Source of the DNA: Corynebacterium mustelae
Lineage (GTDB): Bacteria; Actinomycetota; Actinomycetes; Mycobacteriales; Mycobacteriaceae
Direction of reading: 5' to 3'
NCBI RefSeq assembly: GCF_001020985.1
Contig: NZ_CP011542.1
Coordinates: 2,604,001 to 2,668,000, forward strand
Length of the DNA: 64,000 nt
The notes under the pieces were generated by a model. It had not been told where the DNA came from. It saw nothing but the letters and a program-made list of their open reading frames with translations, and did no database searches. Each line of letters begins with the position of its first letter. Within the stretch, counting starts at the first letter, position 1. Positions 1-64,000 of this stretch are shown here, piece by piece. The position numbers were made by a program, and so were the translations under genes.

Positions 1-1048
1 GGATGTAGGGCATTCGATCACTGCTGATCCCCGCACCGCTGAGCTGTTTGAGCACGTGGTTACCCAGCGGCAAAATTCCCCGTTCAAAGATCTGCCACTG
101 CCGCCAATCTTTGAAAAGGAGGCGTGGTACCCCACCGCAGCGCCTCAGGATTTTTCCGCCCCACGGTTGGTGGGTATATCCGACGATAATGGCCTTCGGT
201 TGCAACGTTGGTTTATCGAATCTCCCGCTATGCGACGCGTAGTTGAGGTACAGATCATGCAGCCAGTCGACGCCGAGAAACCAGCACCAATGCTATATCT
301 TCTCGATGGTGCAACTGCCTCCACCAGAAGCGGCTGGGTACGTAGCGGTAAAATCGACGAAATCATGGCTAATGAACAAATCACTGTGGTCATGCCGACC
401 CAAGCTTCGGGCAGCATGTATATGGATTGGGAGAAACCCGACCCGGTTATCGGCCACCCGAAATGGGAGACGTTTCTCACCACAGAATTGCCCACCATAT
501 TGGAAAACCCAACACACGGTTTACGGTTTGACGGCAAAAGAATCATCGCTGGTTTATCAATGGGGGCCAGTGGCGCAATTCGGTTAGCCAATGCGCACCC
601 AGATTTATTCCACGGCGCTATCGGGCTTTCGGGATGTTATTCCTATACTTCACCGATGAGTATCTGGAAAACAAAGGCCGTTGTGGAATCTGTCCGTGCC
701 AACCCGGCTAACCTGTGGGCTGATGGTTACACCGAGCAGGCGCGTCGAATGGATGTGGTGCACAACCCCACCGGTTTACGCACGATGCCGGTGTATTTGT
801 TCACGGGCAACGGTGTAATTGGGCAACAAGAAAAACATCTGTATAACGGCCATGTCACCACGGATATGATTGGCGGGGTTGGGTTGGAATTTGCCACAGA
901 TAAGTGCACCCATGAGCTCGATCAGTCGATGCGAAACCATGGCATTACTCACCAGAAATTTGTCTATGAGCAAGGAATCCACGACTGGCCGTATTACACC
1001 ACTCAGTTGCCGCGCGGGCTGGCACATATTCGATCCGCGTGGGAATAG
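1..1048 (+). CDS. Mycolyltransferase (antigen 85 / Cmt family), 5' end outside window
   Basis: The reading frame is open to base 2 of the window, so the gene starts upstream; the GTG at 56 is internal. The visible part is an alpha/beta-hydrolase esterase of the antigen 85 type, which moves mycolic acids between trehalose esters in the cell envelope. It shows the nucleophile elbow GLSMGAS (about 550-570), a C-terminal catalytic-His region GIHDWPYY and the fold signatures APMLYLLDG and ETFLTTELP. Cysteines in SGCYS and DKCTHE match those of the paralogue at 3819 and probably form a disulfide. A paralogue follows 139 bp downstream and a third lies at 3819-5054. The exact cognate enzyme (Cmt number) cannot be assigned from sequence alone. 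Confidence 0.9.
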   Translation, partial: DVGHSITADPRTAELFEHVVTQRQNSPFKDLPLPPIFEKEAWYPTAAPQDFSAPRLVGISDDNGLRLQRWFIESPAMRRVVEVQIMQPVDAEKPAPMLYLLDGATASTRSGWVRSGKIDEIMANEQITVVMPTQASGSMYMDWEKPDPVIGHPKWETFLTTELPTILENPTHGLRFDGKRIIAGLSMGASGAIRLANAHPDLFHGAIGLSGCYSYTSPMSIWKTKAVVESVRANPANLWADGYTEQARRMDVVHNPTGLRTMPVYLFTGNGVIGQQEKHLYNGHVTTDMIGGVGLEFATDKCTHELDQSMRNHGITHQKFVYEQGIHDWPYYTTQLPRGLAHIRSAWE

Positions 1049-1187
1049 GCGCGGCTATACGTCGACTAAAAGTTTCTGAGAGAACCTGGTCAAGCTGCTG
1101 GGTTACCCTATGCTCTCCCCCATTATCGGCCAATGAGGTCGCTTTGGGTTTCAGTAATCTTCCCCTCACCTTTAGAATTGATCGGCG

Positions 1188-2285
1188 ATGAACGATAAAC
1201 CTGGTGCCACTCGACGCTACTGCAACATAGTTGCAGCTTTTACTAACGCCCCTATTAGCGGTGCGATTATTAAGGCGGGTATCGCTACAGTTCAGAAATT
1301 CCCTAGCATTTGGCGACGCATTCCCCCGATCTACTTAGAGGAACGCGCTCAGCCAGCTTCCGGCTCCATGCGTTTTAATACACCGCGTCTTATCGACAGG
1401 ATGCCGGATGAGGATCCTCGGGTTCAACGGTGGTTCGTGGAATCCCCAGCTATGCAACGCATTGTGGAAGTTCAAGTTATGCTTCCAACCCGCCTCGGCG
1501 AACCTGCCCCCATGTTGTACCTCCTTGACGGGGTTTCCGCACCACGCCGTTCGGGGTGGCTGCGGGAAGGCAGAATACTGGAAATAATGGGTGACCAACA
1601 GGTCACAGTTGTTATGCCTACTGAAGCATCCGGTTCTCTTTACGAGGATTGGCTTTACGACGACCCGATCTTAGGTCGGTGCCGCTGGGAAACTTTCCTC
1701 ACTCAGGAACTCCCCCAAATATTGGAACATCCAGATCAGTGTTTGGCGTTTAATGGCAAACGGATCATCGGTGGATTGTCCATGGGGGCTACTGGCGCAG
1801 TACGAATTGCAGCAAAAAACCCCGAGTTCTTCCACGGTGTCATTGGGCTATCCGGCTGCTATTCCACCACCTCAACTATGGGCCGTGGCATGACGCTGGC
1901 CATGATCCGGTCGGTGGGCGGTGAACCAGACAACATTTGGGGTGCGGGACGCACCCCACGCAGCATCGCCGCCGATGTCACCCGCAATCCGGAAGGCTTG
2001 CGTAATATGCCAGTGTATTTATTTACCGCGAATGGGCATATCACCAATCACGATATTGGGCTTCATTTAGGGCGCCCACGTCACGAGCTGCCCGGCGCGG
2101 TTCTGCTAGAGCACGCAGCGTATGCCTCGACCAAGGAATTGGAGGCTGCGATGCGCCGGGCGGGAATGACCCACCAAGTGGTTCGTTACCAACTTGGTGG
2201 GGTGCATGACTGGGCCTATTACGGACCAGAATTGCTTAAAGGTTGGGAAACGGTCTATATCCGTCATCATTCCCGGGTGCGGTAG
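1188..2285 (+). CDS. Mycolyltransferase paralogue (antigen 85 / Cmt family)
   Basis: A 365-residue antigen 85-type esterase, closely similar to its neighbours from the motif PRLID onwards. The nucleophile motif is GLSMGAT and the catalytic-His region is GVHDWAYY. Two differences stand out. The first 60 residues do not look like a clean Sec signal peptide, having only a weakly hydrophobic stretch after a TRR pair. The second cysteine of the presumed disulfide is replaced by serine (AYASTKE where the paralogues have QCTRE or KCTHE), while the SGCYS cysteine remains. The gene ends tail-to-tail with the BNR gene, overlapping it by 19 bp. It is a mycolyltransferase by family; whether it is exported and active is uncertain. 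Confidence 0.88.
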   Translation: MNDKPGATRRYCNIVAAFTNAPISGAIIKAGIATVQKFPSIWRRIPPIYLEERAQPASGSMRFNTPRLIDRMPDEDPRVQRWFVESPAMQRIVEVQVMLPTRLGEPAPMLYLLDGVSAPRRSGWLREGRILEIMGDQQVTVVMPTEASGSLYEDWLYDDPILGRCRWETFLTQELPQILEHPDQCLAFNGKRIIGGLSMGATGAVRIAAKNPEFFHGVIGLSGCYSTTSTMGRGMTLAMIRSVGGEPDNIWGAGRTPRSIAADVTRNPEGLRNMPVYLFTANGHITNHDIGLHLGRPRHELPGAVLLEHAAYASTKELEAAMRRAGMTHQVVRYQLGGVHDWAYYGPELLKGWETVYIRHHSRVR

Positions 2286-3355
2286 GTAGCCATTCTTAGG
2301 CTGCCGGACTGTTCATAAACCACGATCAGGTTGCCTTCAACATAAAGCGCGTCACTGTAGCCGAAGGCCTGATCGGTGATGGTGGCCACGGTGCGCCAGG
2401 TATCGTCGTCAAGCACAGCGATATGCCCGCCGATACGATCCGGACCAGCGTAACTCAACGCAATGGTTCCAGGTAGCTCCACTAAAGCGGCATTACACGC
2501 GGCGGCCGGTAGGCTGTTATCCCACGCGAGATCCTGCCAGCTTCGACCGAAATCGGTACTTTCGGCTTGCCACCGCCCCAGTTTTCCACTGGCATAGGCG
2601 CTGGTTGACCTCGCGGAAAGAAGCAGCCTAGTGCCGATTGTCGCCAGTGCCGTTTCGTCCATATCTATTCCGATAGGCTGTCCGGATTCCCACGTCTGAC
2701 CAGCATCAGTGCTGATAGCTGCAACGAAGCTGGTGGTGCCGTTTAGGTTGCGGGCAATCATGGGAAAAACCCAATCGCCATTCGCTGCGATAACTCCATG
2801 TCCGCTGGTAACAAACGCTCCGGAAAACTCCCGCGCCACATCACCGGTAATTGTGCTTATAGACCAGCTTTTACCCGCATCATCAGAGCATGCGACGTCA
2901 ATGTGTAACACGTTGCGGGCATCGTTTCCTGCCGGGTTATCACACCAGCGCCCAGAGCCGAAGAATCCAACGTCAGCGCTACGCGCGTGGGCAATGACTA
3001 CCCGATTACCCGACGTTATTATCGCAGGATCGGAAAACCCACTCCGAGGGTCGATGCTTCCCTGCCGCAGAACAGTCGGTTCCGCCCAGCTGATCCCGCC
3101 TGCGATCGTGGCATCAAGACGCCCACGTAGCAAAAGGAGGGAATTTGGGTTGGGCAAATCCGCTGCCATGGCACCGCCTATGGCCGCCCAGTCATCATCG
3201 ACTGGAGCCAACCGCGCGTCACATGCAACCAGGATCTCACTGGTTCCCACCTGCGCGATGGCGGGTACCCGCACTTCTATCGCGCCAGGAACCAAGTGTT
3301 GTATTGCTGCGGGACTGAGCAATGGTTCATCGGTGAGCTTAGTAAAGGTCACCAT
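2267..3355 (-). CDS. Sialidase-like BNR-repeat (exo-alpha-sialidase fold) protein
   Basis: A 362-residue predicted six-bladed propeller of the sialidase family, which cleaves terminal sialic acid from glycans. Visible features are an RVPAI stretch like the (F/Y)RIP arginine motif of sialidases and three Asp-box repeats (SDDAGKSW, STDAGQTW, STDFGRSW). There is no signal peptide or membrane segment, so it looks intracellular unless exported unconventionally. The ATG at 3355 lies 1 bp after the stop codon of the heme monooxygenase gene, suggesting translational coupling. A TTG at 3373 would give six more residues and a 17-bp overlap; neither has a strong ribosome binding site. Substrate specificity is inferred from fold motifs only. 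Confidence 0.8.
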   Translation of the reverse strand: MVTFTKLTDEPLLSPAAIQHLVPGAIEVRVPAIAQVGTSEILVACDARLAPVDDDWAAIGGAMAADLPNPNSLLLLRGRLDATIAGGISWAEPTVLRQGSIDPRSGFSDPAIITSGNRVVIAHARSADVGFFGSGRWCDNPAGNDARNVLHIDVACSDDAGKSWSISTITGDVAREFSGAFVTSGHGVIAANGDWVFPMIARNLNGTTSFVAAISTDAGQTWESGQPIGIDMDETALATIGTRLLLSARSTSAYASGKLGRWQAESTDFGRSWQDLAWDNSLPAAACNAALVELPGTIALSYAGPDRIGGHIAVLDDDTWRTVATITDQAFGYSDALYVEGNLIVVYEQSGSLRMATYRTRE

Positions 3356-3356
3356 T

Positions 3357-3686
3357 TTAGTTACGGGAGTCAATAACTACTTCAAAGGACATGAGTGTTG
3401 CACCAGTAGCTGCTGGTTTGCGCTCGGCATCGTGGGCTCCGTGCCCACCATGTGCCCCATGCCCACCAGCTTGTGCCTCGGCTGCGCGCCACGCTTCATA
3501 GCTTTCCTCGTCGTCCCATTCGGTCACCACAAAGTACCGATCTTCACCTTCGACTGGCCGCAACAGTTTGAAGCCGCGGAATCCTGGCTGGTTATCCACT
3601 GCATGCTTACGTGCGGCGAAGCGCTTTTCTAGTTCATCTCGGTTTTCTGCTGGCACTTCAAGTGCGTTGATTTTTACAATGCTCAT
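3357..3686 (-). CDS. MhuD-like heme-degrading monooxygenase (ABM domain)
   Basis: A 109-residue ferredoxin-like antibiotic-biosynthesis-monooxygenase domain, very similar to mycobacterial MhuD (Rv3592), which degrades heme and releases iron. The MhuD active-site Asn7 and Trp66 occur at the same positions. The MhuD heme ligand His75 is replaced by glycine, and a histidine-rich stretch with four HG or HD pairs (residues 75-86) begins one residue later. I chose the ATG at 3686 because an AAAGG sits just upstream and the protein then aligns with MhuD from residue 1; the frame stays open to 3818 but that extension has no family support. It is divergent from the mycolyltransferase at 3819 and upstream of the BNR gene. 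Confidence 0.85.
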   Translation of the reverse strand: MSIVKINALEVPAENRDELEKRFAARKHAVDNQPGFRGFKLLRPVEGEDRYFVVTEWDDEESYEAWRAAEAQAGGHGAHGGHGAHDAERKPAATGATLMSFEVVIDSRN

Positions 3687-3818
3687 GCCTTTAGATCCTA
3701 GCCACGTTTTAGTAACCTGCACTAGCTGAACCGCATGGATTGAAGATTTCAAAAACCCCGCGGCGTGGGCGATATAATTGCCACAAAATCTTGTATTGAA
3801 ACTTTTTAAGGGCTTCAA

Positions 3819-5054
3819 GTGTTTAACGTGTTTTCTTCAATTCACCGGTATCGTCCGACGACACGCCGCTTAGCTACAGTGGTGGCGGCGGTTATGGTTT
3901 CGGCCTCAGCAACGACAACCTTGTTTGCGCCTGCGGCTTTATCCCAATCGGTTTCCGGTTCCTCAGCACTTGACGAGGCTGGTTACAATCTTTCATCCGA
4001 TGCGTTGGCTTCATGGTCTTATAATCCGCAGCTGGGCCAGCAGCTTAATTCCATTTTTCAGCAGTTTCATGCCACATCACCGTGGGGACAGCTGCCTATC
4101 CCCAATATTTACGGCTCCCCCACCCCATATCCGGCCAATTCGTTGCGCGATTACGACCAACCGCGTCTAATCGATCGCCGCCCAGATGACCGGTTCCCCT
4201 TTGTGGAACGACTATTTATCGAATCACCAGCAATGAAGCGAGTGGTTCAAGTACAGGTGCTCTACCCACGTGATCGTTCAACTCCCGCCCCAATGCTTTA
4301 TCTGCTGGATGGGGTAACTGCACCTCAGCAATCTGGGTGGTTACGTGAAGGTGACGTCCAAGGCGCGATGGCACACGAACACGTCACCGTTGTCATGCCT
4401 ACTGAAGCCACCGGCTCCAATTACACCAATTGGAATACTGACGACCCGTACCTGGGCCGTAGTCAGTGGGAAACGTTCTTGGTGGAGGAGCTTCCTTCGG
4501 TTTTGGAGGCACCACAATCAGGTTTCGCATTCAACGGCACCCGCTACATTGGTGGGTTGTCGATGGGTGGTTCTGCCGCGATTCGGATTGCTAATCTTTA
4601 TCCCCAACGGTACTCAGGCACTTTTAGTGTCTCAGGTTGTTATTCCACCATTAACACCTCGGGCCGCGAGTTTTTCAATTTCATTACCCGCTCGGTCGGA
4701 GGTACCCCGGATCTGATATGGGGTGCGGGGATAACTAAAGAGCGTCGCCGCAATGATGTAGTATCCAATCCAACCGGGTTAAAGAACATGCCAGTATATG
4801 TGTTTACAGCTGACGGTAATGTCACTGAGGCAGATAAAGCACACTACCGACCGCATGGTGCCCACGAATTGGCAGGGGGAATCATTTTGGAAAAGGTAGT
4901 TCATCAATGTACCCGTGAATTTGATGATGCGATGCGGGCCCACGGCATGACGCACCATAAGGTGGACTACCAACGCGGTGGTATTCATGATTGGCCGTAC
5001 TATAAGGCACAACTACCCATCGCATGGAAACATATCAGTTCCAAACCGCAGTAG
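3819..5054 (+). CDS. Secreted mycolyltransferase (antigen 85 / Cmt family)
   Basis: A 411-residue exported antigen 85-type esterase. The N-terminus has basic residues (HRYRPTTRR), a hydrophobic core and a likely cleavage region after FAPAALSQS around residue 43. A low-complexity Ser/Asn/Gln linker follows, then the esterase domain from PRLIDRRPD. The nucleophile motif is GLSMGGS, the C-terminal catalytic-His region is GIHDWPYY, and cysteines lie in SGCYS and HQCTRE. The GTG start has an AAGGG about 6 bases upstream. The 132-bp gap to the divergent heme monooxygenase must hold both promoters. A strong inverted repeat just after the stop is the likely terminator. Confidence 0.92.
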   Translation: MFNVFSSIHRYRPTTRRLATVVAAVMVSASATTTLFAPAALSQSVSGSSALDEAGYNLSSDALASWSYNPQLGQQLNSIFQQFHATSPWGQLPIPNIYGSPTPYPANSLRDYDQPRLIDRRPDDRFPFVERLFIESPAMKRVVQVQVLYPRDRSTPAPMLYLLDGVTAPQQSGWLREGDVQGAMAHEHVTVVMPTEATGSNYTNWNTDDPYLGRSQWETFLVEELPSVLEAPQSGFAFNGTRYIGGLSMGGSAAIRIANLYPQRYSGTFSVSGCYSTINTSGREFFNFITRSVGGTPDLIWGAGITKERRRNDVVSNPTGLKNMPVYVFTADGNVTEADKAHYRPHGAHELAGGIILEKVVHQCTREFDDAMRAHGMTHHKVDYQRGGIHDWPYYKAQLPIAWKHISSKPQ

Positions 5055-5071
5055 CTTAAAGATACCCCTAG

Positions 5072-5109
5072 GGCGTCGACAAGCTGTATCGCCATTGCTT
5101 GTCGACGCC
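5072..5109. terminator. Bidirectional terminator-like hairpin made of two copies of the GCTTGTCGACG motif
   Basis: A perfect 13-bp inverted repeat, GGCGTCGACAAGC (5072-5084) and GCTTGTCGACGCC (5097-5109), with a 12-base loop, sits between the convergent mycolyltransferase and DUF5692 genes. There is no clear U-tract. Each arm carries one copy of the 11-mer GCTTNTCGACG that recurs through the window. Confidence 0.75.
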
Positions 5110-5144
5110 ACCCTGGTTTCATTTAGCCACCTGTACCCAAAGAC

Positions 5145-6530
5145 CTAGGCGTTGAGTTGTGGGATATGAGCAATACCCTTCACATCCCAGCTAGGGTCGG
5201 ATTCAATTCCCTTGTCCACCAACGCCGGGTCAGCTGCAAGCGGTGTGCGCAACTTCGGGTACCGATGATCCTTGTGCCACCACGGCATGGTGCCCACCCA
5301 ACCGTCGAGCGGCGGCGTTGTTGTCTCTGGCTGGTAACCCAATTCCGTCGGAGTTTGTCTAATCATGTCGGTGACAAAATACTTATCCGCATCGTCAGCA
5401 TGTTCCCGCATGATGGTCTTGAATTCACCCAATTCAAAATACAACGCATTGGTCAATGGGTTTCGCTTGGTACGGACAATCTTGTATAACCAGTAGCCAA
5501 ATAGCGCCACGTTAGATACCAACGCTGCCCATGCACATACTTGGTTTGCTACCGGATTCATGGTGGAGAAATTTGTCATGGCAGACGGCGGCACCAAGAA
5601 TTCCGGTAAAAGATTATTAGCGGCGATCCAGAACATCAGTGTAAAGCACCTAAACCAAATCCACTGCCCCTTAGCCCACGTAAAGGCAGGTATCGTGCAG
5701 GCCAGTAACAATGCCAGGGTGCAATACCAGGTGTAATCGGACAATGCGTTATATAAAAACGCGTGGTTCCATAGGTCATAAGCAATAACCCACGGCCATA
5801 CCATATCCACCCAGATCAACCCACGTACTTTCTGGTTGGCGTTGGATGTAATAAAAATCTTGCCCAAGCCAGTGATCGTAATGATATTGAGCACCCCAGC
5901 CACAGCAGTGATGAGGTTCCAATAACCGCCAATGGTTCGGAAGCCTGTCTCCGGGTCAATTCCGACCCCGGCTGCGGCGAAATTGGCTGCCACAGCGGCA
6001 TACCACCCATCAGTGCCGACAGCTTCCGAAACACCACGGGTTTCCGGCAGACCATTGATCATGTCGATACCAACATGGGCGTCGTTGATAGCTTTTAAGC
6101 ACTGCGGGTCAGCCGCGCAGCGCAGGTATTCTTCAGCATGGAAATATATGGTGACGTCTCGGATATTGGCTTCCATGATGTTCATGGCTAACCCGACCCA
6201 GAGTGCTACTCCGAACCAAACTGCATATCGATGAGCTTTCAGCGGATTGCGCTTTCCGTACCACAATAGGTAGCCGGTCATCGTGGCGGTAGCCACCATG
6301 ATGACGTATTTACCAAACGGGAACCACCCCACCATGGGGGTACCATGCAAGGCAGCATACGGCATCAGCGCGATTCCGCCGATAGTCCACATAGCAAAAA
6401 CCGTCCAATTCCAGCGGCGGTTAATTTCCGCCACTATCACCTGGGCCAGAAATACTATGATCCACAGGAGATAAACAGTGGGAGTTCCTATTTCCCACAA
6501 AAATAACGAAGACACAATCGTCTCCTTCAT
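5145..6530 (-). CDS. DUF5692 family polytopic membrane protein, long form
   Basis: A 461-residue integral membrane protein with about ten hydrophobic segments, recognised as DUF5692 by its resemblance to the 357-residue paralogue at 17981-19054. Shared landmarks are GWFP, NIxEAxIRD, YWNLI/PWNLM followed by AAGVLN or AVAGVLN, AYDxWN, WYxxxALLxACTIP and a C-terminal RRNPLT or KRNPLT. This copy has an insert of about 60 residues after the FHAEEYLRC region, and a soluble Pro/Trp-rich tail of about 70 residues that the paralogue lacks. It is divergent from the SRPBCC gene at 6796. No function is established for the family that I can support here. Confidence 0.75.
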   Translation of the reverse strand: MKETIVSSLFLWEIGTPTVYLLWIIVFLAQVIVAEINRRWNWTVFAMWTIGGIALMPYAALHGTPMVGWFPFGKYVIMVATATMTGYLLWYGKRNPLKAHRYAVWFGVALWVGLAMNIMEANIRDVTIYFHAEEYLRCAADPQCLKAINDAHVGIDMINGLPETRGVSEAVGTDGWYAAVAANFAAAGVGIDPETGFRTIGGYWNLITAVAGVLNIITITGLGKIFITSNANQKVRGLIWVDMVWPWVIAYDLWNHAFLYNALSDYTWYCTLALLLACTIPAFTWAKGQWIWFRCFTLMFWIAANNLLPEFLVPPSAMTNFSTMNPVANQVCAWAALVSNVALFGYWLYKIVRTKRNPLTNALYFELGEFKTIMREHADDADKYFVTDMIRQTPTELGYQPETTTPPLDGWVGTMPWWHKDHRYPKLRTPLAADPALVDKGIESDPSWDVKGIAHIPQLNA

Positions 6531-6795
6531 CTATGAATTTATATCGTGAAGACTACTTCTATGCTAGCACCGTGCTATCTGCAAAAATACCGAATGAAAC
6601 ATAGTAGAATAAGTAACTAAATGGCGGTATTGACCCGATAATATTCTTTTTGTTTACCTAATTAGATACACAAATACATCCGTAATTTTTCGCTACTTTC
6701 TCAAAAATTTCATCGAAATAAAATTCGTTTTTCCGGTGAAAATTTCGCTCTTTTTACATATCCATATCGACCACCTACCCAAGGAGGTTTTCACC

Positions 6796-7833
6796 ATGCG
6801 TTCCCACCGGGGACTACGCGGCATGGCAACGTTAGCCACCGCGATCAGCGCGGCTCTAGCAGGCGGCATGTACCTTTTTAGCCAAAAGTACAATCAGGCC
6901 ACCCCGGAAGAAAAGGCATGGCGTTATCCTGCCGATGATTTGATCGACGCCAATTACACCAACGCCTACTCCTCCACCTACGCCATCACCATTGACGCTC
7001 CCGCTTACGCCGTGTGGCGGATCTTCAAACAGATCGGCGCGGATAAATCCGGTTCATTTTCCTCCGAATGGTTGGAACGTGTCTTTGCCCGGTTGCCGTT
7101 TTTCAACAGCTACGAAATCCAAGAGGAATTCCAGCAACCCGACAGCCTCATGCCAGGTGACATAGCTGCCTTTGATTTTCACGGAATGTCCATGGAGTGG
7201 GCAGACGTGGTTCCCGGAAAATACCTGGTGCAGTGGGTTGACACCAAACACCCGCCCGCAGCGCCAGGCTCGTTTGCATTCCGCTACCCCAGCATGAGGC
7301 ATTTCGCCGCAGCGTGGTGCTTCTACGTGGTGCCACTTTCTGGTGAACGCACTCGCCTGATCAATCACTGGCGCATTGGTTATGAGCCTGATGCACCGCT
7401 ACCGAAGATCATCAACTGGGTCAATATCGAGCTCATTGGTGGCGTGATGACACAACTGCAGAACATCTATGTCAAACGCACGGCTGAATTTAAGAAAAAG
7501 CAGCAACACACTGGCAAATTCATGCGGGGTATGCTCGGCGGCCGATTCTTTAATTCCGAAACTCCAGCTGGCCGGTGGGATGGCACCCCACTATTTGAGG
7601 ACACCTACACCCAGTGGTTCCGCTACGGGCGACGCAACCCGGCGGTAACAGAAATCCGGGAACCGGTAACTGATAACCCCAACTGGCCACCTACCGGACC
7701 GGGAACTCCGTGGGAAACAGAAGTCGACACCGATTACTTCACTGACTGGCAGGAGCCAGAGTTCTCCTGGGACGAGCAAATCCGACAGAAGCAAGAACGC
7801 AGCTATCTCAAAGGATGGGGGAAGAAGAAATAG
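6796..7833 (+). CDS. SRPBCC (START-like) family protein with N-terminal membrane anchor
   Basis: A 345-residue protein with one hydrophobic segment (about residues 10-29), then a START/Bet v1-like domain of the SRPBCC type, which usually binds hydrophobic ligands. The start is set by an excellent AAGGAGG at 6781-6787; the in-frame ATG at 6736 is an upstream extension without such a site. The C-terminal 100 residues are polar and rich in Trp, Pro and charged residues, ending in KGWGKKK. It is transcribed away from the DUF5692 gene, so the two may share a regulatory region. No catalytic motif or ligand can be named. Confidence 0.75.
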   Translation: MRSHRGLRGMATLATAISAALAGGMYLFSQKYNQATPEEKAWRYPADDLIDANYTNAYSSTYAITIDAPAYAVWRIFKQIGADKSGSFSSEWLERVFARLPFFNSYEIQEEFQQPDSLMPGDIAAFDFHGMSMEWADVVPGKYLVQWVDTKHPPAAPGSFAFRYPSMRHFAAAWCFYVVPLSGERTRLINHWRIGYEPDAPLPKIINWVNIELIGGVMTQLQNIYVKRTAEFKKKQQHTGKFMRGMLGGRFFNSETPAGRWDGTPLFEDTYTQWFRYGRRNPAVTEIREPVTDNPNWPPTGPGTPWETEVDTDYFTDWQEPEFSWDEQIRQKQERSYLKGWGKKK

Positions 7834-7855
7834 TTTTTAGCAGGTCAGACTAGGC

Positions 7856-7894
7856 GGTGTCCTCGTAACGCTGCCATTGCGTTACGACGACACC
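7856..7894. terminator. Intrinsic terminator-like hairpin between convergent genes
   Basis: The arms GGTGTC plus CGTAACGC (7856-7871) pair with GCGTTACG plus GACACC (7879-7894), with a 2x2 internal loop and a 7-base loop. It lies between the SRPBCC gene and the aldolase gene, both of which end here. Confidence 0.7.
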
Positions 7895-7917
7895 TAAGTC
7901 CCACAAATACCTGATCG

Positions 7918-8604
7918 CTACAGCGAAAATACCTCTTTAATCTGCGCCAAGCGTTCCGGCGCGATGCTGCGATCAGCACCGATCAGCTTGCAATAAAACC
8001 CGAGTTTGCTCACGTGCTCTAAGCGTTCCATCTGATAGTACGCGTCCATGACTGAGCCGCCCCAACTGAGCGCGCCATGGTGTTCAAGCAGGCATACTGA
8101 GCTTTGCGGCACAATCGCGGAAATGGAATCAGGCACCTCTTGGGTGGATGGAACTGCAAATGGGGCTACCGGAATAGTGGGCATGAGCACTACAGTTTCA
8201 GCTACCAAGTCGGTTGGCGGTGCCGCACCGTTAACAGCAAATACCGTGGCGAAGGTGGGGTGGGCATGGACGACGCCGTGCACTTCCGGCGCCAACTCGT
8301 AGACCCGCAAATGCATTTTCACCTCAGACGATGGGTGGTTTTCCCCCGCGATTACTGCCCCGGATGGGTCGAGCAGCACGAGATCGGCGAGCGTCATTCC
8401 GCGTTTCGAGATTCCGGTCGGCGTGCACAGTATCCAGCCGTTAGAAAGCCGGGCAGAGATGTTGCCATCGTTGGCAGCCACCATCTCCCGCTGCCATACA
8501 AGGTCACCGGCAGCGATGATCTCTAGCGCACACTGCTTAGCTTCTTCGGCGACTTCCGGACTTAGGTCTGTAAGGATAGCTGGTAGTGGAAGGTTTTGTG
8601 TCAT
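7918..8604 (-). CDS. Class II (fuculose-phosphate-type) aldolase, predicted 5-deoxyribulose-1-phosphate aldolase
   Basis: A 228-residue AraD/FucA-type zinc aldolase. It shows the phosphate-binding GNIS (47-50), the catalytic-type Glu in SSE (94) and zinc ligands His113 and His115 (HAH) and His175 (EHHG). Known relatives cleave fuculose-1-P or rhamnulose-1-P, or dehydrate methylthioribulose-1-P (MtnB). The neighbours (MtnA-like isomerase, MtnK-like kinase and sugar importer, with no mtnC/W/D genes) favour the DHAP-shunt role: splitting 5-deoxyribulose-1-P or 5-methylthioribulose-1-P into DHAP and an aldehyde. It lies downstream of and co-oriented with the GntR gene, but behind a 257-bp gap carrying its own palindrome, so it probably has its own promoter. 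The specific substrate is inference. Confidence 0.8.
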   Translation of the reverse strand: MTQNLPLPAILTDLSPEVAEEAKQCALEIIAAGDLVWQREMVAANDGNISARLSNGWILCTPTGISKRGMTLADLVLLDPSGAVIAGENHPSSEVKMHLRVYELAPEVHGVVHAHPTFATVFAVNGAAPPTDLVAETVVLMPTIPVAPFAVPSTQEVPDSISAIVPQSSVCLLEHHGALSWGGSVMDAYYQMERLEHVSKLGFYCKLIGADRSIAPERLAQIKEVFSL

Positions 8605-8786
8605 GTTGCCCGTTCCTTAGGAAAGTATCGATAGGTAGACCGAGTACCGGGGTGGTTGCCTATCCTGCACAACAGCTTCGCGTTGCGCAATTCCATTTGA
8701 AAATCTGGTATTGGTACGTTCCGCATGGACGATTTTCTGCCGAAACAGGTAACAACTTTGTCCCGTTACTCACCAGCATAACCCAA

Positions 8787-8801
8787 ACTTGTATGACAAG
8801 T
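8787..8801. promoter_or_regulatory. Predicted GntR operator upstream of the aldolase gene
   Basis: The perfect palindrome ACTTGTATGACAAGT (6-bp arms, 3-bp spacer) lies 183 bp upstream of the aldolase start. A TATGCT that could serve as a minus-strand -10 follows about 8 bases downstream in the direction of transcription. A near-identical palindrome lies before the isomerase gene at 9706. Confidence 0.65.
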
Positions 8802-8861
8802 AAGTTAAATTAGAAACAACTTACCCAAACATAGCAAGCACGTAGTGAATGTATTAAGACA

Positions 8862-9578
8862 TCATGAAACCGAGCGATGTACTGTAAAGGTATAGCGCCC
8901 TTCAATGAAATACGTCTGGCTATAGAGCAAAAGTTCACCGCGTGCGTCGTAATGCAATTGCTTCAGCAATACATAAAGATCATGCGCTGACTCTTCTTTA
9001 CCCCAACCAACATGGCGAGAACTTACCGCATGCACCTCCGCAACAGACGAGTGCGGAAATAGGCCAAGATCATTTCGGAATTGCTCAAATAGCGACCCAC
9101 CAACGATACTGGGGTCAAAATCCTTAGGAACAAGTGCGGCCGGAATGAGGTCGTAGGAATACGCAAGGGTAACCCCATCGCCGCTGATGATTCGCCTAAT
9201 CTCCAATACCTCTTCACCGGCTGGCAGATTCATATATTCAGCTTCAGCAGGCACGACTGGACGCCGCATCACCATAGAATATTCCATGCCCGGTACCCGA
9301 CCAGAACGTCTAATCGACTCAGTGATCGAATCCAATTCCTCCAAACCCGCCTGAACGTCGGGTCGCTCTTGGACGAAAGTGCCCGCTCCCTGCTTGGACT
9401 TCACCAATCCGATGGCTTCTAGCTGCTTGAGTGCGGCACGTACCGTCGAACGGGACACACCATAGTTTTCGCACAATTCATTTTCGCTGGGCAGTTTCTC
9501 ACCGCCTGCTATCTCGTTGCGCATAATCGCAGCCTGAATATCTCCCGCAACCTTCCGAGACAGACTTTGCTGCGCCAT
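8862..9578 (-). CDS. GntR/HutC-family transcriptional regulator (UTRA ligand domain)
   Basis: A 238-residue regulator with an N-terminal winged helix of the GntR type (about residues 5-70, including LPSENELCENYGVSRSTV and the wing GAGTFV) and a C-terminal UTRA domain that in this family binds a small sugar-like effector. It is divergent from the isomerase-ABC-kinase operon and upstream of the aldolase gene, the usual position of a local repressor. Palindromes of the form ACTTGTNNNACAANT lie before both target units (8787 and 9706). The effector is presumably the imported sugar or its phosphate; this is inferred from context. Confidence 0.88.
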   Translation of the reverse strand: MAQQSLSRKVAGDIQAAIMRNEIAGGEKLPSENELCENYGVSRSTVRAALKQLEAIGLVKSKQGAGTFVQERPDVQAGLEELDSITESIRRSGRVPGMEYSMVMRRPVVPAEAEYMNLPAGEEVLEIRRIISGDGVTLAYSYDLIPAALVPKDFDPSIVGGSLFEQFRNDLGLFPHSSVAEVHAVSSRHVGWGKEESAHDLYVLLKQLHYDARGELLLYSQTYFIEGRYTFTVHRSVS

Positions 9579-9668
9579 TATTGCTCCTTTTACCCTGTTG
9601 CCGATTGGACGGCATTAACGTTGTGAAAATTTTAACCCACACAGGGGCATACAACTTTGCCGAAGCTA

Positions 9669-9698
9669 TTGACACCCTGCGCATTTCAGACTTACCAT
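9669..9698 (+). promoter_or_regulatory. Predicted promoter of the isomerase-ABC-kinase operon
   Basis: A consensus -35 TTGACA (9669-9674) is separated by 18 bp from TACCAT (9693-9698), which fits a TAnnnT-type -10. The expected transcription start, near 9705, falls at the edge of the predicted GntR operator. Confidence 0.6.
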
Positions 9699-9705
9699 CA
9701 ACATA

Positions 9706-9720
9706 ACTTGTAATACAATT
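9706..9720. promoter_or_regulatory. Predicted GntR operator upstream of the isomerase gene
   Basis: ACTTGTAATACAATT matches the palindrome at 8787 (ACTTGTATGACAAGT) at 12 of 15 positions, with most differences in the spacer. It directly follows the predicted promoter and precedes a strong ribosome binding site (AGGGGGG, about 9727-9733), a layout that suits steric repression. Confidence 0.65.
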
Positions 9721-9742
9721 TCCAATAGGGGGGATACAAGTC

Positions 9743-10783
9743 GTGTTCAAAGCCATTGAATGGGTTGAGTCCCCGCAAGAAGCCATCCGGCTACTTGATC
9801 AAACCGCACTCCCATCCGTCGAAAAGTATATCGACATTATCGAAACTGCTTCCCTAGTCGACGCGATTCAACGTCTTGTTGTCCGAGGCGCACCTGCACT
9901 TGGCGCTTCCGGTGCCTACGGTGTAGCCCTTGCCATGTCCGAAGCCGCGCGCAACAACTGGACTAAAGACCAATTGCAAGAAGCAATCCAATCCGTGCGT
10001 GATGCCCGCCCCACCGCTGTCAATCTCGCCTGGGGAGTAGACCAAGTACGTGATCTCGTACCCGATGGCATCGAAGCTGTTCTCACCGCCGCGCACCTCA
10101 TCGCGGAGGCAGATGTGGCGAATAACAAGAAACTCTCGGAGCTCGGTGCTGATTGGATTTTAAAAAAGACCGGAAAAGACAAGGTCCGGGTGATTACCCA
10201 CTGCAACACCGGCGGACTTGCCACCGTCGGCTGGGGTACTGCGCTTGGCATCATCCGCGAACTACATGATCGTGGGGCGCTAGAAATCGTCTATGCGGAC
10301 GAAACCCGGCCTCTGCTACAAGGAGCCCGCCTGACCAGCTGGGAGCTGAAACAACTGGGCATCGACCATTTCGTCGAAGCCGATGGTGCGGCTTCCTCCA
10401 CGATTCTCCGGGGGCTTGTCGACGTCGCAATCATTGGGGCCGACCGCATCACCGCTAATGGCGACACCGCAAACAAAGTCGGCTCGGTTGCACTCGCACT
10501 CGCCTGTCAACGCGCCGGTATCCCCTTCGTTGTCGCCGCCCCCGCCTCCACCGTCGATCTTGATACCGCCACCGGTGACGGTATCCACATCGAACTGCGC
10601 ACGGACAGCGAGGTCCACGAATTCCAAGGAATGCGCGCCACTCCCGAAGGTGTCAAGGGATTTAATCCCGCCTTTGATGTCACGCCGTTCGATTTGATCT
10701 CCGCCATCGCCACCGAAAACGGCGTGGCAGAACCAGCCACCGCCAATGATCCCCGTGTGATGGAAACAGTCGTCACACGTTAA
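9743..10783 (+). CDS. mtnA: MtnA-like aldose-1-phosphate isomerase (5-deoxyribose-1-P or 5-methylthioribose-1-P isomerase)
   Basis: A 346-residue member of the MtnA / eIF2B-like isomerase family, which converts 5-methylthioribose-1-P, or 5-deoxyribose-1-P in the DHAP shunt, to the ribulose-1-P form. Family motifs are present: RGAPALG, HCNTGG with catalytic-type Cys154, DETRPLLQGARLT, and IGADRI with Asp234, plus GDTANKVGS. The GTG start is preceded by a G-rich ribosome binding site. It is the first gene of a plus-strand operon followed by a sugar-binding lipoprotein, ABC ATPase, permease and MtnK-like kinase. No methionine-salvage genes downstream of the isomerase step are present, so disposal through the aldolase at 7918 is more likely than recycling to methionine. 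Confidence 0.88.
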   Translation: MFKAIEWVESPQEAIRLLDQTALPSVEKYIDIIETASLVDAIQRLVVRGAPALGASGAYGVALAMSEAARNNWTKDQLQEAIQSVRDARPTAVNLAWGVDQVRDLVPDGIEAVLTAAHLIAEADVANNKKLSELGADWILKKTGKDKVRVITHCNTGGLATVGWGTALGIIRELHDRGALEIVYADETRPLLQGARLTSWELKQLGIDHFVEADGAASSTILRGLVDVAIIGADRITANGDTANKVGSVALALACQRAGIPFVVAAPASTVDLDTATGDGIHIELRTDSEVHEFQGMRATPEGVKGFNPAFDVTPFDLISAIATENGVAEPATANDPRVMETVVTR

Positions 10784-10812
10784 TCCCCCTTCCCCCAATG
10801 TGAGGAACCATA

Positions 10813-11910
10813 ATGAAAACATCCAAAATCTTAGGCGCCGTCGCCAGCGTCATGCTGCTTGCCGCGTGTACCCAAGAAACCACCTCTGATGCGCCTGCAA
10901 CGAAAGCCGCAAACGAACCTTCCGCCTCGGTTGCCGAAGCAAGCGCCGATATTCCTGATTCCGTAAAAGGTGCTGCGATCGCCATCGTCCAAAACACCGG
11001 CCAAGGTGACTATTTCCAGCAATACCTCAATGGTACCCGGCAACAGGCCGCAGCACTTGGCATGGAACTAAGCGTCTATGATGCTCAAGGCGACAATTCC
11101 ACGCAGGCTTCCCAACTAGATCAAGCCATTGCGTCTGGTGCCAAAGGAATTATTGTGCGGCACGGCTTTGCAGACACACTGTGCCCTGGCGTGAACAAGG
11201 CCATCGATCAAGGTATAACCGTGGTTGCGTACGACGTGGAAATCCAAGGCTGTGCGCCACGGGCCGTCCAAACCCAGCAGTCCGATGAACTCATGGCATC
11301 GTTGGTGCTTGACCTGATGAAAGAAGAAGTGCCATCCGGCAGTGAGGTTGGTTACGTCAACGTTGCTGGCATCGCACCGCTGGATCGTCGTGACGCGGTA
11401 TGGCGTAAATATGTGGAAGAAAACAACTGGTCAGAGAAGTTCAAGACCGGCAAATACACTGCCTCCACCGCTACCGACTCCGCACCAATGGTGGACAACG
11501 CGCTTAAGGCAAACCCAGGGGTTACCGGCATCTATGCGCCTTACGACGAGCTGACCAAGGCAACGCTGACCGCATTGGCACAGAATCCGGGGCTTACCGA
11601 CAAGGTCTTTGTCTACGGTGCTGATATCTCCACGGCGGATATCGCGCTCATGGTTGAAGATGGCAGCCCGTGGCGAGCCACCGGCGCTACCGACCCGAAC
11701 GCCATCGGCGCCGCAGTGGTTCGTACCCTTGCCTTGCAATTGGCCGGGGAATTGACGGAAACCAAGGTGGAATTCCCGCCGATCCTCATCACCCAGGATT
11801 ACCTGCGGGAGAACAAGATCACCAACATGGATCAGTTGCGCGAAAAGAACGACAAGTTGAATATCTCCGACGTTTCCAGCGCCGACTGGATTCCGGCAGT
11901 GACGTTCTAA
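10813..11910 (+). CDS. Sugar ABC transporter substrate-binding lipoprotein (ribose-type, periplasmic-binding-protein fold)
   Basis: A 365-residue lipoprotein with lipobox LAAC at Cys19, a Thr/Ala/Ser-rich tether to about residue 50 and a type-1 periplasmic-binding fold (AIAIVQNTGQGDYFQQYLNG, then ASGAKGIIVRHG) of the RbsB class. It would capture the sugar outside the membrane for the ATPase and permease encoded next. It lies 29 bp after the isomerase gene and is probably co-transcribed with it. The ligand is predicted to be a 5-modified pentose, because the kinase and isomerase of the same operon act on such sugars, but nothing in the binding protein itself proves this. Confidence 0.87.
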   Translation: MKTSKILGAVASVMLLAACTQETTSDAPATKAANEPSASVAEASADIPDSVKGAAIAIVQNTGQGDYFQQYLNGTRQQAAALGMELSVYDAQGDNSTQASQLDQAIASGAKGIIVRHGFADTLCPGVNKAIDQGITVVAYDVEIQGCAPRAVQTQQSDELMASLVLDLMKEEVPSGSEVGYVNVAGIAPLDRRDAVWRKYVEENNWSEKFKTGKYTASTATDSAPMVDNALKANPGVTGIYAPYDELTKATLTALAQNPGLTDKVFVYGADISTADIALMVEDGSPWRATGATDPNAIGAAVVRTLALQLAGELTETKVEFPPILITQDYLRENKITNMDQLREKNDKLNISDVSSADWIPAVTF

Positions 11911-12002
11911 CTACCGCATGTCACGCACTGCAATAAGCGAGAAGTTTTAAATGTTCTATCGCAGTTCACCGCCACCCGGCTTTCTATTAAGCGAGGCCAC
12001 GC

Positions 12003-13583
12003 ATGTCTAACCACACCGACCAAGCGGTTTTGTCACTGGAAAACCTGGAAAAGTCCTTCGGCAAAAACCAAGTTCTCAAAGGTGTTTCCTTCACACTGCA
12101 CCCCGGCAAAGTCACAGCGTTATTGGGGGCAAACGGGGCAGGAAAATCTACCCTCATCAAGGTGCTTGCCGGTTTGTACCCGCCTTCTGGCGGCACCGTC
12201 TATGTGGGCACCGACCCGGTGACGATCACCAGTCCGCGCGACGCTGATGCGCACGGCATTCAGGTTGTGCACCAGCGAGTGTCCGATTCCATCGTGCCGG
12301 GATTAACGGTGGCGGAGAATCTGTGTTTCGAGGAAATTGCCGCTAACGTTATCCACCCATTAACCAGCCCGGGCAAAATCATGGATCGGGCCCGAGAGAT
12401 CATAGCCACCTTGGAATTGGAGTGGGATGATTCCTTCCTGCGCACAGACGTCGCGGACTTAGGCATCGCCGATGGGCAGCTACTCCTGCTGGCTCGGGCG
12501 TTGATTCACCAGCCAAAGGTCCTTATTTTGGACGAGCCCACCTCTACCCTTTCGCATAGCGAAGTGGAGCGACTGTTTGAAAAAATTCTGTGGCTGAAGA
12601 AAAACGGTGTGGCTATCTTGTACGTCTCGCACCGCATGGGCGAGATTGCCCGCCTAGCAGATGATCTAGTGGTGTTGCGCGACGGCCGGATTGTATTCGC
12701 CGACACCCGCCCCTTTGAATTAGGCCGCGCCATCGATGCGATGTTGGGCACCCAACCGACCGCAGCTGGTGCGGTCGGTGGCGTTGCGGCCGCCGGGGAT
12801 GCAGCAGCAACTTCCTCCGATTCGGAGCACATCGTCGTCGAGGAGCAGCGCGGCACCGAGGTGACGATCGAGCTTTTCGACGTCCAAGTGCTCCCGCGCA
12901 GCGCACCGTTTGATTTGGAAATCCGCAGCGGTGAAGTAACCGGCGTCCTGGGTCTGATCGGCTCCGGAAAAACCGAGCTTGCCATGGGAATTTACGGGGT
13001 GCGCCCCTATATCGCAGGTTCCATCAAACTCCACGGCCAGCCGTTTACACCCCGCCACCCCCACGATTGTGTGGCGCGTGGAATCTACCTGGTTCCGGAG
13101 GACCGGGTGGAACAAGCAATGCTTCCGGATTGGAGCATCGCCGACACAGTGAACCTGCCGTTTTTGCATCGGGTCAGCACGAACGGAGTATTAAGTGCCC
13201 AAAGGCAAGCCCTCGTTGGTGAAAAAGTCATCGATAACCTGGGCGTAATCTGCACCGACGTTCACCAAAGTGTTGATTCGCTATCCGGAGGTAATCAACA
13301 GAAAGTAGTCGTGGGCCGGTGGTTGGTTAATGACCCGCAAATCTTCATTCTTGACGAACCATTCCGTGGCGTTGATATTGGTGCCCGCCGTGAAATATCC
13401 CGCCAGTTGCGCGAACTGGCGGCGGCTGGCGCAACAGTGCTGGTCTTGTCCTCCGATGTCGACGAAATCCGGGAGGTCTCAGACCGGGTATTGGTGTTGG
13501 TCGATGGTTCAGTCCGGTTGGATTCCTATAACAGCGAACTTGCATTTGACACAATCGTTGCAACTATGTCGGAGGTAGCATAA
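12003..13583 (+). CDS. Sugar ABC transporter ATPase with two nucleotide-binding domains (RbsA/XylG type)
   Basis: A 526-residue fused double ATPase of the carbohydrate-uptake-2 family. Domain 1 has Walker A GANGAGKST and Walker B LILDEPTS with a degenerate signature (LGIADGQ). An Ala/Gly-rich linker spans about residues 250-275. Domain 2 has an atypical Walker A GLIGSGKT, a consensus signature LSGGNQQK and Walker B FILDEPFRG. One full and one degenerate site is usual for RbsA relatives. The gene abuts the permease ATG directly (stop 13581-13583, start 13584), indicating tight coupling. It lies 92 bp after the binding protein, where I see no clear promoter. Confidence 0.9.
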   Translation: MSNHTDQAVLSLENLEKSFGKNQVLKGVSFTLHPGKVTALLGANGAGKSTLIKVLAGLYPPSGGTVYVGTDPVTITSPRDADAHGIQVVHQRVSDSIVPGLTVAENLCFEEIAANVIHPLTSPGKIMDRAREIIATLELEWDDSFLRTDVADLGIADGQLLLLARALIHQPKVLILDEPTSTLSHSEVERLFEKILWLKKNGVAILYVSHRMGEIARLADDLVVLRDGRIVFADTRPFELGRAIDAMLGTQPTAAGAVGGVAAAGDAAATSSDSEHIVVEEQRGTEVTIELFDVQVLPRSAPFDLEIRSGEVTGVLGLIGSGKTELAMGIYGVRPYIAGSIKLHGQPFTPRHPHDCVARGIYLVPEDRVEQAMLPDWSIADTVNLPFLHRVSTNGVLSAQRQALVGEKVIDNLGVICTDVHQSVDSLSGGNQQKVVVGRWLVNDPQIFILDEPFRGVDIGARREISRQLRELAAAGATVLVLSSDVDEIREVSDRVLVLVDGSVRLDSYNSELAFDTIVATMSEVA

Positions 13584-14612
13584 ATGAATACCGAAAAGGC
13601 ACACCCAGCCCGCTCTCTTGACTTGAAAGAAGTACTGGTCAAATGGGGCTTCATCGTGATTACGATCGTGCTATTTATATATTTCTCGGCCACCTTGCCC
13701 GCTTTTAGAACCACCGATTCCATGTTCGCGTTGTTGAAATTCGCATCGGTGACCGCGATCCTTGGGCTCGGGATCACGATCTCCATGGTTGTTGGTGGGC
13801 TTGATATGTCTATTGGTTCCACCGCCGGGTTATCAGTCCAGCTGGCCGCCATGACCATGGTGTTTTACAACTACACCGGTGGGGTGGCCATACTGGTAGT
13901 TCTGATCGGTGGCTTGATCGTGGGACTGTTAAATGCTCTTTTGATCGTGGTTCTTAAGGTTCCCGACATGTTGGCAACCTTGGGCATGATGTTTGTTATT
14001 CAAGGGGCAAAACTTATCCCGGTTGCTGGGCAATCGGTCTCTGCCGGAATGGTCATGAGCGATGGTTCTCAAGCACCCGGAAAATTCACCGAATCGTTCC
14101 TCATGATTGACCGGGGTGCTATTGGGCCAATCCCGATCCCTGTCATCATCATGATTCTGTTAACGGTCGTTACCTGGTTCTTCCTGGCTAAAACTAAATG
14201 GGGTCGGATCATGTACGCGGTGGGTTCTAATCCCGAGGCCGCCCGGATCGCTGGTGTGAAAGTAGGTCAATACCGGGCCATGGCGTATATCCTCTCCGCG
14301 ATGTTCGCTTCCATTGGTGGCTTGATCCTTGCTTCCCGCATCGGCCAGGGCGATGTTAATGCTGGTGCATCCTCCCTTTTGGAAGCCGTCGCAGTTGCGT
14401 TAGTCGGCACCTCGGTCTTGGCCATGAATAAGCCGAATGCATGGGGCACTCTGCTTGGTGCGGTACTGATCGGCATCGTGCTGACCGGACTTACTATGAA
14501 CGGTTTCCAGTACTACTACCAGGACACCGCCAAGGGGCTGGTGCTGATTCTCGGTCTGATCTTTGCTTACACCCTTTCTAAGAAAGCTGTCCGGTTTAAA
14601 CCGGCGGTGTGA
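13584..14612 (+). CDS. Sugar ABC transporter permease (RbsC-like)
   Basis: A 342-residue membrane protein with 8-10 hydrophobic segments and the branched-chain/ribose permease landmarks GLGITISMVVGGLDMSIGS and the EAA-like region AVGSNPEAARIAGVKVGQYR. A single permease gene follows the double ATPase, so the transporter would use a homodimeric channel as in ribose importers. Start and upstream stop are contiguous. The MtnK-like kinase follows after 45 bp, so uptake and phosphorylation are encoded together. Confidence 0.9.
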   Translation: MNTEKAHPARSLDLKEVLVKWGFIVITIVLFIYFSATLPAFRTTDSMFALLKFASVTAILGLGITISMVVGGLDMSIGSTAGLSVQLAAMTMVFYNYTGGVAILVVLIGGLIVGLLNALLIVVLKVPDMLATLGMMFVIQGAKLIPVAGQSVSAGMVMSDGSQAPGKFTESFLMIDRGAIGPIPIPVIIMILLTVVTWFFLAKTKWGRIMYAVGSNPEAARIAGVKVGQYRAMAYILSAMFASIGGLILASRIGQGDVNAGASSLLEAVAVALVGTSVLAMNKPNAWGTLLGAVLIGIVLTGLTMNGFQYYYQDTAKGLVLILGLIFAYTLSKKAVRFKPAV

Positions 14613-14657
14613 CACTCGCTTTTTTAAGTTACGTCGATTTCATCAGGAGGTTTTGAC

Positions 14658-15890
14658 GTGGTTTCCACTTACGGCTATGAGGCGATGAGCCTTGAAGAAC
14701 TCGGTTCTTATATTGCTTCTCGCCCACAACTTGCAGGTCTTATCGATACCGATAATCTCACAGTCACCGAAGAAATCGGCGACGGTAACCTCAATTTCGT
14801 CTACCGGGCAGGCGATAACCAGGGGCGGTCTTTGATAGTTAAGCAAGCGCTCCCGTTTGTCCGCATGACCGGTGAGGGCTGGCCTATGACTCCAGAACGT
14901 GCCCGCTTTGAAGCTAGTTCGCTGAAGATTCACGGCAATCTGGTTCCCGATCTGGTGGTGCGGGTTCTGGATGAAAACATGGATCGCTATATTTTCGTGA
15001 TGGAGGATTTGGCTGACCATACGGTATTGCGGAAATCCCTCAACGCCGACGAATCCATCGCTGGCGTTGCTGCGAAAATTGGTGCTTATGTCGGCGCGCT
15101 CGCGGTGGATACCTCCCCGCTCGGCGTAAACCGGGAGGTTTTCGGCACCTATCAGGCAGATTTCGTCAATTCGGAGTTATCTACCATCACCGACGATTTG
15201 GTTTTCACCGAGCCTATCCACGACATCGGCCGCAATTCCACCTTGGATGCCAATAAGGCCGACGCGGCGGATTTCGCAGCTGACCCGGTAATGAAGCGGC
15301 TTAATGCTAAGGCTAAGTGGGATTTCCTCACCCGCAAGGAGGCGCTGATTCACGGTGATTTGCACACCGGTTCCGTGATGGTGCGTGCCGATGCTGATGC
15401 TGAGCCAAGCGTAAAGGTGTTCGATTCGGAATTCGCCTGCTTGGGCCCGGTCGGTTTCGATCTCGGCGCGATCATGGCCAATTACGTTATTGCCGCCGCC
15501 CGCGCTGTGGCGTTGGAGCAGCCAGACCGGGCACAGTGGCTGGTGGAGCAATGCCAGGAGGTGCTTGATGGTTTCGACGCGGAGGTTAAGCGTCGAATAG
15601 CTGCGCAGGATCCAGATCCGTTGTGGGATACGGAGTTTATTACCCGCCATCTGCATCAGCGGCATATCGATGCCTGGATGTTTAGTGCCTGCAAGATGTC
15701 GCGGCGCGTGGTAGGTGCTGCAAAAACCGCCGACTTAACCACCCTCGACCCGGCGGTGCGCGAGGGAGCAGACCGGGGAGTTTTGCTGTGCGCCCGCCAA
15801 ATCGCTCAGTGGACCGTTGGTGAGGAAACCGGCGACGATCTGTCTACCCGCCCGGCGCGGCTGTTGGAGATTTTAGCCAGCCAGCACTAA
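14658..15890 (+). CDS. mtnK: MtnK-like kinase (5-methylthioribose / 5-deoxyribose kinase)
   Basis: A 410-residue choline-kinase-fold sugar kinase of the MtnK family. Motifs shared with Bacillus MtnK are EIGDGNLNFVYR (glycine loop), IVKQALP (ATP lysine), GEGWPMTPERARFE, HGDLHTGS with catalytic Asp234, and DSEFA for metal binding. It would phosphorylate the anomeric position of the imported 5-modified ribose to give the isomerase substrate. The GTG start is supported by AGGAGG at 14645-14650. MtnK relatives act on methylthioribose, 5-deoxyribose or both, so the exact sugar is open. It is the last gene of the operon, followed by a hairpin. Confidence 0.88.
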   Translation: MVSTYGYEAMSLEELGSYIASRPQLAGLIDTDNLTVTEEIGDGNLNFVYRAGDNQGRSLIVKQALPFVRMTGEGWPMTPERARFEASSLKIHGNLVPDLVVRVLDENMDRYIFVMEDLADHTVLRKSLNADESIAGVAAKIGAYVGALAVDTSPLGVNREVFGTYQADFVNSELSTITDDLVFTEPIHDIGRNSTLDANKADAADFAADPVMKRLNAKAKWDFLTRKEALIHGDLHTGSVMVRADADAEPSVKVFDSEFACLGPVGFDLGAIMANYVIAAARAVALEQPDRAQWLVEQCQEVLDGFDAEVKRRIAAQDPDPLWDTEFITRHLHQRHIDAWMFSACKMSRRVVGAAKTADLTTLDPAVREGADRGVLLCARQIAQWTVGEETGDDLSTRPARLLEILASQH

Positions 15891-15904
15891 AACTTCGCGG
15901 TAGT

Positions 15905-15934
15905 AATCCCCATGTTCCCAGTGAAGATGGGGAT
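15905..15934 (+). terminator. Terminator-like hairpin after the kinase gene
   Basis: AATCCCCAT (15905-15913) pairs with ATGGGGATT (15926-15934). A copy of GCTTTTCGACG follows at 15939-15949, its T4 run standing where a U-tract would be expected. Confidence 0.55.
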
Positions 15935-16083
15935 TGTCGCTTTTCGACGCCGCCCGTGCTAGTTGTTCATCGTCGTGGTCGTGCGGTGAAGGGTTGTTGG
16001 AGAGCTTGCGTATAAGAAACCGGGGTGGTTACGCTGACCCATGTAACCAAATGTCGAAACATTTAGACGAATGGAGTTTTAGT

Positions 16084-17320
16084 ATGACGCCCCGCCACAT
16101 CGCCGAACCGATCACCCTGCCATCTGGTGCCGTTGTAAAAAACCGTTTCTTCAAATCGGCCATGCACGAAGCTTTGGGTACTACCGCAGGTGCCCCCGAT
16201 CCGAAAATAGCGCAACTGTATCGCACCTGGGCTGAAGGCGGCGCAGGGGTGTTAGTGACCGGCAATATGATGGTGGATCGCAATCATCCGGGCGAGCCGG
16301 GGAATGTTTTTATTGAAGACGAACGTGACCTCGCGGTTTTAAAGGAATGGGCGGCAGCGGGCACTGTGAATGGCACACATTTGTGGATGCAGATTAATCA
16401 CCCTGGCAAGCAAAGCCCCAAAAGCGTTAACACCGCACCAGTCGCACCCAGCGCGATACCTATGTCGAGTGATGCCGATGCATTCTTCGCCACGCCCCGA
16501 GCACTGACAATCACGGAAATCCATCAGGTACAACAAAAATTCGTTACCACCGCGGTTATTGCCCTGAAAGCGGGTTTTACCGGAGTGCAGATTCACGCCG
16601 CCCACGGCTATCTGGTCAGCCAGTTTTTGTCCCCGGAACACAACCAGCGCACGGACGAATATGGCGGCAGCCTGGAAAACCGCCAGCGTTTTCTGGTTGA
16701 GATTTACCAATCCATGCGGGAAGCGCTGGGGGCCGATTTCCCCATCAGTGTGAAAATGAACTCGACCGACGGAACGAAAGATGGGTTCTCCACTGAAGAT
16801 TCGCTGGCCACGGCCAAAAGGTTGTCTGAGCTTGGGGTTGATGTCATCGAGATTTCCGGCGGCACTTACACCTCGCCGATCATGATGGAAACTGGGCAGT
16901 ATAGCGGCGGCCGCAGCAAGGCCACCTTCAGCGACTATGCAGTTAAGCTACGCTCCGTAGTCTCCACTCCGGTTGCTGTGACAGGTGGATTCCGAGATGC
17001 CGCCGGGATGGAGCAGGCGCTTGCTGACGGCGTTACCGATTTCATAGGGATTGCCCGGCCGTTGGCGCTGTATCCAGACCTGCCGAATCAGATTCTTAGC
17101 GGCAATACGCAAACATACCTCCTCCCTCGCTTAAGCACCGGTATCAAAAAAAATCGATGACAGGCTTGGCAGTTTGCTGGGCATTGTTGGATACGAATTG
17201 CAGATGCACAAGATAGCGGAAGGCAAAAAGCCGCAGATCACGCGGTTTACCGCAAAACAGGCGCTGCTGCATGCACTGTGGCATCATGGCAAAGCCGCAT
17301 TGGCTACTCGCCGGGCCTAA
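16084..17320 (+). pseudogene. Old yellow enzyme / NADH:flavin oxidoreductase gene, frameshifted in an A8 run
   Basis: The frame from the ATG at 16084 (GGAG about 8 bases upstream) encodes a flavin TIM-barrel oxidoreductase of the old yellow enzyme family. Landmarks are KNRFFKSAMHEA, INHPGKQSP, the AAHGYLVSQF stretch and the EYGGSLENR signature. It stops at 17160 after 358 residues. Removing one A from the run at 17146-17153 instead continues in frame through LGSLLGIVGYELQMHKI and HALWHHGKAAL to a TAA at 17318-17320, giving 411 residues, the normal family size, and ending 13 bp before the ArsR start. The break may be a true mutation, phase variation or a sequencing error. The 358-residue form keeps the barrel and could still be partly functional. 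Confidence 0.8.
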
Positions 17321-17333
17321 AAAGGAAAGTTTT

Positions 17334-17681
17334 ATGCCTAAAGAATTCGAACCGCAAAGTCTGCCCTATTTACAAGAAAGTATCCCCATCTTTGACGCGT
17401 TAAAGGACGAACACCGACAGAACCTCTTGGTCACATTGGTCTGTCAGGGTCGGTTGAATATGACTGAGCTTGCACAAAGTTCCACACTTTCGCGCACCGC
17501 AGTGTCCCATCACGTGAAAATTTTGGAACGGGTGGGGCTTATCACAGTGACCAAACAGGGCACCACCCGCTTCTGCGAACCCAACCTGGAGCAGGTTCTC
17601 CGGCTCTTACATTCACTTGCCACTGCACTGGATTCTGATTTGGCTGCGGCGCGCCGACACCGGGAAGATTCGCCACAATGA
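17334..17681 (+). CDS. ArsR-family winged-helix regulator
   Basis: A 115-residue ArsR/SmtB-type repressor. Residues 20-90 form the winged helix, with FDALKDEHRQNLLVTL, LNMTELAQSS, LSRTAVSHHVKILERVGL and a short wing. I see no metal-binding cysteine motif in the recognition helix, so it may sense an oxidant or organic ligand rather than a metal. The start at 17334 has an AAAGGAAAG site. It sits between the frameshifted oxidoreductase and a decayed DJ-1/PfpI gene whose ATG overlaps its stop as ATGA. All three were probably one operon, with the regulator acting on its own promoter. Confidence 0.85.
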   Translation: MPKEFEPQSLPYLQESIPIFDALKDEHRQNLLVTLVCQGRLNMTELAQSSTLSRTAVSHHVKILERVGLITVTKQGTTRFCEPNLEQVLRLLHSLATALDSDLAAARRHREDSPQ

Positions 17682-17824
17682 CAAAAACAATTCTGCATGT
17701 TGTTACCAATGTTGATGCTTATCAGGGCCACGATGTCCGTCCCACGGGTTTGTAGCTCACGGAACTTACTTATTCCTAGAAGGTGTTCGAAAAAGCAGGC
17801 TTCACGCAGCTTTTGGTCAGCTTC
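17678..17824 (+). pseudogene. Remnant of a DJ-1/PfpI-family (type 1 glutamine amidotransferase-like) gene
   Basis: From the ATG at 17678, translation gives a typical DJ-1/PfpI start (KTILHVVTNVDAYQG, then RPTGL). It is broken by TAG at 17753-17755 and TAG at 17777-17779, both where relatives commonly have Trp or another residue (GLWLTELTHSWEVF-like). It resumes as KVFEKAGFTQLLVS before homology is lost. A further open stretch (17818-17931) that I cannot assign follows. Intact relatives are glyoxalase- or chaperone-type proteins of about 220-230 residues. Identification is from remembered family patterns, not a search. Confidence 0.6.
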
Positions 17825-17932
17825 GTGATGCTCATACTAAAAACTGGATCGCGGAACCGGCTAAGTACTCACAAACGATCGTGCAGATTCTGCCCCGTTA
17901 CTTCTTAAGGGATGCAGGGATTGTTGCGTGAC

Positions 17933-17972
17933 GACGCCGCCATCGTCAGCTGTTTATCACGGTGGCGGCGTC
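17933..17972. terminator. Bidirectional terminator-like hairpin
   Basis: GACGCCGCCA (17933-17942) pairs perfectly with TGGCGGCGTC (17963-17972). It lies between the ArsR/PfpI unit and the convergent DUF5692 gene. Confidence 0.65.
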
Positions 17973-17980
17973 CACATTGG

Positions 17981-19054
17981 TTAGGAGTGCGCCAATGGCC
18001 GAGCTATGTCGGGACTTATTTCTCTTTTTACCCTAAAGCCTAGTTCTTCTGCTTCTTTTCCTAGGCGGCTGGCAATGAGATCCATGTCCTCATCGGTGGC
18101 GTGATCGCGCACCATCTCCACGGATTCGGGTAGGTCAGAGTAGATTTCCTGTGTGAGCGGATTACGGCGCAAGGTGATAATCCGGTACAAGTGCCAGGCA
18201 AACACGCCGATATTGAGAGCAAGCGCAAGGGCCGATAGCGCAAATAGCGCGGTGGGGTTATGGGCGGAGCGGTGCGCAAACATGGAGTCGTGCATGAAGT
18301 GCGGGAAGGTGAGCACCACTGCCGACCAGAGGGTGAGGGTGTAGGCGCGGTATTGAATCCAGGAACCTTTGCCGAATTTGAAAAGCACCGGAATGGTACA
18401 GGCGGCCAGTAAGGCAACCCCGGAGTACCAGGCGCGGTCCGCAAGGCAGTTATAGACATAGGCGAGGTTCCAGGCGTCGTAAGCCAAAATCCACCAAATA
18501 TTAAGATCGGGCCAGATGATGGCGCGGGACTTCCCGTTAGCAACAAAGATTCCCACCCAGCCGGAGATTGCCAGCAGGTTGAGCACCCCGGCGGCGGCGT
18601 TCATGAGGTTCCACGGCCCACCCCAGGTTGCCATGTGTTGGCTGGGGTCTATCCCGTGGATGAAGTAGCACTGGATGTCGCGGATCACTGCTTCAATGAT
18701 ATTAAGCGCCAGTATTGCTGGCGGGATAACCAGGTACCAGTAGTTATGCCGGAGTTTTTTGCGGTATTGCAGTGCCACGAGGCACAGCGATCCGGCGAGT
18801 GCGGAGTACTGCTTGACTATAGGGAACCATCCGGCGGAGCTAGTTCCCTGGGTTGAATGGGGCCACCAGAATATGGTGAGCAGGATGGGGGCTACAACGA
18901 AAACCGCGAGCACTACCCATTTATTGCGCTGGGCAAGCCACGCGGTGAATGCAAGGGCGAAGGTGACTACTGCCAGCATGGCGTAGTCCCACCATTCGCC
19001 GGTTTCGAAGAAGAATAGGGTGGCGTATTCCGGTGCCGGGATTTCAGTCCACAT
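17981..19054 (-). CDS. DUF5692 family polytopic membrane protein, short form
   Basis: A 357-residue membrane protein with about nine to ten hydrophobic segments and a soluble tail of about 60 residues. It is the paralogue of the 461-residue protein at 5145-6530. Shared motifs are AGWFP, LNIIEAVIRDI, PWNLMNAAAGVLNL, AYDAWN, WYSGVALLAACTIP and RRNPLT. It lacks the internal insert and long tail of the other copy and is close to the size I expect for the family. It is divergent from the ABC exporter after a 376-bp gap. Function unknown; transport or sensing at the membrane is only a guess from topology. Confidence 0.75.
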   Translation of the reverse strand: MWTEIPAPEYATLFFFETGEWWDYAMLAVVTFALAFTAWLAQRNKWVVLAVFVVAPILLTIFWWPHSTQGTSSAGWFPIVKQYSALAGSLCLVALQYRKKLRHNYWYLVIPPAILALNIIEAVIRDIQCYFIHGIDPSQHMATWGGPWNLMNAAAGVLNLLAISGWVGIFVANGKSRAIIWPDLNIWWILAYDAWNLAYVYNCLADRAWYSGVALLAACTIPVLFKFGKGSWIQYRAYTLTLWSAVVLTFPHFMHDSMFAHRSAHNPTALFALSALALALNIGVFAWHLYRIITLRRNPLTQEIYSDLPESVEMVRDHATDEDMDLIASRLGKEAEELGFRVKREISPDIARPLAHS

Positions 19055-19430
19055 GATGGATAGGTTCTTTCACAACTAGTGCGGTGGATAGGAATGCAGC
19101 CCGGCACGTTAATGGTGATACGTCTTTTAACCACTGGTGTTTACTGTAGCGGTGCCCGTCGGTTTGTATTGTGCGCAAACATTTCTACGGCGCAGGTGTG
19201 CCGAACTCACTTCCCATTCTAAGCCCCACTCACGGTTAGCGACACATGAAACTTACCCCCAAACTGGACACATTCAAACTTTCTTATATAAAACTATGTA
19301 GGTTTGATCCACCTTTCCAATAACGAGCAAGGTTACGGTAACCAAGCTATAGCTGCGCGGTTAGAGCTGTTAGGATTACACACCTCACCAGCTGTCATAC
19401 CAGCCCCCACCCGGTTACTAAAAGGTCGTT
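19055..19430. other. 376-bp gap with predicted promoter and palindrome before the ABC exporter
   Basis: No gene is supported here. A possible plus-strand promoter is TGGACA (19265-19270) with TATAAA (19287-19292) at 16-bp spacing. Downstream lies the palindrome GGTTACGGTAACC (19331-19343), a candidate operator. A short frame from 19304 running into the exporter gene shows no family resemblance. Confidence 0.4.
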
Positions 19431-21269
19431 ATGCGTTCGTTTTTCCAAATTTTCTCCACCACCCGCACGTTGTGGCCGCTGTATATCGCGGTAACGCTCA
19501 CCTCCGTGGCAACAGCGCTCCTGGCGTTGGTCACGCCGTTTTTGGTGCGGGAAGCCACCGACGTCATCGTCGCGGCGGTCGGCGGGGAACCGACCAACTC
19601 GCAGCTTTCACCGACCACCATCGTGTTGCTGTTGGCGCTGGGACTGCTTGCCGCGGAGGTGGGCAACACCATCGTGCATAATATCGGCGGCTACATCGGC
19701 GACGTGTTGTCCGCCCGGCTGCGGCAGATTCTCTCGACCCGGTATTTTGCAAAACTCCTGTCGCTGCCGCAGGGGTATTTCGATAATCAGGTCACCGGCA
19801 CAATCATTGCCCGACTGGATCGATCGATCACCTCGATCACCAGTTTCGTCCAGGGTTTCGCCAATAACTTCTTCTCCATGGTTTTAACGGTTGGCGCGGT
19901 TTTGGCGGTCACGGCGTATTTTTACTTCCCCATCGCGGTGCTTCTAGCGATCGTCTTCCCGATTTACATGTGGCTTACCGCACTCACCAGTAGCCGGTGG
20001 CAAAAGTGGGAGGCGGAAAAGAACGAGCAGATCGACGCCGCCAGCGGCAGGTTCGCAGAGGTTGTCGGCCAGGTGAAAGTGGTGAAATCCTTCGTTTCCG
20101 AAATCCAGGAATTAGCCCTTTTCGCCCGCCGGTTCGCCCGCACGATCACCGTCACCACACGCCAATCCCGGTGGTGGCATCTGATGGACATCGCCCGGGG
20201 TTTGGCGGTGAATGCGATTTTCTTCGGCATCTACCTCCTACTTTTCCGCCGCACGTTAACCGGTGATTTCTCTATCGGCACGATGGTTCTGCTGATCCAA
20301 TTGGTCACGATGGCTAGACAGCCGATTTACCTCATGAGTTACCTGGTGGATACCGGGCAACGCGCGGTTGCTGGTTCCAAGGATTACTTCGCCGTCATGG
20401 CGCAGATACCGGAACCCACCGCTAACCCCCAGCTCGTTGCCGCCGCAACCGCCAGCGGCCCGCTTTCGCTTGTCGACGAACCCCCAACACCCCTTTCACC
20501 CGGCGAACCCGTATTGCGGCTTAGCGGGGTGTCCTTTACCTACCCCGGCGACGACCAAGAAACCCACGAGGTGCTTCACGACGTAAGCTTCGTCGCCCAC
20601 CAAGGGCAACGCATCGCATTGGTAGGGGAATCGGGTGGTGGCAAGTCCACCCTGGTTAATCTGATCCTTGGACTCTATTCCCCCACCGCTGGCACGCTGG
20701 AGGTCTGCGGCCACGATATTGCAGGCGTTCCCGCCGATTCACTACGCGCCAGCGTCGGCGTGGTATTTCAAGAAGCAAGCTTGTTCTCCGGCTCCATTAA
20801 GGAAAACATCGCCTATGGCCGTCCCGGCGCGACTGACGCCGCGATCATCACCGCCGCCCAGAAGGCGAATGCCCACGATTTCATCGCGGAGTTTGCTGAT
20901 GGTTACGACACCATCATTGGTGAGCGTGGTCTGCGGCTATCAGGTGGGCAGAAGCAACGCGTCGCAGTCGCGCGCGCCATGCTCAAGAACGCGCCGGTTT
21001 TGGTTCTTGATGAGGCCACCTCCGCACTGGACACCAAAAGCGAACGCGCCGTGCAGCAGGGGTTAGAAGAGCTCATGGAAAACCGCACCACGCTGATTAT
21101 CGCCCACCGGCTTTCCACCATCGCTGATGTTGATACCATCATCACCCTCAAAGACGGCCGCGTTGATGAGATCGGCTCCCCCGCGCAGCTCGCCACCACC
21201 GGCGGCATCTATTCGGAACTACTAGCGATAACCGATAAGGAGAAACTCAAGAGCTTCGGATTGCAGTGA
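19431..21269 (+). CDS. ABC exporter half-transporter (fused permease-ATPase, MsbA/multidrug type)
   Basis: A 612-residue type-IV ABC exporter subunit. The N-terminal 330 residues carry six predicted membrane helices and an ABC-membrane domain with the GYFDNQVTGTIIARLD coupling region. The C-terminal ATPase has Walker A GESGGGKST, Q-loop VFQEASLFSGSIKENIAYG, signature LSGGQKQRVAVARA, Walker B VLVLDEATSALD and H-loop IIAHRLST. Only one half-transporter is encoded here, so it probably works as a homodimer. The start has a modest AAAAGG site. Substrate cannot be inferred; neighbours give no pathway clue. Confidence 0.9.
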   Translation: MRSFFQIFSTTRTLWPLYIAVTLTSVATALLALVTPFLVREATDVIVAAVGGEPTNSQLSPTTIVLLLALGLLAAEVGNTIVHNIGGYIGDVLSARLRQILSTRYFAKLLSLPQGYFDNQVTGTIIARLDRSITSITSFVQGFANNFFSMVLTVGAVLAVTAYFYFPIAVLLAIVFPIYMWLTALTSSRWQKWEAEKNEQIDAASGRFAEVVGQVKVVKSFVSEIQELALFARRFARTITVTTRQSRWWHLMDIARGLAVNAIFFGIYLLLFRRTLTGDFSIGTMVLLIQLVTMARQPIYLMSYLVDTGQRAVAGSKDYFAVMAQIPEPTANPQLVAAATASGPLSLVDEPPTPLSPGEPVLRLSGVSFTYPGDDQETHEVLHDVSFVAHQGQRIALVGESGGGKSTLVNLILGLYSPTAGTLEVCGHDIAGVPADSLRASVGVVFQEASLFSGSIKENIAYGRPGATDAAIITAAQKANAHDFIAEFADGYDTIIGERGLRLSGGQKQRVAVARAMLKNAPVLVLDEATSALDTKSERAVQQGLEELMENRTTLIIAHRLSTIADVDTIITLKDGRVDEIGSPAQLATTGGIYSELLAITDKEKLKSFGLQ

Positions 21270-21277
21270 TCTTTCAT

Positions 21278-22395
21278 CTATCCCTCCAGCTGGAACTCGA
21301 TCCTGGGCCCGGGATTTCCGCTGGCCTGCACAACGAGCGCATGGTCGCCTGGATACAACGTGCGGGTTTTAACTTCTTTAAACGAGTGGCGTTTTCGCAG
21401 TTCAACCTTATCCCCTGCCGCTATAGTCACCCTTGATAGTTTAAAAACCGTGGGCTTGAGCAAGCCATCGGCTTTCCGGTAGTGCAGCTGATAATCAACG
21501 ATCACGTCGCGGTCGACATCGCCATCGTTACGCACCACCACCGCAATTTCAGCACCGGTTCCGATACGCGGATTCACTGGTGTGATACTGCACTGCTCGA
21601 CGTACACCTGCGGGTCGGCCTGTACCCCGATAACCGCCAGCGCCTCCGGGTGCCCGGTTTTAATAAGACTTCGCAATCCCTTTTCCACTATCCACCGGGT
21701 TCGTGGACTATTGCTGTTGGCAAGCCATTGACGTGCGGTTTCCACCGCATAATCGGGGTGATCTTTGGAAATGTCGTTGAGATTATTTGCAACAGACGTC
21801 CGCACGTAAGCCGATGGGTCGTCGATAAGCACGGTGATGACATCAATGATCGGCTGCGGGTTGGCGATAAACGGCGCAAACCGCCCGGCCCACGGCAATC
21901 GGCTGCGAATCCCCTCGCTGGCAAGCCTGCGCACGTTATGGCTTTTCGACGTCGACCACCGCTTAACGTGCGCCATCGTCAGATCGTGCCACCGATCCAA
22001 AACGGCCGGATGGCGAACTCCCCCGTATGCCGCCTGGTTATCTGTTCGATCGCCGCGAGCGACTGCTCAGGGTGGTCCCCGCCGTAATCCTCAACCAATT
22101 GCGCAACCGGCATCAGATACCAGGATTCGGTGAACATCCCCTGGTCCTCGCGCAACTCCGGCCCCAAGGACGCAACTAAAATGTCCAGCTTTTCGACGTA
22201 ATCACCCGGCAACCGTTCGTACAATTCCCGGGCGATAATCCGAACCCGATCTTTTAATTCCAAATCGGGAATCTGCCGCTCCACCGCGGCGCAGAAATCT
22301 TCCACATCCACGCCACCAGCCCGATCCCCCACCATCGCGCAGATCCTTCGGACGCAGTCACCATCAAAGTGTCTCTTCAACGAGTAATCGGACAT
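21278..22395 (-). pseudogene. AlkD-like DNA alkylation repair (HEAT-repeat glycosylase family) gene, frameshifted
   Basis: Two overlapping minus-strand frames make up one HEAT-like DNA alkylation repair protein. The upstream frame (ATG 22395) gives the N-terminal 140 residues and ends after FAIRPF. The downstream frame continues as LDRWHDLTMAHVKRWSTSK with NVRRLASEGIR and AYVRTSVANNLNDISKDHP repeats, then a C-terminal beta domain (VFKLSRVTI, KRHSF, LYPGDHALVVQ). One extra base in the A4 run at 21999-22002 would join them into about 370 residues. Relatives excise alkylated bases. The gene is convergent with the ABC exporter, 8 bp apart. It is either a recent null mutation or an assembly error. 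Confidence 0.75.
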
Positions 22396-22463
22396 ACCAA
22401 ACAGGCTACGCGAAGAGGCGAGCACCTGGTTCGACGTTCATACGGGACAATCACGCGCTTGAA

Positions 22464-22658
22464 TCAAGAAGACTCTAGCTCGACCACAATGTTGACTTCG
22501 GATTCACCGCACTTTGCCAGATAAGCAATTGCCTCACGCATTTCGTCTACGGCTTGGTCAAGACGTCGAGTTTGAGAAACCGCACCCACCTCGGCGCATT
22601 CAAGAACCCATACGTCACCGGCACCTCGCTCAGCAGTGACTGTAAAAGTAGACTTCAC
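22464..22658 (-). CDS. HicB-like small protein
   Basis: A 64-residue protein whose pattern (VTAERGAGDVWVLECAEVG, then AVDEMREAIAYLAKC) resembles the partial RNase-H fold of HicB antitoxins. The GTG start at 22658 has GAGG five bases upstream; the longer frame back to 22766 would overlap the restriction gene. No HicA-like toxin is visible next to it, so it may be a solitary HicB-type protein. It sits 52 bp beyond the end of the type III restriction gene, on the same strand, and could be the last member of that transcription unit. Confidence 0.6.
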   Translation of the reverse strand: MKSTFTVTAERGAGDVWVLECAEVGAVSQTRRLDQAVDEMREAIAYLAKCGESEVNIVVELESS

Positions 22659-22710
22659 GCTGACCTCTTTCCTACCCTTTTGAACAAACTGATTACCCCG
22701 ATCCTGGTTT

Positions 22711-25635
22711 TTACAGATTCCAATCTTCCGGAGTGGACTTTGCATATTGAATACCAATCGCATCAAAATGACGACGTGCAGCCTTAATCTTTGCCCGTTC
22801 CGCTGGACGCAATGAATTCGGATCTGCTGTACTCTTTGTCTCGCGAATCATGTAAATACGATCCTGCCCATTTTCGTGTTTCAAAATCGCCCAGTCAGGA
22901 TTATAAGCACCAACTGGAGTATCGATTTTAAACTTTGGCGGCAGCTTCATAAACAACTTGATGTCTTCGCGGTTATCGAGCAATTCAGCAAATTGCCTTT
23001 CTGTATCTGAGTCATAAACCACGTAATCAAAGTCGGTCTTTTCCTGGTTTTTCACCTTATACATGGCATCAATAAAGAACTGCTTTTCTTCTTCTCCATC
23101 GCGCATCAATTCCCGCAGAGCATACACACTACCGTTCTCGAGTTGCTCATACTGGACACCATCAATAACAATTTCGGCGAGAGCTTGCGTAATGCAGTCT
23201 TTCACCATCTTGATGAAATCATTTGGGTTCGCCAAAAACTGTCCAAGCTTTCCGCTGCCGATCAGAATATCAATGATGGTTTTTCGGGTAAGTGACGTGG
23301 CCTCTTGCAGTTCCCCAATAATGTCGGGAAGATCATAGCTACCTTGGAGACCCGTCTCTCGCTCACTGACGGCTACGCCTTTTGCCCCACCACGAGTCAG
23401 TTCTAATTTCGCCTTCGTTACCCTGATTCGTAGCGGTTTAATATCCTCCCGTTCCTCAATGTTCGCGATAGCATTCTTGATCAGTTCGTCTCGATCAACA
23501 CGAACGGAATATGTCGTTTTCCTACTAATCGAATTCCAGAACTCTTCAAATAATTCTGAATTATAGATCCGTTTATTTAATTTACGAGTCTTGCGTTTTT
23601 CCGTTCTCTTCACAAACCGTTCAATATTGAGATCCTTGATCTTTTGGATGACAAACGGCTCCAGCCATGACAACTCACTTGGAAGGTCCAGAGTAAAACC
23701 AGTCTTGTCAGGTGTAAAAAGATCCGTTAAATGCCCGTCTTTATCGATGAACCCCTTGCGCCGCAGTTCTTCCCATACAAGCTCCGATTCAACATATCCG
23801 ATCACTTCATTTTCGGTATCCGGAACAGGGATTTTTGCGAATTCTTCACGACGCACAACACCGATTTTGACCCCGGCCTTTTCGTATTCTTTTTGCAAGA
23901 ATTTCGCGAAGCTCTGGTAGCTTTCGTCGGCAATCACGGTTAACTGAGCAACTGACCTGTCGATCACACGTGCACCACTGCTATCAACAGGCAAGCGCAA
24001 TCCACGCCCAATTGTTTGGCGCCGTTCCGTTTCCTGCCCCATTTCCCGCAAAGCGCAAATTTGGAAAACGTTTGGATTATCCCACCCTTCGCGAAGCGCC
24101 GAGTGGCTAAAAATAAACCGCACTGGTTCATCTTCGGAAAGAAGTCGAGCTTTATCTTTCATGATGAGCTCGTAGGAATCGTGGTCAGCTTTCGATTTAC
24201 CAGTTGTGTCGTTGAATACGCCTTTTTTAATTTGCGAAAAATAGGATCGGCGGTATTCCTGAGGCGAATCGGGAAATAGCTCACGCAGCTGTTGTCCTAG
24301 TTTGTCTCGTTCTTCTTTGAAAATCTCATCAAACCACTGAGCGAATTTACCATCAGCCGTGTCATTTGAAACACCATTACCGAGGAAATTGGCTACTTTG
24401 TCCACGAAAAACAGGCTTAGAACTTTTATGCCTTTAGACCGAAGAAGAAGATCCTTTCGGAAGTGTTCACGAATTGTCTCACGAATCATTTCCTTGTAGA
24501 TTCCATCCTGGTTTCCGCCAGTTTGCTCACCTACGGCTAATCTACCGAAGTGGTTAAGCTCGATATTTTCTGGCTCGATCGATATTTCAGTTATTCGCCA
24601 ATCTGTATAGGCATCGTTACCAGTTAGCCGAGCAAGCTCTTGATCGGGTTTCACCCAAAGCTGTTTTCGAGTTAATTCTCCTTTAGCATTTCGAATCGCA
24701 AGTTCAAGCTTCGCTTTGAATGGGTTCCCTTTGACTTCAATTAATTTTATGTATGGCGCAGCGTCAGCCCCCACCTGAACAGCTTCTGATACAGCAATTT
24801 GCTTAACCAAGTTCAGTTCATGGGCGGCAACTGGATCGAGTTGGTACACAAGATTTCTTTTTTTACGATGCGTCGCCGAATACCGCAAAATAGCCGTCGG
24901 CTCAAGATCACCGATTGATGTTTTGGATAAAACCGATTCCATGTTTTGCGGTTCATCCATGATGACAATTGGATGTACAGCTTGTAAGAAATCCACTGGC
25001 TTTAATCCGTTTAGTTTATCTCTTTGCTGGTGAAATACACGATGATTAGTATCACCTTTGATCGAGTCGATAGTCACCACCATAATTTGGATTGATGTTG
25101 CAGTCGCAAATGAATGAACTTCCTCCGGATTACTTCCGGAGTAAACAAAGTGGTCAAAGTTCAGCGACGGATAGAGCTGGGCAAAGTGACTCCGCATCAG
25201 TTCGATACTCGTGTTCACTCCCTCTCGGATTGCAACACTTGGCACCAAAATAACGAACTTCGTGAAATTGTATTTCTGAGCCAACTCAAAGATAGTGCGT
25301 AAGTAAACATAGGTCTTTCCAGTGCCTGTTTCCATTTCTACGTCGAATTGCAATCCATCAATCAATTGGTTGGAAATTGGCAAACCATTTCGTTCTTGAA
25401 CCCTTTTTAGGTTCTCAAGGATCATGCCTTCACTCAGCACCAAGTTGTTTCCTACTGCACCAATTTCCTGTTGGATATCCAACGCAATTTGGTCCTCGGG
25501 CATGACCATGCCAGCCCTATGCGTGATTAAATCTACAAAGTTTCCATCAATCTTTGGTTGCCCCTCAAACAGATCAATAATCGAATTAATAGCATCGACC
25601 TGATATTGCTGGTTGCTTTCAAACTTGAACTTCAT
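22711..25635 (-). CDS. Type III restriction enzyme Res subunit (DEAD/DEAH helicase-nuclease)
   Basis: A 974-residue Res-type protein. The helicase part has motif I METGTGKT (101-108), motif II DEPQ (227-230) and SATH (253-256). The C-terminus carries a PD-(D/E)xK nuclease site, PD (913-914) with ETK (932-934). The complex of Res with Mod would translocate on and cut DNA lacking Mod methylation. It starts 12 bp after the mod stop with a GGAGAAG site, so the two are co-translated. The region is markedly more AT-rich than the flanks and lacks the GCTTNTCGACG motif common elsewhere, suggesting horizontal acquisition. Confidence 0.9.
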   Translation of the reverse strand: MKFKFESNQQYQVDAINSIIDLFEGQPKIDGNFVDLITHRAGMVMPEDQIALDIQQEIGAVGNNLVLSEGMILENLKRVQERNGLPISNQLIDGLQFDVEMETGTGKTYVYLRTIFELAQKYNFTKFVILVPSVAIREGVNTSIELMRSHFAQLYPSLNFDHFVYSGSNPEEVHSFATATSIQIMVVTIDSIKGDTNHRVFHQQRDKLNGLKPVDFLQAVHPIVIMDEPQNMESVLSKTSIGDLEPTAILRYSATHRKKRNLVYQLDPVAAHELNLVKQIAVSEAVQVGADAAPYIKLIEVKGNPFKAKLELAIRNAKGELTRKQLWVKPDQELARLTGNDAYTDWRITEISIEPENIELNHFGRLAVGEQTGGNQDGIYKEMIRETIREHFRKDLLLRSKGIKVLSLFFVDKVANFLGNGVSNDTADGKFAQWFDEIFKEERDKLGQQLRELFPDSPQEYRRSYFSQIKKGVFNDTTGKSKADHDSYELIMKDKARLLSEDEPVRFIFSHSALREGWDNPNVFQICALREMGQETERRQTIGRGLRLPVDSSGARVIDRSVAQLTVIADESYQSFAKFLQKEYEKAGVKIGVVRREEFAKIPVPDTENEVIGYVESELVWEELRRKGFIDKDGHLTDLFTPDKTGFTLDLPSELSWLEPFVIQKIKDLNIERFVKRTEKRKTRKLNKRIYNSELFEEFWNSISRKTTYSVRVDRDELIKNAIANIEEREDIKPLRIRVTKAKLELTRGGAKGVAVSERETGLQGSYDLPDIIGELQEATSLTRKTIIDILIGSGKLGQFLANPNDFIKMVKDCITQALAEIVIDGVQYEQLENGSVYALRELMRDGEEEKQFFIDAMYKVKNQEKTDFDYVVYDSDTERQFAELLDNREDIKLFMKLPPKFKIDTPVGAYNPDWAILKHENGQDRIYMIRETKSTADPNSLRPAERAKIKAARRHFDAIGIQYAKSTPEDWNL

Positions 25636-25647
25636 TCTGCTTCTCCC

Positions 25648-27579
25648 CTACGCAGTCCAAAGCTCAACGTTATTGGTCTTGCACATTTGAGCAAGATTTG
25701 TTTTCAATTCGTCGCTTCCCCCAAAGCAATCTTCGAGGATAATGAAACTAGTCGGTTTAGTGGCAATTACTTCCCGCAACTGTTCGATCGTAGGAGCCCT
25801 GTGCTGATCCAAGTAGGCCAGTAAAGCGACCCCCCCCCCGCTGGATTCATGGATAGCTTTCAATGGAAGACCCGAAATCTCGACATCACCAATTTTCTCC
25901 GTCAGTGAAAAACCCTGCTTTAACAAAAGCTCTATCAACAAATCATCAATAGACGCCGCACTATTTGCGGAATCATGAAGTTCCAAAAGCTGTTGCTCAA
26001 AATGGCGTTCGTCGATATCGCTAACTATATCCCACTTCGCGAAATTGGTTTTGGCCAGTTTAAAAGCTCGAAAACCTCTGTCAAAAGGCATCTTTCGCCT
26101 CTGCAGAACCTCAAAATAGTCCCTTTGGATTTGAGATGCAGCCCGTCGAATCCTCTCCCGAGATATGTTCGGTACATTTTCGAAACCTTCTTTTCTAGCC
26201 GTACTCTTGACACCGGTCGGCTCAGGCAGCTGAATTTGAATAAAACTTCTTTTACCTCCATCTTTGGCATTCAATTCCATAACTGCGTGTGCAGTAGTAC
26301 TCGATCCTGCAAAAAAATCGAGAATAATTGAATCTGAGTGACTAGCCATCTGTAAAAGATGAACAATTAACCCAACAGGTTTCGGGCTTTCAAAGACTGC
26401 AGGGTTGCCAAATAAGGTTTCAATTTCGAGGGAACCAGATGTATTCAAAGGAGCAAAATCCCAAAGTGTCGTCCAAGTCGTACCTGGTTTAACAGAAGAT
26501 AGGAATCGTTTGAGTTTAGGAGCCCCTTTTCCGTCTTGGCCAAAAAAGATTTCGCCATTTGAAAGCAATTCGTCCATACGAGTTTGACTAAATCGCCAAT
26601 TTCCGTTGTTTGGAGGGTAATACTCTTTACCTGTATTGGGGTTAATTATTGGGTAGTTGAGACTCTCAACGTAACGCCCTCCTTTCACATTCGCACTCAG
26701 ATCACCTGCTACCCATGGCCCTTTTGGATGCCCATCGGGATTTTTATATCTTGCAATTTGTTCCTCAGTGCGTGGACGTAAATTAAAGCCGCTGAGGTTC
26801 CGTTTTCCAATTGCTACCAAATAATCGTGTTGTGCCCCGATAACGCGATCGTTTGGTGGGGTGTTTCTTTTCTTCCAAATTATGTTAGCAGCAAAGTTAT
26901 TTTCACCAAATAGTTCAACGCAGATTTGCCTTAAATTAGCAAATTCTGAATCGTCAATAGAAATGATAATTACACCATCATCTTGGAGTAAGTTTCGAGC
27001 AACTTTTAAACGCGGATACATCATATTTAACCAGTTAGAGTGATATCGTCCCTCCGACTGTGCATTGCTCGACAGCTTCTGTCCCTCTGCATTTACCTGT
27101 TTGGTCCACTCCAAATAGTGGCTTACGCTATCGCGATAGTCATCTCGATAAACGAAGTCTTTACCCGTGTTGTACGGCGGATCAATGTAAATCATCTTTA
27201 TCTTGCCGTAGTAGTGGCGTTGCAAGATTTTGAGGACTTCAAGGTTGTCGCCTTCGATAAAGACGTTTTCAGTGGTGTCCCAGTCCACAGAATTTTCAAA
27301 GTCAGGCTTTAAAGTAGCTGTGGTTGGGGTTTGAGCGATGCGAATAGCTTCCCGTTTTCCTGGCCAGAACAAGCCAAACCGTTCCGGTGTTGTAGAAACA
27401 TCATCGCCCAGAAGCTCCTTTAGTTTCTCAAAATCAACCTTGCCATCCGCGATGGCTTCAGGTGCGATCTCAGCAAGTTGCTTCGCTAACTCGGTTCGGA
27501 AATCTGGTGAAGCTGCTTCAATGGAGTTAATATCGTCGAGGTCCTCATCGATGTAGCAATCGTCAAAATTCTCGTTCAT
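25648..27579 (-). CDS. Type III Mod-like DNA N6-adenine/N4-cytosine methyltransferase with internal G10 tract
   Basis: A 643-residue methyltransferase. It has the catalytic DPPY (133-136) upstream of the AdoMet-binding FFAGSSTTAHAV, the beta-class order typical of type III Mod proteins. The region between probably contains the target-recognition domain. The coding strand has ten consecutive G residues (plus-strand C10, 25830-25839) at about codon 580, translated SSGGGVA. Slippage there would alter or remove the last 60 residues. The start has GAGGAAG. It lies 33 bp after the SNF2 helicase gene and 12 bp before res, forming one operon. Confidence 0.9.
   Translation of the reverse strand: MNENFDDCYIDEDLDDINSIEAASPDFRTELAKQLAEIAPEAIADGKVDFEKLKELLGDDVSTTPERFGLFWPGKREAIRIAQTPTTATLKPDFENSVDWDTTENVFIEGDNLEVLKILQRHYYGKIKMIYIDPPYNTGKDFVYRDDYRDSVSHYLEWTKQVNAEGQKLSSNAQSEGRYHSNWLNMMYPRLKVARNLLQDDGVIIISIDDSEFANLRQICVELFGENNFAANIIWKKRNTPPNDRVIGAQHDYLVAIGKRNLSGFNLRPRTEEQIARYKNPDGHPKGPWVAGDLSANVKGGRYVESLNYPIINPNTGKEYYPPNNGNWRFSQTRMDELLSNGEIFFGQDGKGAPKLKRFLSSVKPGTTWTTLWDFAPLNTSGSLEIETLFGNPAVFESPKPVGLIVHLLQMASHSDSIILDFFAGSSTTAHAVMELNAKDGGKRSFIQIQLPEPTGVKSTARKEGFENVPNISRERIRRAASQIQRDYFEVLQRRKMPFDRGFRAFKLAKTNFAKWDIVSDIDERHFEQQLLELHDSANSAASIDDLLIELLLKQGFSLTEKIGDVEISGLPLKAIHESSGGGVALLAYLDQHRAPTIEQLREVIATKPTSFIILEDCFGGSDELKTNLAQMCKTNNVELWTA
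25830..25839 (-). repeat. Homopolymer tract G10 within the mod coding strand
   Basis: Ten C on the plus strand give G10 in the mod reading frame near codon 580. This length is well within the range known to slip during replication in phase-variable bacterial genes. Confidence 0.8.
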
Positions 27580-27612
27580 TTTTCTTCCTCTCGTTCAATA
27601 CTGTTATGAGAA

Positions 27613-30495
27613 TTATTCAGTTATACGCCATCTAATGGAAAATAGATGTTCTTCCTCTTCGCTGCCTTTTAGAGATTGCTCAACTGAAACCAAATAATCA
27701 TCGGATTCGTCGCGAAGCTTTCGCTTTTCTCTTCGGAAACTCTCATCAAGTTCGTCAATTTTGTCCTCAAGTTGGTTTGCCTTCCTCTTCCAGGCCAACG
27801 ACTCCATCGCATCGGTAGCTTGTTTGGATTGTTTCCGATAGTCTTTGATCTTCGCTTCCAGCTCACGAATCCGCTTTTCGTGTTCAGCTTTCCGATCTTG
27901 GATATTGCGATGGATTACTTCCTCTTGTTCATTGAAGTAATGAGAATTTCGAGTCTTGACTTCATTGTCGTAGGTTTTAGCCTGCTCCGCCAACGCAAGT
28001 TCTAGTTCCGATTCCCGGATTTCAGAGCTTTCAGAAACATCGGTCACCTGGAGATTTAGAATATCGTCAACGAATTCGTTGTCCAGAAGCTGACCATCAT
28101 CTGTGGTAGCTGCTGCCAAAAGGTAGGATTCAGATAAGTCCTCACCATTAGCTTGAATCTTGAATGTAAGCTTTTTTACCGTGAGTTGGCCGGATTTGCC
28201 GGATAGCTTTTTCACGGCGGTTGAGACACGTTCAGAATCAGCAAGGCCAAAAGAAAGTTCCACATTTGGTGTTTCAGCCTCTAACGCACTATCAATGACG
28301 AAACGCGCTAATGGGCTGACGTAACGATACTGGTGAGCATTATCCCGTGGCGTCGACTTAAAATAATAATCACCGGTCTGAGTACCGTTAACCGGCGCTG
28401 TGTGAAGCCTGAAGTTATGACCATCAGATTCAAAATCAGCGAAGTTTTCAAGTTTGTATTGGGTGAGTGCAAGCAGCAACCGCTCGAATTGATTGAGCAC
28501 GATCCCAGATTGCCTGTCGTAATCCTTGAGTCGATCCTGCACATGTGGATCTAAGTTATCGAAAACCTTGGCCTTGGCTTTTGACATCTCCGCATTGATT
28601 TCTTGAGAGTATTCCTCCGCCAATCTGTCGAACGCGGCATTGATTTCTTCGGCGGTTTTAAATTCCGACAATATTTCGTTAATCCGGCGCTCCATGTCGA
28701 TGCCGTCCTCGATAGACCCTAGGATTTCATCGGAAGCTCCAAATACCGAGCTAAATAGCTGGAATTTCTCTCCTAATAGTTCAAGAATGCGTTGTTCGGC
28801 GACATTTCCTTTATTAGAGAAATTGGCTATAACCACATTAAATTTCTGCCCGAATCGGTGGATGCGACCAATCCGCTGCTCCACTCGTTGTGGGTTCCAA
28901 GGCAAATCGTAGTTAATCAGCATTGAAGCGAATTGCAGGTTAACACCTTCTGAAGCCGCTTCAGTGGCGATCATGATTGTGCCGTGCTCACGAAAATAAT
29001 CAACAAGAGCTTTTCGGCGATCAGCGGTTGGAATTCCGGTAATAATGTCGCTGCCTTGGTTCTCCCGAAGCCAATCTTGGTAAATCTTTGTAGCAGCCTC
29101 TGAATTGTTTGTGCCGTTGAAAAGAACCAAACCATCACCATAACCAATGGTTTTTAAGTGTTCCGCCAGATATTGTTGCGTGACAGTGGAGTCTGTGAAA
29201 ATGATTGCTTTTTCTGGGGCGCCTACTTCACGAAGCTTTTCAAAACCACGATCCAAAGCCTCTTTAACATGGACGGCTTTTTGGTTAAGGGTGATTGAAC
29301 GTGCCAGTTCGGCAAAACCTCGTAGGTCGGCGATTTCCGAGCGAATTTCATGCTTGATAGCAGAATCGATGGTTTCTGGTTTATCAGCGTCTACAGCTTC
29401 AAAAGCCTCATGTTCATCACTGGTTAGATCATGGGACTCATAGTCGAAAAGCGCACCACGACTGTTGCGAAGAACCCCTGCATTAAGCTCACTTTCAAGG
29501 CGATCGGCAATATTTTCTAGCGTTGCAGCTACAGCGTGAGTTGAAGAACCAAGGCGTTTGCGAATAATCATCGCGGAGAGAAACCGTTGTGAACTCGCAA
29601 ATGCATACAAATTATCCCGTTGCAGATAATCATCTACAAGGTTATACAGTTCTTTTTCCACCGGGGATGAATCAAACTCAATAGTCAGCGGGATTCGCTG
29701 GGTGAAACGAATATACTTTTCAGCATCACGTCGCAGCGTTCGCTTAGAAATACCACGAATTCGGTCAGCTAAATCATCACCACCAACTAGGGCGTTTCCT
29801 TTTATGTAACGCTCCCGAAAAGCTTCGATCGAATGGAAAAACTTCGGATCAAAGGTAGAGACTAAACCATACAATTCCTCCAATTTGTTTTGAAGAGGTG
29901 TAGCTGTCAGCAAAACAACTTTCGAAGCATTTCGGAATATTTCGGCCACCGCTTCAGCAATTTTTGAACGGCCTGTCCAAAAATTTCGAAGCCGATGGGC
30001 CTCATCCGCCACAATCAGATCCCAATGGCGTAACAATTGTTCTTTGTTTGCGCAAACGAATTCATATGAAGCGATAAGTACAGTGGGATTATTCGACGAA
30101 GCAGCACTGAGTAGATTTGGCAGGGATTTTTTGTCTAAAAGTTCGGCAGGTAAAAAGAACTTCTCCCATAGTTCCTGTTTCCACTGTTGCCGCAGACTGG
30201 CAGGTGCAACAATAAGAATCCGGCGTTTCCGCTCCGCCCAGTACTGAGTAAGGACGATACCAGCTTCTACCGTTTTGCCCAGGCCAACCTCATCCGCCAA
30301 TATAACCCCTTTCATATAGGGGGTTTGTAATGCGAATAGTGCTGCATCAATCTGATGTGGCTTTGGTTCCACTTGCGCATCAAATAAGAGGCCAGCAAGT
30401 TTTCCTACATGGTCGTTAGCATAAGAACGTTCCAATTGATTGGCAAAATACTTTGCTTGATGATCCGTTAGGCCGGACAGGGCATTTTTGCTCAC
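27613..30495 (-). CDS. SNF2-family helicase of a restriction/defence operon
   Basis: A 960-residue Swi2/Snf2-type ATPase. It has motif I DEVGLGKT (68-75), DEAH (164-167), LTATPLQN, and a helicase C-terminal domain with ATEAASEGVNLQ and RVEQRIGRIHRFGQ. The C-terminal quarter is highly charged with a predicted coiled coil (about 850-940). It is the first gene of the operon ahead of mod and res. Similar SNF2 proteins (DrmD) occur in class 1 DISARM, but drmA, drmB and drmC are absent here. It may assist or modulate the type III enzyme. The GTG start has only a weak ribosome binding site. Confidence 0.85.
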   Translation of the reverse strand: MSKNALSGLTDHQAKYFANQLERSYANDHVGKLAGLLFDAQVEPKPHQIDAALFALQTPYMKGVILADEVGLGKTVEAGIVLTQYWAERKRRILIVAPASLRQQWKQELWEKFFLPAELLDKKSLPNLLSAASSNNPTVLIASYEFVCANKEQLLRHWDLIVADEAHRLRNFWTGRSKIAEAVAEIFRNASKVVLLTATPLQNKLEELYGLVSTFDPKFFHSIEAFRERYIKGNALVGGDDLADRIRGISKRTLRRDAEKYIRFTQRIPLTIEFDSSPVEKELYNLVDDYLQRDNLYAFASSQRFLSAMIIRKRLGSSTHAVAATLENIADRLESELNAGVLRNSRGALFDYESHDLTSDEHEAFEAVDADKPETIDSAIKHEIRSEIADLRGFAELARSITLNQKAVHVKEALDRGFEKLREVGAPEKAIIFTDSTVTQQYLAEHLKTIGYGDGLVLFNGTNNSEAATKIYQDWLRENQGSDIITGIPTADRRKALVDYFREHGTIMIATEAASEGVNLQFASMLINYDLPWNPQRVEQRIGRIHRFGQKFNVVIANFSNKGNVAEQRILELLGEKFQLFSSVFGASDEILGSIEDGIDMERRINEILSEFKTAEEINAAFDRLAEEYSQEINAEMSKAKAKVFDNLDPHVQDRLKDYDRQSGIVLNQFERLLLALTQYKLENFADFESDGHNFRLHTAPVNGTQTGDYYFKSTPRDNAHQYRYVSPLARFVIDSALEAETPNVELSFGLADSERVSTAVKKLSGKSGQLTVKKLTFKIQANGEDLSESYLLAAATTDDGQLLDNEFVDDILNLQVTDVSESSEIRESELELALAEQAKTYDNEVKTRNSHYFNEQEEVIHRNIQDRKAEHEKRIRELEAKIKDYRKQSKQATDAMESLAWKRKANQLEDKIDELDESFRREKRKLRDESDDYLVSVEQSLKGSEEEEHLFSIRWRITE

Positions 30496-30960
30496 GATTT
30501 CAAAGCCTATAGAAATATTGCGAGATTACGACAATCCAACATTAGCTTGTCTGCCCTACAACAAGAAGAAACTCTTCTCACCGATTAGATCAATGATTCG
30601 AAAAGCGATAAAAGCAAAGACTGATACGGATCGGACTGACGACCTATCAGCGTTTTCCCAGTGCAGTAACTTAAGGACTATAGGCTATATTTCCCTTTAA
30701 TTATAGCCACTAAGAAGACATCAACACCACTCATCGCCCCCAAATCGGGAACAGATTCTCCCGCCCCGGTACATAACCGATCGAAAATATAACCCCTTTT
30801 GGGTTGATATATATTTTCGATTAGCGGTAACTCTATCTTTTGCAAGCAACGACTTCTGATAGACCCTAAACCCGCACTTCATTTCCATTTCGCATTATCG
30901 ACAGCCATGTCCGCTTGGACGTGGCTGTGCCTTGTGATTAATTGGACATTCACTCAACCC
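30496..30960. other. 465-bp gap with a long AT-rich inverted repeat (30780-30821)
   Basis: No gene is supported. A 12-bp inverted repeat, ATCGAAAATATA (30780-30791) with TATATTTTCGAT (30810-30821), encloses a smaller AACCC/GGGTT hairpin. It lies between the end of the PucR gene and the start of the helicase gene, both on the minus strand, at the outer edge of the AT-rich restriction islet. It may be a terminator for the PucR gene, although no U-tract follows. Confidence 0.45.
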
Positions 30961-32496
30961 CTACACCGCCTGCGTTATCACCACCAGGAGTAGTTCCGCG
31001 CAGGTGACGGGGTTGTTCAGGCTTAGCTCGCAGACTGTTTCGATTTTCTGAAGCCGGGTGCGCATGGTGTGGCGGTGGATGCCAAGCAAGTGGGAGGCAT
31101 CCGCCACGTGGTTCCCACTGCGCAGGTATGCCGATAAGGTGGCAACAAGATCGGAATTGGTTTTCTTGTCGTAATCGGCAAGCCGCCCAATGGTTTCGGC
31201 GGCACGGTTGCGCAGCGCCTGCTGCACGGAGGGTTCGTGCAACCAGCTAAGGCTGGTGGAGTCGGCAGTAGCGGTTCCCCCAGGTGGCAGAGCAAGGGCG
31301 GTGGAACACAATGCATCGACCGTCGCCGTGGTGACTGATCGCCAGGATAATACCGCACCGATGGCGATTTTTAGTTTGGGTTTGTGTTCGGCAAACATCT
31401 CGACGATTTCTGCTTGCGGCAGGGCGGCGGTAAGGAGGAATAGCTGAAAACCGCCAGCAAGCGGCATGGTGCATTGGCTGTAGCCGCGCAGTGCAAGATG
31501 CGCGTCGCAAGAGGCGATGGCACGAGCGGTTGTGGTGGCGCTGTCACTATGAATGACGACAGGGCGAACGTCGTCATTCCCGTCGCTCAAGGGGGAGAAA
31601 ATTCGCGCCAACGCGCTTTTTCCATGTGTGGTTTCGTGCTTTTCGGCCAGCAGCATCTCCAACGCCAAGGTATTAAGTTCATTTCGGCCCTGACGGACGT
31701 CGACAGGCAAGTGCAACAAAATATCCGCCAAGCTGGCAGCGTAAGAAACAATGCGGTTGGCGAGTTTGGAATACGGTTGCGGCGCAGTGGTCACCAACAC
31801 ATAGCGGGACGCCCCTTGGGTGGAGAGCTTTTGAATGAGATGGTACTTTCCAGCGGTGGAAAACGCCCGGCTTAACGCCAGATCGTGCGGCGGTTGCTTC
31901 GCTGTGATCTCTGTCGCGTCCATGCCAGAAAACGAGACCGATTCCACCACGGTGCCATCAATATTGCATAGCGCCACAGCAGCAGAAATCTCATTAGCCA
32001 GGGTGCGCAATAAGGACGGTATACCACCAGAGATTGCGGCGGCATGCAGCTTACTTTGCAGTTTCAACTGAACTGCCTGCTGTTGACTTTCCCGCCGGGC
32101 GAATTCTTTGCGCACAGTGGTAAGAATCGACACGAACGGCACGTCACGCGGCACCTCGAACAGTGCGAGGTTTGCCTCCCGGGCGGCGTCGACAAGCGCG
32201 GGCGGAACGGTATCGAAACTTAGTCCCGTACCAAAACCGATAGCGGCAACCCCGGCTTGGGAAAGATTGCGCACATAGTCGGCGAACTTCGCAGGCGCCG
32301 ACTCAAAAGCCAAGCCGACCAACAGCACAAGAGCGCCGGGGCTTAAAAACTCACTAGGATTCTCCAATTCCGTTGGCTGCACCACGGTGAAGCGGACGTC
32401 GGTGCGGGTGAGCTTTTTCAGCTTAAGTTTCTTCTGATTCATCAACCACTCCAGGCTGATGGTTTCACTTTCTGTCACCGCAGATTGCACCACCAT
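30961..32496 (-). CDS. PucR-family transcriptional regulator, probable gab-locus regulator
   Basis: A 511-residue regulator with an N-terminal PucR ligand/sensor domain (GALVLLVGLAFESAPAKFAD region, EVPRDVPFVSI) and a C-terminal PucR helix-turn-helix (LSAYLRSGNHVADASHLLG, then HRHTMRTRLQKIE). The frame is open further upstream, but the ATG at 32496 has a strong GGGAGG five bases before it and gives the usual family length. It is divergent from gabT-gabD with 136 bp between them. Corynebacterium glutamicum has the same PucR-gabT-gabD arrangement, so a role as GABA-responsive activator is likely by synteny. Confidence 0.85.
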   Translation of the reverse strand: MVVQSAVTESETISLEWLMNQKKLKLKKLTRTDVRFTVVQPTELENPSEFLSPGALVLLVGLAFESAPAKFADYVRNLSQAGVAAIGFGTGLSFDTVPPALVDAAREANLALFEVPRDVPFVSILTTVRKEFARRESQQQAVQLKLQSKLHAAAISGGIPSLLRTLANEISAAVALCNIDGTVVESVSFSGMDATEITAKQPPHDLALSRAFSTAGKYHLIQKLSTQGASRYVLVTTAPQPYSKLANRIVSYAASLADILLHLPVDVRQGRNELNTLALEMLLAEKHETTHGKSALARIFSPLSDGNDDVRPVVIHSDSATTTARAIASCDAHLALRGYSQCTMPLAGGFQLFLLTAALPQAEIVEMFAEHKPKLKIAIGAVLSWRSVTTATVDALCSTALALPPGGTATADSTSLSWLHEPSVQQALRNRAAETIGRLADYDKKTNSDLVATLSAYLRSGNHVADASHLLGIHRHTMRTRLQKIETVCELSLNNPVTCAELLLVVITQAV

Positions 32497-32632
32497 AAAC
32501 CTCCCGCCATTAGGTAGAAATGCCTCATTCCTTTTCGCCCAATGGTACATGGTTTCTTTCGGTATGCACCCCAGATAATGAAGCAGAAAACCAAAATTGA
32601 GCTGGCAAATAAAAGCAGAAAGCGAGCAGCGC

Positions 32633-33961
32633 ATGATAGAAATGGACTTCCGTATCCCACAACAACGCGAAGTAACTACCGACGGGTTTGGGGCAAAAAG
32701 CGCCGAGCTAGATTCCCGGCGGCAGCATGCTCTCCCCCGAGCATTAAGCCCTGGCCTACCTGGATACGTCGCTGACGCTGACGGCGGTATCCTCGCCGAT
32801 GTAGACGGCAACCGCTTTATCGACTTCGCCTCCGGCATCGCCGTGACTTCCGTGGGTGCCGCAAACCCGGCGGTCATCGCCGCAATCACCGAAGCCGCAC
32901 AGCACTTCACCCACACCTGTTTCATGGTCTCCCCCTACGAAAGCTACGTGGCGCTGGCGGAAAAACTCAACGAACTCACCCCCGGTGACCACCACAAGAA
33001 AACCGTACTGCTCAATTCCGGCGCAGAGGCAGTAGAAAACGCGGTGAAGATCGCGCGGGCCTACAACGGCAAGAAAGCTGTCGTGGTTTTCGACAACGGC
33101 TACCACGGCCGAACGAACCTCACCATGGCAATGACCGCGAAAAACAAGCCATACAAGACCGGTTTCGGGCCGCTCGCCAGCGACGTCTACCGCGCGCCGA
33201 TGTCCTACCCGCTGCGCGACGGCCTCGACGGGGCCGCGGCAGCACGCAGGTCCATCAAAATGATCGAACAGCAGGTTGGGGCAGAAAACCTCGCCTGCGT
33301 TGTCATCGAACCAGTCCAAGGTGAAGGCGGCTTCATCGCACCCGCGCCGGGCTTCCTGCCAGCGATCGCTGAGTGGTGCCGGGACAACGACGTAGTATTC
33401 GTCGCTGACGAAATCCAAGCGGGATTCTGCCGCACCGGCGACTGGTTCGCCTGTGACAACGAGCAAGTGGTGCCCGACCTCATTACCATGGCAAAAGGCA
33501 TCGCTGGCGGTATGCCAATCTCGGCGGTAACTGGTCGAGCTGAGATCATGGATGCCCCAGTACCCGGCGGTTTAGGCGGCACCTACGGCGGTAACCCAGT
33601 CGCCTGCGCCGCAGCGCTTGCCGCAATCGAGCAGATGGAAACCTATAACCTCAACGCTCGCGCGAAGGCCATCGAAGGGGTCATCACCGAGGTACTCGGC
33701 CCGCTCACCGATCTTGACACTGTGGCCGAACTGCGCGGCCGGGGCGCAATGATCGCCCTTGAGCTTGTCGACGCCGCAGGGGATCCGAACCCTGACCTTA
33801 CCGCCGCCGTCGCCGCCCGTTGTAAGAAAGAGGGAGTCCTCATTCTCACCTGTGGCATGGACGGTAACGTTATCCGACTGCTGCCCTCCCTTGTCATTCC
33901 GGAAGCTGTACTTCGGGATGGTCTTGAGGTACTCGCCACCGCCATTAAGGAGCTGTCTTAA
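32633..33961 (+). CDS. gabT: 4-aminobutyrate aminotransferase
   Basis: A 442-residue PLP-dependent class III aminotransferase that converts GABA and 2-oxoglutarate to succinate semialdehyde and glutamate. Features are NSGAEAVENAVKIARA, the YHGRT substrate region, VVIEPVQGEGGF, FVADEIQAGFCRTG with the PLP-pairing Asp, and the Schiff-base lysine in MAKGIAGGMP. I chose the ATG at 32633; the ATG at 32642 is possible, and 32597 would enlarge the N-terminus without support. It is 3 bp from gabD. The putrescine operon at 39-44.5 kb would supply its substrate. Confidence 0.9.
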   Translation: MIEMDFRIPQQREVTTDGFGAKSAELDSRRQHALPRALSPGLPGYVADADGGILADVDGNRFIDFASGIAVTSVGAANPAVIAAITEAAQHFTHTCFMVSPYESYVALAEKLNELTPGDHHKKTVLLNSGAEAVENAVKIARAYNGKKAVVVFDNGYHGRTNLTMAMTAKNKPYKTGFGPLASDVYRAPMSYPLRDGLDGAAAARRSIKMIEQQVGAENLACVVIEPVQGEGGFIAPAPGFLPAIAEWCRDNDVVFVADEIQAGFCRTGDWFACDNEQVVPDLITMAKGIAGGMPISAVTGRAEIMDAPVPGGLGGTYGGNPVACAAALAAIEQMETYNLNARAKAIEGVITEVLGPLTDLDTVAELRGRGAMIALELVDAAGDPNPDLTAAVAARCKKEGVLILTCGMDGNVIRLLPSLVIPEAVLRDGLEVLATAIKELS

Positions 33962-33964
33962 CCT

Positions 33965-35416
33965 ATGACTTCACTACCCTGTGCCGTACCACTCGGCGTT
34001 CGCCTCGGATTCGCCGAGGTGACCACCGCCACTACCTTCGACGTCATCGACCCGGCCACCGAAAAAGTCCTGGCTGCCGTTAGCGACGCCACGTCCACTG
34101 AATGGAATGCGGCGTTAGACAAGGCCGTCCCAGCGGGTGAGATATGGGCCAAAGCAACACCCCGCGACCGCTCTGAGGTACTCCGACGGATTTTCGACCG
34201 CATCCATGAACGTGCCTCAGATTTCGCCGAGGTTATGACCTTAGAGATGGGCAAACCTGTGGCCGAAGCCAAAGGCGAAGTCGCCTACGGGGCCGAATAC
34301 TTCCGGTGGTTCGCCGAGGAAGCTGTGCGCATTCCCGGCCGCGCCGGAACCGCCCCCGCCGGAATCGGCTCCATGATTATCACCCGTACCCCTGTTGGTC
34401 CAGTTCTAGCCATTACCCCGTGGAATTTTCCACTGGCAATGGCGACCCGCAAAATCGCACCCGCCCTGGCCGCAGGATGCCCGGTCATAGTCAAACCCGC
34501 CCAGGAAACCCCCCTGACCATGCTTCTGCTTGGCGAAGTCATTACTGAAGTTTTGCAGGAAGCTGATGCACCCGATGGGCTTGTCTCCATCATCCCTACC
34601 ACGAAATCCGCTGATCTTTCTGCGGAATTAATGGCTGATCCACGGCTACGCAAAGTCACATTCACCGGTTCCACCGCCGTGGGTCGACACCTGGTACGGC
34701 AATCCGCCGACAACTTATTACGTACCTCCATGGAACTCGGCGGCAATGCGCCATTCGTGGTCGCCGCCGACGCCGACCTTGACCTGGTTCTCACCTGCGC
34801 AGCCCAAGCAAAAATGCGCAATGGTGGCGAAGCCTGCATCGCTGCCAATCGGTTCTTGGTGGACGAGTCCATCGCGGAGGAATTTACCGAACGGCTTACC
34901 GAGGTCATGGCGTCGTTTAGCACCGGCCACGGGCTTGACGACGGCACCAAGCTCGGCCCCATCATCACCGCGAAACAGCGCGACAGCATCCACGCTCTGG
35001 TCACCGACGCCATCGACAACGGCGCCACCTTAACCATCGGCGGTGAAATTCCCCCTGGACCTGGCTTCTTCTACCCGGCAACAGTTTTGGCCAATGTCCC
35101 ACATGACACCAAGATTCTGCACGAAGAAATCTTCGGACCTGTTGCCACGATCGCCACATTCAGCACCCTGGACGAGGGCATTGCCCTAGCCAATAACACC
35201 CCATTTGGTCTCGCAGCTTACGGGTTTAGCGAAAACGTGCATACCGCTACCCGACTAGCCAACGAGCTCCAAGCAGGAATGGTAGGCATCAACCGCGCCG
35301 CTATTTCTGACCCAGCTGCCCCGTTTGGTGGGATCAAACAATCTGGATTCGGCCGCGAAGGTGGCACCGAAGGGATTGAGGAATACCTCGACGTGAAATA
35401 CATCGCGCTCCCATAG
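33965..35416 (+). CDS. gabD: Succinate-semialdehyde dehydrogenase
   Basis: A 483-residue NAD(P)-dependent aldehyde dehydrogenase that oxidises succinate semialdehyde to succinate for the TCA cycle. It has the cofactor region TPWNFPLAMATRKIAPALAAG, FTGSTAVGRHL, the general-base Glu in MELGGNAP, the catalytic Cys in GGEACIAANR, and the C-terminal PFGGIKQSGFGREGG. It follows gabT by 3 bp and is followed by a strong hairpin, so gabTD is a two-gene unit. Unlike C. glutamicum, no gabP permease follows directly. Confidence 0.92.
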   Translation: MTSLPCAVPLGVRLGFAEVTTATTFDVIDPATEKVLAAVSDATSTEWNAALDKAVPAGEIWAKATPRDRSEVLRRIFDRIHERASDFAEVMTLEMGKPVAEAKGEVAYGAEYFRWFAEEAVRIPGRAGTAPAGIGSMIITRTPVGPVLAITPWNFPLAMATRKIAPALAAGCPVIVKPAQETPLTMLLLGEVITEVLQEADAPDGLVSIIPTTKSADLSAELMADPRLRKVTFTGSTAVGRHLVRQSADNLLRTSMELGGNAPFVVAADADLDLVLTCAAQAKMRNGGEACIAANRFLVDESIAEEFTERLTEVMASFSTGHGLDDGTKLGPIITAKQRDSIHALVTDAIDNGATLTIGGEIPPGPGFFYPATVLANVPHDTKILHEEIFGPVATIATFSTLDEGIALANNTPFGLAAYGFSENVHTATRLANELQAGMVGINRAAISDPAAPFGGIKQSGFGREGGTEGIEEYLDVKYIALP

Positions 35417-35431
35417 CACCCTAGCTGAAAC

Positions 35432-35478
35432 GAAACCCCAGTTGTTAGATCACAAGATCCTTATACAACTGGGGTTTC
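35432..35478 (+). terminator. Strong terminator-like hairpin after gabD
   Basis: A perfect 14-bp inverted repeat, GAAACCCCAGTTGT (35432-35445) with ACAACTGGGGTTTC (35465-35478), begins 15 bp after the gabD stop codon. Confidence 0.75.
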
Positions 35479-35708
35479 ACATGGCGTTGCCCACCTTCAT
35501 TTCTGAAGTGTCTCTGCGGCACTTCCCTTCCCCGACCTTCGAATTTGCTCATTTCGGCGCCTTTTATATTCCTTAAAGACACCCCCGCTTTTCTCACGGA
35601 AAAACTATACAAAAAGCCCACTTTCGCATTTTCGCCAGCGCTACCATGAGAAAGGTTTTCCAGCCAGACCATTTTCCTTATCAATTCACCCTTTGAGGAC
35701 ACACAACA

Positions 35709-36398
35709 ATGAAAAAGCATGTTCTTGTAGTGACTGCACTTTCTTTCCTACTCAGCGGATGTGCAGCTATCGATGTTGCGAAAACACTACAAAAAGCCTC
35801 AACACAATCAGTCACGGCAAGCACCACCGCTACAAGTGCAACGACAGTAAGTATCCCGCCGGAAAAACCAAACAAGCCACGTGAAACTGCGATGGAAAAT
35901 GACGATTTAGATGTTGGCTTATACGATCTCCGCGCCCCCGATGGTGTCCTTGATGTAAAACGCACCCTAAGCACCGAACATGACTTCACTGCGGTAAAAA
36001 ATTACCCAGAGCTTTTGGACTACGATCCGTACTACTCAAAGTGGACGGGTGAATACGGAACGATGCCTTTCGAAGAGCTCGTGACGAAGGTTCGCGAGTC
36101 CCTGGAAAAAACCCATCCATCGACAACCATCGACGGCATGGAATACACGATAACTGAAGACGCACCCAACCCACTGGTCAGCGACACCATAGTCCCAGGT
36201 GCCATCTACTCCAATTTCGAATACTGCTGGCAAGAACAAATCGGTGAAAACGTCCACCGTATCCTCTACGTCGAAATCGAAGAAGTGGAATCTGAGTACG
36301 AACGCACCTCCGCTGTGAACTATTCCTATGTAACCCCCTCCCCATTAACCTGTGAGATTCAAAGCCATGGGCGACTAGATTACAACGCGGATATGTAA
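35709..36398 (+). CDS. Putative lipoprotein of unknown function
   Basis: A 229-residue protein with a lipoprotein signal peptide (MKKHVLVVTALSFLLSGC, lipobox Cys18), a Thr/Ser/Ala-rich tether to about residue 55 and an acidic globular domain containing a Cys pair (EYCWQEQ and LTCEIQ). It has no recognised family for me. It is convergent with the PPE-like gene, which is followed by a lipoprotein gene of its own. It may belong to the same envelope-associated set, but this is only from proximity. Confidence 0.75.
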   Translation: MKKHVLVVTALSFLLSGCAAIDVAKTLQKASTQSVTASTTATSATTVSIPPEKPNKPRETAMENDDLDVGLYDLRAPDGVLDVKRTLSTEHDFTAVKNYPELLDYDPYYSKWTGEYGTMPFEELVTKVRESLEKTHPSTTIDGMEYTITEDAPNPLVSDTIVPGAIYSNFEYCWQEQIGENVHRILYVEIEEVESEYERTSAVNYSYVTPSPLTCEIQSHGRLDYNADM

Positions 36399-36420
36399 CA
36401 ACAAGCCTGATTCTTTAACA

Positions 36421-36460
36421 AACCCCCACCCACCGGATTTTCCCCCAATGGCTGGGGGTT
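36421..36460. terminator. Terminator-like inverted repeat between convergent genes
   Basis: AACCCCC (36421-36427) pairs with GGGGGTT (36454-36460), extended by partial pairing inward. It lies between the lipoprotein gene and the PPE-like gene, 8 bp before the end of the latter. Confidence 0.45.
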
Positions 36461-36468
36461 ACTTACTG

Positions 36469-38142
36469 CTATTCGCGTACCCAGTTTCCGATAACACCTG
36501 GAATTACTTTGGGTTGTTCGCCCAACAACGCTTTGAGGTTCACGTCTCGTTCCACGCTCGTGGTAATACCCCGTATCGGCTTTTTACGTTTCCGCTGATT
36601 CTCATTATTGTTGTTGTTCTGCCCACCGATCGGTGCACCTATCATCGGGGTACCCGCACGCCCGCCACTGTTTGCACCACCAGCACCAGCGGCTGACTTC
36701 GCACCAGCACTGGTGCCGTTTCCCACACCACCACTGCCGCTACCGGTTGCGTTCGGGGTTTTCGGTGACACACCAACCCCACCACCAGGACCCATGCCGG
36801 TGCCAAAGCCACGACCACCACTGCCGAATGCGCGGCCACCAGCACCACCGGTTCCGCCTCGCATGCCAGACGAACCAACCCCACCGGTCATACCGTAACC
36901 ACCGAGTCCGTTCATACCGGCACCCATACTGGTACCAGTGGTACTACGACCACCACTGGTAGCGGAGTGCCCGCGGCGGAGCCCACCAGACGCAGGAACA
37001 CTCCCACCACTGATACCACCAGACATACCTGGGGTGAGTCCACTAAACACCGGCGCATGTGTTGACGCACCGGAACCACCTGGTCCTGCTCCAGTAGGAA
37101 GCCCCGTGACCGGTGGCATACCCGGTGCTGGTGCTGCCGGTGCACCCACCCCACCACCAGTAACGGGGAGTGTTGCGGTTGATGCTGCCTGCGTGCCCAC
37201 CCCCGCTGGATTAAGCGTACCTGTCGCTGGTGCTGGTGGTGCACCAGTAGAATCCGACCCAATCGCAGCACTACCACCACCAACACCATGACTGTTATCC
37301 ATCATCAAATTCCGAATCACCGGCACAGCCTGAGACAACGCAGCACTATAGAACCCATGGAATGTGGCTAAATACGCTTTTTCGGCTGCTTCTTTCTCCG
37401 CAGGATTCGCAATAGTCTGCAACGCAGACAATGCTTGGGATGCCTGAGTGTGAAAATGCGGAGCAATCGTCGACAAAATCCCCACCGATCTCGCCATCTC
37501 TGTGGCGTTCGCTGCGAAATACATAGCTTTCGCCGCAGTAGCCTTCATCCCAGCAGTCGCCCGCAACACCGCAACCCCCTGATTCTGCGCTGATAATTGT
37601 CCGGCGATGCTATCCAATTTCGCTGCAATACTCGTTGCATACGTTGCCATCGACTGCCAGTCCGCCGCAGCTTGGGCAGCCTGACCGGACTGTGTCGCAC
37701 CCAGTTGTGCGACTAACGTTTCCAACGACACCGACGGAACCGGCGCAGGTGGGAGGAATGGGAAATCCGCAAACGACGCCGCCGGTTTCGACGCGAACTC
37801 CGCAACATCCTGCTCAAACGTCCCACCCGAATCAGCGGTATCCAACCCACGCGATAACGCAAGATCATGGCCAGTAAACGCCACATGATTCAACCGCAGG
37901 TTCATCCCCAACCACTCCACCAAATCCCGGAAACTCGCCAACACATCCCGGGCACTACCCGCACCACCTTGAATCACCTGCGCATGATTAAGTCCTAATT
38001 CGTGCAACCCGGACAATGATGAAAACGCACCACTCAACGTGGCTCGAAGCGCAATACCGTAAGTTTCTTTGGCATTAAGTTGAGCATTTTTGATGCCGTT
38101 AAATGCATTTTCAAATGATGCTGAATTTATCAACATGGACAT
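36469..38142 (-). CDS. PPE/EspB-like helical protein with long Gly-rich tail
   Basis: A 557-residue protein. Residues 1-270 are mostly helical and include a W-x-x-M repeat-like region (DWQSMATYATSIAAKLDSI) resembling the WXG/PPE-type helical hairpins of type VII secretion substrates. Residues 275-500 are an extreme Gly/Ser/Ala/Pro low-complexity tract. The end has a basic NQRKRKKP stretch and a conserved-looking tail (LLGEQPKVIPGVIGNW). No signal peptide is visible. The start has AAAGGA and lies 3 bp after the DUF3558-like lipoprotein gene. PPE-like genes paired with DUF3558 lipoproteins occur in other actinobacteria. Assignment to type VII secretion is inference. Confidence 0.6.
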   Translation of the reverse strand: MSMLINSASFENAFNGIKNAQLNAKETYGIALRATLSGAFSSLSGLHELGLNHAQVIQGGAGSARDVLASFRDLVEWLGMNLRLNHVAFTGHDLALSRGLDTADSGGTFEQDVAEFASKPAASFADFPFLPPAPVPSVSLETLVAQLGATQSGQAAQAAADWQSMATYATSIAAKLDSIAGQLSAQNQGVAVLRATAGMKATAAKAMYFAANATEMARSVGILSTIAPHFHTQASQALSALQTIANPAEKEAAEKAYLATFHGFYSAALSQAVPVIRNLMMDNSHGVGGGSAAIGSDSTGAPPAPATGTLNPAGVGTQAASTATLPVTGGGVGAPAAPAPGMPPVTGLPTGAGPGGSGASTHAPVFSGLTPGMSGGISGGSVPASGGLRRGHSATSGGRSTTGTSMGAGMNGLGGYGMTGGVGSSGMRGGTGGAGGRAFGSGGRGFGTGMGPGGGVGVSPKTPNATGSGSGGVGNGTSAGAKSAAGAGGANSGGRAGTPMIGAPIGGQNNNNNENQRKRKKPIRGITTSVERDVNLKALLGEQPKVIPGVIGNWVRE

Positions 38143-38145
38143 TGA

Positions 38146-38832
38146 TTATCCTTTCAGAGCAAAGATTTTTTGCAACATATCTACTGCTTCCTGACAGGAC
38201 ATTTCGGGTGTTATCCCGTGGACCAAGTTTGATCCTGATGCCGTGAGACTTATCCGTCCTCGGTTCGTCGACACAGCTATAGTGCAATCCAACTCATCAT
38301 CTTTGTCGGAAAGCCTATGCTGATACCAATGCTCCGGGAGTGCTACTAACGGTCGATCGACAATTAGATCCAATGACTCAATATGCTCATAAGTAACGAC
38401 ATCAGTTGAAATCGTAAAACCAAAATCACTTTTGGACACGTCTATCGGATTTACCGCGCAGACTGCAAAATCTTTGCGCGCCGTGTGGGAAACATCCCAA
38501 ATAGTTAGTCCGAATTGCTCATATTGTTCTTTGGTTACTTCCCCGCAGGGATCAAAAACCGTTAAATTAGGATCGGTCGGGTCAAACGTTCCAGTACCAG
38601 CTTCCAACACCTCACCAAGCGTTTTCGGTTCAGCCACCTGCGATGACGCTGGTAGTTGTTGGGATTGCGGCTGGTTTTTAACAGCCAAGTACTGAGCCAA
38701 AGGCGTAGATAACCCGCAGCCAGAAAGCAGAAAGACACAACACACCACAACCGCAGACACGGTACAGCGTGCTGAACGAGCCGTTATCTGATCAGGCAGA
38801 GTCCTGGCACACATTGACATTTTCTCGACCAT
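38146..38832 (-). CDS. DUF3558-like lipoprotein
   Basis: A 228-residue lipoprotein: basic N-terminus, hydrophobic core and lipobox LLSGC, followed by a domain with the spacing of DUF3558 (VFDPCGEVTKEQYEQFGL, ACVNP-like AVCAVNP, and a C-terminal SCQEAVDMLQKI). The ATG at 38832 has GAGGAA close by; ATGs at 38820 and 38814 are alternatives. The frame continues upstream to 39126, but that part is unlike any signal peptide and overlaps a repeat cluster. It is transcribed with the PPE-like gene 3 bp downstream. Confidence 0.7.
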   Translation of the reverse strand: MVEKMSMCARTLPDQITARSARCTVSAVVVCCVFLLSGCGLSTPLAQYLAVKNQPQSQQLPASSQVAEPKTLGEVLEAGTGTFDPTDPNLTVFDPCGEVTKEQYEQFGLTIWDVSHTARKDFAVCAVNPIDVSKSDFGFTISTDVVTYEHIESLDLIVDRPLVALPEHWYQHRLSDKDDELDCTIAVSTNRGRISLTASGSNLVHGITPEMSCQEAVDMLQKIFALKG

Positions 38833-39300
38833 TTCCTCAAAACCGCCTTTCAACGCCACTGACAACCAGTGTAAAACCAAATAGACAACGTGCTCTATAG
38901 AGTTAGACTCACTCACCACCCCAATCGGTTCCATAAAAAATATTGCTACCCCCAAACAGGTAAACCCCCACCAATTCTTCAAGTCGGAGAATCCACCCAC
39001 CACACCCCAAAAACCCAAGAAACAACCAAGCATTAATCCAAATCCCCGACTTCCAAAAACCGGCACAACAACCCCAACCCACACGCCACGCTGGTAGCGT
39101 CGACAAGCACCCACGCACTTATACAAGTCGGGGATTTACCCACAACCCGGCATCAACCCCAGCTAAAACTCATCAAACTGCCACAATCCCCGACTTCAAT
39201 AAACCGGCATGAAGCACCGCCACATATGCCACAGGAAAACCCGCCGCACCGAAGCATTTGCTGCGGTGAAGCGGGCGGTGGGGCGTCGAAAAGCTTATGG
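38833..39300. other. 468-bp gap with a cluster of AATCCCCGACTT repeats
   Basis: No gene is supported. AATCCCCGACTT occurs at 39041-39052 and 39185-39196, each in a 25-bp unit ending AACCGGCA (23 of 25 positions identical). Its inverse AAGTCGGGGATT lies at 39125-39136, and a degenerate inverse (AAGTCGGAGAAT) at 38981. Two copies of GCTTNTCGACG on the minus strand are also here (39098-39108, 39284-39294). Confidence 0.65.
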
Positions 39301-40830
39301 TTAATCCAGGTTAAAAACGGAGTCGACGCTGATGAGCGGATCGCCAGGTTTGCCTTTGGTAAGCGTCTCGCCTCTGAAGAAGGCCGGGTTGCGCCACCAC
39401 GTGATTGCTAGTGCCACAACGCCTAACACTAGAACTGTGGTACCAAGGATAAACACCAATCCCACTCCGAATAGCGAGCTACCGGAACCGTAGGATGGGT
39501 CCATGGCATCGTAGGAGGTTTGGAAGAAGAACACTAGCAAAAGCGTCCCGCCGATCAGTGGCGCGAAGAAGCGGTTAAATGCGTGGCTGATGGAGTCAAA
39601 GGCATCATGCCGGAAGTACCATACGCAGGCGAAAGCTGTGATTCCGTAGTAGAAGCACACCATCATGCCTAGTGCGGTAATGGTATCCCATAGAACGGCT
39701 TCACTGAGCACTCGCATGATTGCGTAGAACACAAATGACACTGCGGCAGATACTATCGTGGCGAATCCAGGCGACTGGAACCGCGGGGTAATGGAAGCAA
39801 ATCGCTTCGGCAACGCGCCGTAATAGCCCATGGCTAGCATCGTTCGGGCTGGGCCAATGACGGTTGATTGCAGTGATGCTGCTGAGGAGCCTAGCACCGC
39901 GATTGACATGATGATCGCTAGTGGCCCTAAGACCGGGCCGGATAATGCGGCGAAAATATTTTCTTGAATGTCGGGGTTGCCCAGGCCGTATTCGCCGTCA
40001 CCGGTACCGGCAAAGCCGATCATTGAGAATGCGATGAGCTGATATAGGGTCACGATCATGAAGATGGTTAAGGTTGCCGCTTTGCCAGGGGTGGCATGGG
40101 AACCTTTCGTTTCTTCTGTCATGGTGAGAACAACATCCCAACCCCAGTAGATGAATACCGACAGTGAGACGCCAGCGGCGAATGCGGAGAAGCTTTCCAC
40201 ACCAAATGGGTTGAGCCATTCCCAACTGTATGGGGTTGCATCAAAGGCTTGGCCATTAGCGGTTTTCCAAATAGCGACGACGCTGAAGAAAACTAATACT
40301 GCGATCTGGAACCCCACCAATGCGTATTGTACGAATTTGGTTGTATCCAAACCCCGGTAAGAAATAGCTGTGGCGATGGAAATCATCACAAAACATGTTG
40401 CGATGTTGATGGGAACGTTACGAGTGAGTTCCGCGACTTCCGGATTGCCTGTTATTTGAGATAACAGTAGATAAAAGAAATCCACTGCGATGCCAGCTAG
40501 ATTACTCAGTACTAGGATGGTCGCGGCCAAAAGTCCCCAACCGCCCAACCATCCAACGATTGGGCCGAAAGCACGGGTAGCCCAGGTGAAAGTGGTACCG
40601 GAATCCGGCATGGATTGATTTAGTTCCTTATAGCCCATGGCTACCAGAAGCATCGGGATGAAACTCACCAGGAAGATGGCGGGAATGTATTCCCCGACAA
40701 CGCTTGCAGTTGGGCCTAGTCCACCGGATAACGTGTAAGCGGGCGCAATACAACTCATGCCGATGACGGCGGCACTGATAAGGCCCACCCGGCCAGCACT
40801 TAGGCCTTTGCCATGCATTTTGTCACTCAT
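39301..40830 (-). CDS. APC-family amino acid/polyamine permease
   Basis: A 509-residue transporter with about 12-14 hydrophobic segments and the APC landmarks GLISAAVIGMSCIAPAY, PDSGTTFTWATRAFGP and YWGWDVVLTMTEETKG. Its start overlaps the universal stress protein stop as ATGA, so it is the last gene of the aldehyde dehydrogenase-putrescine oxidase-Usp operon. Context predicts uptake of putrescine or a related amine or GABA. The sequence alone does not settle the substrate. Confidence 0.88.
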   Translation of the reverse strand: MSDKMHGKGLSAGRVGLISAAVIGMSCIAPAYTLSGGLGPTASVVGEYIPAIFLVSFIPMLLVAMGYKELNQSMPDSGTTFTWATRAFGPIVGWLGGWGLLAATILVLSNLAGIAVDFFYLLLSQITGNPEVAELTRNVPINIATCFVMISIATAISYRGLDTTKFVQYALVGFQIAVLVFFSVVAIWKTANGQAFDATPYSWEWLNPFGVESFSAFAAGVSLSVFIYWGWDVVLTMTEETKGSHATPGKAATLTIFMIVTLYQLIAFSMIGFAGTGDGEYGLGNPDIQENIFAALSGPVLGPLAIIMSIAVLGSSAASLQSTVIGPARTMLAMGYYGALPKRFASITPRFQSPGFATIVSAAVSFVFYAIMRVLSEAVLWDTITALGMMVCFYYGITAFACVWYFRHDAFDSISHAFNRFFAPLIGGTLLLVFFFQTSYDAMDPSYGSGSSLFGVGLVFILGTTVLVLGVVALAITWWRNPAFFRGETLTKGKPGDPLISVDSVFNLD

Positions 40831-41666
40831 GTGACCACCTGCCTCATATGGTATTCGCGGGGTACTACAACTAATGGGATGCTCAATGTCTTTAACAACC
40901 GCATAGCTACCGAACCTGCGAAAACTGTTTGTTTTTCTGCCACCCGGGAGCTACCGACAAACATGAGATCACCGGGGTTCCAGGCAACGCTGGAGAGATT
41001 GCTGGCGGAAACTTCGATATCAAATTCTGGTGCGGGTTCGTCTTTTATTACCCGTGCGACCACTGCGTGTGCATTGTCGATTGCTCGTTGCTGGGCATCA
41101 ACACCTTCTTCTTCAGACATCAATGCGACTAGCCGCAGCGGTAGTTGTGCGCGTTTCGACAGCACAATTCCGGTTTCCACCAGGCTTCCGGCCCCAGGTC
41201 GGGTACCAACAGCACAGTTAATCCGATTGATAGGGGTGCTGAGGTACCCGCGTGGTGATAACGCTATAGGTACTGTGGCGCCGAAAAGCAGGTCTTGGGC
41301 GATGGTTCCTAGTCGGTGGCGCTTAAATGGGCTTGACGACGCCCCACCAACCACAATCATTTCCGCAGCCATATCCTTTGCTGCGCGGCTGAGACCTTCT
41401 GCGGTGGAGGTTCCGGAATAGACATGCGCACGCGCTTTGATGTCTTCAGGAATTTGATCCAATGCCCCGTGCAACCAGCGAAACGCCTGGTTGAGCAATA
41501 CATCGTCGACGGTGCCAGTTGGCGGATATTCGTGACTGAAAATATCATGTCGGCGCAGAACCAATACAATTTCGAGGTCGATGTTCATCGCTCGGGCAAT
41601 ATCAATGCCTAGGTTGATTGCATCTATTCCTTGGGGTGTGGCTTCGTAGCCTACGACGCATTTCAC
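40827..41666 (-). CDS. Universal stress protein with tandem Usp domains
   Basis: A 279-residue protein with two Usp-like folds. The first (residues 1-138) ends with an ATP-binding-type stretch (VVGGASSSPFKRHRLGTIAQDLLFGATVPIALSPRG); the second is shorter and ends LMFVGSSRVAEK, then SIPLVVVPRE. The start overlaps the oxidase stop (ATGA) and the end overlaps the permease start. Usp genes fused into transporter operons are known in bacteria and archaea and may regulate the permease. That role is inferred here. Confidence 0.85.
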   Translation of the reverse strand: MKCVVGYEATPQGIDAINLGIDIARAMNIDLEIVLVLRRHDIFSHEYPPTGTVDDVLLNQAFRWLHGALDQIPEDIKARAHVYSGTSTAEGLSRAAKDMAAEMIVVGGASSSPFKRHRLGTIAQDLLFGATVPIALSPRGYLSTPINRINCAVGTRPGAGSLVETGIVLSKRAQLPLRLVALMSEEEGVDAQQRAIDNAHAVVARVIKDEPAPEFDIEVSASNLSSVAWNPGDLMFVGSSRVAEKQTVFAGSVAMRLLKTLSIPLVVVPREYHMRQVVT

Positions 41667-43033
41667 CGCGACTCCCCCAACAACTTCGCAATATCTTTAG
41701 CCACTTTCTGCCCCATTCGGATGGCACCATCAACATGCTGATAGCCTTCGCCCGCAATATCGGAACAAGCGAAGTGGATTGGGCCCACCGGGTCGGTGTT
41801 GTACTTACCCCACCGGCTTAATCCACCAAGGTCATAGGAGGCAGCGTAGGCGCCCCGAGTCCATTCCTCCGCTCCCCAATCCGATTCGTAGTAGGCAACC
41901 GGCTCTAAAGTTTCTGGGCCGAGGAATTCCGCCATTGCTGTCAGAATCTTCTTCTTGCGTTCCTCCGCAGAAATCTCAAACATGGCGTCGGCGTTCTCGT
42001 CCGAGACGAAGCCCACCAGTGTGCCGCGCTCATCGCCGTAATTGGTGTTGTCATAAATCTCCTGCACCAGGTTTCCGGCGGCGAAGCAGGTACCCGATAG
42101 CCCCTTGTCCCGCCAGAATGGCCGGTCGTAGGTGGCGTGTACTTTGATAACCAAGCCCATCGACTGGTGCTGGTGCATCACGTGCTGCAGCCGTGGCATT
42201 TCCGGCACATAGGAAATCCGGTGATACAGGGTCGGTGGAACTGCCAGGACGGCAAATCGTGCCCGTACTTCCACACCATGATCGGCGTAAACGGTCACAC
42301 CAGAATCGGAATATTCGATGGTGCGCACCGGTGCAGCCAAGGTGATGTTGTCCTCACCGATTTTCTCCGCCAGCTTTAACGACACCATTTGCATGCCGCC
42401 GACCACGCGGGCGTCAAGAATGAAGTCTTCATCTACCAGATTGGAGAAGCTTCCTGCAGACGCAGCCATGTGCAGGGCTTGCAGCGCGGAAAAAGCGTGG
42501 GCGGGTTTGGTCAACATACCGCCAGCGATAAACAAGCCGATGTTGTTACGGGCCTCTTCGTCGTCGCAAAGCGTCTCTAACCAGTGCTTAAAGCTAACAG
42601 TGTCCAGTTCACGGGCTCGTGGATGATCCCATGGTCGTGCGGGGTCCATCTCGGCGACCAATTCATCCATCATGGAAATGAGCCGCGCCATCTCCGCCTG
42701 GGTTGATTCGCTGCATGGGAACATCTCACCGGTGTAGCGAGAAACTGTGCCATCTGGCGCCATGTAGAGGCTTTCGCCTTCCCGGTAGCGCTGGTAGGTT
42801 TCCAAGTCCAGCTCGTCAAGCAATTCGATCAATACGGTCTGATCTGGTGAAACCCACTGTCCGCCGATTTCGTACCAAGCACCGTTCATCACGTCGGAGC
42901 GGGTGCGGCCGCCAACTCGGTCGCGCGCCTCAACAACCTGTACGCTGTATCCTTGTTCTTTCAGCCGCAGCGCCGCCATTAATCCCGCTGGTCCAGCACC
43001 AATAACGACGACATCTTTTTCAATAACGCCCAT
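41663..43033 (-). CDS. puo: Flavin amine oxidase, predicted putrescine oxidase
   Basis: A 456-residue FAD-dependent amine oxidase. It has the dinucleotide-binding motif VVVIGAGPAGLMAALRL, the RDRVGGRT motif, GGQWVSP and a C-terminal FAD-binding region with GEGYQHVDGAI. It has no Cys for covalent FAD at the usual MAO position, as in Rhodococcus putrescine oxidase. It would oxidise putrescine to 4-aminobutanal with H2O2 and ammonia. The next gene upstream encodes an aldehyde dehydrogenase of the right kind, and gabTD lies 6 kb away. Substrate assignment relies on this context and family resemblance. Confidence 0.82.
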   Translation of the reverse strand: MGVIEKDVVVIGAGPAGLMAALRLKEQGYSVQVVEARDRVGGRTRSDVMNGAWYEIGGQWVSPDQTVLIELLDELDLETYQRYREGESLYMAPDGTVSRYTGEMFPCSESTQAEMARLISMMDELVAEMDPARPWDHPRARELDTVSFKHWLETLCDDEEARNNIGLFIAGGMLTKPAHAFSALQALHMAASAGSFSNLVDEDFILDARVVGGMQMVSLKLAEKIGEDNITLAAPVRTIEYSDSGVTVYADHGVEVRARFAVLAVPPTLYHRISYVPEMPRLQHVMHQHQSMGLVIKVHATYDRPFWRDKGLSGTCFAAGNLVQEIYDNTNYGDERGTLVGFVSDENADAMFEISAEERKKKILTAMAEFLGPETLEPVAYYESDWGAEEWTRGAYAASYDLGGLSRWGKYNTDPVGPIHFACSDIAGEGYQHVDGAIRMGQKVAKDIAKLLGESR

Positions 43034-43085
43034 TTTTGTTCCTTAATCTTCTTTCAACCGTGTGTCCGCTACGCCAAACGTGCTG

Positions 43086-44501
43086 TTAGTGCGCGGCCAT
43101 GACGTGCTTGATGCGGGTGTACTCTTCGACGGAATACAGCGACATGTCCTTGCCGTATCCGGAATCCTTGAATCCGCCGTGCGGCATTTCCGCGATGAGC
43201 GGAATGTGGGAATTGATCCATACACAGCCGAAATCCAATTCGCGGCTAGCCCGCAACGTGGTGGCGTGGTCGGTGGACCAGATGGAAGCAGATAGGCCGT
43301 AGCTGACGTCGTTGCCCATTTCCAATGCCTGGTCAACAGTGTCGAAGGTTTGCACAGTAATGATGGGGCCGAAAGTTTCTTCCTGAATTGCCTTGTCGGT
43401 CTGCTTCAACCCAGTGATCACGGTTGGCTCTAGGTAGAATCCAACGTCACCGATCCGATTGCCACCAGTAACAATTTGAGCGTGTTCTGGCAGGTCAGCT
43501 AGAACCTGACATACTTTGTCGAAGTGCTTGCGGTTATTGAGCGCCCCATAGAACGCATCCTCATCGTCCGGCTTCCCCGGCTTGAGTTTCTTCATTTCCG
43601 CCACCAACTTCTCGGTGAATTCGTCGGCAACACTAGCGTCAACCAGAACCCGCGTCGCTGCGGTGCAGTCCTGGCCCGCGTTGAACAACCCCGCAATGGC
43701 GATCCCCTCCGCCGCCTTGTCCAGCTCCGCGTCCGCGCACACGATAACCGGCGCTTTCCCGCCCAGCTCCAAATGGGAACGCTTTAAGTTTTCGCCCGCT
43801 GAACGCCCCACGGCCCGACCCGCCGGAACAGAACCAGTAATGGACACCATCACGACATCTGGGTGTGCGACCAATGCTGCGCCGGTGCTAGCATCACCCA
43901 AAACGATATTGACCACCCCTGGCGGCAAAACCTCAGCGATAAGTTCTGCAAGTTTCAGCGTCGATGACGGCGTTGTATCTGATGGCTTGAGTACCGTAGT
44001 GTTGCCAGCGGCGAGTGCCGGGCCGATCTTCCAAATAGCCATCATGAGCGGGTAATTCCATGGCGTGACCTGGGCGACTACACCGATAGGTTCCCGCCTA
44101 ATGCTTGAGGTAAACCCTTCCAGGTACTCACCGGTGGCCATGCCATTAAGCACCCGGGCACAACCTGCGAAAAATCGCATCTGGTCCGCACTTGGAATGC
44201 ACTCCTCTGACACGACGAGATGTTTAATTTGACCGGTTTCTTTCACCTGTGCATCAGCCAATTCTTCGGCATGTTCTTCGATCTTCTCCGCCAGTTCAAG
44301 CAGATACTTTTGCCGCTGGCCGGGGGTAAGGTCGCGCCACGCTGGGAACGCCCGCTTCGCGGCGGCCACTGCGGCATCAATGTCTTTTTGATTAGATACA
44401 GGGCTGGTGGCGATGACTTCCTCGGTGACCGGACTTACCAGGTCAATGCTGTCAGCCGAATCAGAAACAACGAATTCATTATCAATAAAATTCTTATACA
44501 T
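43086..44501 (-). CDS. Aldehyde dehydrogenase, predicted 4-aminobutyraldehyde dehydrogenase
   Basis: A 471-residue NAD(P)-dependent aldehyde dehydrogenase of the betaine/aminobutyraldehyde class. It shows TPWNYPLMMAIWKIGPALAAG, SITGSVPAGRAVG, general-base Glu in LELGGKAP, catalytic Cys in NAGQDCTAATR and PHGGFKDSGYGKDMS. It would turn 4-aminobutanal from the oxidase into GABA for gabTD. I chose the ATG at 44501 with AAGGAG about 11 bases upstream; a GTG at 44510 is too close to that site. It is the first gene of the putrescine operon. Confidence 0.85.
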   Translation of the reverse strand: MYKNFIDNEFVVSDSADSIDLVSPVTEEVIATSPVSNQKDIDAAVAAAKRAFPAWRDLTPGQRQKYLLELAEKIEEHAEELADAQVKETGQIKHLVVSEECIPSADQMRFFAGCARVLNGMATGEYLEGFTSSIRREPIGVVAQVTPWNYPLMMAIWKIGPALAAGNTTVLKPSDTTPSSTLKLAELIAEVLPPGVVNIVLGDASTGAALVAHPDVVMVSITGSVPAGRAVGRSAGENLKRSHLELGGKAPVIVCADAELDKAAEGIAIAGLFNAGQDCTAATRVLVDASVADEFTEKLVAEMKKLKPGKPDDEDAFYGALNNRKHFDKVCQVLADLPEHAQIVTGGNRIGDVGFYLEPTVITGLKQTDKAIQEETFGPIITVQTFDTVDQALEMGNDVSYGLSASIWSTDHATTLRASRELDFGCVWINSHIPLIAEMPHGGFKDSGYGKDMSLYSVEEYTRIKHVMAAH

Positions 44502-44816
44502 ATTGTGCACAACTCCTTCATCCAGTGGCGCAATCAGTCGAAGATTTTTCGACCAAGCACCATAAAAATGTGATGTAGATCAATATTGGCCGCCATGCCA
44601 CCAGGCAACCACAGACATAGCGTATATTCCTGCAAAAACAATTATCCCAGACGTATAAAATCCCAGCGCAGTTCAAATAAGCCCACGCTAACCTGTCACC
44701 TCAAGCAATCACCCCCACCCCACCCTTTTCAAACAGCTTTTCGACGCTGTCACGTCGCCATATCAGCACCGTTTCCTATAATCCCGACGCCTACCCCAAC
44801 CATCAAAGGAGAGCCA
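44502..44816. other. 315-bp divergent intergenic region
   Basis: It separates the putrescine operon from the NADAR gene and must hold both promoters. It includes one GCTTTTCGACG copy (44736-44746). I see no other clear operator or small gene. Confidence 0.4.
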
Positions 44817-45461
44817 ATGGCAACTCGCCCCGTTTTCGTATCCCACACCGCCGACAACCCCTGCCTAGAAATCACCACCGAATTCCAGTGGTTCCCCGGA
44901 TTCTCACTCGCCCAGAAACAGCGCAGCATAACCAGCCTGCACGAAAGCTTCACCGCCGCCCACCCCGGTCACACGCTCCTTGAGATTTCCAGCAAATCCC
45001 CCAACCCCCTCGGCGTTAAACTCAGCGCATTTAACCTCACCCTGACCCACAACAACCACACCATGAGCGTTGAAGCCGCATTCCAGGGCTCCAAAGTCTT
45101 TGCCTCCGCTGGACCATTCACCGAAATCTATGAACTTAGTGCCCGGGAAGCCAAGCGGTTCCCACAATTAAAAGAAAGCGGCGCGCTTACCCATTTCAAT
45201 TTCTTCGGCAGCCACTTCCCACTTACCCCCACCACGTTCTTCTACGACTACCTCTATATCACCGCACTGCATTCCCACCCCGACCTCGCCGAAAAGGTAC
45301 AAAGCTTCACCGCTTTCACCGACATCGAATTCAACCCCGCCAAGCAACTTAACTGCCAAGCCCGCTCCGCTGCCACCTACGTCGCGCTTTGCACCCACAA
45401 GCTTGTCGACGACGCACTTTCATCACCGGAGGCATTTAAAGAAATTGTTTATCGGCGCTGA
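44817..45461 (+). CDS. NADAR-domain protein of the DarT1-associated antitoxin type
   Basis: A 214-residue protein matching the DarT1-associated NADAR antitoxin family (DUF6977-like). Landmarks are TEFQWFPGFSLAQKQRSI, EISSKSPNPLGVKLSAFNL, VEAAFQGSKVF, REAKRFP, FYDYLYITALH and FTDIEFNPAKQLNCQARSA. Known members remove ADP-ribose from guanine bases added by DarT1 toxins. The ATG at 44817 has AAAGGAGAG at 44805-44813. No DarT-like ADP-ribosyltransferase is adjacent; the convergent neighbour is an FRG-domain protein. It may be a solitary antitoxin or pair with a non-canonical partner. Confidence 0.8.
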   Translation: MATRPVFVSHTADNPCLEITTEFQWFPGFSLAQKQRSITSLHESFTAAHPGHTLLEISSKSPNPLGVKLSAFNLTLTHNNHTMSVEAAFQGSKVFASAGPFTEIYELSAREAKRFPQLKESGALTHFNFFGSHFPLTPTTFFYDYLYITALHSHPDLAEKVQSFTAFTDIEFNPAKQLNCQARSAATYVALCTHKLVDDALSSPEAFKEIVYRR

Positions 45462-45575
45462 TTGAAGGGACACTCCACTGGAATACAAAAAGACGTTAAG
45501 AACGCGCCAGGATTTTCTGGTACGAAAACCACAAAGCAGACGGAAAATATGAAACCTAAAGTAAATTATCTTACT

Positions 45576-46622
45576 CTAAAAGTTCTGAATTTGATTTTTC
45601 AGAACTTGCATTTTATTTGTGAAATCCGGATAAATTGATGCTCTATCTATCCCAATTAGCGAAAGCTCGTGTAATATTTTTTCTTTACTTTCAGCTTCGA
45701 TGATAACAGATGTAAGACCTATTTTGTCATAGAGCCAAGGACCTTTCTTGAGATTAAAAGGCACAAAATCATATTCAGCATCATATTCAACAAAATTTTT
45801 AGATTTATCCAACTTTAGCTTTTCACAATGCATTCCACACACCAAAAAGGCACCCTGCTGGGCTTTCATCCGCTCATTCAGAATCGACGATCGAACGCCG
45901 ACAAAAGGGAAAAATAATGCACTCGCTGACACAAACCCCTTCCAAAATATGTCTTTGGATTGGACAAAATCGTACCCATTTTCATTAATCCTCTCCTCGA
46001 CTTTTATTATTAATTCCTGAACCTCATCTCCCCACAAGAATTTAGCTACGTAAACAAATTCCCTAAAAGCCGCCAAAACCAAGTTGTAAGAAATTTCCGA
46101 TTCAAAGCTGGAATTATAAACAAACTTTTCCCATTTTCCTCTAAAGGAAAGTAAAGAAATCAATTTAATCAAAGAATTTTCTTCATCAAAAAGGGATACG
46201 TTTTTAAAAACGGAGACTTCTCCGTCTTTTCCGGTTTCTCCTTCGCAAGCAAAGAAAAGTGCTACGAGTGGATTAAAAGTCACATCTATCAGTCGAGTTG
46301 GAAAACCATGATGCTGAATGTGCGCCAACTTTTGAAAATCGGTCATTCCGATAAATTCTGTCGGATTTTCGGCAATAATTTTCTGGAATATCTCTTGCTC
46401 ATGTTTCCAAAAACGTTCACCATAACGAAACAATGATGCACTGAGATCCCACTCCGCGTTGCTTTGCCCCCGATAAAGTGGCTCTGGAAACAGCGCGTTC
46501 GAGTTTCCATTGATAGAGGAGTTAATCTCTTGAACCCTATCCAGGAACTCGTTTAAGCTTGTTACCTTTCTTGGTTCGTTTTCTACTGCTTTCTTTGAAT
46601 TGCTTTCTTCGCTGTTACTCAT
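45576..46622 (-). CDS. FRG-domain protein
   Basis: A 348-residue protein with the FRG domain, named for its motif, here LYRGQSNAEWDLSASLFR, and the second signature QHHGFPTRLIDVTFNPLVALFFACE. FRG domains are common in mobile defence-type genes, but their biochemistry is not something I can state with confidence. The gene is much more AT-rich than its neighbours and has many Lys/Asn codons, indicating recent transfer. It is convergent with the NADAR gene, 114 bp apart. The ATG at 46622 has AGGTGA upstream. Confidence 0.8.
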   Translation of the reverse strand: MSNSEESNSKKAVENEPRKVTSLNEFLDRVQEINSSINGNSNALFPEPLYRGQSNAEWDLSASLFRYGERFWKHEQEIFQKIIAENPTEFIGMTDFQKLAHIQHHGFPTRLIDVTFNPLVALFFACEGETGKDGEVSVFKNVSLFDEENSLIKLISLLSFRGKWEKFVYNSSFESEISYNLVLAAFREFVYVAKFLWGDEVQELIIKVEERINENGYDFVQSKDIFWKGFVSASALFFPFVGVRSSILNERMKAQQGAFLVCGMHCEKLKLDKSKNFVEYDAEYDFVPFNLKKGPWLYDKIGLTSVIIEAESKEKILHELSLIGIDRASIYPDFTNKMQVLKNQIQNF

Positions 46623-46692
46623 TGATAATCACCTATTCTTTTATTTTTGGCTTGTCTAAAGTTTTTCACTATCAAACTTGATGCTTCACTAA

Positions 46693-46729
46693 AGCCGCCA
46701 GGTTCCTAGCATCTAGGACTCTGGCGGCT
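46693..46729 (-). terminator. Terminator after lepA
   Basis: AGCCGCCAG (46693-46701) pairs with CTGGCGGCT (46721-46729), with an inner CCTAG/CTAGG pairing. Read on the minus strand the stem is followed by TTTAG, fitting an intrinsic terminator for lepA. Confidence 0.7.
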
Positions 46730-46753
46730 GTGATTGTCGGAGCGGTTTATGCG

Positions 46754-48604
46754 TTACTTCTCATCATCCGTAGACAGCGCTGCAACGAATGCTTCCTGCG
46801 GTACGGATACGGAGCCGAGTGCTTTCATGCGCTTCTTGCCTTCTTTCTGCTTTTCCAGCAGTTTGCGCTTACGGGAGATGTCGCCGCCGTAGCATTTAGC
46901 GGTGACGTCTTTACGCATGGCGCGAATGTTCTCGCGGGCGATCACTTTGGAGCCGATGGCTGCCTGGATCGGCACCTCAAATTGCTGGCGTGGGATCAGC
47001 TCTTTGAGCTTCTTGGTCATCTTGTTGCCGTACCACTGGGCGGAGTCGCGGTGAACGATGGCAGAGAACGCATCTACCGGGTCGCCGTTGAGCAGGATAT
47101 CCACCTTGACCAGGTTGGCTTCTTGTTCACCGGCGTCCTCATAGTTGAGGGAGGCGTAGCCTTTGGTGCGGGATTTTAAGGCGTCGAAGAAGTCGAAGAT
47201 GATTTCGCCAAGCGGCATGGTGTAGCGCAGTTCGACACGGTCTTCGGAAAGATAGTCCATGCCGCCCATTTGGCCGCGTTTGGATTGGCAAAGTTCCATT
47301 GTTGTGCCGACAAATTCACTGGGAACAATGATGGTGGTTTTCACCACTGGTTCCCACACTTCGCGCAGTTTGCCGCCGGGCCAGTCGGAGGGGTTGTGCA
47401 CGTGGATTTCTTCCCCACCTTCAGTGACTACCCGGTAGGAGACGGATGGCGCGGTGGAAATGAGGTCGAGGCCGAATTCGCGTTCCAGCCGGTCGCGGGT
47501 GATTTCCATGTGGAGCAGGCCGAGGAAGCCGCATCGGAAGCCGAAGCCGAGGGCGACGGAGGTTTCGGGTTCCCAGGACAGGGATGCGTCGTTAAGCTGT
47601 AGTTTTTCCAGGGCCTCCCGCAGGTCCGGGAAGTCAGCTTGGGAGATTGGGAATAGGCCGGAGTACACCATGGGCTTGGGGTCTTCGTAGCCTTGGAGGG
47701 GTTCCTCAGCGCCCTTGACTGCCCAGGTGACGGTGTCGCCGACTTTGGATTGCCGCACGTCTTTTACGCCGGTAATCAGGTAGCCCACTTCGCCAGGGCC
47801 AAGTCCGTCGCATTTCTTGGCGGTGGGCGACACGATACCGATTTCCAGTAGTTCGTGCACCGCGCCGGAGCTCATCATTTTGATTTTCTGGCGTGGAGTG
47901 AGTTTGCCGTCGATCATGCGGATATAAGTAACGACGCCGCGATAGGTGTCGTAGACGGAGTCGAAAATCATGGCACGCGCCGGCGCGTCGATAGGCTCCT
48001 CGGTAGTTGGTGGGGGCACTAGTTCGGCCACCTTGTCCAGCAGTAATTCCACACCTTCGCCGGTTTTGCCGGATACCCGCAGTACTTCTTCGGGTTCGCA
48101 GCCGATGATGTGGGCGATTTCGAGCGCGTATTTCTCCGGGTCGGCGGCAGGCAGGTCGATTTTATTAAGGACCGGGATGATCTCCAGGTCGTTTTCCATC
48201 GCCAGGTAGAGGTTGGCAAGTGTTTGGGCTTCGATGCCTTGGGCGGCGTCGACAAGCAAAATTGCGCCTTCGCAGGCTTCGAGCGCGCGGGAGACCTCAT
48301 AGGTGAAGTCGACGTGGCCGGGGGTGTCGATCATTTGCATGACGATTTCCTCGCCAGCGTGTGGGCCGGTGCGGGGAACCCACGGCAGACGCACGTTTTG
48401 GGCTTTGATGGTAATGCCGCGTTCGCGCTCAATATCCATATTGTCCAAGTACTGATCGCGCATGTCGCGGGCATCGACGACGTTCGAGAACTGGAGGATA
48501 CGGTCCGCCAGTGTCGATTTGCCGTGGTCAATGTGCGCGATGATGCAGAAGTTACGGATTTGGGAAAGATCCGTAAACGTCTTTTCCGCGAAATTCTTGG
48601 GCAT
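46754..48604 (-). CDS. lepA: Elongation factor 4 (LepA), ribosome back-translocation GTPase
   Basis: A 616-residue translational GTPase. The G domain has G1 [10 protein letters not shown], switch and G2 [10 protein letters not shown]3 DTPGH, and G4 NKID. EF-G-like domains II, III and V follow, plus the LepA-specific C-terminal domain ([43 protein letters not shown]). It acts on stalled ribosomes and in ribosome assembly. Length and domain order are normal. The lepA / PemK-like / rpsT neighbourhood is conserved among corynebacteria. Confidence 0.97.
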
Positions 48605-49052
48605 TATCTTGCTGTCTCCCTTTCTTGTTTAATCCCCCTCACATTACCGCATTGTGGTGTGTTTTCTTAGTCCGGTGTTTGCACTGCTATCGCTTGTCGA
48701 CGTTTGCCTGTTAGCAACGTGTCACCGCCGTCATTAAGACACGGTTGCCTGCACTTACCCCCAGATAGGTGAGCAGGTTAACTAAATCGGAAAATAACAG
48801 ACCTTGAGGTGACATTTTTGCGCTGGACGAAATACCTTTTCACACGGGGGCAACATTCACCCCCGTTGCCCAAACGTTATTAATTTAACCGCATGACAAC
48901 CTTAAGATTTTCTGCAATGATTGTGTACAGGTACACCAGTTTTATCAACGGGCTGTAACACTCAAGGTGATGTGACCGGATAGCCCTATAGATAAAGGTT
49001 CGCCTTTCCGCATGTCGGAATGAACACTAGTGGGACAGATGTGACTAGAGTG
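48605..49052. other. 448-bp intergenic region between lepA and the PemK-like gene
   Basis: No gene is supported. It contains a GCTTGTCGACG copy (48692-48702); two overlapping mutually exclusive hairpins at 48844-48871 (GGGCAAC/GTTGCCC and CGGGGG/CCCCCG); and the palindrome GTGTACAGGTACAC (48923-48936), a possible operator. Confidence 0.4.
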
Positions 49053-49667
49053 ATGAGTATGAGTCTCCGCAGGGACGCCAAACCCGCAACGACGCCGACC
49101 GCTGGCCGCCCCTCCCGCGCGCCCAAACCCACCGGCTTTCTTAATAAGATGCTGCGCTGGTTCAAGCGTGACCACAATGACCCCCTTGATGAGGGACTCA
49201 CCATGTTGTATTCCCGGCTGGGACTACACGAAACCACCGTACCCACCGATATTCGTCAAGAAAACTTCGCCGAGTTCACCGTCTGCCCCGCCGCAGCCTG
49301 CCCCCGTAGTCTTTTTTACGCCCCAAATATGGACGGCCATGTCGACCCCGGCGAGATCGTGTGGTTCTGGGTCGCACCGGACGATCAAACCGGATCGCTG
49401 ATCGAACGCGCCTTGGTCGTCGTTGGTCGCCACGGAGATATGATCATCGGGCTACTCACCTCCCCCAATCCCAGCCATGCGGATTCCACAAACTGGCTCG
49501 ACATCGGCGCGGGCCCGTGGGACGATGCTGGACGGCAATCCTGGGTACGGCTGGATAAAGTGATTAAAGTCCCGGAAACCGCTATTCGACGCCAAGGGGC
49601 CGTCATTCCGGAACATCGGTTCAATCGCATTGCCAATCGGCTGCGCTCCGACCACGGTTGGGCTTAG
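49053..49667 (+). CDS. PemK/MazF-like fold protein
   Basis: A protein of about 204 residues with a basic, Pro/Ala-rich N-terminal region and a C-terminal PemK/MazF-type domain: GEIVWFWVAPDD, ALVVVGRHGDMIIGLLTS, WLDIGAGPWDDAGRQSWVRLDKVIKV. Canonical MazF toxins are about 110 residues and paired with an antitoxin; here there is none, and the gene occupies a conserved housekeeping position. It is more likely a cellular RNA-related protein than an active toxin. The start is uncertain: ATG 49053 is taken, with 49020 and 49059 possible. Confidence 0.75.
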   Translation: MSMSLRRDAKPATTPTAGRPSRAPKPTGFLNKMLRWFKRDHNDPLDEGLTMLYSRLGLHETTVPTDIRQENFAEFTVCPAAACPRSLFYAPNMDGHVDPGEIVWFWVAPDDQTGSLIERALVVVGRHGDMIIGLLTSPNPSHADSTNWLDIGAGPWDDAGRQSWVRLDKVIKVPETAIRRQGAVIPEHRFNRIANRLRSDHGWA

Positions 49668-49820
49668 CACTTCATTCGTGCTAGAGTTTTTCCTCGTTGT
49701 CCAATACAACAGCACCTAGATGATTTTCACCACACAACCAGGACCTTGGGGTTGTTACCCGGTTAAATTTCACACCAAAATCTAGGTGGTCTTTTGCTGC
49801 AAGATTAAGAGGTAATTGTC

Positions 49821-50084
49821 ATGGCAAATATCAAGTCTCAAAAAAAGCGCGTCCTCACCAACGAAAAGCGTCGTCAGCGTAATCAAGCTGTTCGTTCCGC
49901 TGTCCGCACCGAGATCCGCAAGTTCCGCGAACTCGTTGCCGAAGGTGACAAGGCTGCCGCTGAGGCACAGCTGCGGGTAGCTTCCCGCGCACTGGATAAG
50001 TCCGTCACCAAGGGCGTCTTCCACCGCAACAACGCTGCGAACAAGAAGTCCAAGATGGCTAACGCCCTGAACAAGATGGCTTAA
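49821..50084 (+). CDS. rpsT: 30S ribosomal protein S20
   Basis: An 87-residue basic helical protein with the S20 pattern [21 protein letters not shown] and [18 protein letters not shown] at the end. It binds 16S rRNA in the 30S subunit. A ribosome binding site (AAGAGG) precedes the ATG and a strong terminator follows. Confidence 0.98.
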
Positions 50085-50104
50085 CACTTTTAAGCTTTTC
50101 ATCT

Positions 50105-50146
50105 AAAAACTCGCCACCCGCATATGCTGCGACGTGGCGAGTTTTT
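50105..50146 (+). terminator. Intrinsic terminator of rpsT
   Basis: AAAAACTCGCCAC (50105-50117) pairs perfectly with GTGGCGAGTTTTT (50134-50146). The second arm ends in a T5 tract, giving a textbook rho-independent terminator. Confidence 0.9.
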
Positions 50147-50182
50147 GCTATTGAACTGGCGGTTTTGTTCGACTTTTGGGGT

Positions 50183-52279
50183 CTAGCTGCGTTTTATCCC
50201 AGTAGCAACGGCCTTCGCCCGTTCGGCGTTCGCTGGGTTGCTAATGGCCTCAAAGGCGAGTTCGGTGGATTTCTTCGAGAACTCGGTTTCGGCCAGTTCC
50301 CCGTCCCCGGTGAGAAGCTGCGCCAAGCACTGGCCAACTTTCACATCGGCGACCTCACCGGTCACCGCACGATTTAATGGTTGCCCCTGGTAGAGCGGAA
50401 TAGATTGTTCGACGGGAGGTCGGTAATCAGCGGCCAGTTCCGTAGCCACCTGAATGGCCATGTCACGCAGATGTTTGCGTGAGGCGACGATCCTGTCACT
50501 GGGCCGTAATAGGCAGTTGTCTTGGGCATCAAAGGCGGTCTGGAGGCGTGCGGCGGACATTGCAAAGTCGAACACCGCCTGATGCGGGTTTTTCGTTCCG
50601 GCTTCTAAATGCCGGATCAGGTGCTGCACTACCCCGCCCCAGCCGGGAAAGATTCCGACGCTTCGTTCGGGAAAACCGAGTTTAGTATCCACGTGTGCCA
50701 CCACGGTATCGGCGTGCAACATCAGTTCCGCACCACCACCCAGTGTTATCCCGTGCACGGCCGCCACCACCGGAAACGGCGCAAACTGGAGCTTGCGGTA
50801 AACGGACACACCAATATCGATGAAACCTTTGCCGCCAGTGACTAGGCTGCTTAGTTCAGCACCCGCGCTAAAGGCCTTGGGGTCATTGGATGTGATGACT
50901 AGTCCGCGCAGATCGGATTCAGCCGCGGTGTTGAGGGCGGCAAGCACATCGGTGGTGATGATCCCCAGTTTCGTGGTGATGGTTAGCACCCCGATCCCGG
51001 AGGGCAATCGGGTTAGGGTGGCTGCAGGCGATGTGGCAAGGACCTCCCCCGATTCGGCTTTCGCCGGGGAATCGGAGCTAAACGCCTGGTAGAAGCCACC
51101 CGCCGCGACGGCTTCGAGTAGAAGCGAGGGCGGGTTGTCGTCGAAAAGCGAGACGATGGTGTCCACGCCGATAGCGTCCGCCAACGCGAAGGGCCCGCGC
51201 TGCCAGGAATAACCAAGTTCCATGCCCGCATCAATATCGGCGATAGTATTCGCAATGTCGTGGGCGTGGTCGCAGCAATAGCGTAGGGTTTCTACAAACA
51301 CCTGGCGTGCGTAATCATTGCTGGTGACCAGCTGTATCAGGTCGGTGGGAATGGTGACCTGCCGCTTGGGTCGATACTCGAAGGTGGAATCAATCACCTG
51401 ATCCGGGCCGTTATAGAAGCCAGAATCCCCGGTGCGCCCAGTCAACCCCCGCTCAATCAGCCCGGTAAAGAGCGGATGTTCCACGACGTTGTATTTTTGG
51501 AGCGCGTCGGTCGCCGGAAGCGTGTTATGCAGACTTCTCCACACGTCGGGAACGAGTTGCAGGCCGATGTAATCGAAAAGCCCGAACACGCCGGTGCGCG
51601 GAATTCCGAACGGTTTACTGAAAACCGCGTCAGCGTATTCCGGATCAATGCCCGAATCCAAGGCGATGCGGGCGGCCACCGCCATCCAAAAATTGCCGAT
51701 CCGGTTGGCGATAAACCCAGGCGTATCGCGGCAAATAAGCACGCTTTTGCCGAGCTGCCGCTCGATGACGTCGATAAGCCAGCCCATGAGCGGGGCGTCG
51801 GAGGTTGCGGCGACCACCTCAACCAACGGCATAACCCGAGGCGGATTGAAGAAATGCGTGATGAAGAAATTGCTGCGGTGCTCCTGCGCCAACTCGGCGC
51901 TTAGCTTGGCCAGCGGAATCGTGGAGGTATTGGAACTCAGGACGGTATCGGGGCCTAAAAACGGCGCGATTGCGGCATATAGCGACCGCTTGGCATCAAG
52001 GTTTTCAAAAATCGCTTCGATAACCCATTGTGCATCCGCAACCACTGCAAGGTCATCTTCGGAATTTCCGACCGTGATATTCGCCGCGAATTTTTTATGG
52101 AAGAACCCGCCGCGTTTGAGTTGCAGGTCGACGGCCGCGCGGGCTCGGGCGTTGCGGTCTGGCCCGTCGGCGGGCATATCGAGCAGATGCACCTTCACGC
52201 CGGTACTTGCTAATAGCGCGGCGATGCCGGAGCCCATGGAACCGGAGCCGAAAACCACTGCGGTTTGTAGATCTGTCAT
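50183..52279 (-). CDS. Bifunctional 3-hydroxyacyl-CoA dehydrogenase / enoyl-CoA hydratase (FadN-type domain order)
   Basis: A 698-residue beta-oxidation enzyme. The N-terminal half is a 3-hydroxyacyl-CoA dehydrogenase with NAD motif VVFGSGSMGSGIAALLAS, SSNTSTIPL, HFFNPPRVMPLVEVV and DTPGFIANRIG. The C-terminal half is a crotonase-type hydratase with the oxyanion region AAVHGITLGGGAELMLHAD and LGFPERSVGIFPGWGG. This dehydrogenase-hydratase order matches Bacillus FadN rather than E. coli FadB. The start at 52279 overlaps the thiolase stop (ATGA) and has AGGAG upstream. It is the last gene of an operon with thiolase and acyl-CoA dehydrogenase. Confidence 0.92.
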   Translation of the reverse strand: MTDLQTAVVFGSGSMGSGIAALLASTGVKVHLLDMPADGPDRNARARAAVDLQLKRGGFFHKKFAANITVGNSEDDLAVVADAQWVIEAIFENLDAKRSLYAAIAPFLGPDTVLSSNTSTIPLAKLSAELAQEHRSNFFITHFFNPPRVMPLVEVVAATSDAPLMGWLIDVIERQLGKSVLICRDTPGFIANRIGNFWMAVAARIALDSGIDPEYADAVFSKPFGIPRTGVFGLFDYIGLQLVPDVWRSLHNTLPATDALQKYNVVEHPLFTGLIERGLTGRTGDSGFYNGPDQVIDSTFEYRPKRQVTIPTDLIQLVTSNDYARQVFVETLRYCCDHAHDIANTIADIDAGMELGYSWQRGPFALADAIGVDTIVSLFDDNPPSLLLEAVAAGGFYQAFSSDSPAKAESGEVLATSPAATLTRLPSGIGVLTITTKLGIITTDVLAALNTAAESDLRGLVITSNDPKAFSAGAELSSLVTGGKGFIDIGVSVYRKLQFAPFPVVAAVHGITLGGGAELMLHADTVVAHVDTKLGFPERSVGIFPGWGGVVQHLIRHLEAGTKNPHQAVFDFAMSAARLQTAFDAQDNCLLRPSDRIVASRKHLRDMAIQVATELAADYRPPVEQSIPLYQGQPLNRAVTGEVADVKVGQCLAQLLTGDGELAETEFSKKSTELAFEAISNPANAERAKAVATGIKRS

Positions 52280-53442
52280 AACGAAACTCCTGGGTTTTCT
52301 AATACCACCGCGATGCCTTGCCCGCCACCGATACACATGGTGACCAGGCCATAGCGGAGGTTGTGCCGCTGCATGTGGTAGATAGCTTTCACGGTCAGGA
52401 TCGCACCGGTTGCCCCGAGCGGATGCCCCAATGCGATCGCGCCGCCGTTGGGGTTGACGATCGCCGGATCGAAACCAAGCTCCCGACTCACGGCCAGCGC
52501 TTGGGCGGCAAATGCTTCATTCGATTCGATGACCCCAATATCGGCAAGACTAATCCCCGCCTGCGCGAGCGCCTTCGGCACCGCCGGAATTGGCCCCAGC
52601 CCCATGAGATGCGGTGCGACACCAGCCACCGCCCAGCCAGCGATGCGCGCCAACGGGCTTAGGTTGTGGGTTTTCACCGCGCTTGTCGACGCCAACACCG
52701 TAAACGCGGCGCCGTCGTTGATGCCAGAGGAGTTTCCGGGAGTCACCGTTCCATCTTTTTGGAAGGCAGGACGCAGCCCACTGAGCTTTTCGACGGTGGT
52801 GGGGCGCGGGTGTTCATCACGGCTAAAGTCCCCCACGGCGACTATTTCGGCGTCGAAAAGCCCAGCATTTTGCGCCTGCGCGGCACGTTCTTGCGACAGT
52901 GCGGCAAATTCATCCTGGTCGTGCCTGCTAATCCCAAGCTCAGCCGCGATATTCTCGGCGGTAATCCCCATATGCACCTGATCGAATGGACAATTAAGAG
53001 TCCCGATCATCCAATCGCGGTTCATGCTATCGCCCATCCGGACCCCGTGACGCAATCCAGTTACCGAATAGGGAGCATTACTCATGGATTCCACACCACC
53101 GGCAAGCGCAATATCCGCAACGCCGTGGCAAATTTCCAGGGCGGCGGAGACGATCGCCTGCGCCCCGGAACCGCATAACCGATTGACGTTAAACGCGGCG
53201 GCACCTTCGGGTACACCCACCTCACGGCCCACCATTCGGGACAGGTACAGGTCTTCCGGCCGGGTTGGGATCACATTGCCGACAACCACCGAACCAATGT
53301 CGGCTGGCGAAACATGGGCACGCTCGATTGCAGCGGCCGCCGGAATGGCCCCTAGTTCCGCACAGTTCAGCCCCGCCAGCGATCCGTTAAATTTCCCGAT
53401 GGGTGTCCGAGCCGCACCAATAATAAATACATCTTCGTGCAT
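52276..53442 (-). CDS. Acetyl-CoA acyltransferase (thiolase)
   Basis: A 388-residue thiolase that releases acetyl-CoA in the last step of beta-oxidation. It has the nucleophilic Cys in NRLCGSGAQAI, the NEAFAAQAL motif, HPLGATGA with its catalytic His, and the C-terminal Cys in TMCIGGGQG. The ATG at 53442 is chosen for its AAGGAGG nine bases upstream; an open extension upstream overlaps the acyl-CoA dehydrogenase gene and has no family support. It starts 28 bp after the dehydrogenase and overlaps the downstream gene by four bases. Confidence 0.93.
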   Translation of the reverse strand: MHEDVFIIGAARTPIGKFNGSLAGLNCAELGAIPAAAAIERAHVSPADIGSVVVGNVIPTRPEDLYLSRMVGREVGVPEGAAAFNVNRLCGSGAQAIVSAALEICHGVADIALAGGVESMSNAPYSVTGLRHGVRMGDSMNRDWMIGTLNCPFDQVHMGITAENIAAELGISRHDQDEFAALSQERAAQAQNAGLFDAEIVAVGDFSRDEHPRPTTVEKLSGLRPAFQKDGTVTPGNSSGINDGAAFTVLASTSAVKTHNLSPLARIAGWAVAGVAPHLMGLGPIPAVPKALAQAGISLADIGVIESNEAFAAQALAVSRELGFDPAIVNPNGGAIALGHPLGATGAILTVKAIYHMQRHNLRYGLVTMCIGGGQGIAVVLENPGVSL

Positions 53443-53470
53443 CTGAAAATATCCTCCTTGGATTAGGCGA

Positions 53471-54646
53471 TCAGGCAAAAGCCCCGGTGCCGGTGATCTT
53501 GCGGCCCACGATGAGGTGCTGGATGGTCTCGGTTCCTTCGTAGGTGTGCAGGGCTTCGAGATCACCCATGTGCCGAATGATGTGGTTTTCCAGCAAAATC
53601 CCCGAGCCACCCAGCATGTCCCGCGCGTTTGCTGCGACAATGCGGGCGTGTTTCGTGCAATAGCCTTTCGCCATCGAGGCCTGTTCCGGCGCAAGGTGCC
53701 CGGCCGCTTCCAGCACGGCCAGTTGTTTGCAGTGCAGCGCCATCGACGTGATGTCCTGGAGCATTTCCGACAACCGTTGCTGAATGATTTGGAACTTCAC
53801 CAGCGGTTTCCCGAACTGGGTGCGGGTTTTCGCGTGTTCCAAGGCAATTTCATAGCACGCGATCGCGTGCCCCAGTGCCGCCCAGGCAACACCGGAGCGT
53901 GTGGCCGATAACACCTTGGACACGTCTTTGAAGGAAGATACCCCGGGCAGCCGGTTTTCCGCAGGCACCCGGACGTCTTTCAGGGTGATTAGCGATTGGT
54001 CGATAGCGCGCAGCACCCCCTTGCCTTTGATGATTTCGGCCTGGTAATTCGGGGTGGTTTGCGGCACCAAGAAACCACCGACGCCGCCGTCTTCCAGTCT
54101 GGCCCAGATAATCGTGAGATGTCCGTTAGCGCCGAACCCGATCCACCGTTTTTGCCCGTTGAGTACGTAATCATCGCCGTCGAGAACCGCCGTGGTTTCT
54201 AGCGCCACCGCATCGGAACCGTGGTCGGGCTCCGTGAGCCCGAAAGCGCCGAAGATTTCACCCCGAGCGAGTTTTTCAATATAAGTATCGCGGTGCTGTT
54301 GCGAGCCGTACAGCATGATCGAGCGCATGACCAGCCCGCCTTGGACTGCGGCGACCGCACCCATGGAACCATCCGCACGAGAAATTTCCATTGCGACCAA
54401 GCCTGCGGCCAGTGGACTCATAACTTCGTGACCAGGAATTTCCACTCCATCAGTAAAGAGGTCACGGTCACCAAGTGCGCGCACGAGATCTGGGTTGGTG
54501 CGACCGATTTCCCAATCCTCATTAATGACTTTCAGGCATTCCACGCCAAAGTCGCGGGCGGTAGCCCACCATTTTTCATCGGCCGGGTCGAGATCGGAAA
54601 AAATTCCGTAGTAATCGGTGCTGGGAGCAAGAAGGTTGTGAGGCAT
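53471..54646 (-). CDS. Acyl-CoA dehydrogenase (glutaryl-CoA-dehydrogenase-like subgroup)
   Basis: A 391-residue flavoprotein that introduces the first double bond in acyl-CoA. It shows GAFGLTEPDHGSDA and RWIGFGANG in the FAD/substrate region, FGKPLVKFQIIQQRL, MLGGSGI, and a catalytic-type Glu in HTYEGTE. The YEGT context is typical of glutaryl-CoA and short/medium-chain dehydrogenases. It is the first gene of the operon, divergent from the TetR gene, with AAAGGA upstream of its ATG. The exact chain length is not evident. Confidence 0.9.
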   Translation of the reverse strand: MPHNLLAPSTDYYGIFSDLDPADEKWWATARDFGVECLKVINEDWEIGRTNPDLVRALGDRDLFTDGVEIPGHEVMSPLAAGLVAMEISRADGSMGAVAAVQGGLVMRSIMLYGSQQHRDTYIEKLARGEIFGAFGLTEPDHGSDAVALETTAVLDGDDYVLNGQKRWIGFGANGHLTIIWARLEDGGVGGFLVPQTTPNYQAEIIKGKGVLRAIDQSLITLKDVRVPAENRLPGVSSFKDVSKVLSATRSGVAWAALGHAIACYEIALEHAKTRTQFGKPLVKFQIIQQRLSEMLQDITSMALHCKQLAVLEAAGHLAPEQASMAKGYCTKHARIVAANARDMLGGSGILLENHIIRHMGDLEALHTYEGTETIQHLIVGRKITGTGAFA

Positions 54647-54707
54647 AACGTGTGTCCTTTGTGGATAGTCTGAGTGCAGCCAAGTCAGCTGCCAGCGGGA
54701 AAAGCTT

Positions 54708-54735
54708 CACAACAATAACTAATAACCATTCGTTA
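54708..54735. promoter_or_regulatory. Predicted TetR operator, acyl-CoA dehydrogenase/TetR intergenic region
   Basis: The stretch at 54708-54732 recurs at 55470-55494 with one mismatch in 25. Within it, TAACTAATAACCATTCGTTA (54716-54735) is an imperfect palindrome of form TAACnAATnnnnATTnGTTA. Position between divergent genes suits autoregulation and control of the beta-oxidation operon. Confidence 0.65.
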
Positions 54736-54839
54736 AAACGAGTATGACGCAGATCTCAATAACTGTCAATACATCGCTCTAAAATTGCGAAAACCCAAAG
54801 AAACAAACCGAATGGTAATTCGCAGGAAATTCGACCACA

Positions 54840-55430
54840 ATGACAGACATGAAGAAGCTCACGCGCAGAACCGAAATCCTCGCCGCAGCCCTCGAGATCA
54901 TCGCCGAACGCGGCTATTACGGGACTGGCATGCAAGACATTGCGGAGGCCATCGGAATTCGGGCATCGAGCCTGTATAACCACTTTTCTTCCAAGCATGA
55001 AATCCTGGCAACGATCATGACCACCACCATGTCCGACCTTCTCACCCAACACGCCCGCGCCATCGCGGGAACAACGTCGCCTGCTGAAAAGCTCAGCGCA
55101 ACCATGGCGATCCACCTGCAGTTTCATGCGGAACGCCGATTGGAAATCCGGGTAACCAACCGGGAGATTTCCACCCTGCAAGACCCCGACCGCACCCTAC
55201 TGACCCAACTGCGACGCGATTACGTGAATAGATGGATCCGGATCATTGAGGACGGAATAACGGCAGGCGACTTCTCCTGCCCCGACCCGAAGATCGCCTC
55301 CTACGCACTCGTCGACATGGGGATGGGGGTTGCAAATTGGTACCGGCCCGACGGACCGCGCAGCTTAGCGGAGCTGCAAGAAACCTACTGCCGCATGGCT
55401 CTCAACGCGGTGGGGGTAGCCGAAATTTAA
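54840..55430 (+). CDS. TetR-family regulator of fatty-acid catabolism
   Basis: A 196-residue TetR protein. The N-terminal helix-turn-helix (residues 10-55) includes ILAAALEIIAERGYYGTGM, IAEAIGIRASSLYNHFSSK and an acyl-CoA-regulator-like C-terminal domain. It is divergent from the beta-oxidation operon and followed by the CoA-transferase gene. Both target promoter regions carry the same 25-bp element, so it is probably a repressor relieved by an acyl-CoA or acetoacetyl-CoA. The ATG has no strong ribosome binding site, so the mRNA could be leaderless or poorly translated. Confidence 0.85.
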   Translation: MTDMKKLTRRTEILAAALEIIAERGYYGTGMQDIAEAIGIRASSLYNHFSSKHEILATIMTTTMSDLLTQHARAIAGTTSPAEKLSATMAIHLQFHAERRLEIRVTNREISTLQDPDRTLLTQLRRDYVNRWIRIIEDGITAGDFSCPDPKIASYALVDMGMGVANWYRPDGPRSLAELQETYCRMALNAVGVAEI

Positions 55431-55469
55431 CCCCTCTTCCCCTACCCACCATTGGCATGTAACCTGCAT

Positions 55470-55494
55470 CACAACAATAACTAATCACCATTCG
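55470..55494. promoter_or_regulatory. Second copy of the predicted TetR operator, before the CoA-transferase
   Basis: This copy is 24/25 identical to 54708-54732 (single A-to-C change) and lies 38-62 bp upstream of the CoA-transferase ATG. The right palindrome arm seen at 54728-54735 is not conserved here, so the left arm and core may be the main contact. Confidence 0.6.
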
Positions 55495-55531
55495 CCTAAA
55501 TTCTTCCCGTCAGACCCAACAGAAGGAATGA

Positions 55532-57019
55532 ATGATGGTCGATAAAGTAGTGAGATCAGTTGACGAAGCCATCGCAGGGATCACGCCCGGCGCGAACCTT
55601 GCCATCGGTGGTTTCGGAATCTGCGGAAACCCCCTGGTGTTGATCGAGGCGATAGCCGAACGCGGCATCAACGATCTTGTGGTGTATTCCAATAACCCTG
55701 GTACACAGGTCACTGGCGAGTCTTTAGGGCTTGCACGGTTTAGCGAAAAGCACTTGATGCGTAAATTCGGCGGTTCCTATGTCGGTTTCAATATCGAATT
55801 TGAACGCCAGTACCTCAACGGCGAAATTGAGGTGGAGTTGATCCCCCAGGGCACGTTGGCGGAGCGGATGCGTGCAGGCGGCGCGGGAATTCCGGGGTTC
55901 TACACCGCCACCGGCGCCGATACCGCCGTCGCATTGGGCGGGTTGCCGCAGCGGTTTAACCCCGACGGTTCCATCGCGTCGCCGTCCCCGCCAAAAGAGA
56001 CCCGGGTGATGACCTTCCGTGGCGAGGAGCGCACCTTTGTTTTTGAGGAGGCAATCACTACGGATTTCGCATTGATCCGTGCCAAGAAAGGCGACCGGGC
56101 TGGAAATTTGGTGTTCAATCTTTCAGCCCAGAATTTCAATTTTGAAGCCGCCATGTGCGGTGGAATCACCATTGTTGAGGTTGAGGAGCTTGTCGAAACC
56201 GGCACCCTTGATCCGGATGAGATTCACCTACCGGGAATCTTCGTCGATCGGGTTCTACCGCTAAGCCCGGAACAGGTAGCAGCAAAACCAATTGAGATTA
56301 TCCGCACCCGTAGTGACGACGGCGGCCAGTCCCAGGCACACACCGATGCTGAGCTACTTAACCCAGACGGGAAGGGGTGGAGCCGCAGCGGCATTGGTAA
56401 CCGGGCAGCCCAGGAGCTTCGGGATGGCGAATACATCAACCTTGGGGTGGGGGTTCCCACCGAGGTGGCGAATTTCGTGCCGGAGGGGGTGACGGTAACC
56501 CTGCATGGTGAAAACGGCATTTTGAATATGGGCCCCTACCCCACCGAGTCAGAGGTTAACGCCGACTTGATCAACGCAGGAAAGACGACTGTCACGCTTA
56601 AGCCGGGCGGTGCCACCTTTAGTTCGTCGTTAAGCTTTGCGATGATTCGAGGCGGGCACATCAACACCGCGATCCTGGGGGCGTTGCAAGTTTCCGAGAA
56701 AGGCGATATTGCCAATTGGGGTATTCCTGGCAAAAAGATGAATGGCATGGGCGGAGCGATGGATCTAGTCAAAGGCGCCCAGCGAGTCATCGCGGTGTTA
56801 GATCACGTGAGCAAGGACGGCTCACCTAGATTGCTTGCTGAGTGCACCTATCCGCTTACCGCCGCTGGTGTGGTGCAGCGCATCATTACCAGCCTGGGGG
56901 TCTTCGACGTGGTTGACGATCATTTGAATCTCATCGAGCTTGCCCCTGGGGTCACGCTTGACGATATCGCCGCCAATACCGAAGCGCGGTACACGGTTGA
57001 TCCGTCGCTCAGCACCTAA
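55532..57019 (+). CDS. Fused 3-oxoacid CoA-transferase (SCOT-type, A and B subunits in one chain)
   Basis: A 495-residue CoA-transferase carrying the alpha subunit domain (residues 1-235, IAGITPGANLAIGGFGICGNP, FNIEFERQY) and beta subunit domain (from about 285, WSRSGIGNRAAQEL) with the catalytic-Glu motif GENGILNMGPYP. It would transfer CoA between succinate and acetoacetate or a related 3-oxoacid, linking ketone bodies to the thiolase product. Many bacteria encode separate A and B subunits; here they are fused, as in the mitochondrial enzyme. ATGs at 55532 and 55535 share the ribosome binding site GAAGGA. Confidence 0.88.
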   Translation: MMVDKVVRSVDEAIAGITPGANLAIGGFGICGNPLVLIEAIAERGINDLVVYSNNPGTQVTGESLGLARFSEKHLMRKFGGSYVGFNIEFERQYLNGEIEVELIPQGTLAERMRAGGAGIPGFYTATGADTAVALGGLPQRFNPDGSIASPSPPKETRVMTFRGEERTFVFEEAITTDFALIRAKKGDRAGNLVFNLSAQNFNFEAAMCGGITIVEVEELVETGTLDPDEIHLPGIFVDRVLPLSPEQVAAKPIEIIRTRSDDGGQSQAHTDAELLNPDGKGWSRSGIGNRAAQELRDGEYINLGVGVPTEVANFVPEGVTVTLHGENGILNMGPYPTESEVNADLINAGKTTVTLKPGGATFSSSLSFAMIRGGHINTAILGALQVSEKGDIANWGIPGKKMNGMGGAMDLVKGAQRVIAVLDHVSKDGSPRLLAECTYPLTAAGVVQRIITSLGVFDVVDDHLNLIELAPGVTLDDIAANTEARYTVDPSLST

Positions 57020-57026
57020 AACACTT

Positions 57027-57066
57027 AAGCCCCGGCCACCAATGACACGACTGGTGACCGGGGCTT
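57027..57066. terminator. Bidirectional terminator hairpin
   Basis: AAGCCCCGG (57027-57035) pairs with CCGGGGCTT (57058-57066), extended by CACCA/TGGTG inside. It lies between the convergent CoA-transferase and ankyrin genes. Confidence 0.8.
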
Positions 57067-57076
57067 ATGTGTGCTT

Positions 57077-57565
57077 TTAGCCAGCCAATGCCCGCAGACG
57101 CTCGGCTAATTCAGTTTGCCCAAACATATCGGCACAGGCGATTGCGTCGGGGTGGCCTGCTAGTGGGTTCGCGCCAGCGTCGATAAGCGCTTCAACAACG
57201 GCTGTTTCCTTTTTGAAAATAGCGCCCGCCAGTGGCGATTGCCCCCGGTCATTCAGTCGGTCCACGTCCGCCCCTACCTTAGCTAAGGCAGTCACGATGT
57301 CGGCATGCCCATTGTATGCAGCCAGCATCAGCAGGGAGTTTCCTTCATGGTTGGTCAGATTCGGGGACAGCCCAGCCTCCACGTATTGCACCAAATGCTC
57401 GGCGGCACCGGGGCCGCCGTTGCGGGCGAGATTAAAAAGTTTGGCTACGAATTGCTGCAATTCTGGTGGAAGTTCAGCGCTATCCTCCGGGGCAGCATCG
57501 TCGTTGATGGTGGCGTTGGCATAGGATTGTTCAAGTTCTTCAGAAGACATGGGCTTTTCAGACAT
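57077..57565 (-). CDS. Ankyrin-repeat protein
   Basis: A 162-residue cytoplasmic protein. An acidic N-terminal third is followed by about three ankyrin repeats: NHEGNSLLMLAAYNGHADIVTALAKVGADVDR, then NDRGQSPLAGAIFKKETAVVEALIDAGANP, and a capping repeat. Such repeats mediate protein binding. It is 18 bp downstream of holA and may be co-transcribed with it. No partner can be named. Confidence 0.85.
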   Translation of the reverse strand: MSEKPMSSEELEQSYANATINDDAAPEDSAELPPELQQFVAKLFNLARNGGPGAAEHLVQYVEAGLSPNLTNHEGNSLLMLAAYNGHADIVTALAKVGADVDRLNDRGQSPLAGAIFKKETAVVEALIDAGANPLAGHPDAIACADMFGQTELAERLRALAG

Positions 57566-57583
57566 GCCTTCATTCTAGGAACT

Positions 57584-58537
57584 TTAGCCCGCTAATTTGG
57601 CTATTTTTAGCACGGCGTTTTCCAATGCGAATTTCGGATCGCCACCTTGGCCTTTGACACTTGCATCAAGTTCCGCGATCACAATCACTGCCTCGCTGAC
57701 CGCATCGCCGGACCAACGCCTAGCTAATTGGGCAGTTTTTTCTAAAACGAAGGGATGCATACCCAACTTGCCTGCTAGGGATTTATCCACCCGCCCCCGC
57801 AGACTATAAAGCCGCGCTATAGCTGATACTTTCATCGACAACGCCGCCGCTAAGGCCGCCGGTTCCAATCCCAGTTGCAGCGCCCGGCGCATACTGGCTA
57901 TAGCCCGCCTGCTGTTACCGCTGCAGGCTAAGTCAGCTATATCGAAACCAGACACCTCCGCCACCCCGGCGTAATATTCCCGGACTTTCGCCTCGGTGAT
58001 TTCGCCTTGGGTGTCGGCCACTAGTTGGCTAACAGCGCTGGCTAGTTCCCGCAAATCTGAACCCACGCCTTCTAGTAATGCATGCACCACATCCGGAGTG
58101 GGGCGCACCCCGTGTCGACGAAATTCTGCGGTCACCCAGCTGGTTTTCGCACTTGCTTTTAGTTTGGGAACCTCATGAACTTCGGCAATTTTCTTCAGCT
58201 TAGGCACCATTGATTTCGTGCGTCCCCCACCGGAATGCACGATAATCAGGTAGATTCCAGGTCCCGGATCGACCGCAAATTTCAACACAAGCTCGGCTGG
58301 TTCTTTCCCCGCTTCCTCCATTTTGTTCAACACGATAATGCGATCCTCGCCGAAAAGGGAGGGGCTGCACATGTCAATGATTTCCGCCTCGGTGACGTCA
58401 CCGGCCCGCACGGTGGTTACCACCAGGTTTTCGCCCTCCGGTGATTGTTCCCTCAGTGAAGCAACAACCTCTAGCCGGGCGCGCTCGGCGAGGAATTCTT
58501 CATCGCCGACGATCAAATGAACCTGTGGATTGGGCAT
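57584..58537 (-). CDS. holA: DNA polymerase III subunit delta
   Basis: A 317-residue clamp-loader delta subunit. It has VHLIVGDEEFLAERA at the start, the VLNKMEEAGK strand, and the helical collar region (LGLEPAALAAALSMKVSAIARLYSL). It opens the beta clamp during loading. Its place next to comEC and close to rpsT is the usual actinobacterial arrangement. Confidence 0.92.
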   Translation of the reverse strand: MPNPQVHLIVGDEEFLAERARLEVVASLREQSPEGENLVVTTVRAGDVTEAEIIDMCSPSLFGEDRIIVLNKMEEAGKEPAELVLKFAVDPGPGIYLIIVHSGGGRTKSMVPKLKKIAEVHEVPKLKASAKTSWVTAEFRRHGVRPTPDVVHALLEGVGSDLRELASAVSQLVADTQGEITEAKVREYYAGVAEVSGFDIADLACSGNSRRAIASMRRALQLGLEPAALAAALSMKVSAIARLYSLRGRVDKSLAGKLGMHPFVLEKTAQLARRWSGDAVSEAVIVIAELDASVKGQGGDPKFALENAVLKIAKLAG

Positions 58538-58584
58538 GTCCCATACTTTAACCCATGCTCGAAAAAGGGTGCAGGATTGCGGCC

Positions 58585-60300
58585 TTAAAAACTCCCATCC
58601 ACCGCATGTTGAGTACCGTCGCTATACACAATGACGCCCGGAGCCTGATCGACAAAGATTACCGGGATACCCTCTCGTGTAATGGTGGGGCGGTGAATTG
58701 GTTTCACCTGTACGCCCCGGCGCGCTGGCGGAGCGCGTAACACCAAAACAGCTTCGGTACCTGGTGGTATTCCGTCGCTTCGCCCGTCGCGGTTCACGTC
58801 GCGTCCGAGTTTTTCTAATTCCTTGATGTCTGAAACCGTAACGGTTAATAGGCTTCGGGGGTCGCGTGGCTGTGGGCGACTGAGATCTAACGGTTGGCTA
58901 GGAATGACCACCATCGCAATGATTAGTACTATCAGGGTTTTAAACAACCGCCGATACAGTAACACCACCACCCAGCAGGCGGCGAGCAGTGCCCACCAGA
59001 AAGCAAAAGGCGAATCGATGCTAAGTTGCGCCCCAGGCAAGCGGGCTGTGGTTTTAGCGATAAACACCACCCACTGTGCTAAGGGATCTAAAAGAAGAAT
59101 CAGCGGCATGGCGATGCTGGGGTGGATGATACTTAATACAACAGACGCCATTCCGAGCAAGGTGATGGGCGCAACCACCGGTGCGGTGAGGATGTTTGCC
59201 AGCACCGCAACAACAGAAATGGTTCCGCTCATGGTGGCGACAATCGGCATGGTGACCAATTGGGCAGCTAATGCCACGGCTAACGCCCGTAGGAGGATGG
59301 CAGGAACTGGAAGTAAAACGAAAAATCTCAGTAGAACTGGGTAAAGAAGCAGGATTCCTGCGGTTGCGGCTACCGATAATATAAATCCGAAGTGTGAAGC
59401 CAAACTTGTATCCCACAACAGCAACCCGATAATCGTCAGCGCTAGACCATGAATCGGGGTGCTGGTGCTGGAAGCAACAACCGCCACCACAGCTGCCACG
59501 CTGGTGACCGTGGCACGTAATACCGAAGGTTCTGGGCCTACTAGTGTCACGAATGCAAGCATGGCAACCAGCACCACACAGCTACGTAGCAGCAACGTTA
59601 ATCGGGCTGCTACCAGCGCCACACAGGTCGCAACGATCGCCACATTGGCACCAGAAACCGCCGTGAGATGCGCCAAGCCGCTTGCTTTCACAACCTCGCT
59701 AAATTCCGCCGATTGCGCGGTGGTATCTCCTAGCACCATGGCGGGAATGAGCGCGGCTGCATCCCCCTCAATATAGCGTGATACTGCGTGAGTAAAGCTG
59801 GTGTTGATCGCGTTGCTGACCGCATGGGTTATGTGTGGAGACGCAAGTATGTGCCAGTCCTGGGCTGTAATAAGGATGTGGCTTAATCCGATCCGATTGC
59901 TCGTTACCACGTTGCCTGTGATTTCTATCGTGGCACCGGGAGGCATATTAAGCGGTGTATCGGACATGACCGGAATATACGTTGGGTAATCCGCAACTCT
60001 AATGTCCTGCACCCAACCGCTGTTAGTGCGCCTGGGTCGTGATACTGCCGTTGCGATGATGGTTCTTGCCCATTCATACTGATCCACTTGCCGCACCCGC
60101 ATCAGGGAAATCATAAGTGTGCTCGATCCCAGCAGCCCGCACATAATCGCCTGGCCGACATCAACTTTCAGGCAACCGATGAGCGAAATGCCGAAAACAA
60201 TCACCACGATCCAAAGACCGCTACCGCCGCGCAGCCAGATCGCAGCAAAGCTTAGTGCCCACACCACCAAGGCACTAGGTGCCAGCCGCCATTGCGTCAC
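58585..60300 (-). CDS. comEC: ComEC/Rec2-family DNA channel protein without metallo-beta-lactamase domain
   Basis: A 571-residue membrane protein with about ten hydrophobic segments and the competence-domain signature HLTAVSGANVAIV. ComEC forms the inner-membrane channel for single-stranded DNA in transformation. The C-terminal metallo-beta-lactamase domain seen in Bacillus ComEC is missing. Instead there is a soluble tail of about 100 residues with an EF-hand/dockerin-like loop (DVNRDGRSDG). The GTG start overlaps the comEA stop by four bases, so the pair is translationally coupled. Natural transformation in this organism is not proven by these genes. Confidence 0.88.
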   Translation of the reverse strand: MTQWRLAPSALVVWALSFAAIWLRGGSGLWIVVIVFGISLIGCLKVDVGQAIMCGLLGSSTLMISLMRVRQVDQYEWARTIIATAVSRPRRTNSGWVQDIRVADYPTYIPVMSDTPLNMPPGATIEITGNVVTSNRIGLSHILITAQDWHILASPHITHAVSNAINTSFTHAVSRYIEGDAAALIPAMVLGDTTAQSAEFSEVVKASGLAHLTAVSGANVAIVATCVALVAARLTLLLRSCVVLVAMLAFVTLVGPEPSVLRATVTSVAAVVAVVASSTSTPIHGLALTIIGLLLWDTSLASHFGFILSVAATAGILLLYPVLLRFFVLLPVPAILLRALAVALAAQLVTMPIVATMSGTISVVAVLANILTAPVVAPITLLGMASVVLSIIHPSIAMPLILLLDPLAQWVVFIAKTTARLPGAQLSIDSPFAFWWALLAACWVVVLLYRRLFKTLIVLIIAMVVIPSQPLDLSRPQPRDPRSLLTVTVSDIKELEKLGRDVNRDGRSDGIPPGTEAVLVLRAPPARRGVQVKPIHRPTITREGIPVIFVDQAPGVIVYSDGTQHAVDGSF

Positions 60301-61085
60301 AACGTAACCTCTTCGGCAATCGCACTGAACTTGGCTGGCCCGATGCCTTTGACTTCTTGGAGTTGCTCAACGCTGGAAAACCCGCCGTGGCTTTCCCGAT
60401 ATGCCACGATCGCCTGCGCGGTTTTCTCCCCTACCCCGGGAAGCGTGGTTAATTCCGTTACCGTGGCCGTGTTAATCGAGAGCTTTCCCACCATGCCACC
60501 GCCCACCGCTCCGCTTATCGATGCCCCTTGTCCAGCAAAAAGTTGAGGCGGCGCCGTAACCGGGTCGTCAACGTGGGGGACGAATATCTGTTCGCCGTCG
60601 ACAAGCTTCTGCGCGAGGTTCAACCCCAGTGTCGCCGCCTGCGGTTTCAACTGAGCTTTCTCCAGTGCGTCTGCGACCCGGGCATTGTGGGCGAGTGTGA
60701 TCAGACCGGATTGTTCCACCTCGCCGACGACACTGACAACAATGCTTGTCGACGCCGCCGCTTCATCGCTAATCGGATTCCTCTCAGCCCCAGCATGTGG
60801 TGGTATGTGCCGATCAGGCAGTGACGAATGCGCCGAGGCGATCGATACTGGAACTGGTGTTGAGGTTTCGGTGAAAAGATTCCAGGCCACAGCAAGCACT
60901 GAGACGACAGCGATCACAAACCCTAACGCCAGCGCCGCCCGGGGATTAATTCGCCACTGGATGTCAGCTGGTACGGGAAAATTCACCGCTAGTTCTTCTT
61001 CTGTTCCTAGCGGAGCGGTAATGTCACCCAATCGTTGCCTCACTGATGCGGCAACCTCATGACGTAGAAAACCGAAACGTCTCAT
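60297..61085 (-). CDS. comEA: ComEA-like DNA-binding receptor (SLBB and helix-hairpin-helix)
   Basis: A 262-residue membrane-anchored DNA receptor. A cytoplasmic N-terminal stretch of about 45 residues precedes one membrane segment (AALALGFVIAVVSVLAVAWNLF). An SLBB domain follows (VVSVVGEVEQSGLITL to QIFVPHVDDP), then two helix-hairpin-helix motifs (LSINTATVTELTTLPGVG and FSSVEQLQEVKGIGPAKF). It hands DNA to ComEC. It is the first gene of the comEA-comEC pair. Confidence 0.9.
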   Translation of the reverse strand: MRRFGFLRHEVAASVRQRLGDITAPLGTEEELAVNFPVPADIQWRINPRAALALGFVIAVVSVLAVAWNLFTETSTPVPVSIASAHSSLPDRHIPPHAGAERNPISDEAAASTSIVVSVVGEVEQSGLITLAHNARVADALEKAQLKPQAATLGLNLAQKLVDGEQIFVPHVDDPVTAPPQLFAGQGASISGAVGGGMVGKLSINTATVTELTTLPGVGEKTAQAIVAYRESHGGFSSVEQLQEVKGIGPAKFSAIAEEVTL

Positions 61086-61151
61086 ACCTTTGACGCTAAA
61101 TCGAAATATCAGCTGCGCGAAAGGGCTACTTCGGTTCTGTGGATAACTACC

Positions 61152-61182
61152 GCCTTACTGAAAACAACATTTTCAGTAAGGC
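61152..61182 (-). terminator. Strong inverted repeat between degV and comEA
   Basis: GCCTTACTGAAAA (61152-61164) and TTTTCAGTAAGGC (61170-61182) form a perfect 13-bp stem with a CAACA loop. It is probably the terminator of the degV unit, or an attenuator ahead of comEA, as both lie on the minus strand. Confidence 0.65.
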
Positions 61183-61215
61183 CCACATCCCTGTGGAAAA
61201 CCCACCTTTAGCGGA

Positions 61216-62076
61216 CTACTCCGCCCCCGCAGTGGCGCCGGAATCCACAGCAGTTTCGGTCTCCGACGCAGGTGGCTGCGCCACTTCATCTTCGCGTTGC
61301 GAAAACACAGTGGATACCCCCAACGCCCCCGGACCACAATGGACAGCCAAAATCGGATCCATCTCCGTAATCATGATTGATGACCCCACTGGTAGTTCAC
61401 CGTATAGCTGTGTCTCCAACGTGCGCGCGGCCTCCCGCGCTTCATTCTGCTGGATAGCAATAAACACCGGCTGCCCCGCAGCGCGGTCACAAATAAGTTC
61501 CGTTAGCTTTGCAAAAGCCTTCGATTGGGTACGGGTCTTAACCGCCAATTCAATCCGACCGTCGGTGATCTGCATGATCGGCTTCGTCGCAAGTGCCGTC
61601 GACACCACTGCGGTGGTCGCCGAAATTCGGCCCGACCGCCGGATCTCATCAATCCGGTGCAAATAAATCCATGTCTGTGACCGAGCGAGGGTATCCTCTG
61701 CTAACTCGACACATTCGGTCACGGTTGCCCCATCCAGCGCCAACCGGGCAGCCGCCATCGCTGCCGCCCCCACGCACATACCTATGCTTTGGGTGTCAAT
61801 GACCGTCACCGCACCATCGAACACCCCCGACGCGGTGACCGCCGCAGACCAGGTGGCTGATAAATCTTTCGACAAATGAAGAGCAACTACCCCGCTATCA
61901 CCACCGCGCTCCAACTGCCGTGCATAGGCGGCTGTTAATTCCAACGCGGAAAGCCCAGATGTGGAGCGCTCGTCGTCATCACCCATCAGATGCAATCCGA
62001 CAACAGTAATCCCCAGATCCGCAGCCACCTGGGGTGGAACCCCGGACGAAGAATCAGTAACTATCCGAACTGGCAT
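61216..62076 (-). CDS. DegV-family fatty-acid-binding protein
   Basis: A 286-residue DegV protein. Typical motifs are the N-terminal IVTDSSSGVP, LHLSKDLSATWSAA, VIDTQSIGMCVG and the late HCGPGALGV. Members bind fatty acids and some (FakB) present them to a fatty-acid kinase for phosphorylation. No FakA-like kinase gene is next to it. It lies 11 bp downstream of the phosphatase gene and is likely co-transcribed with it. The last 30 residues are acidic and Ala/Thr-rich. Confidence 0.88.
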   Translation of the reverse strand: MPVRIVTDSSSGVPPQVAADLGITVVGLHLMGDDDERSTSGLSALELTAAYARQLERGGDSGVVALHLSKDLSATWSAAVTASGVFDGAVTVIDTQSIGMCVGAAAMAAARLALDGATVTECVELAEDTLARSQTWIYLHRIDEIRRSGRISATTAVVSTALATKPIMQITDGRIELAVKTRTQSKAFAKLTELICDRAAGQPVFIAIQQNEAREAARTLETQLYGELPVGSSIMITEMDPILAVHCGPGALGVSTVFSQREDEVAQPPASETETAVDSGATAGAE

Positions 62077-62087
62077 CCTACAATCCT

Positions 62088-62825
62088 TTATTTACCCGGC
62101 GCGCCGGCCTCACCGATCGTCGAAAAGTTCGGCGACTTTAGACCTAAGGCCACTCCCATGTTCCACCCATCGAGATACCACCGCGCGGTGTCAATAGTAT
62201 CTGGGGTAAAGCGCGTGAATCGGCGTTTGCCATTGCTATCTAGTTCAAACTTCGGCCGGGCAGTCAATTGTGCCCAACAGGTATTGCCCAATCCAGAAAA
62301 CATTGGGTACTGCGGAACCTCAAGATTCAAAAGATTGGAAGTTAACGCGCTAATCGTGCCACCATGGGCTACCAGCAGCACCGTACCATCGTCCCATTGC
62401 TGATTGTCCCGCATCAATTCATCAACCACCGGACGGGCACGCCGTGCCACATCGACACGCGACTCGCCTCCGCCGGGCGGAGCCCAAGTGGGATCGTGGC
62501 GCCATACTGCCCGCATCCCCGGATACATCGCATCCACTTCGTTACGGGACCGAGCCTGCCAGTCGCCTAGGTGGGTCTCCCGAAGCCGGGGGTCTTTCTT
62601 CACAGCGACCCCAAGCCGGTCCCCAACCACAGTGGCGGTGTCATATGCGCGGTTCAAGTCGGAGGAAACAATGGTGGAGATATTCAGCGTGGAAAGGAAA
62701 TCCGCCGCTGCCTCAGCTTGCGCTACACCCAACTCACTGAGTTCAGTATTCAGGTGCCCCTGCATACGTTTGGTCGCATTGTATTCAGTCTGTCCATGGC
62801 GCAACAGAATTAGGCGGCGAGTCAT
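62088..62825 (-). CDS. gpgP: Histidine-phosphatase family protein, probable glucosyl-3-phosphoglycerate phosphatase
   Basis: A 245-residue phosphoglycerate-mutase-fold phosphatase with the catalytic RHG motif (ILLRHGQTEYN), SSDLNRAYDTA, the Glu in ETHLGDWQ and the second His in LLVAHGGT. In mycobacteria the orthologue at this locus (Rv2419c, beside the rsfS gene) dephosphorylates glucosyl-3-phosphoglycerate in methylglucose lipopolysaccharide synthesis. The same gene order here supports the name, although substrate is not proven by sequence. It lies 6 bp after rsfS. Confidence 0.8.
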   Translation of the reverse strand: MTRRLILLRHGQTEYNATKRMQGHLNTELSELGVAQAEAAADFLSTLNISTIVSSDLNRAYDTATVVGDRLGVAVKKDPRLRETHLGDWQARSRNEVDAMYPGMRAVWRHDPTWAPPGGGESRVDVARRARPVVDELMRDNQQWDDGTVLLVAHGGTISALTSNLLNLEVPQYPMFSGLGNTCWAQLTARPKFELDSNGKRRFTRFTPDTIDTARWYLDGWNMGVALGLKSPNFSTIGEAGAPGK

Positions 62826-62831
62826 GATGAT

Positions 62832-63296
62832 CTACAGCTCCTCTTGTGGCTCTGGCTCAGCAAGCGGAATATCATCCAACGACTCAGCGGTGCGAATATC
62901 AACCTCGCTGGCCCAGTCGTCGGGTCGCACCATCGTGTCAATGCCTTCAACATCGATCAACGGGCAATCTTGGTATAGCCGATCCAAACCATAAAAATCA
63001 CGCTCAATATTGCGTTGCACATGGATAACCAGCATTCCGTAATCCAGCAGCACCCACCGGTTTTCCCGGTTACCTTCGCGCCCCTTGGGTTCGTGCCCAC
63101 GTTTGGTCAGCTCGTCTTCAATTTCCTCGACGATAGCGCGCACCTGGCGTTCGTTGTCAGCACATGCCAACACGAAAACCTCAGCGACATCCATAACATT
63201 CGATACGTCGATGACGGCGATGTTAGTTGCAAGTTTCTCATCCGCGGCGCGGGCGGCTACTTTTGCAATCTCAATTGTGTCTAAAGAAGCAGTCAC
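62832..63296 (-). CDS. rsfS: Ribosome silencing factor RsfS (DUF143/Iojap)
   Basis: A 154-residue RsfS/Iojap protein, which binds uL14 of the 50S subunit and blocks subunit joining under starvation. Motifs are NIAVIDVSNVMDVAEVFVLAC, ENRWVLLDYGMLVIHV and FYGLDRLYQDC. The C-terminal 30 residues are acidic and longer than in enterobacterial RsfS, as is usual in actinobacteria. It lies downstream of nadD with 130 bp between. Confidence 0.94.
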   Translation of the reverse strand: MTASLDTIEIAKVAARAADEKLATNIAVIDVSNVMDVAEVFVLACADNERQVRAIVEEIEDELTKRGHEPKGREGNRENRWVLLDYGMLVIHVQRNIERDFYGLDRLYQDCPLIDVEGIDTMVRPDDWASEVDIRTAESLDDIPLAEPEPQEEL

Positions 63297-63426
63297 AAAT
63301 ATTCCTAGTTCCTAATGTTGTTTAAATTTCCACTCTACAGTCTCCCATGAATGCTGGCAGCATATGAAACTACTCCCCGCATACGCATGCACAGGTTTTC
63401 CACGATGTGCAGCACTTTACCTACCA

Positions 63427-64000
63427 CTATGTGTTATGAGCGTCTTGATATAGCCCGCGTTTATTGATGTATTGCACAACCCCGTCTGGCACCAAATACC
63501 AGACTGGCCGCCCGGCGCGGGCTCGTTCTCGGCACCCCGTCGAGGAGATCGCCATGGCTGGTATTTCCACCAATTCCACCCGATCTTTGTATTCATCTGG
63601 GATGTTATCCTCGTGCAACGTGTAGCCGGGCCGGGTAACTCCCACAAAGGTGGCAAGGTGGAACATTTTCTCCCAATCCCGCCAGGTCAATATTTTTTCT
63701 AATGCATCCGCGCCGGTAATGAAAAACAGCTCCGCGTCAGGGTATTCCAGCTTAAGTTCGGTGAGCGTATCAATGGTGTAGGTAGCACCAGGACGGTCAA
63801 TATCAATGCGGCTGACGCTAAACCTCGGGTTCGAAGCGGTGGCGATCACCGTCATTAAATATCGGTCTTCAGCTTTGGAAACATCCCGTCCAGCTTTCTG
63901 CCACGGTTGCCCGGTGGGGACGAAGATTACCAAGTCGAGGTTAAACAAGTCCGCCACTTCGGAACCTGCTACTAGGTGCCCATGATGGATCGGGTCGAAA
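63427..64000 (-). CDS. nadD: Nicotinate-nucleotide adenylyltransferase, 5' end outside window
   Basis: The minus-strand frame is open to the window edge and includes the nucleotidyltransferase HxGH motif ([11 protein letters not shown]) at about 63960-64000. It continues with [33 protein letters not shown] and the [15 protein letters not shown] region (ISST/SR motif). NadD makes deamido-NAD from nicotinate mononucleotide. The usual ISST[x]RR is degenerate here, with G-C between T and R. The start codon lies beyond 64000. Confidence 0.93.

Follow-up and report, generated by a model that had tools for sequence, protein, structure and literature searches.

The 11-mer GCTTNTCGACG, scattered through the genome of Corynebacterium mustelae, is a strong candidate for a DNA-uptake sequence of natural transformation with an independent origin in the Actinobacteria; we put the probability of this reading at about 80%. 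It is the best fit because of the copy number of the motif, its lack of polarity, its restriction to the genus, its dialects, its absence from plasmid and phage DNA and the accompanying com and tad genes, and the same observations support the uptake idea that the first-pass annotation of this DNA had raised.

In the window, by which we mean the whole 64-kb stretch of DNA analysed, the motif occurs 25 times, 14 times on the plus and 11 times on the minus strand, N being G in 13 copies, T in nine and A in three (Table 1). Dinucleotide shuffles of the window give an expectation of 0.19, with at most two copies in 100 shuffles; the first-pass annotation had put the chance expectation at about 0.1. 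All 24 copies listed in the first-pass annotation are real and stand at the starts given there; a 25th had been overlooked (21820, minus strand, N = A), so that the minus-strand count is 11 and not 10, and the A count three and not two.

Table 1. Motif copies and other features discussed in the text (positions refer to the window).
Feature	Position	Strand	Basis
Motif copy, N=G, left arm of inverted pair	5074..5084	-	window scan; hairpin fold
Motif copy, N=G, right arm of inverted pair	5097..5107	+	window scan; hairpin fold
Motif copy, N=G	10414..10424	+	window scan
Motif copy, N=T	12872..12882	+	window scan
Motif copy, N=T	15939..15949	+	window scan
Motif copy, N=G	20468..20478	+	window scan
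Motif copy, N=A, overlooked at first	21820..21830	-	window scan
Motif copy, N=T	21941..21951	+	window scan
Motif copy, N=T	22188..22198	+	window scan
Type III restriction-modification/helicase islet, in motif-free gap 22199-32186	22711..30495	-	Pfam, composition
Motif copy, N=G	32187..32197	-	window scan
Motif copy, N=G	33763..33773	+	window scan
Motif copy, N=G, conserved in sister genome	39098..39108	-	window scan, sister comparison
Motif copy, N=T, conserved in sister genome	39284..39294	-	window scan, sister comparison
Motif copy, N=T, conserved in sister genome	44736..44746	+	window scan, sister comparison
Motif copy, N=G, conserved in sister genome	45401..45411	+	window scan, sister comparison
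Motif copy, N=G, within lepA, conserved in sister genome	48247..48257	-	window scan, sister comparison
Motif copy, N=G, conserved in sister genome	48692..48702	+	window scan, sister comparison
Motif copy, N=T	51139..51149	-	window scan
Motif copy, N=A	51769..51779	-	window scan
Motif copy, N=G	52681..52691	+	window scan
Motif copy, N=T	52785..52795	+	window scan
Motif copy, N=T	52851..52861	-	window scan
Motif copy, N=A	57178..57188	-	window scan
comEC (571 aa), channel for DNA in natural transformation	58585..60300	-	Pfam PF03772, E 1.6e-40
comEA (262 aa), DNA-binding protein with helix-hairpin-helix, contains copies 60596 and 60744	60297..61085	-	Pfam PF12836, E 8.4e-23
Motif copy, N=G, within comEA	60596..60606	-	window scan
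Motif copy, N=G, within comEA	60744..60754	+	window scan

Genome-wide, 1242 copies (625 plus, 617 minus) are found in 3,474,226 bases and the reversed control occurs 31 times (15 and 16), while an order-3 Markov model predicts 1.75 copies in the sample where 155 are observed. As claimed previously, the motif uses more than one reading frame as well as gaps: all six gene-relative frames are occupied, 120 of the 155 sampled copies lie within predicted genes, and the density is 0.66/kb in gaps compared with 0.30/kb in coding sequence. An origin in codon usage, composition or mutation bias would agree with the commonest frame, Leu-x-Asp, which holds 61 of the 120 wholly coding copies, and with the thinner coverage of AT-rich tiles (lowest GC fifth 0.18/kb, remaining fifths 0.26-0.49/kb). 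However, synonymous-codon shuffles yield 3.65 coding copies (maximum 10 in 60 shuffles) against 121 observed, so the suggestion that codon pairs could account for the whole excess fails; since, in addition, every frame and the gaps are used, the plasmid and phage contigs of the same assembly hold no copy and the reversed control stays at background, we regard this explanation as already refuted and give it practically no credence. The Markov model and the synonymous shuffles together rule out a codon-pair or composition artefact.

Compared across 242 genomes of the genus, and by thresholds of our own choosing, 173 bear GCTTNNCGACG (the C dialect), 17 bear the one-base variant GCTTNNCGATG (the T dialect) and 53 bear neither. 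C-dialect genomes show a median of 16.4 times the reversed control. The dialects are largely exclusive: one genome has both, and no enrichment of the C form is seen in 16 of the 17 T genomes. In a phylogeny built on the single gene TadA, all 15 over-threshold T genomes fall into one supported clade, and one further genome labelled T (G123, 159 copies) falls outside it. In other families of the order, 40 genomes are at background level. A search for alternative dialects in five motif-free genomes (100 kb each) brought up no equal: the best z was 10.2 (G281, CGACGCCGAC), compared with 31-48 for the own motif. In three genomes of one outgroup family (80 kb each) a different, weaker word, CGGCGTAC, was observed.

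Around the motif, flanking sequence carries little information beyond about -1 to +15, and one-mismatch variants are merely mildly enriched, except at position 5 and for A at position 0. This genome and three T-dialect genomes share their accessory preferences: G is avoided just ahead of the motif, and C is favoured at +12 and +15. Copies as numerous as these could in principle be the cores of dispersed mobile repeat remnants, but the nearly uninformative flanks, the location of most sampled copies inside predicted genes and the existence of two dialects, each genome-wide in its own species, make such an origin very improbable; a longer dispersed repeat was rejected on account of the hardly conserved flanks.

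The distribution of the motif over mobile DNA was also determined. A 39.9-kb contig of the same assembly, a plasmid with RepA, relaxase and coupling proteins, contains no copy where 14.6 are expected; in the search for plasmid relatives, neither L181 nor L183 had a near match. A second contig (40.0 of 42.8 kb examined) likewise has none against 14.6 expected. This contig is a phage whose integrated copy, matching it at 100% identity over 20 kb, is the sole motif-free 20-kb stretch in the chromosome sample; because the phage is the same, contig and prophage count as one observation. Three corynephages (130.6 kb) hold a single copy. In the window, the motif-free region reported at 22.2-32.2 kb is real (22198 to 32187), is statistically weak when taken alone (P ~0.026) and contains, by Pfam and composition, a low-GC type III restriction islet. 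This islet would suit the idea that the motif is the recognition site of a methylase, a restriction system or a regulator; it is, however, a local feature of low GC content, while the motif extends over 173 of 242 genomes, type III sites are shorter (5-6 bases), and restriction leaves the 40-fold excess over the reversed control unexplained. We therefore consider a recognition site of this kind improbable.

Chi and KOPS are likewise short, over-represented chromosomal motifs, and they are polar. The Corynebacterium motif has no polarity: 76 copies lie on the leading and 79 on the lagging strand in a 445-kb sample (the GC skew flips sign near 1.7 Mb), which upholds the lack of strand bias described for the window, and across 173 genomes forward and reverse counts are balanced (z mean -0.01, sd 0.79). 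Because the strands are balanced on both replichores, a polar signal of the Chi or KOPS type is rejected. A site for a chromosome-organising, repair or recombination protein (a nucleoid protein, or an unoriented Chi-like site) that is kept by selection deserves more weight, since copies cover the chromosome densely and rather evenly, with none on the plasmid or the phage contig, and DNA acquired recently would also lack such sites. The first-pass annotation had held a nucleoid-protein site to be equally possible. We judge it less likely than uptake, and unlikely overall: neither replichore shows polarity, 53 of the 242 genomes carry neither dialect, and a genome-wide one-base swap in whole lineages is something that uptake sequences are known to undergo (PMC3630211).

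The two inverted copies at 5074 and 5097 form a stable hairpin (-27.6 kcal/mol, z -5.84) and had been taken for a terminator. It has no T-run, and a terminator scan of 4900-5300 was empty; thus, in spite of the good fold, this role is not confirmed. Hairpin pairs of the motif are rare, six being found genome-wide in the one orientation searched.

As to the machinery for DNA uptake, comEC is present in 241 of 242 genomes, tadA in 79 of 80, with one strong match per genome, and tadV in 79 of 80 (76 above the curated cut-off); tad genes were found in all 20 loci examined. Since comEC, comEA, tadA and tadV are about equally frequent in motif-free and motif-bearing species, their presence does not predict the motif. 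As a cause of motif presence, these genes or their neighbours gave no clear correlation, and the sampled com and tad neighbourhoods contained no gene present in nearly all bearers yet absent from the others. The 16 'motif-poor' lepA loci of this neighbourhood comparison were picked by local counts and include L036, L092 and L023, which belong to bearer genomes. C. tuberculostearicum (C dialect) was compared with its T-dialect sisters: by eye, its mature Flp looks identical to that of four of the five, which disfavours Flp as the reader. Across this switch, TadF, ComEA, TadC, TadZ, ComEC and TadB show 71-76% identity, TadE 83%, and TadA, Flp, the helicase, HolA and LepA 86-96%; one switch is unable to separate cause from drift, and the comparison does not single out a receptor.

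For the uptake-sequence reading, we infer an uptake bias as the cause and a pilus or com protein as the reader. A DNA-binding protein of the transformation apparatus, probably of the Tad/Flp pilus or the ComEA step, would favour DNA bearing GCTTNNCGACG, which would enter more often and then replace the homologous chromosomal stretch. Copies born by mutation would spread through this transfer bias until one stood every 2-3 kb. If the preference of the receptor shifted, a lineage would accumulate a new dialect (GCTTNNCGATG), and where specificity was lost the copies would decay.

To our knowledge, 'self' labels for DNA uptake have so far been found in two Gram-negative families only. The Neisseriaceae DUS is read by the minor pilin ComP. 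It is a motif of 10-12 bases with hundreds to thousands of copies and dialects differing by a few bases, and by its under-representation serves to find mobile islands (PMC3630211, PMC7371117). Shortness, high copy number, lineage dialects and scarcity in mobile DNA are shared with the Corynebacterium motif, which differs in its unrelated sequence, its phylum, its few inverted pairs, the presence of a Tad/Flp pilus instead of a known ComP, and in being known from sequence alone. The Pasteurellaceae USS is a dense short motif of two types, Hin and Apl, whose receptor is not yet proven (PMC12616744); density, shortness and the two types are similar here, while sequence and phylum are unrelated and uptake is experimental there but read from genomes here. 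In the actinobacterium Micrococcus luteus, whose comEA/comEC and tad genes are like those seen here, a Flp pilus serves natural transformation and two tad loci are needed, in contrast to the one strong tadA match per genome found here; the terms 'uptake sequence' and 'sequence-specific' are absent from that paper (PMC4322843). Among the matches listed in searches of open-access papers, including 40 of 1,063 papers with letter strings of this sort, there was no report of the Corynebacterium motif, though one may exist elsewhere, and the titles and abstract beginnings did not show natural transformation of Corynebacterium.

We consider it probable that the motif marks a third independent origin of sequence-specific uptake, in mycomembrane-bearing Actinobacteria, via a Tad/Flp pilus and a receptor, with at least two dialect groups that would exchange genes poorly with each other, and that most Corynebacterium species are transformable now or were recently. 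If true, this third case, in another phylum, would mean that sequence-specific uptake arose once more, and apparently through another kind of pilus. For the genus, whose members range from commensals of skin and mouth to pathogens and industrial strains, gene exchange would have a route open to testing and transformation experiments a tag ready for use, and the dialect map would predict which species are able to exchange genes.

We found 25 copies of the 11-mer GCTTNTCGACG in the window, 14 on the plus and 11 on the minus strand, while dinucleotide shuffles predict 0.19; the 24 copies listed in the first-pass annotation are all correct, and one, at 21820 on the minus strand, had been overlooked. 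Throughout the whole assembly (3,474,226 bases in three contigs) the motif occurs 625 times on the plus and 617 times on the minus strand, against 15 and 16 for the reversed control, the motif read backwards; when position 5 is also left free (GCTTNNCGACG), the count is 1682 versus 87. The comparison with a Markov model suggested at first pass likewise gave a large excess, with 155 copies against 1.75 expected under an order-3 model in a sample of 445,554 bases (the window together with 19 stretches 20 kb long and another of 1,554 bases). The consensus is (not G)-GCTT-(T>G>A)-(mostly T)-CGACG, and C is favoured at the flanking positions +11, +12 and +15. One-base variants in its right end, CGACG, are at the Markov expectation; enrichment is seen with A at position 0 and with all bases at position 5, and is only mild in the remaining variants. 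Among other words, GCGTNNGGGAA occurs 31 times in stretch L042 and CCGTNNGGGTA is found in L088 and L096; the high-frequency local words of L042, L088, L096 and L025 are probably clustered repeats.

Codon bias alone had been judged insufficient to explain the motif, and our results agree. The 418 predicted reading frames contain 121 coding copies, while synonymous-codon shuffling within each frame gave 3.65 copies on average and never more than 10 in 60 trials. All six gene-relative frames are occupied, 61 of the 120 wholly coding copies lying in the frame that encodes Leu-x-Asp, and the motif is denser in gaps (0.66 per kb) than in genes (0.30 per kb); the codon explanation therefore fails. 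GC skew changes sign at ~1.7 Mb on the 3.39-Mb chromosome, and the 445,554-base sample holds 76 leading and 79 lagging copies, while forward and reverse counts are even across 173 motif-bearing genomes (mean z -0.01, sd 0.79). This balance of strands and replichores rules out Chi, KOPS and other oriented signals, as the lack of strand bias in the window had indicated.

Convergent reading frames flank a perfect inverted pair at 5074/5097, whose loop is 12 bases long and which folds at -27.6 kcal/mol. It had been described as part of a terminator; the pair and its fold are real, while neither a T-run nor a terminator pattern was found there. Six pairs in this orientation (loop 3-20), all with matching N, occur genome-wide, where about two are expected by arithmetic from copy density; these six represent one orientation only, and opposite-orientation pairs are present in the 445,554-base sample.

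Contig C2 (39.9 kb; L181, L182), where a scan of 10 proteins revealed plasmid genes (RepA, a TrwC relaxase and two coupling-protein-like genes), has 0 motif copies against 14.6 expected. Contig C3 (L183, L184), with phage genes for terminase, portal, head protease, major head, tape measure and endolysin, has 0 against 14.6 in the 40.0 of 42.8 kb covered. L006, the sole stretch with 0 copies among the 19 sampled 20-kb chromosome stretches, is an integrated copy of the C3 phage, identical over 20 kb, and is therefore no further independent case. A single copy was found in the 130.6 kb of three corynephage genomes, and tiles belonging to the AT-richest fifth have a lower motif density. The motif-free gap of the window contains, as already noticed, a restriction islet, which we identify as type III. 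Absence from plasmid and phage argues against a cell-wide mutational cause; alone, it is also compatible with a site for a chromosome-organising protein, the main rival to an uptake sequence, which fits the chromosomal distribution. The plasmid also carries genes for a Fic-domain protein and a C5 cytosine methylase. Besides its integrated copy, the phage has a 42.8-kb contig of its own, which may represent an excised or packaged form.

The first-pass annotation had called for a count in related Corynebacterium genomes: GCTTNNCGACG, the C dialect, is carried by 173 of 242 (threshold, three or more times the count of the reversed control). In 40 genomes from the order's other families, the motif count never exceeds 2.6 times that of the control. 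Counts of the narrower GCTTNTCGACG reach 639 in C. pelargi, 658 in C. silvaticum, 905 in C. glaucum, 879 in C. pilosum and 888 in C. gallinarum, and are 2 in C. phocae, 10 in C. jeikeium and 13 in C. spheniscorum. Three of eight sampled apparently negative genomes carry GCTTNNCGATG, a one-base T dialect, instead of the C form; genus-wide, 17 genomes have at least 200 copies of it, and 16 of them lack the C form. Neither dialect is present in 53 of the 242, under thresholds that are our own choice and leave some genomes borderline: G123 (159 T copies), G272, G194, G178, G040, G187 and G107 (1.8-2.8 times control), and G268, G231 and G251 (3.2-3.7 times). A chromosome-organising protein fits less well with absence from 53 genomes and with a wholesale one-base dialect change. 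G119 alone is rich in both dialects, with 1337 copies of T and 352 of C, and is perhaps a lineage in transition. A different word, around CGGCGTAC, is enriched in G062, G077 and G098, from another family of the order (L185-L196; best z 10.6-12.0); either a codon effect or a further dispersed signal may lie behind it.

On a TadA tree of 41 species, picked by dialect and not at random (one gene, with many forks open), all 15 over-threshold T genomes fall within one supported clade (98/99), which also contains two motif-free rows and C. tuberculostearicum, of C dialect and adjoining T-dialect sisters; G123, the 16th row labelled T, lies outside, and the T label requires five changes. All six window copies in the 10.5 kb aligned with the sister genome S30M_Sa_12 are identical there, which at 94-97% identity is weak evidence of conservation.

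Location of features (C1, chromosome; G numbers, genomes)
Feature	Location	Strand	Remarks
comEC	window 58585-60300	minus	
comEA	window 60297-61085	minus	
tad locus (tadZ, A, B, C, flp, tadE, tadF)	C1:3222715-3227264		small-gene names from position and pilin-like sequence
Type III restriction-modification islet	window 22711-30495	minus	low GC; Res-like helicase with endonuclease domain, N6/N4 methylase, SNF2-type helicase
L006	G000:C1:910001-930000		
NADAR/FRG pair	window 44586-46622	plus/minus	DarT1-associated NADAR antitoxin-type gene (+) next to a gene with an FRG domain (-); the two may form an ADP-ribosylation defence or a toxin-antitoxin module
215-aa protein	window 49020-49667	plus	weak PemK/MazF-like match

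Among the competence and pilus genes, comEC was detected in 241 of 242 genomes, tadA in 79 of 80 and tadV in 79 of 80 (76 of these pass the curated cut-off, and the other three, weak matches, are all in motif-free genomes), comEA in 70 of 80 loci (looked for beside lepA only, some remaining loci being short), and tad proteins in 20 of 20 loci (10 C-dialect, 4 T-dialect, 6 neither). They are therefore about as common where the motif is absent, and the sampled neighbourhoods revealed no gene present in nearly all bearers yet absent elsewhere. Two T-dialect genomes, G236 and G197, gave no match to comEC and tadV, respectively, through an assembly gap or real loss. By eye, the mature Flp pilin of C. 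tuberculostearicum, a C-dialect species, shows no difference from that of four out of five T-dialect sisters, which makes Flp an unlikely receptor.

A DNA-uptake sequence, one of the options raised at first pass, is the best account of a motif that is chromosome-wide, absent from mobile contigs, blind to strand and frame, and divided into dialects. DNA with the motif would be taken up preferentially, and homologous replacement would then raise the motif across the chromosome; such spread would spare mobile DNA and ignore strand and frame, and a receptor change would let a lineage drift to a new dialect. We infer the uptake step, the receptor and a role for the Tad pilus, for which Micrococcus luteus provides a precedent (PMC4322843). 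Among the papers listed by searches of a library of open-access journal articles, none reported the motif in Corynebacterium, and priority of discovery is not certain; spaced motifs were scanned in a 2017 study, which mentions the genus in connection with CRISPR repeats (PMC5217627). In Neisseria, mobile islands have been detected by under-representation of the main DUS (PMC7371117); stretches lacking the motif could likewise act as an island finder here.
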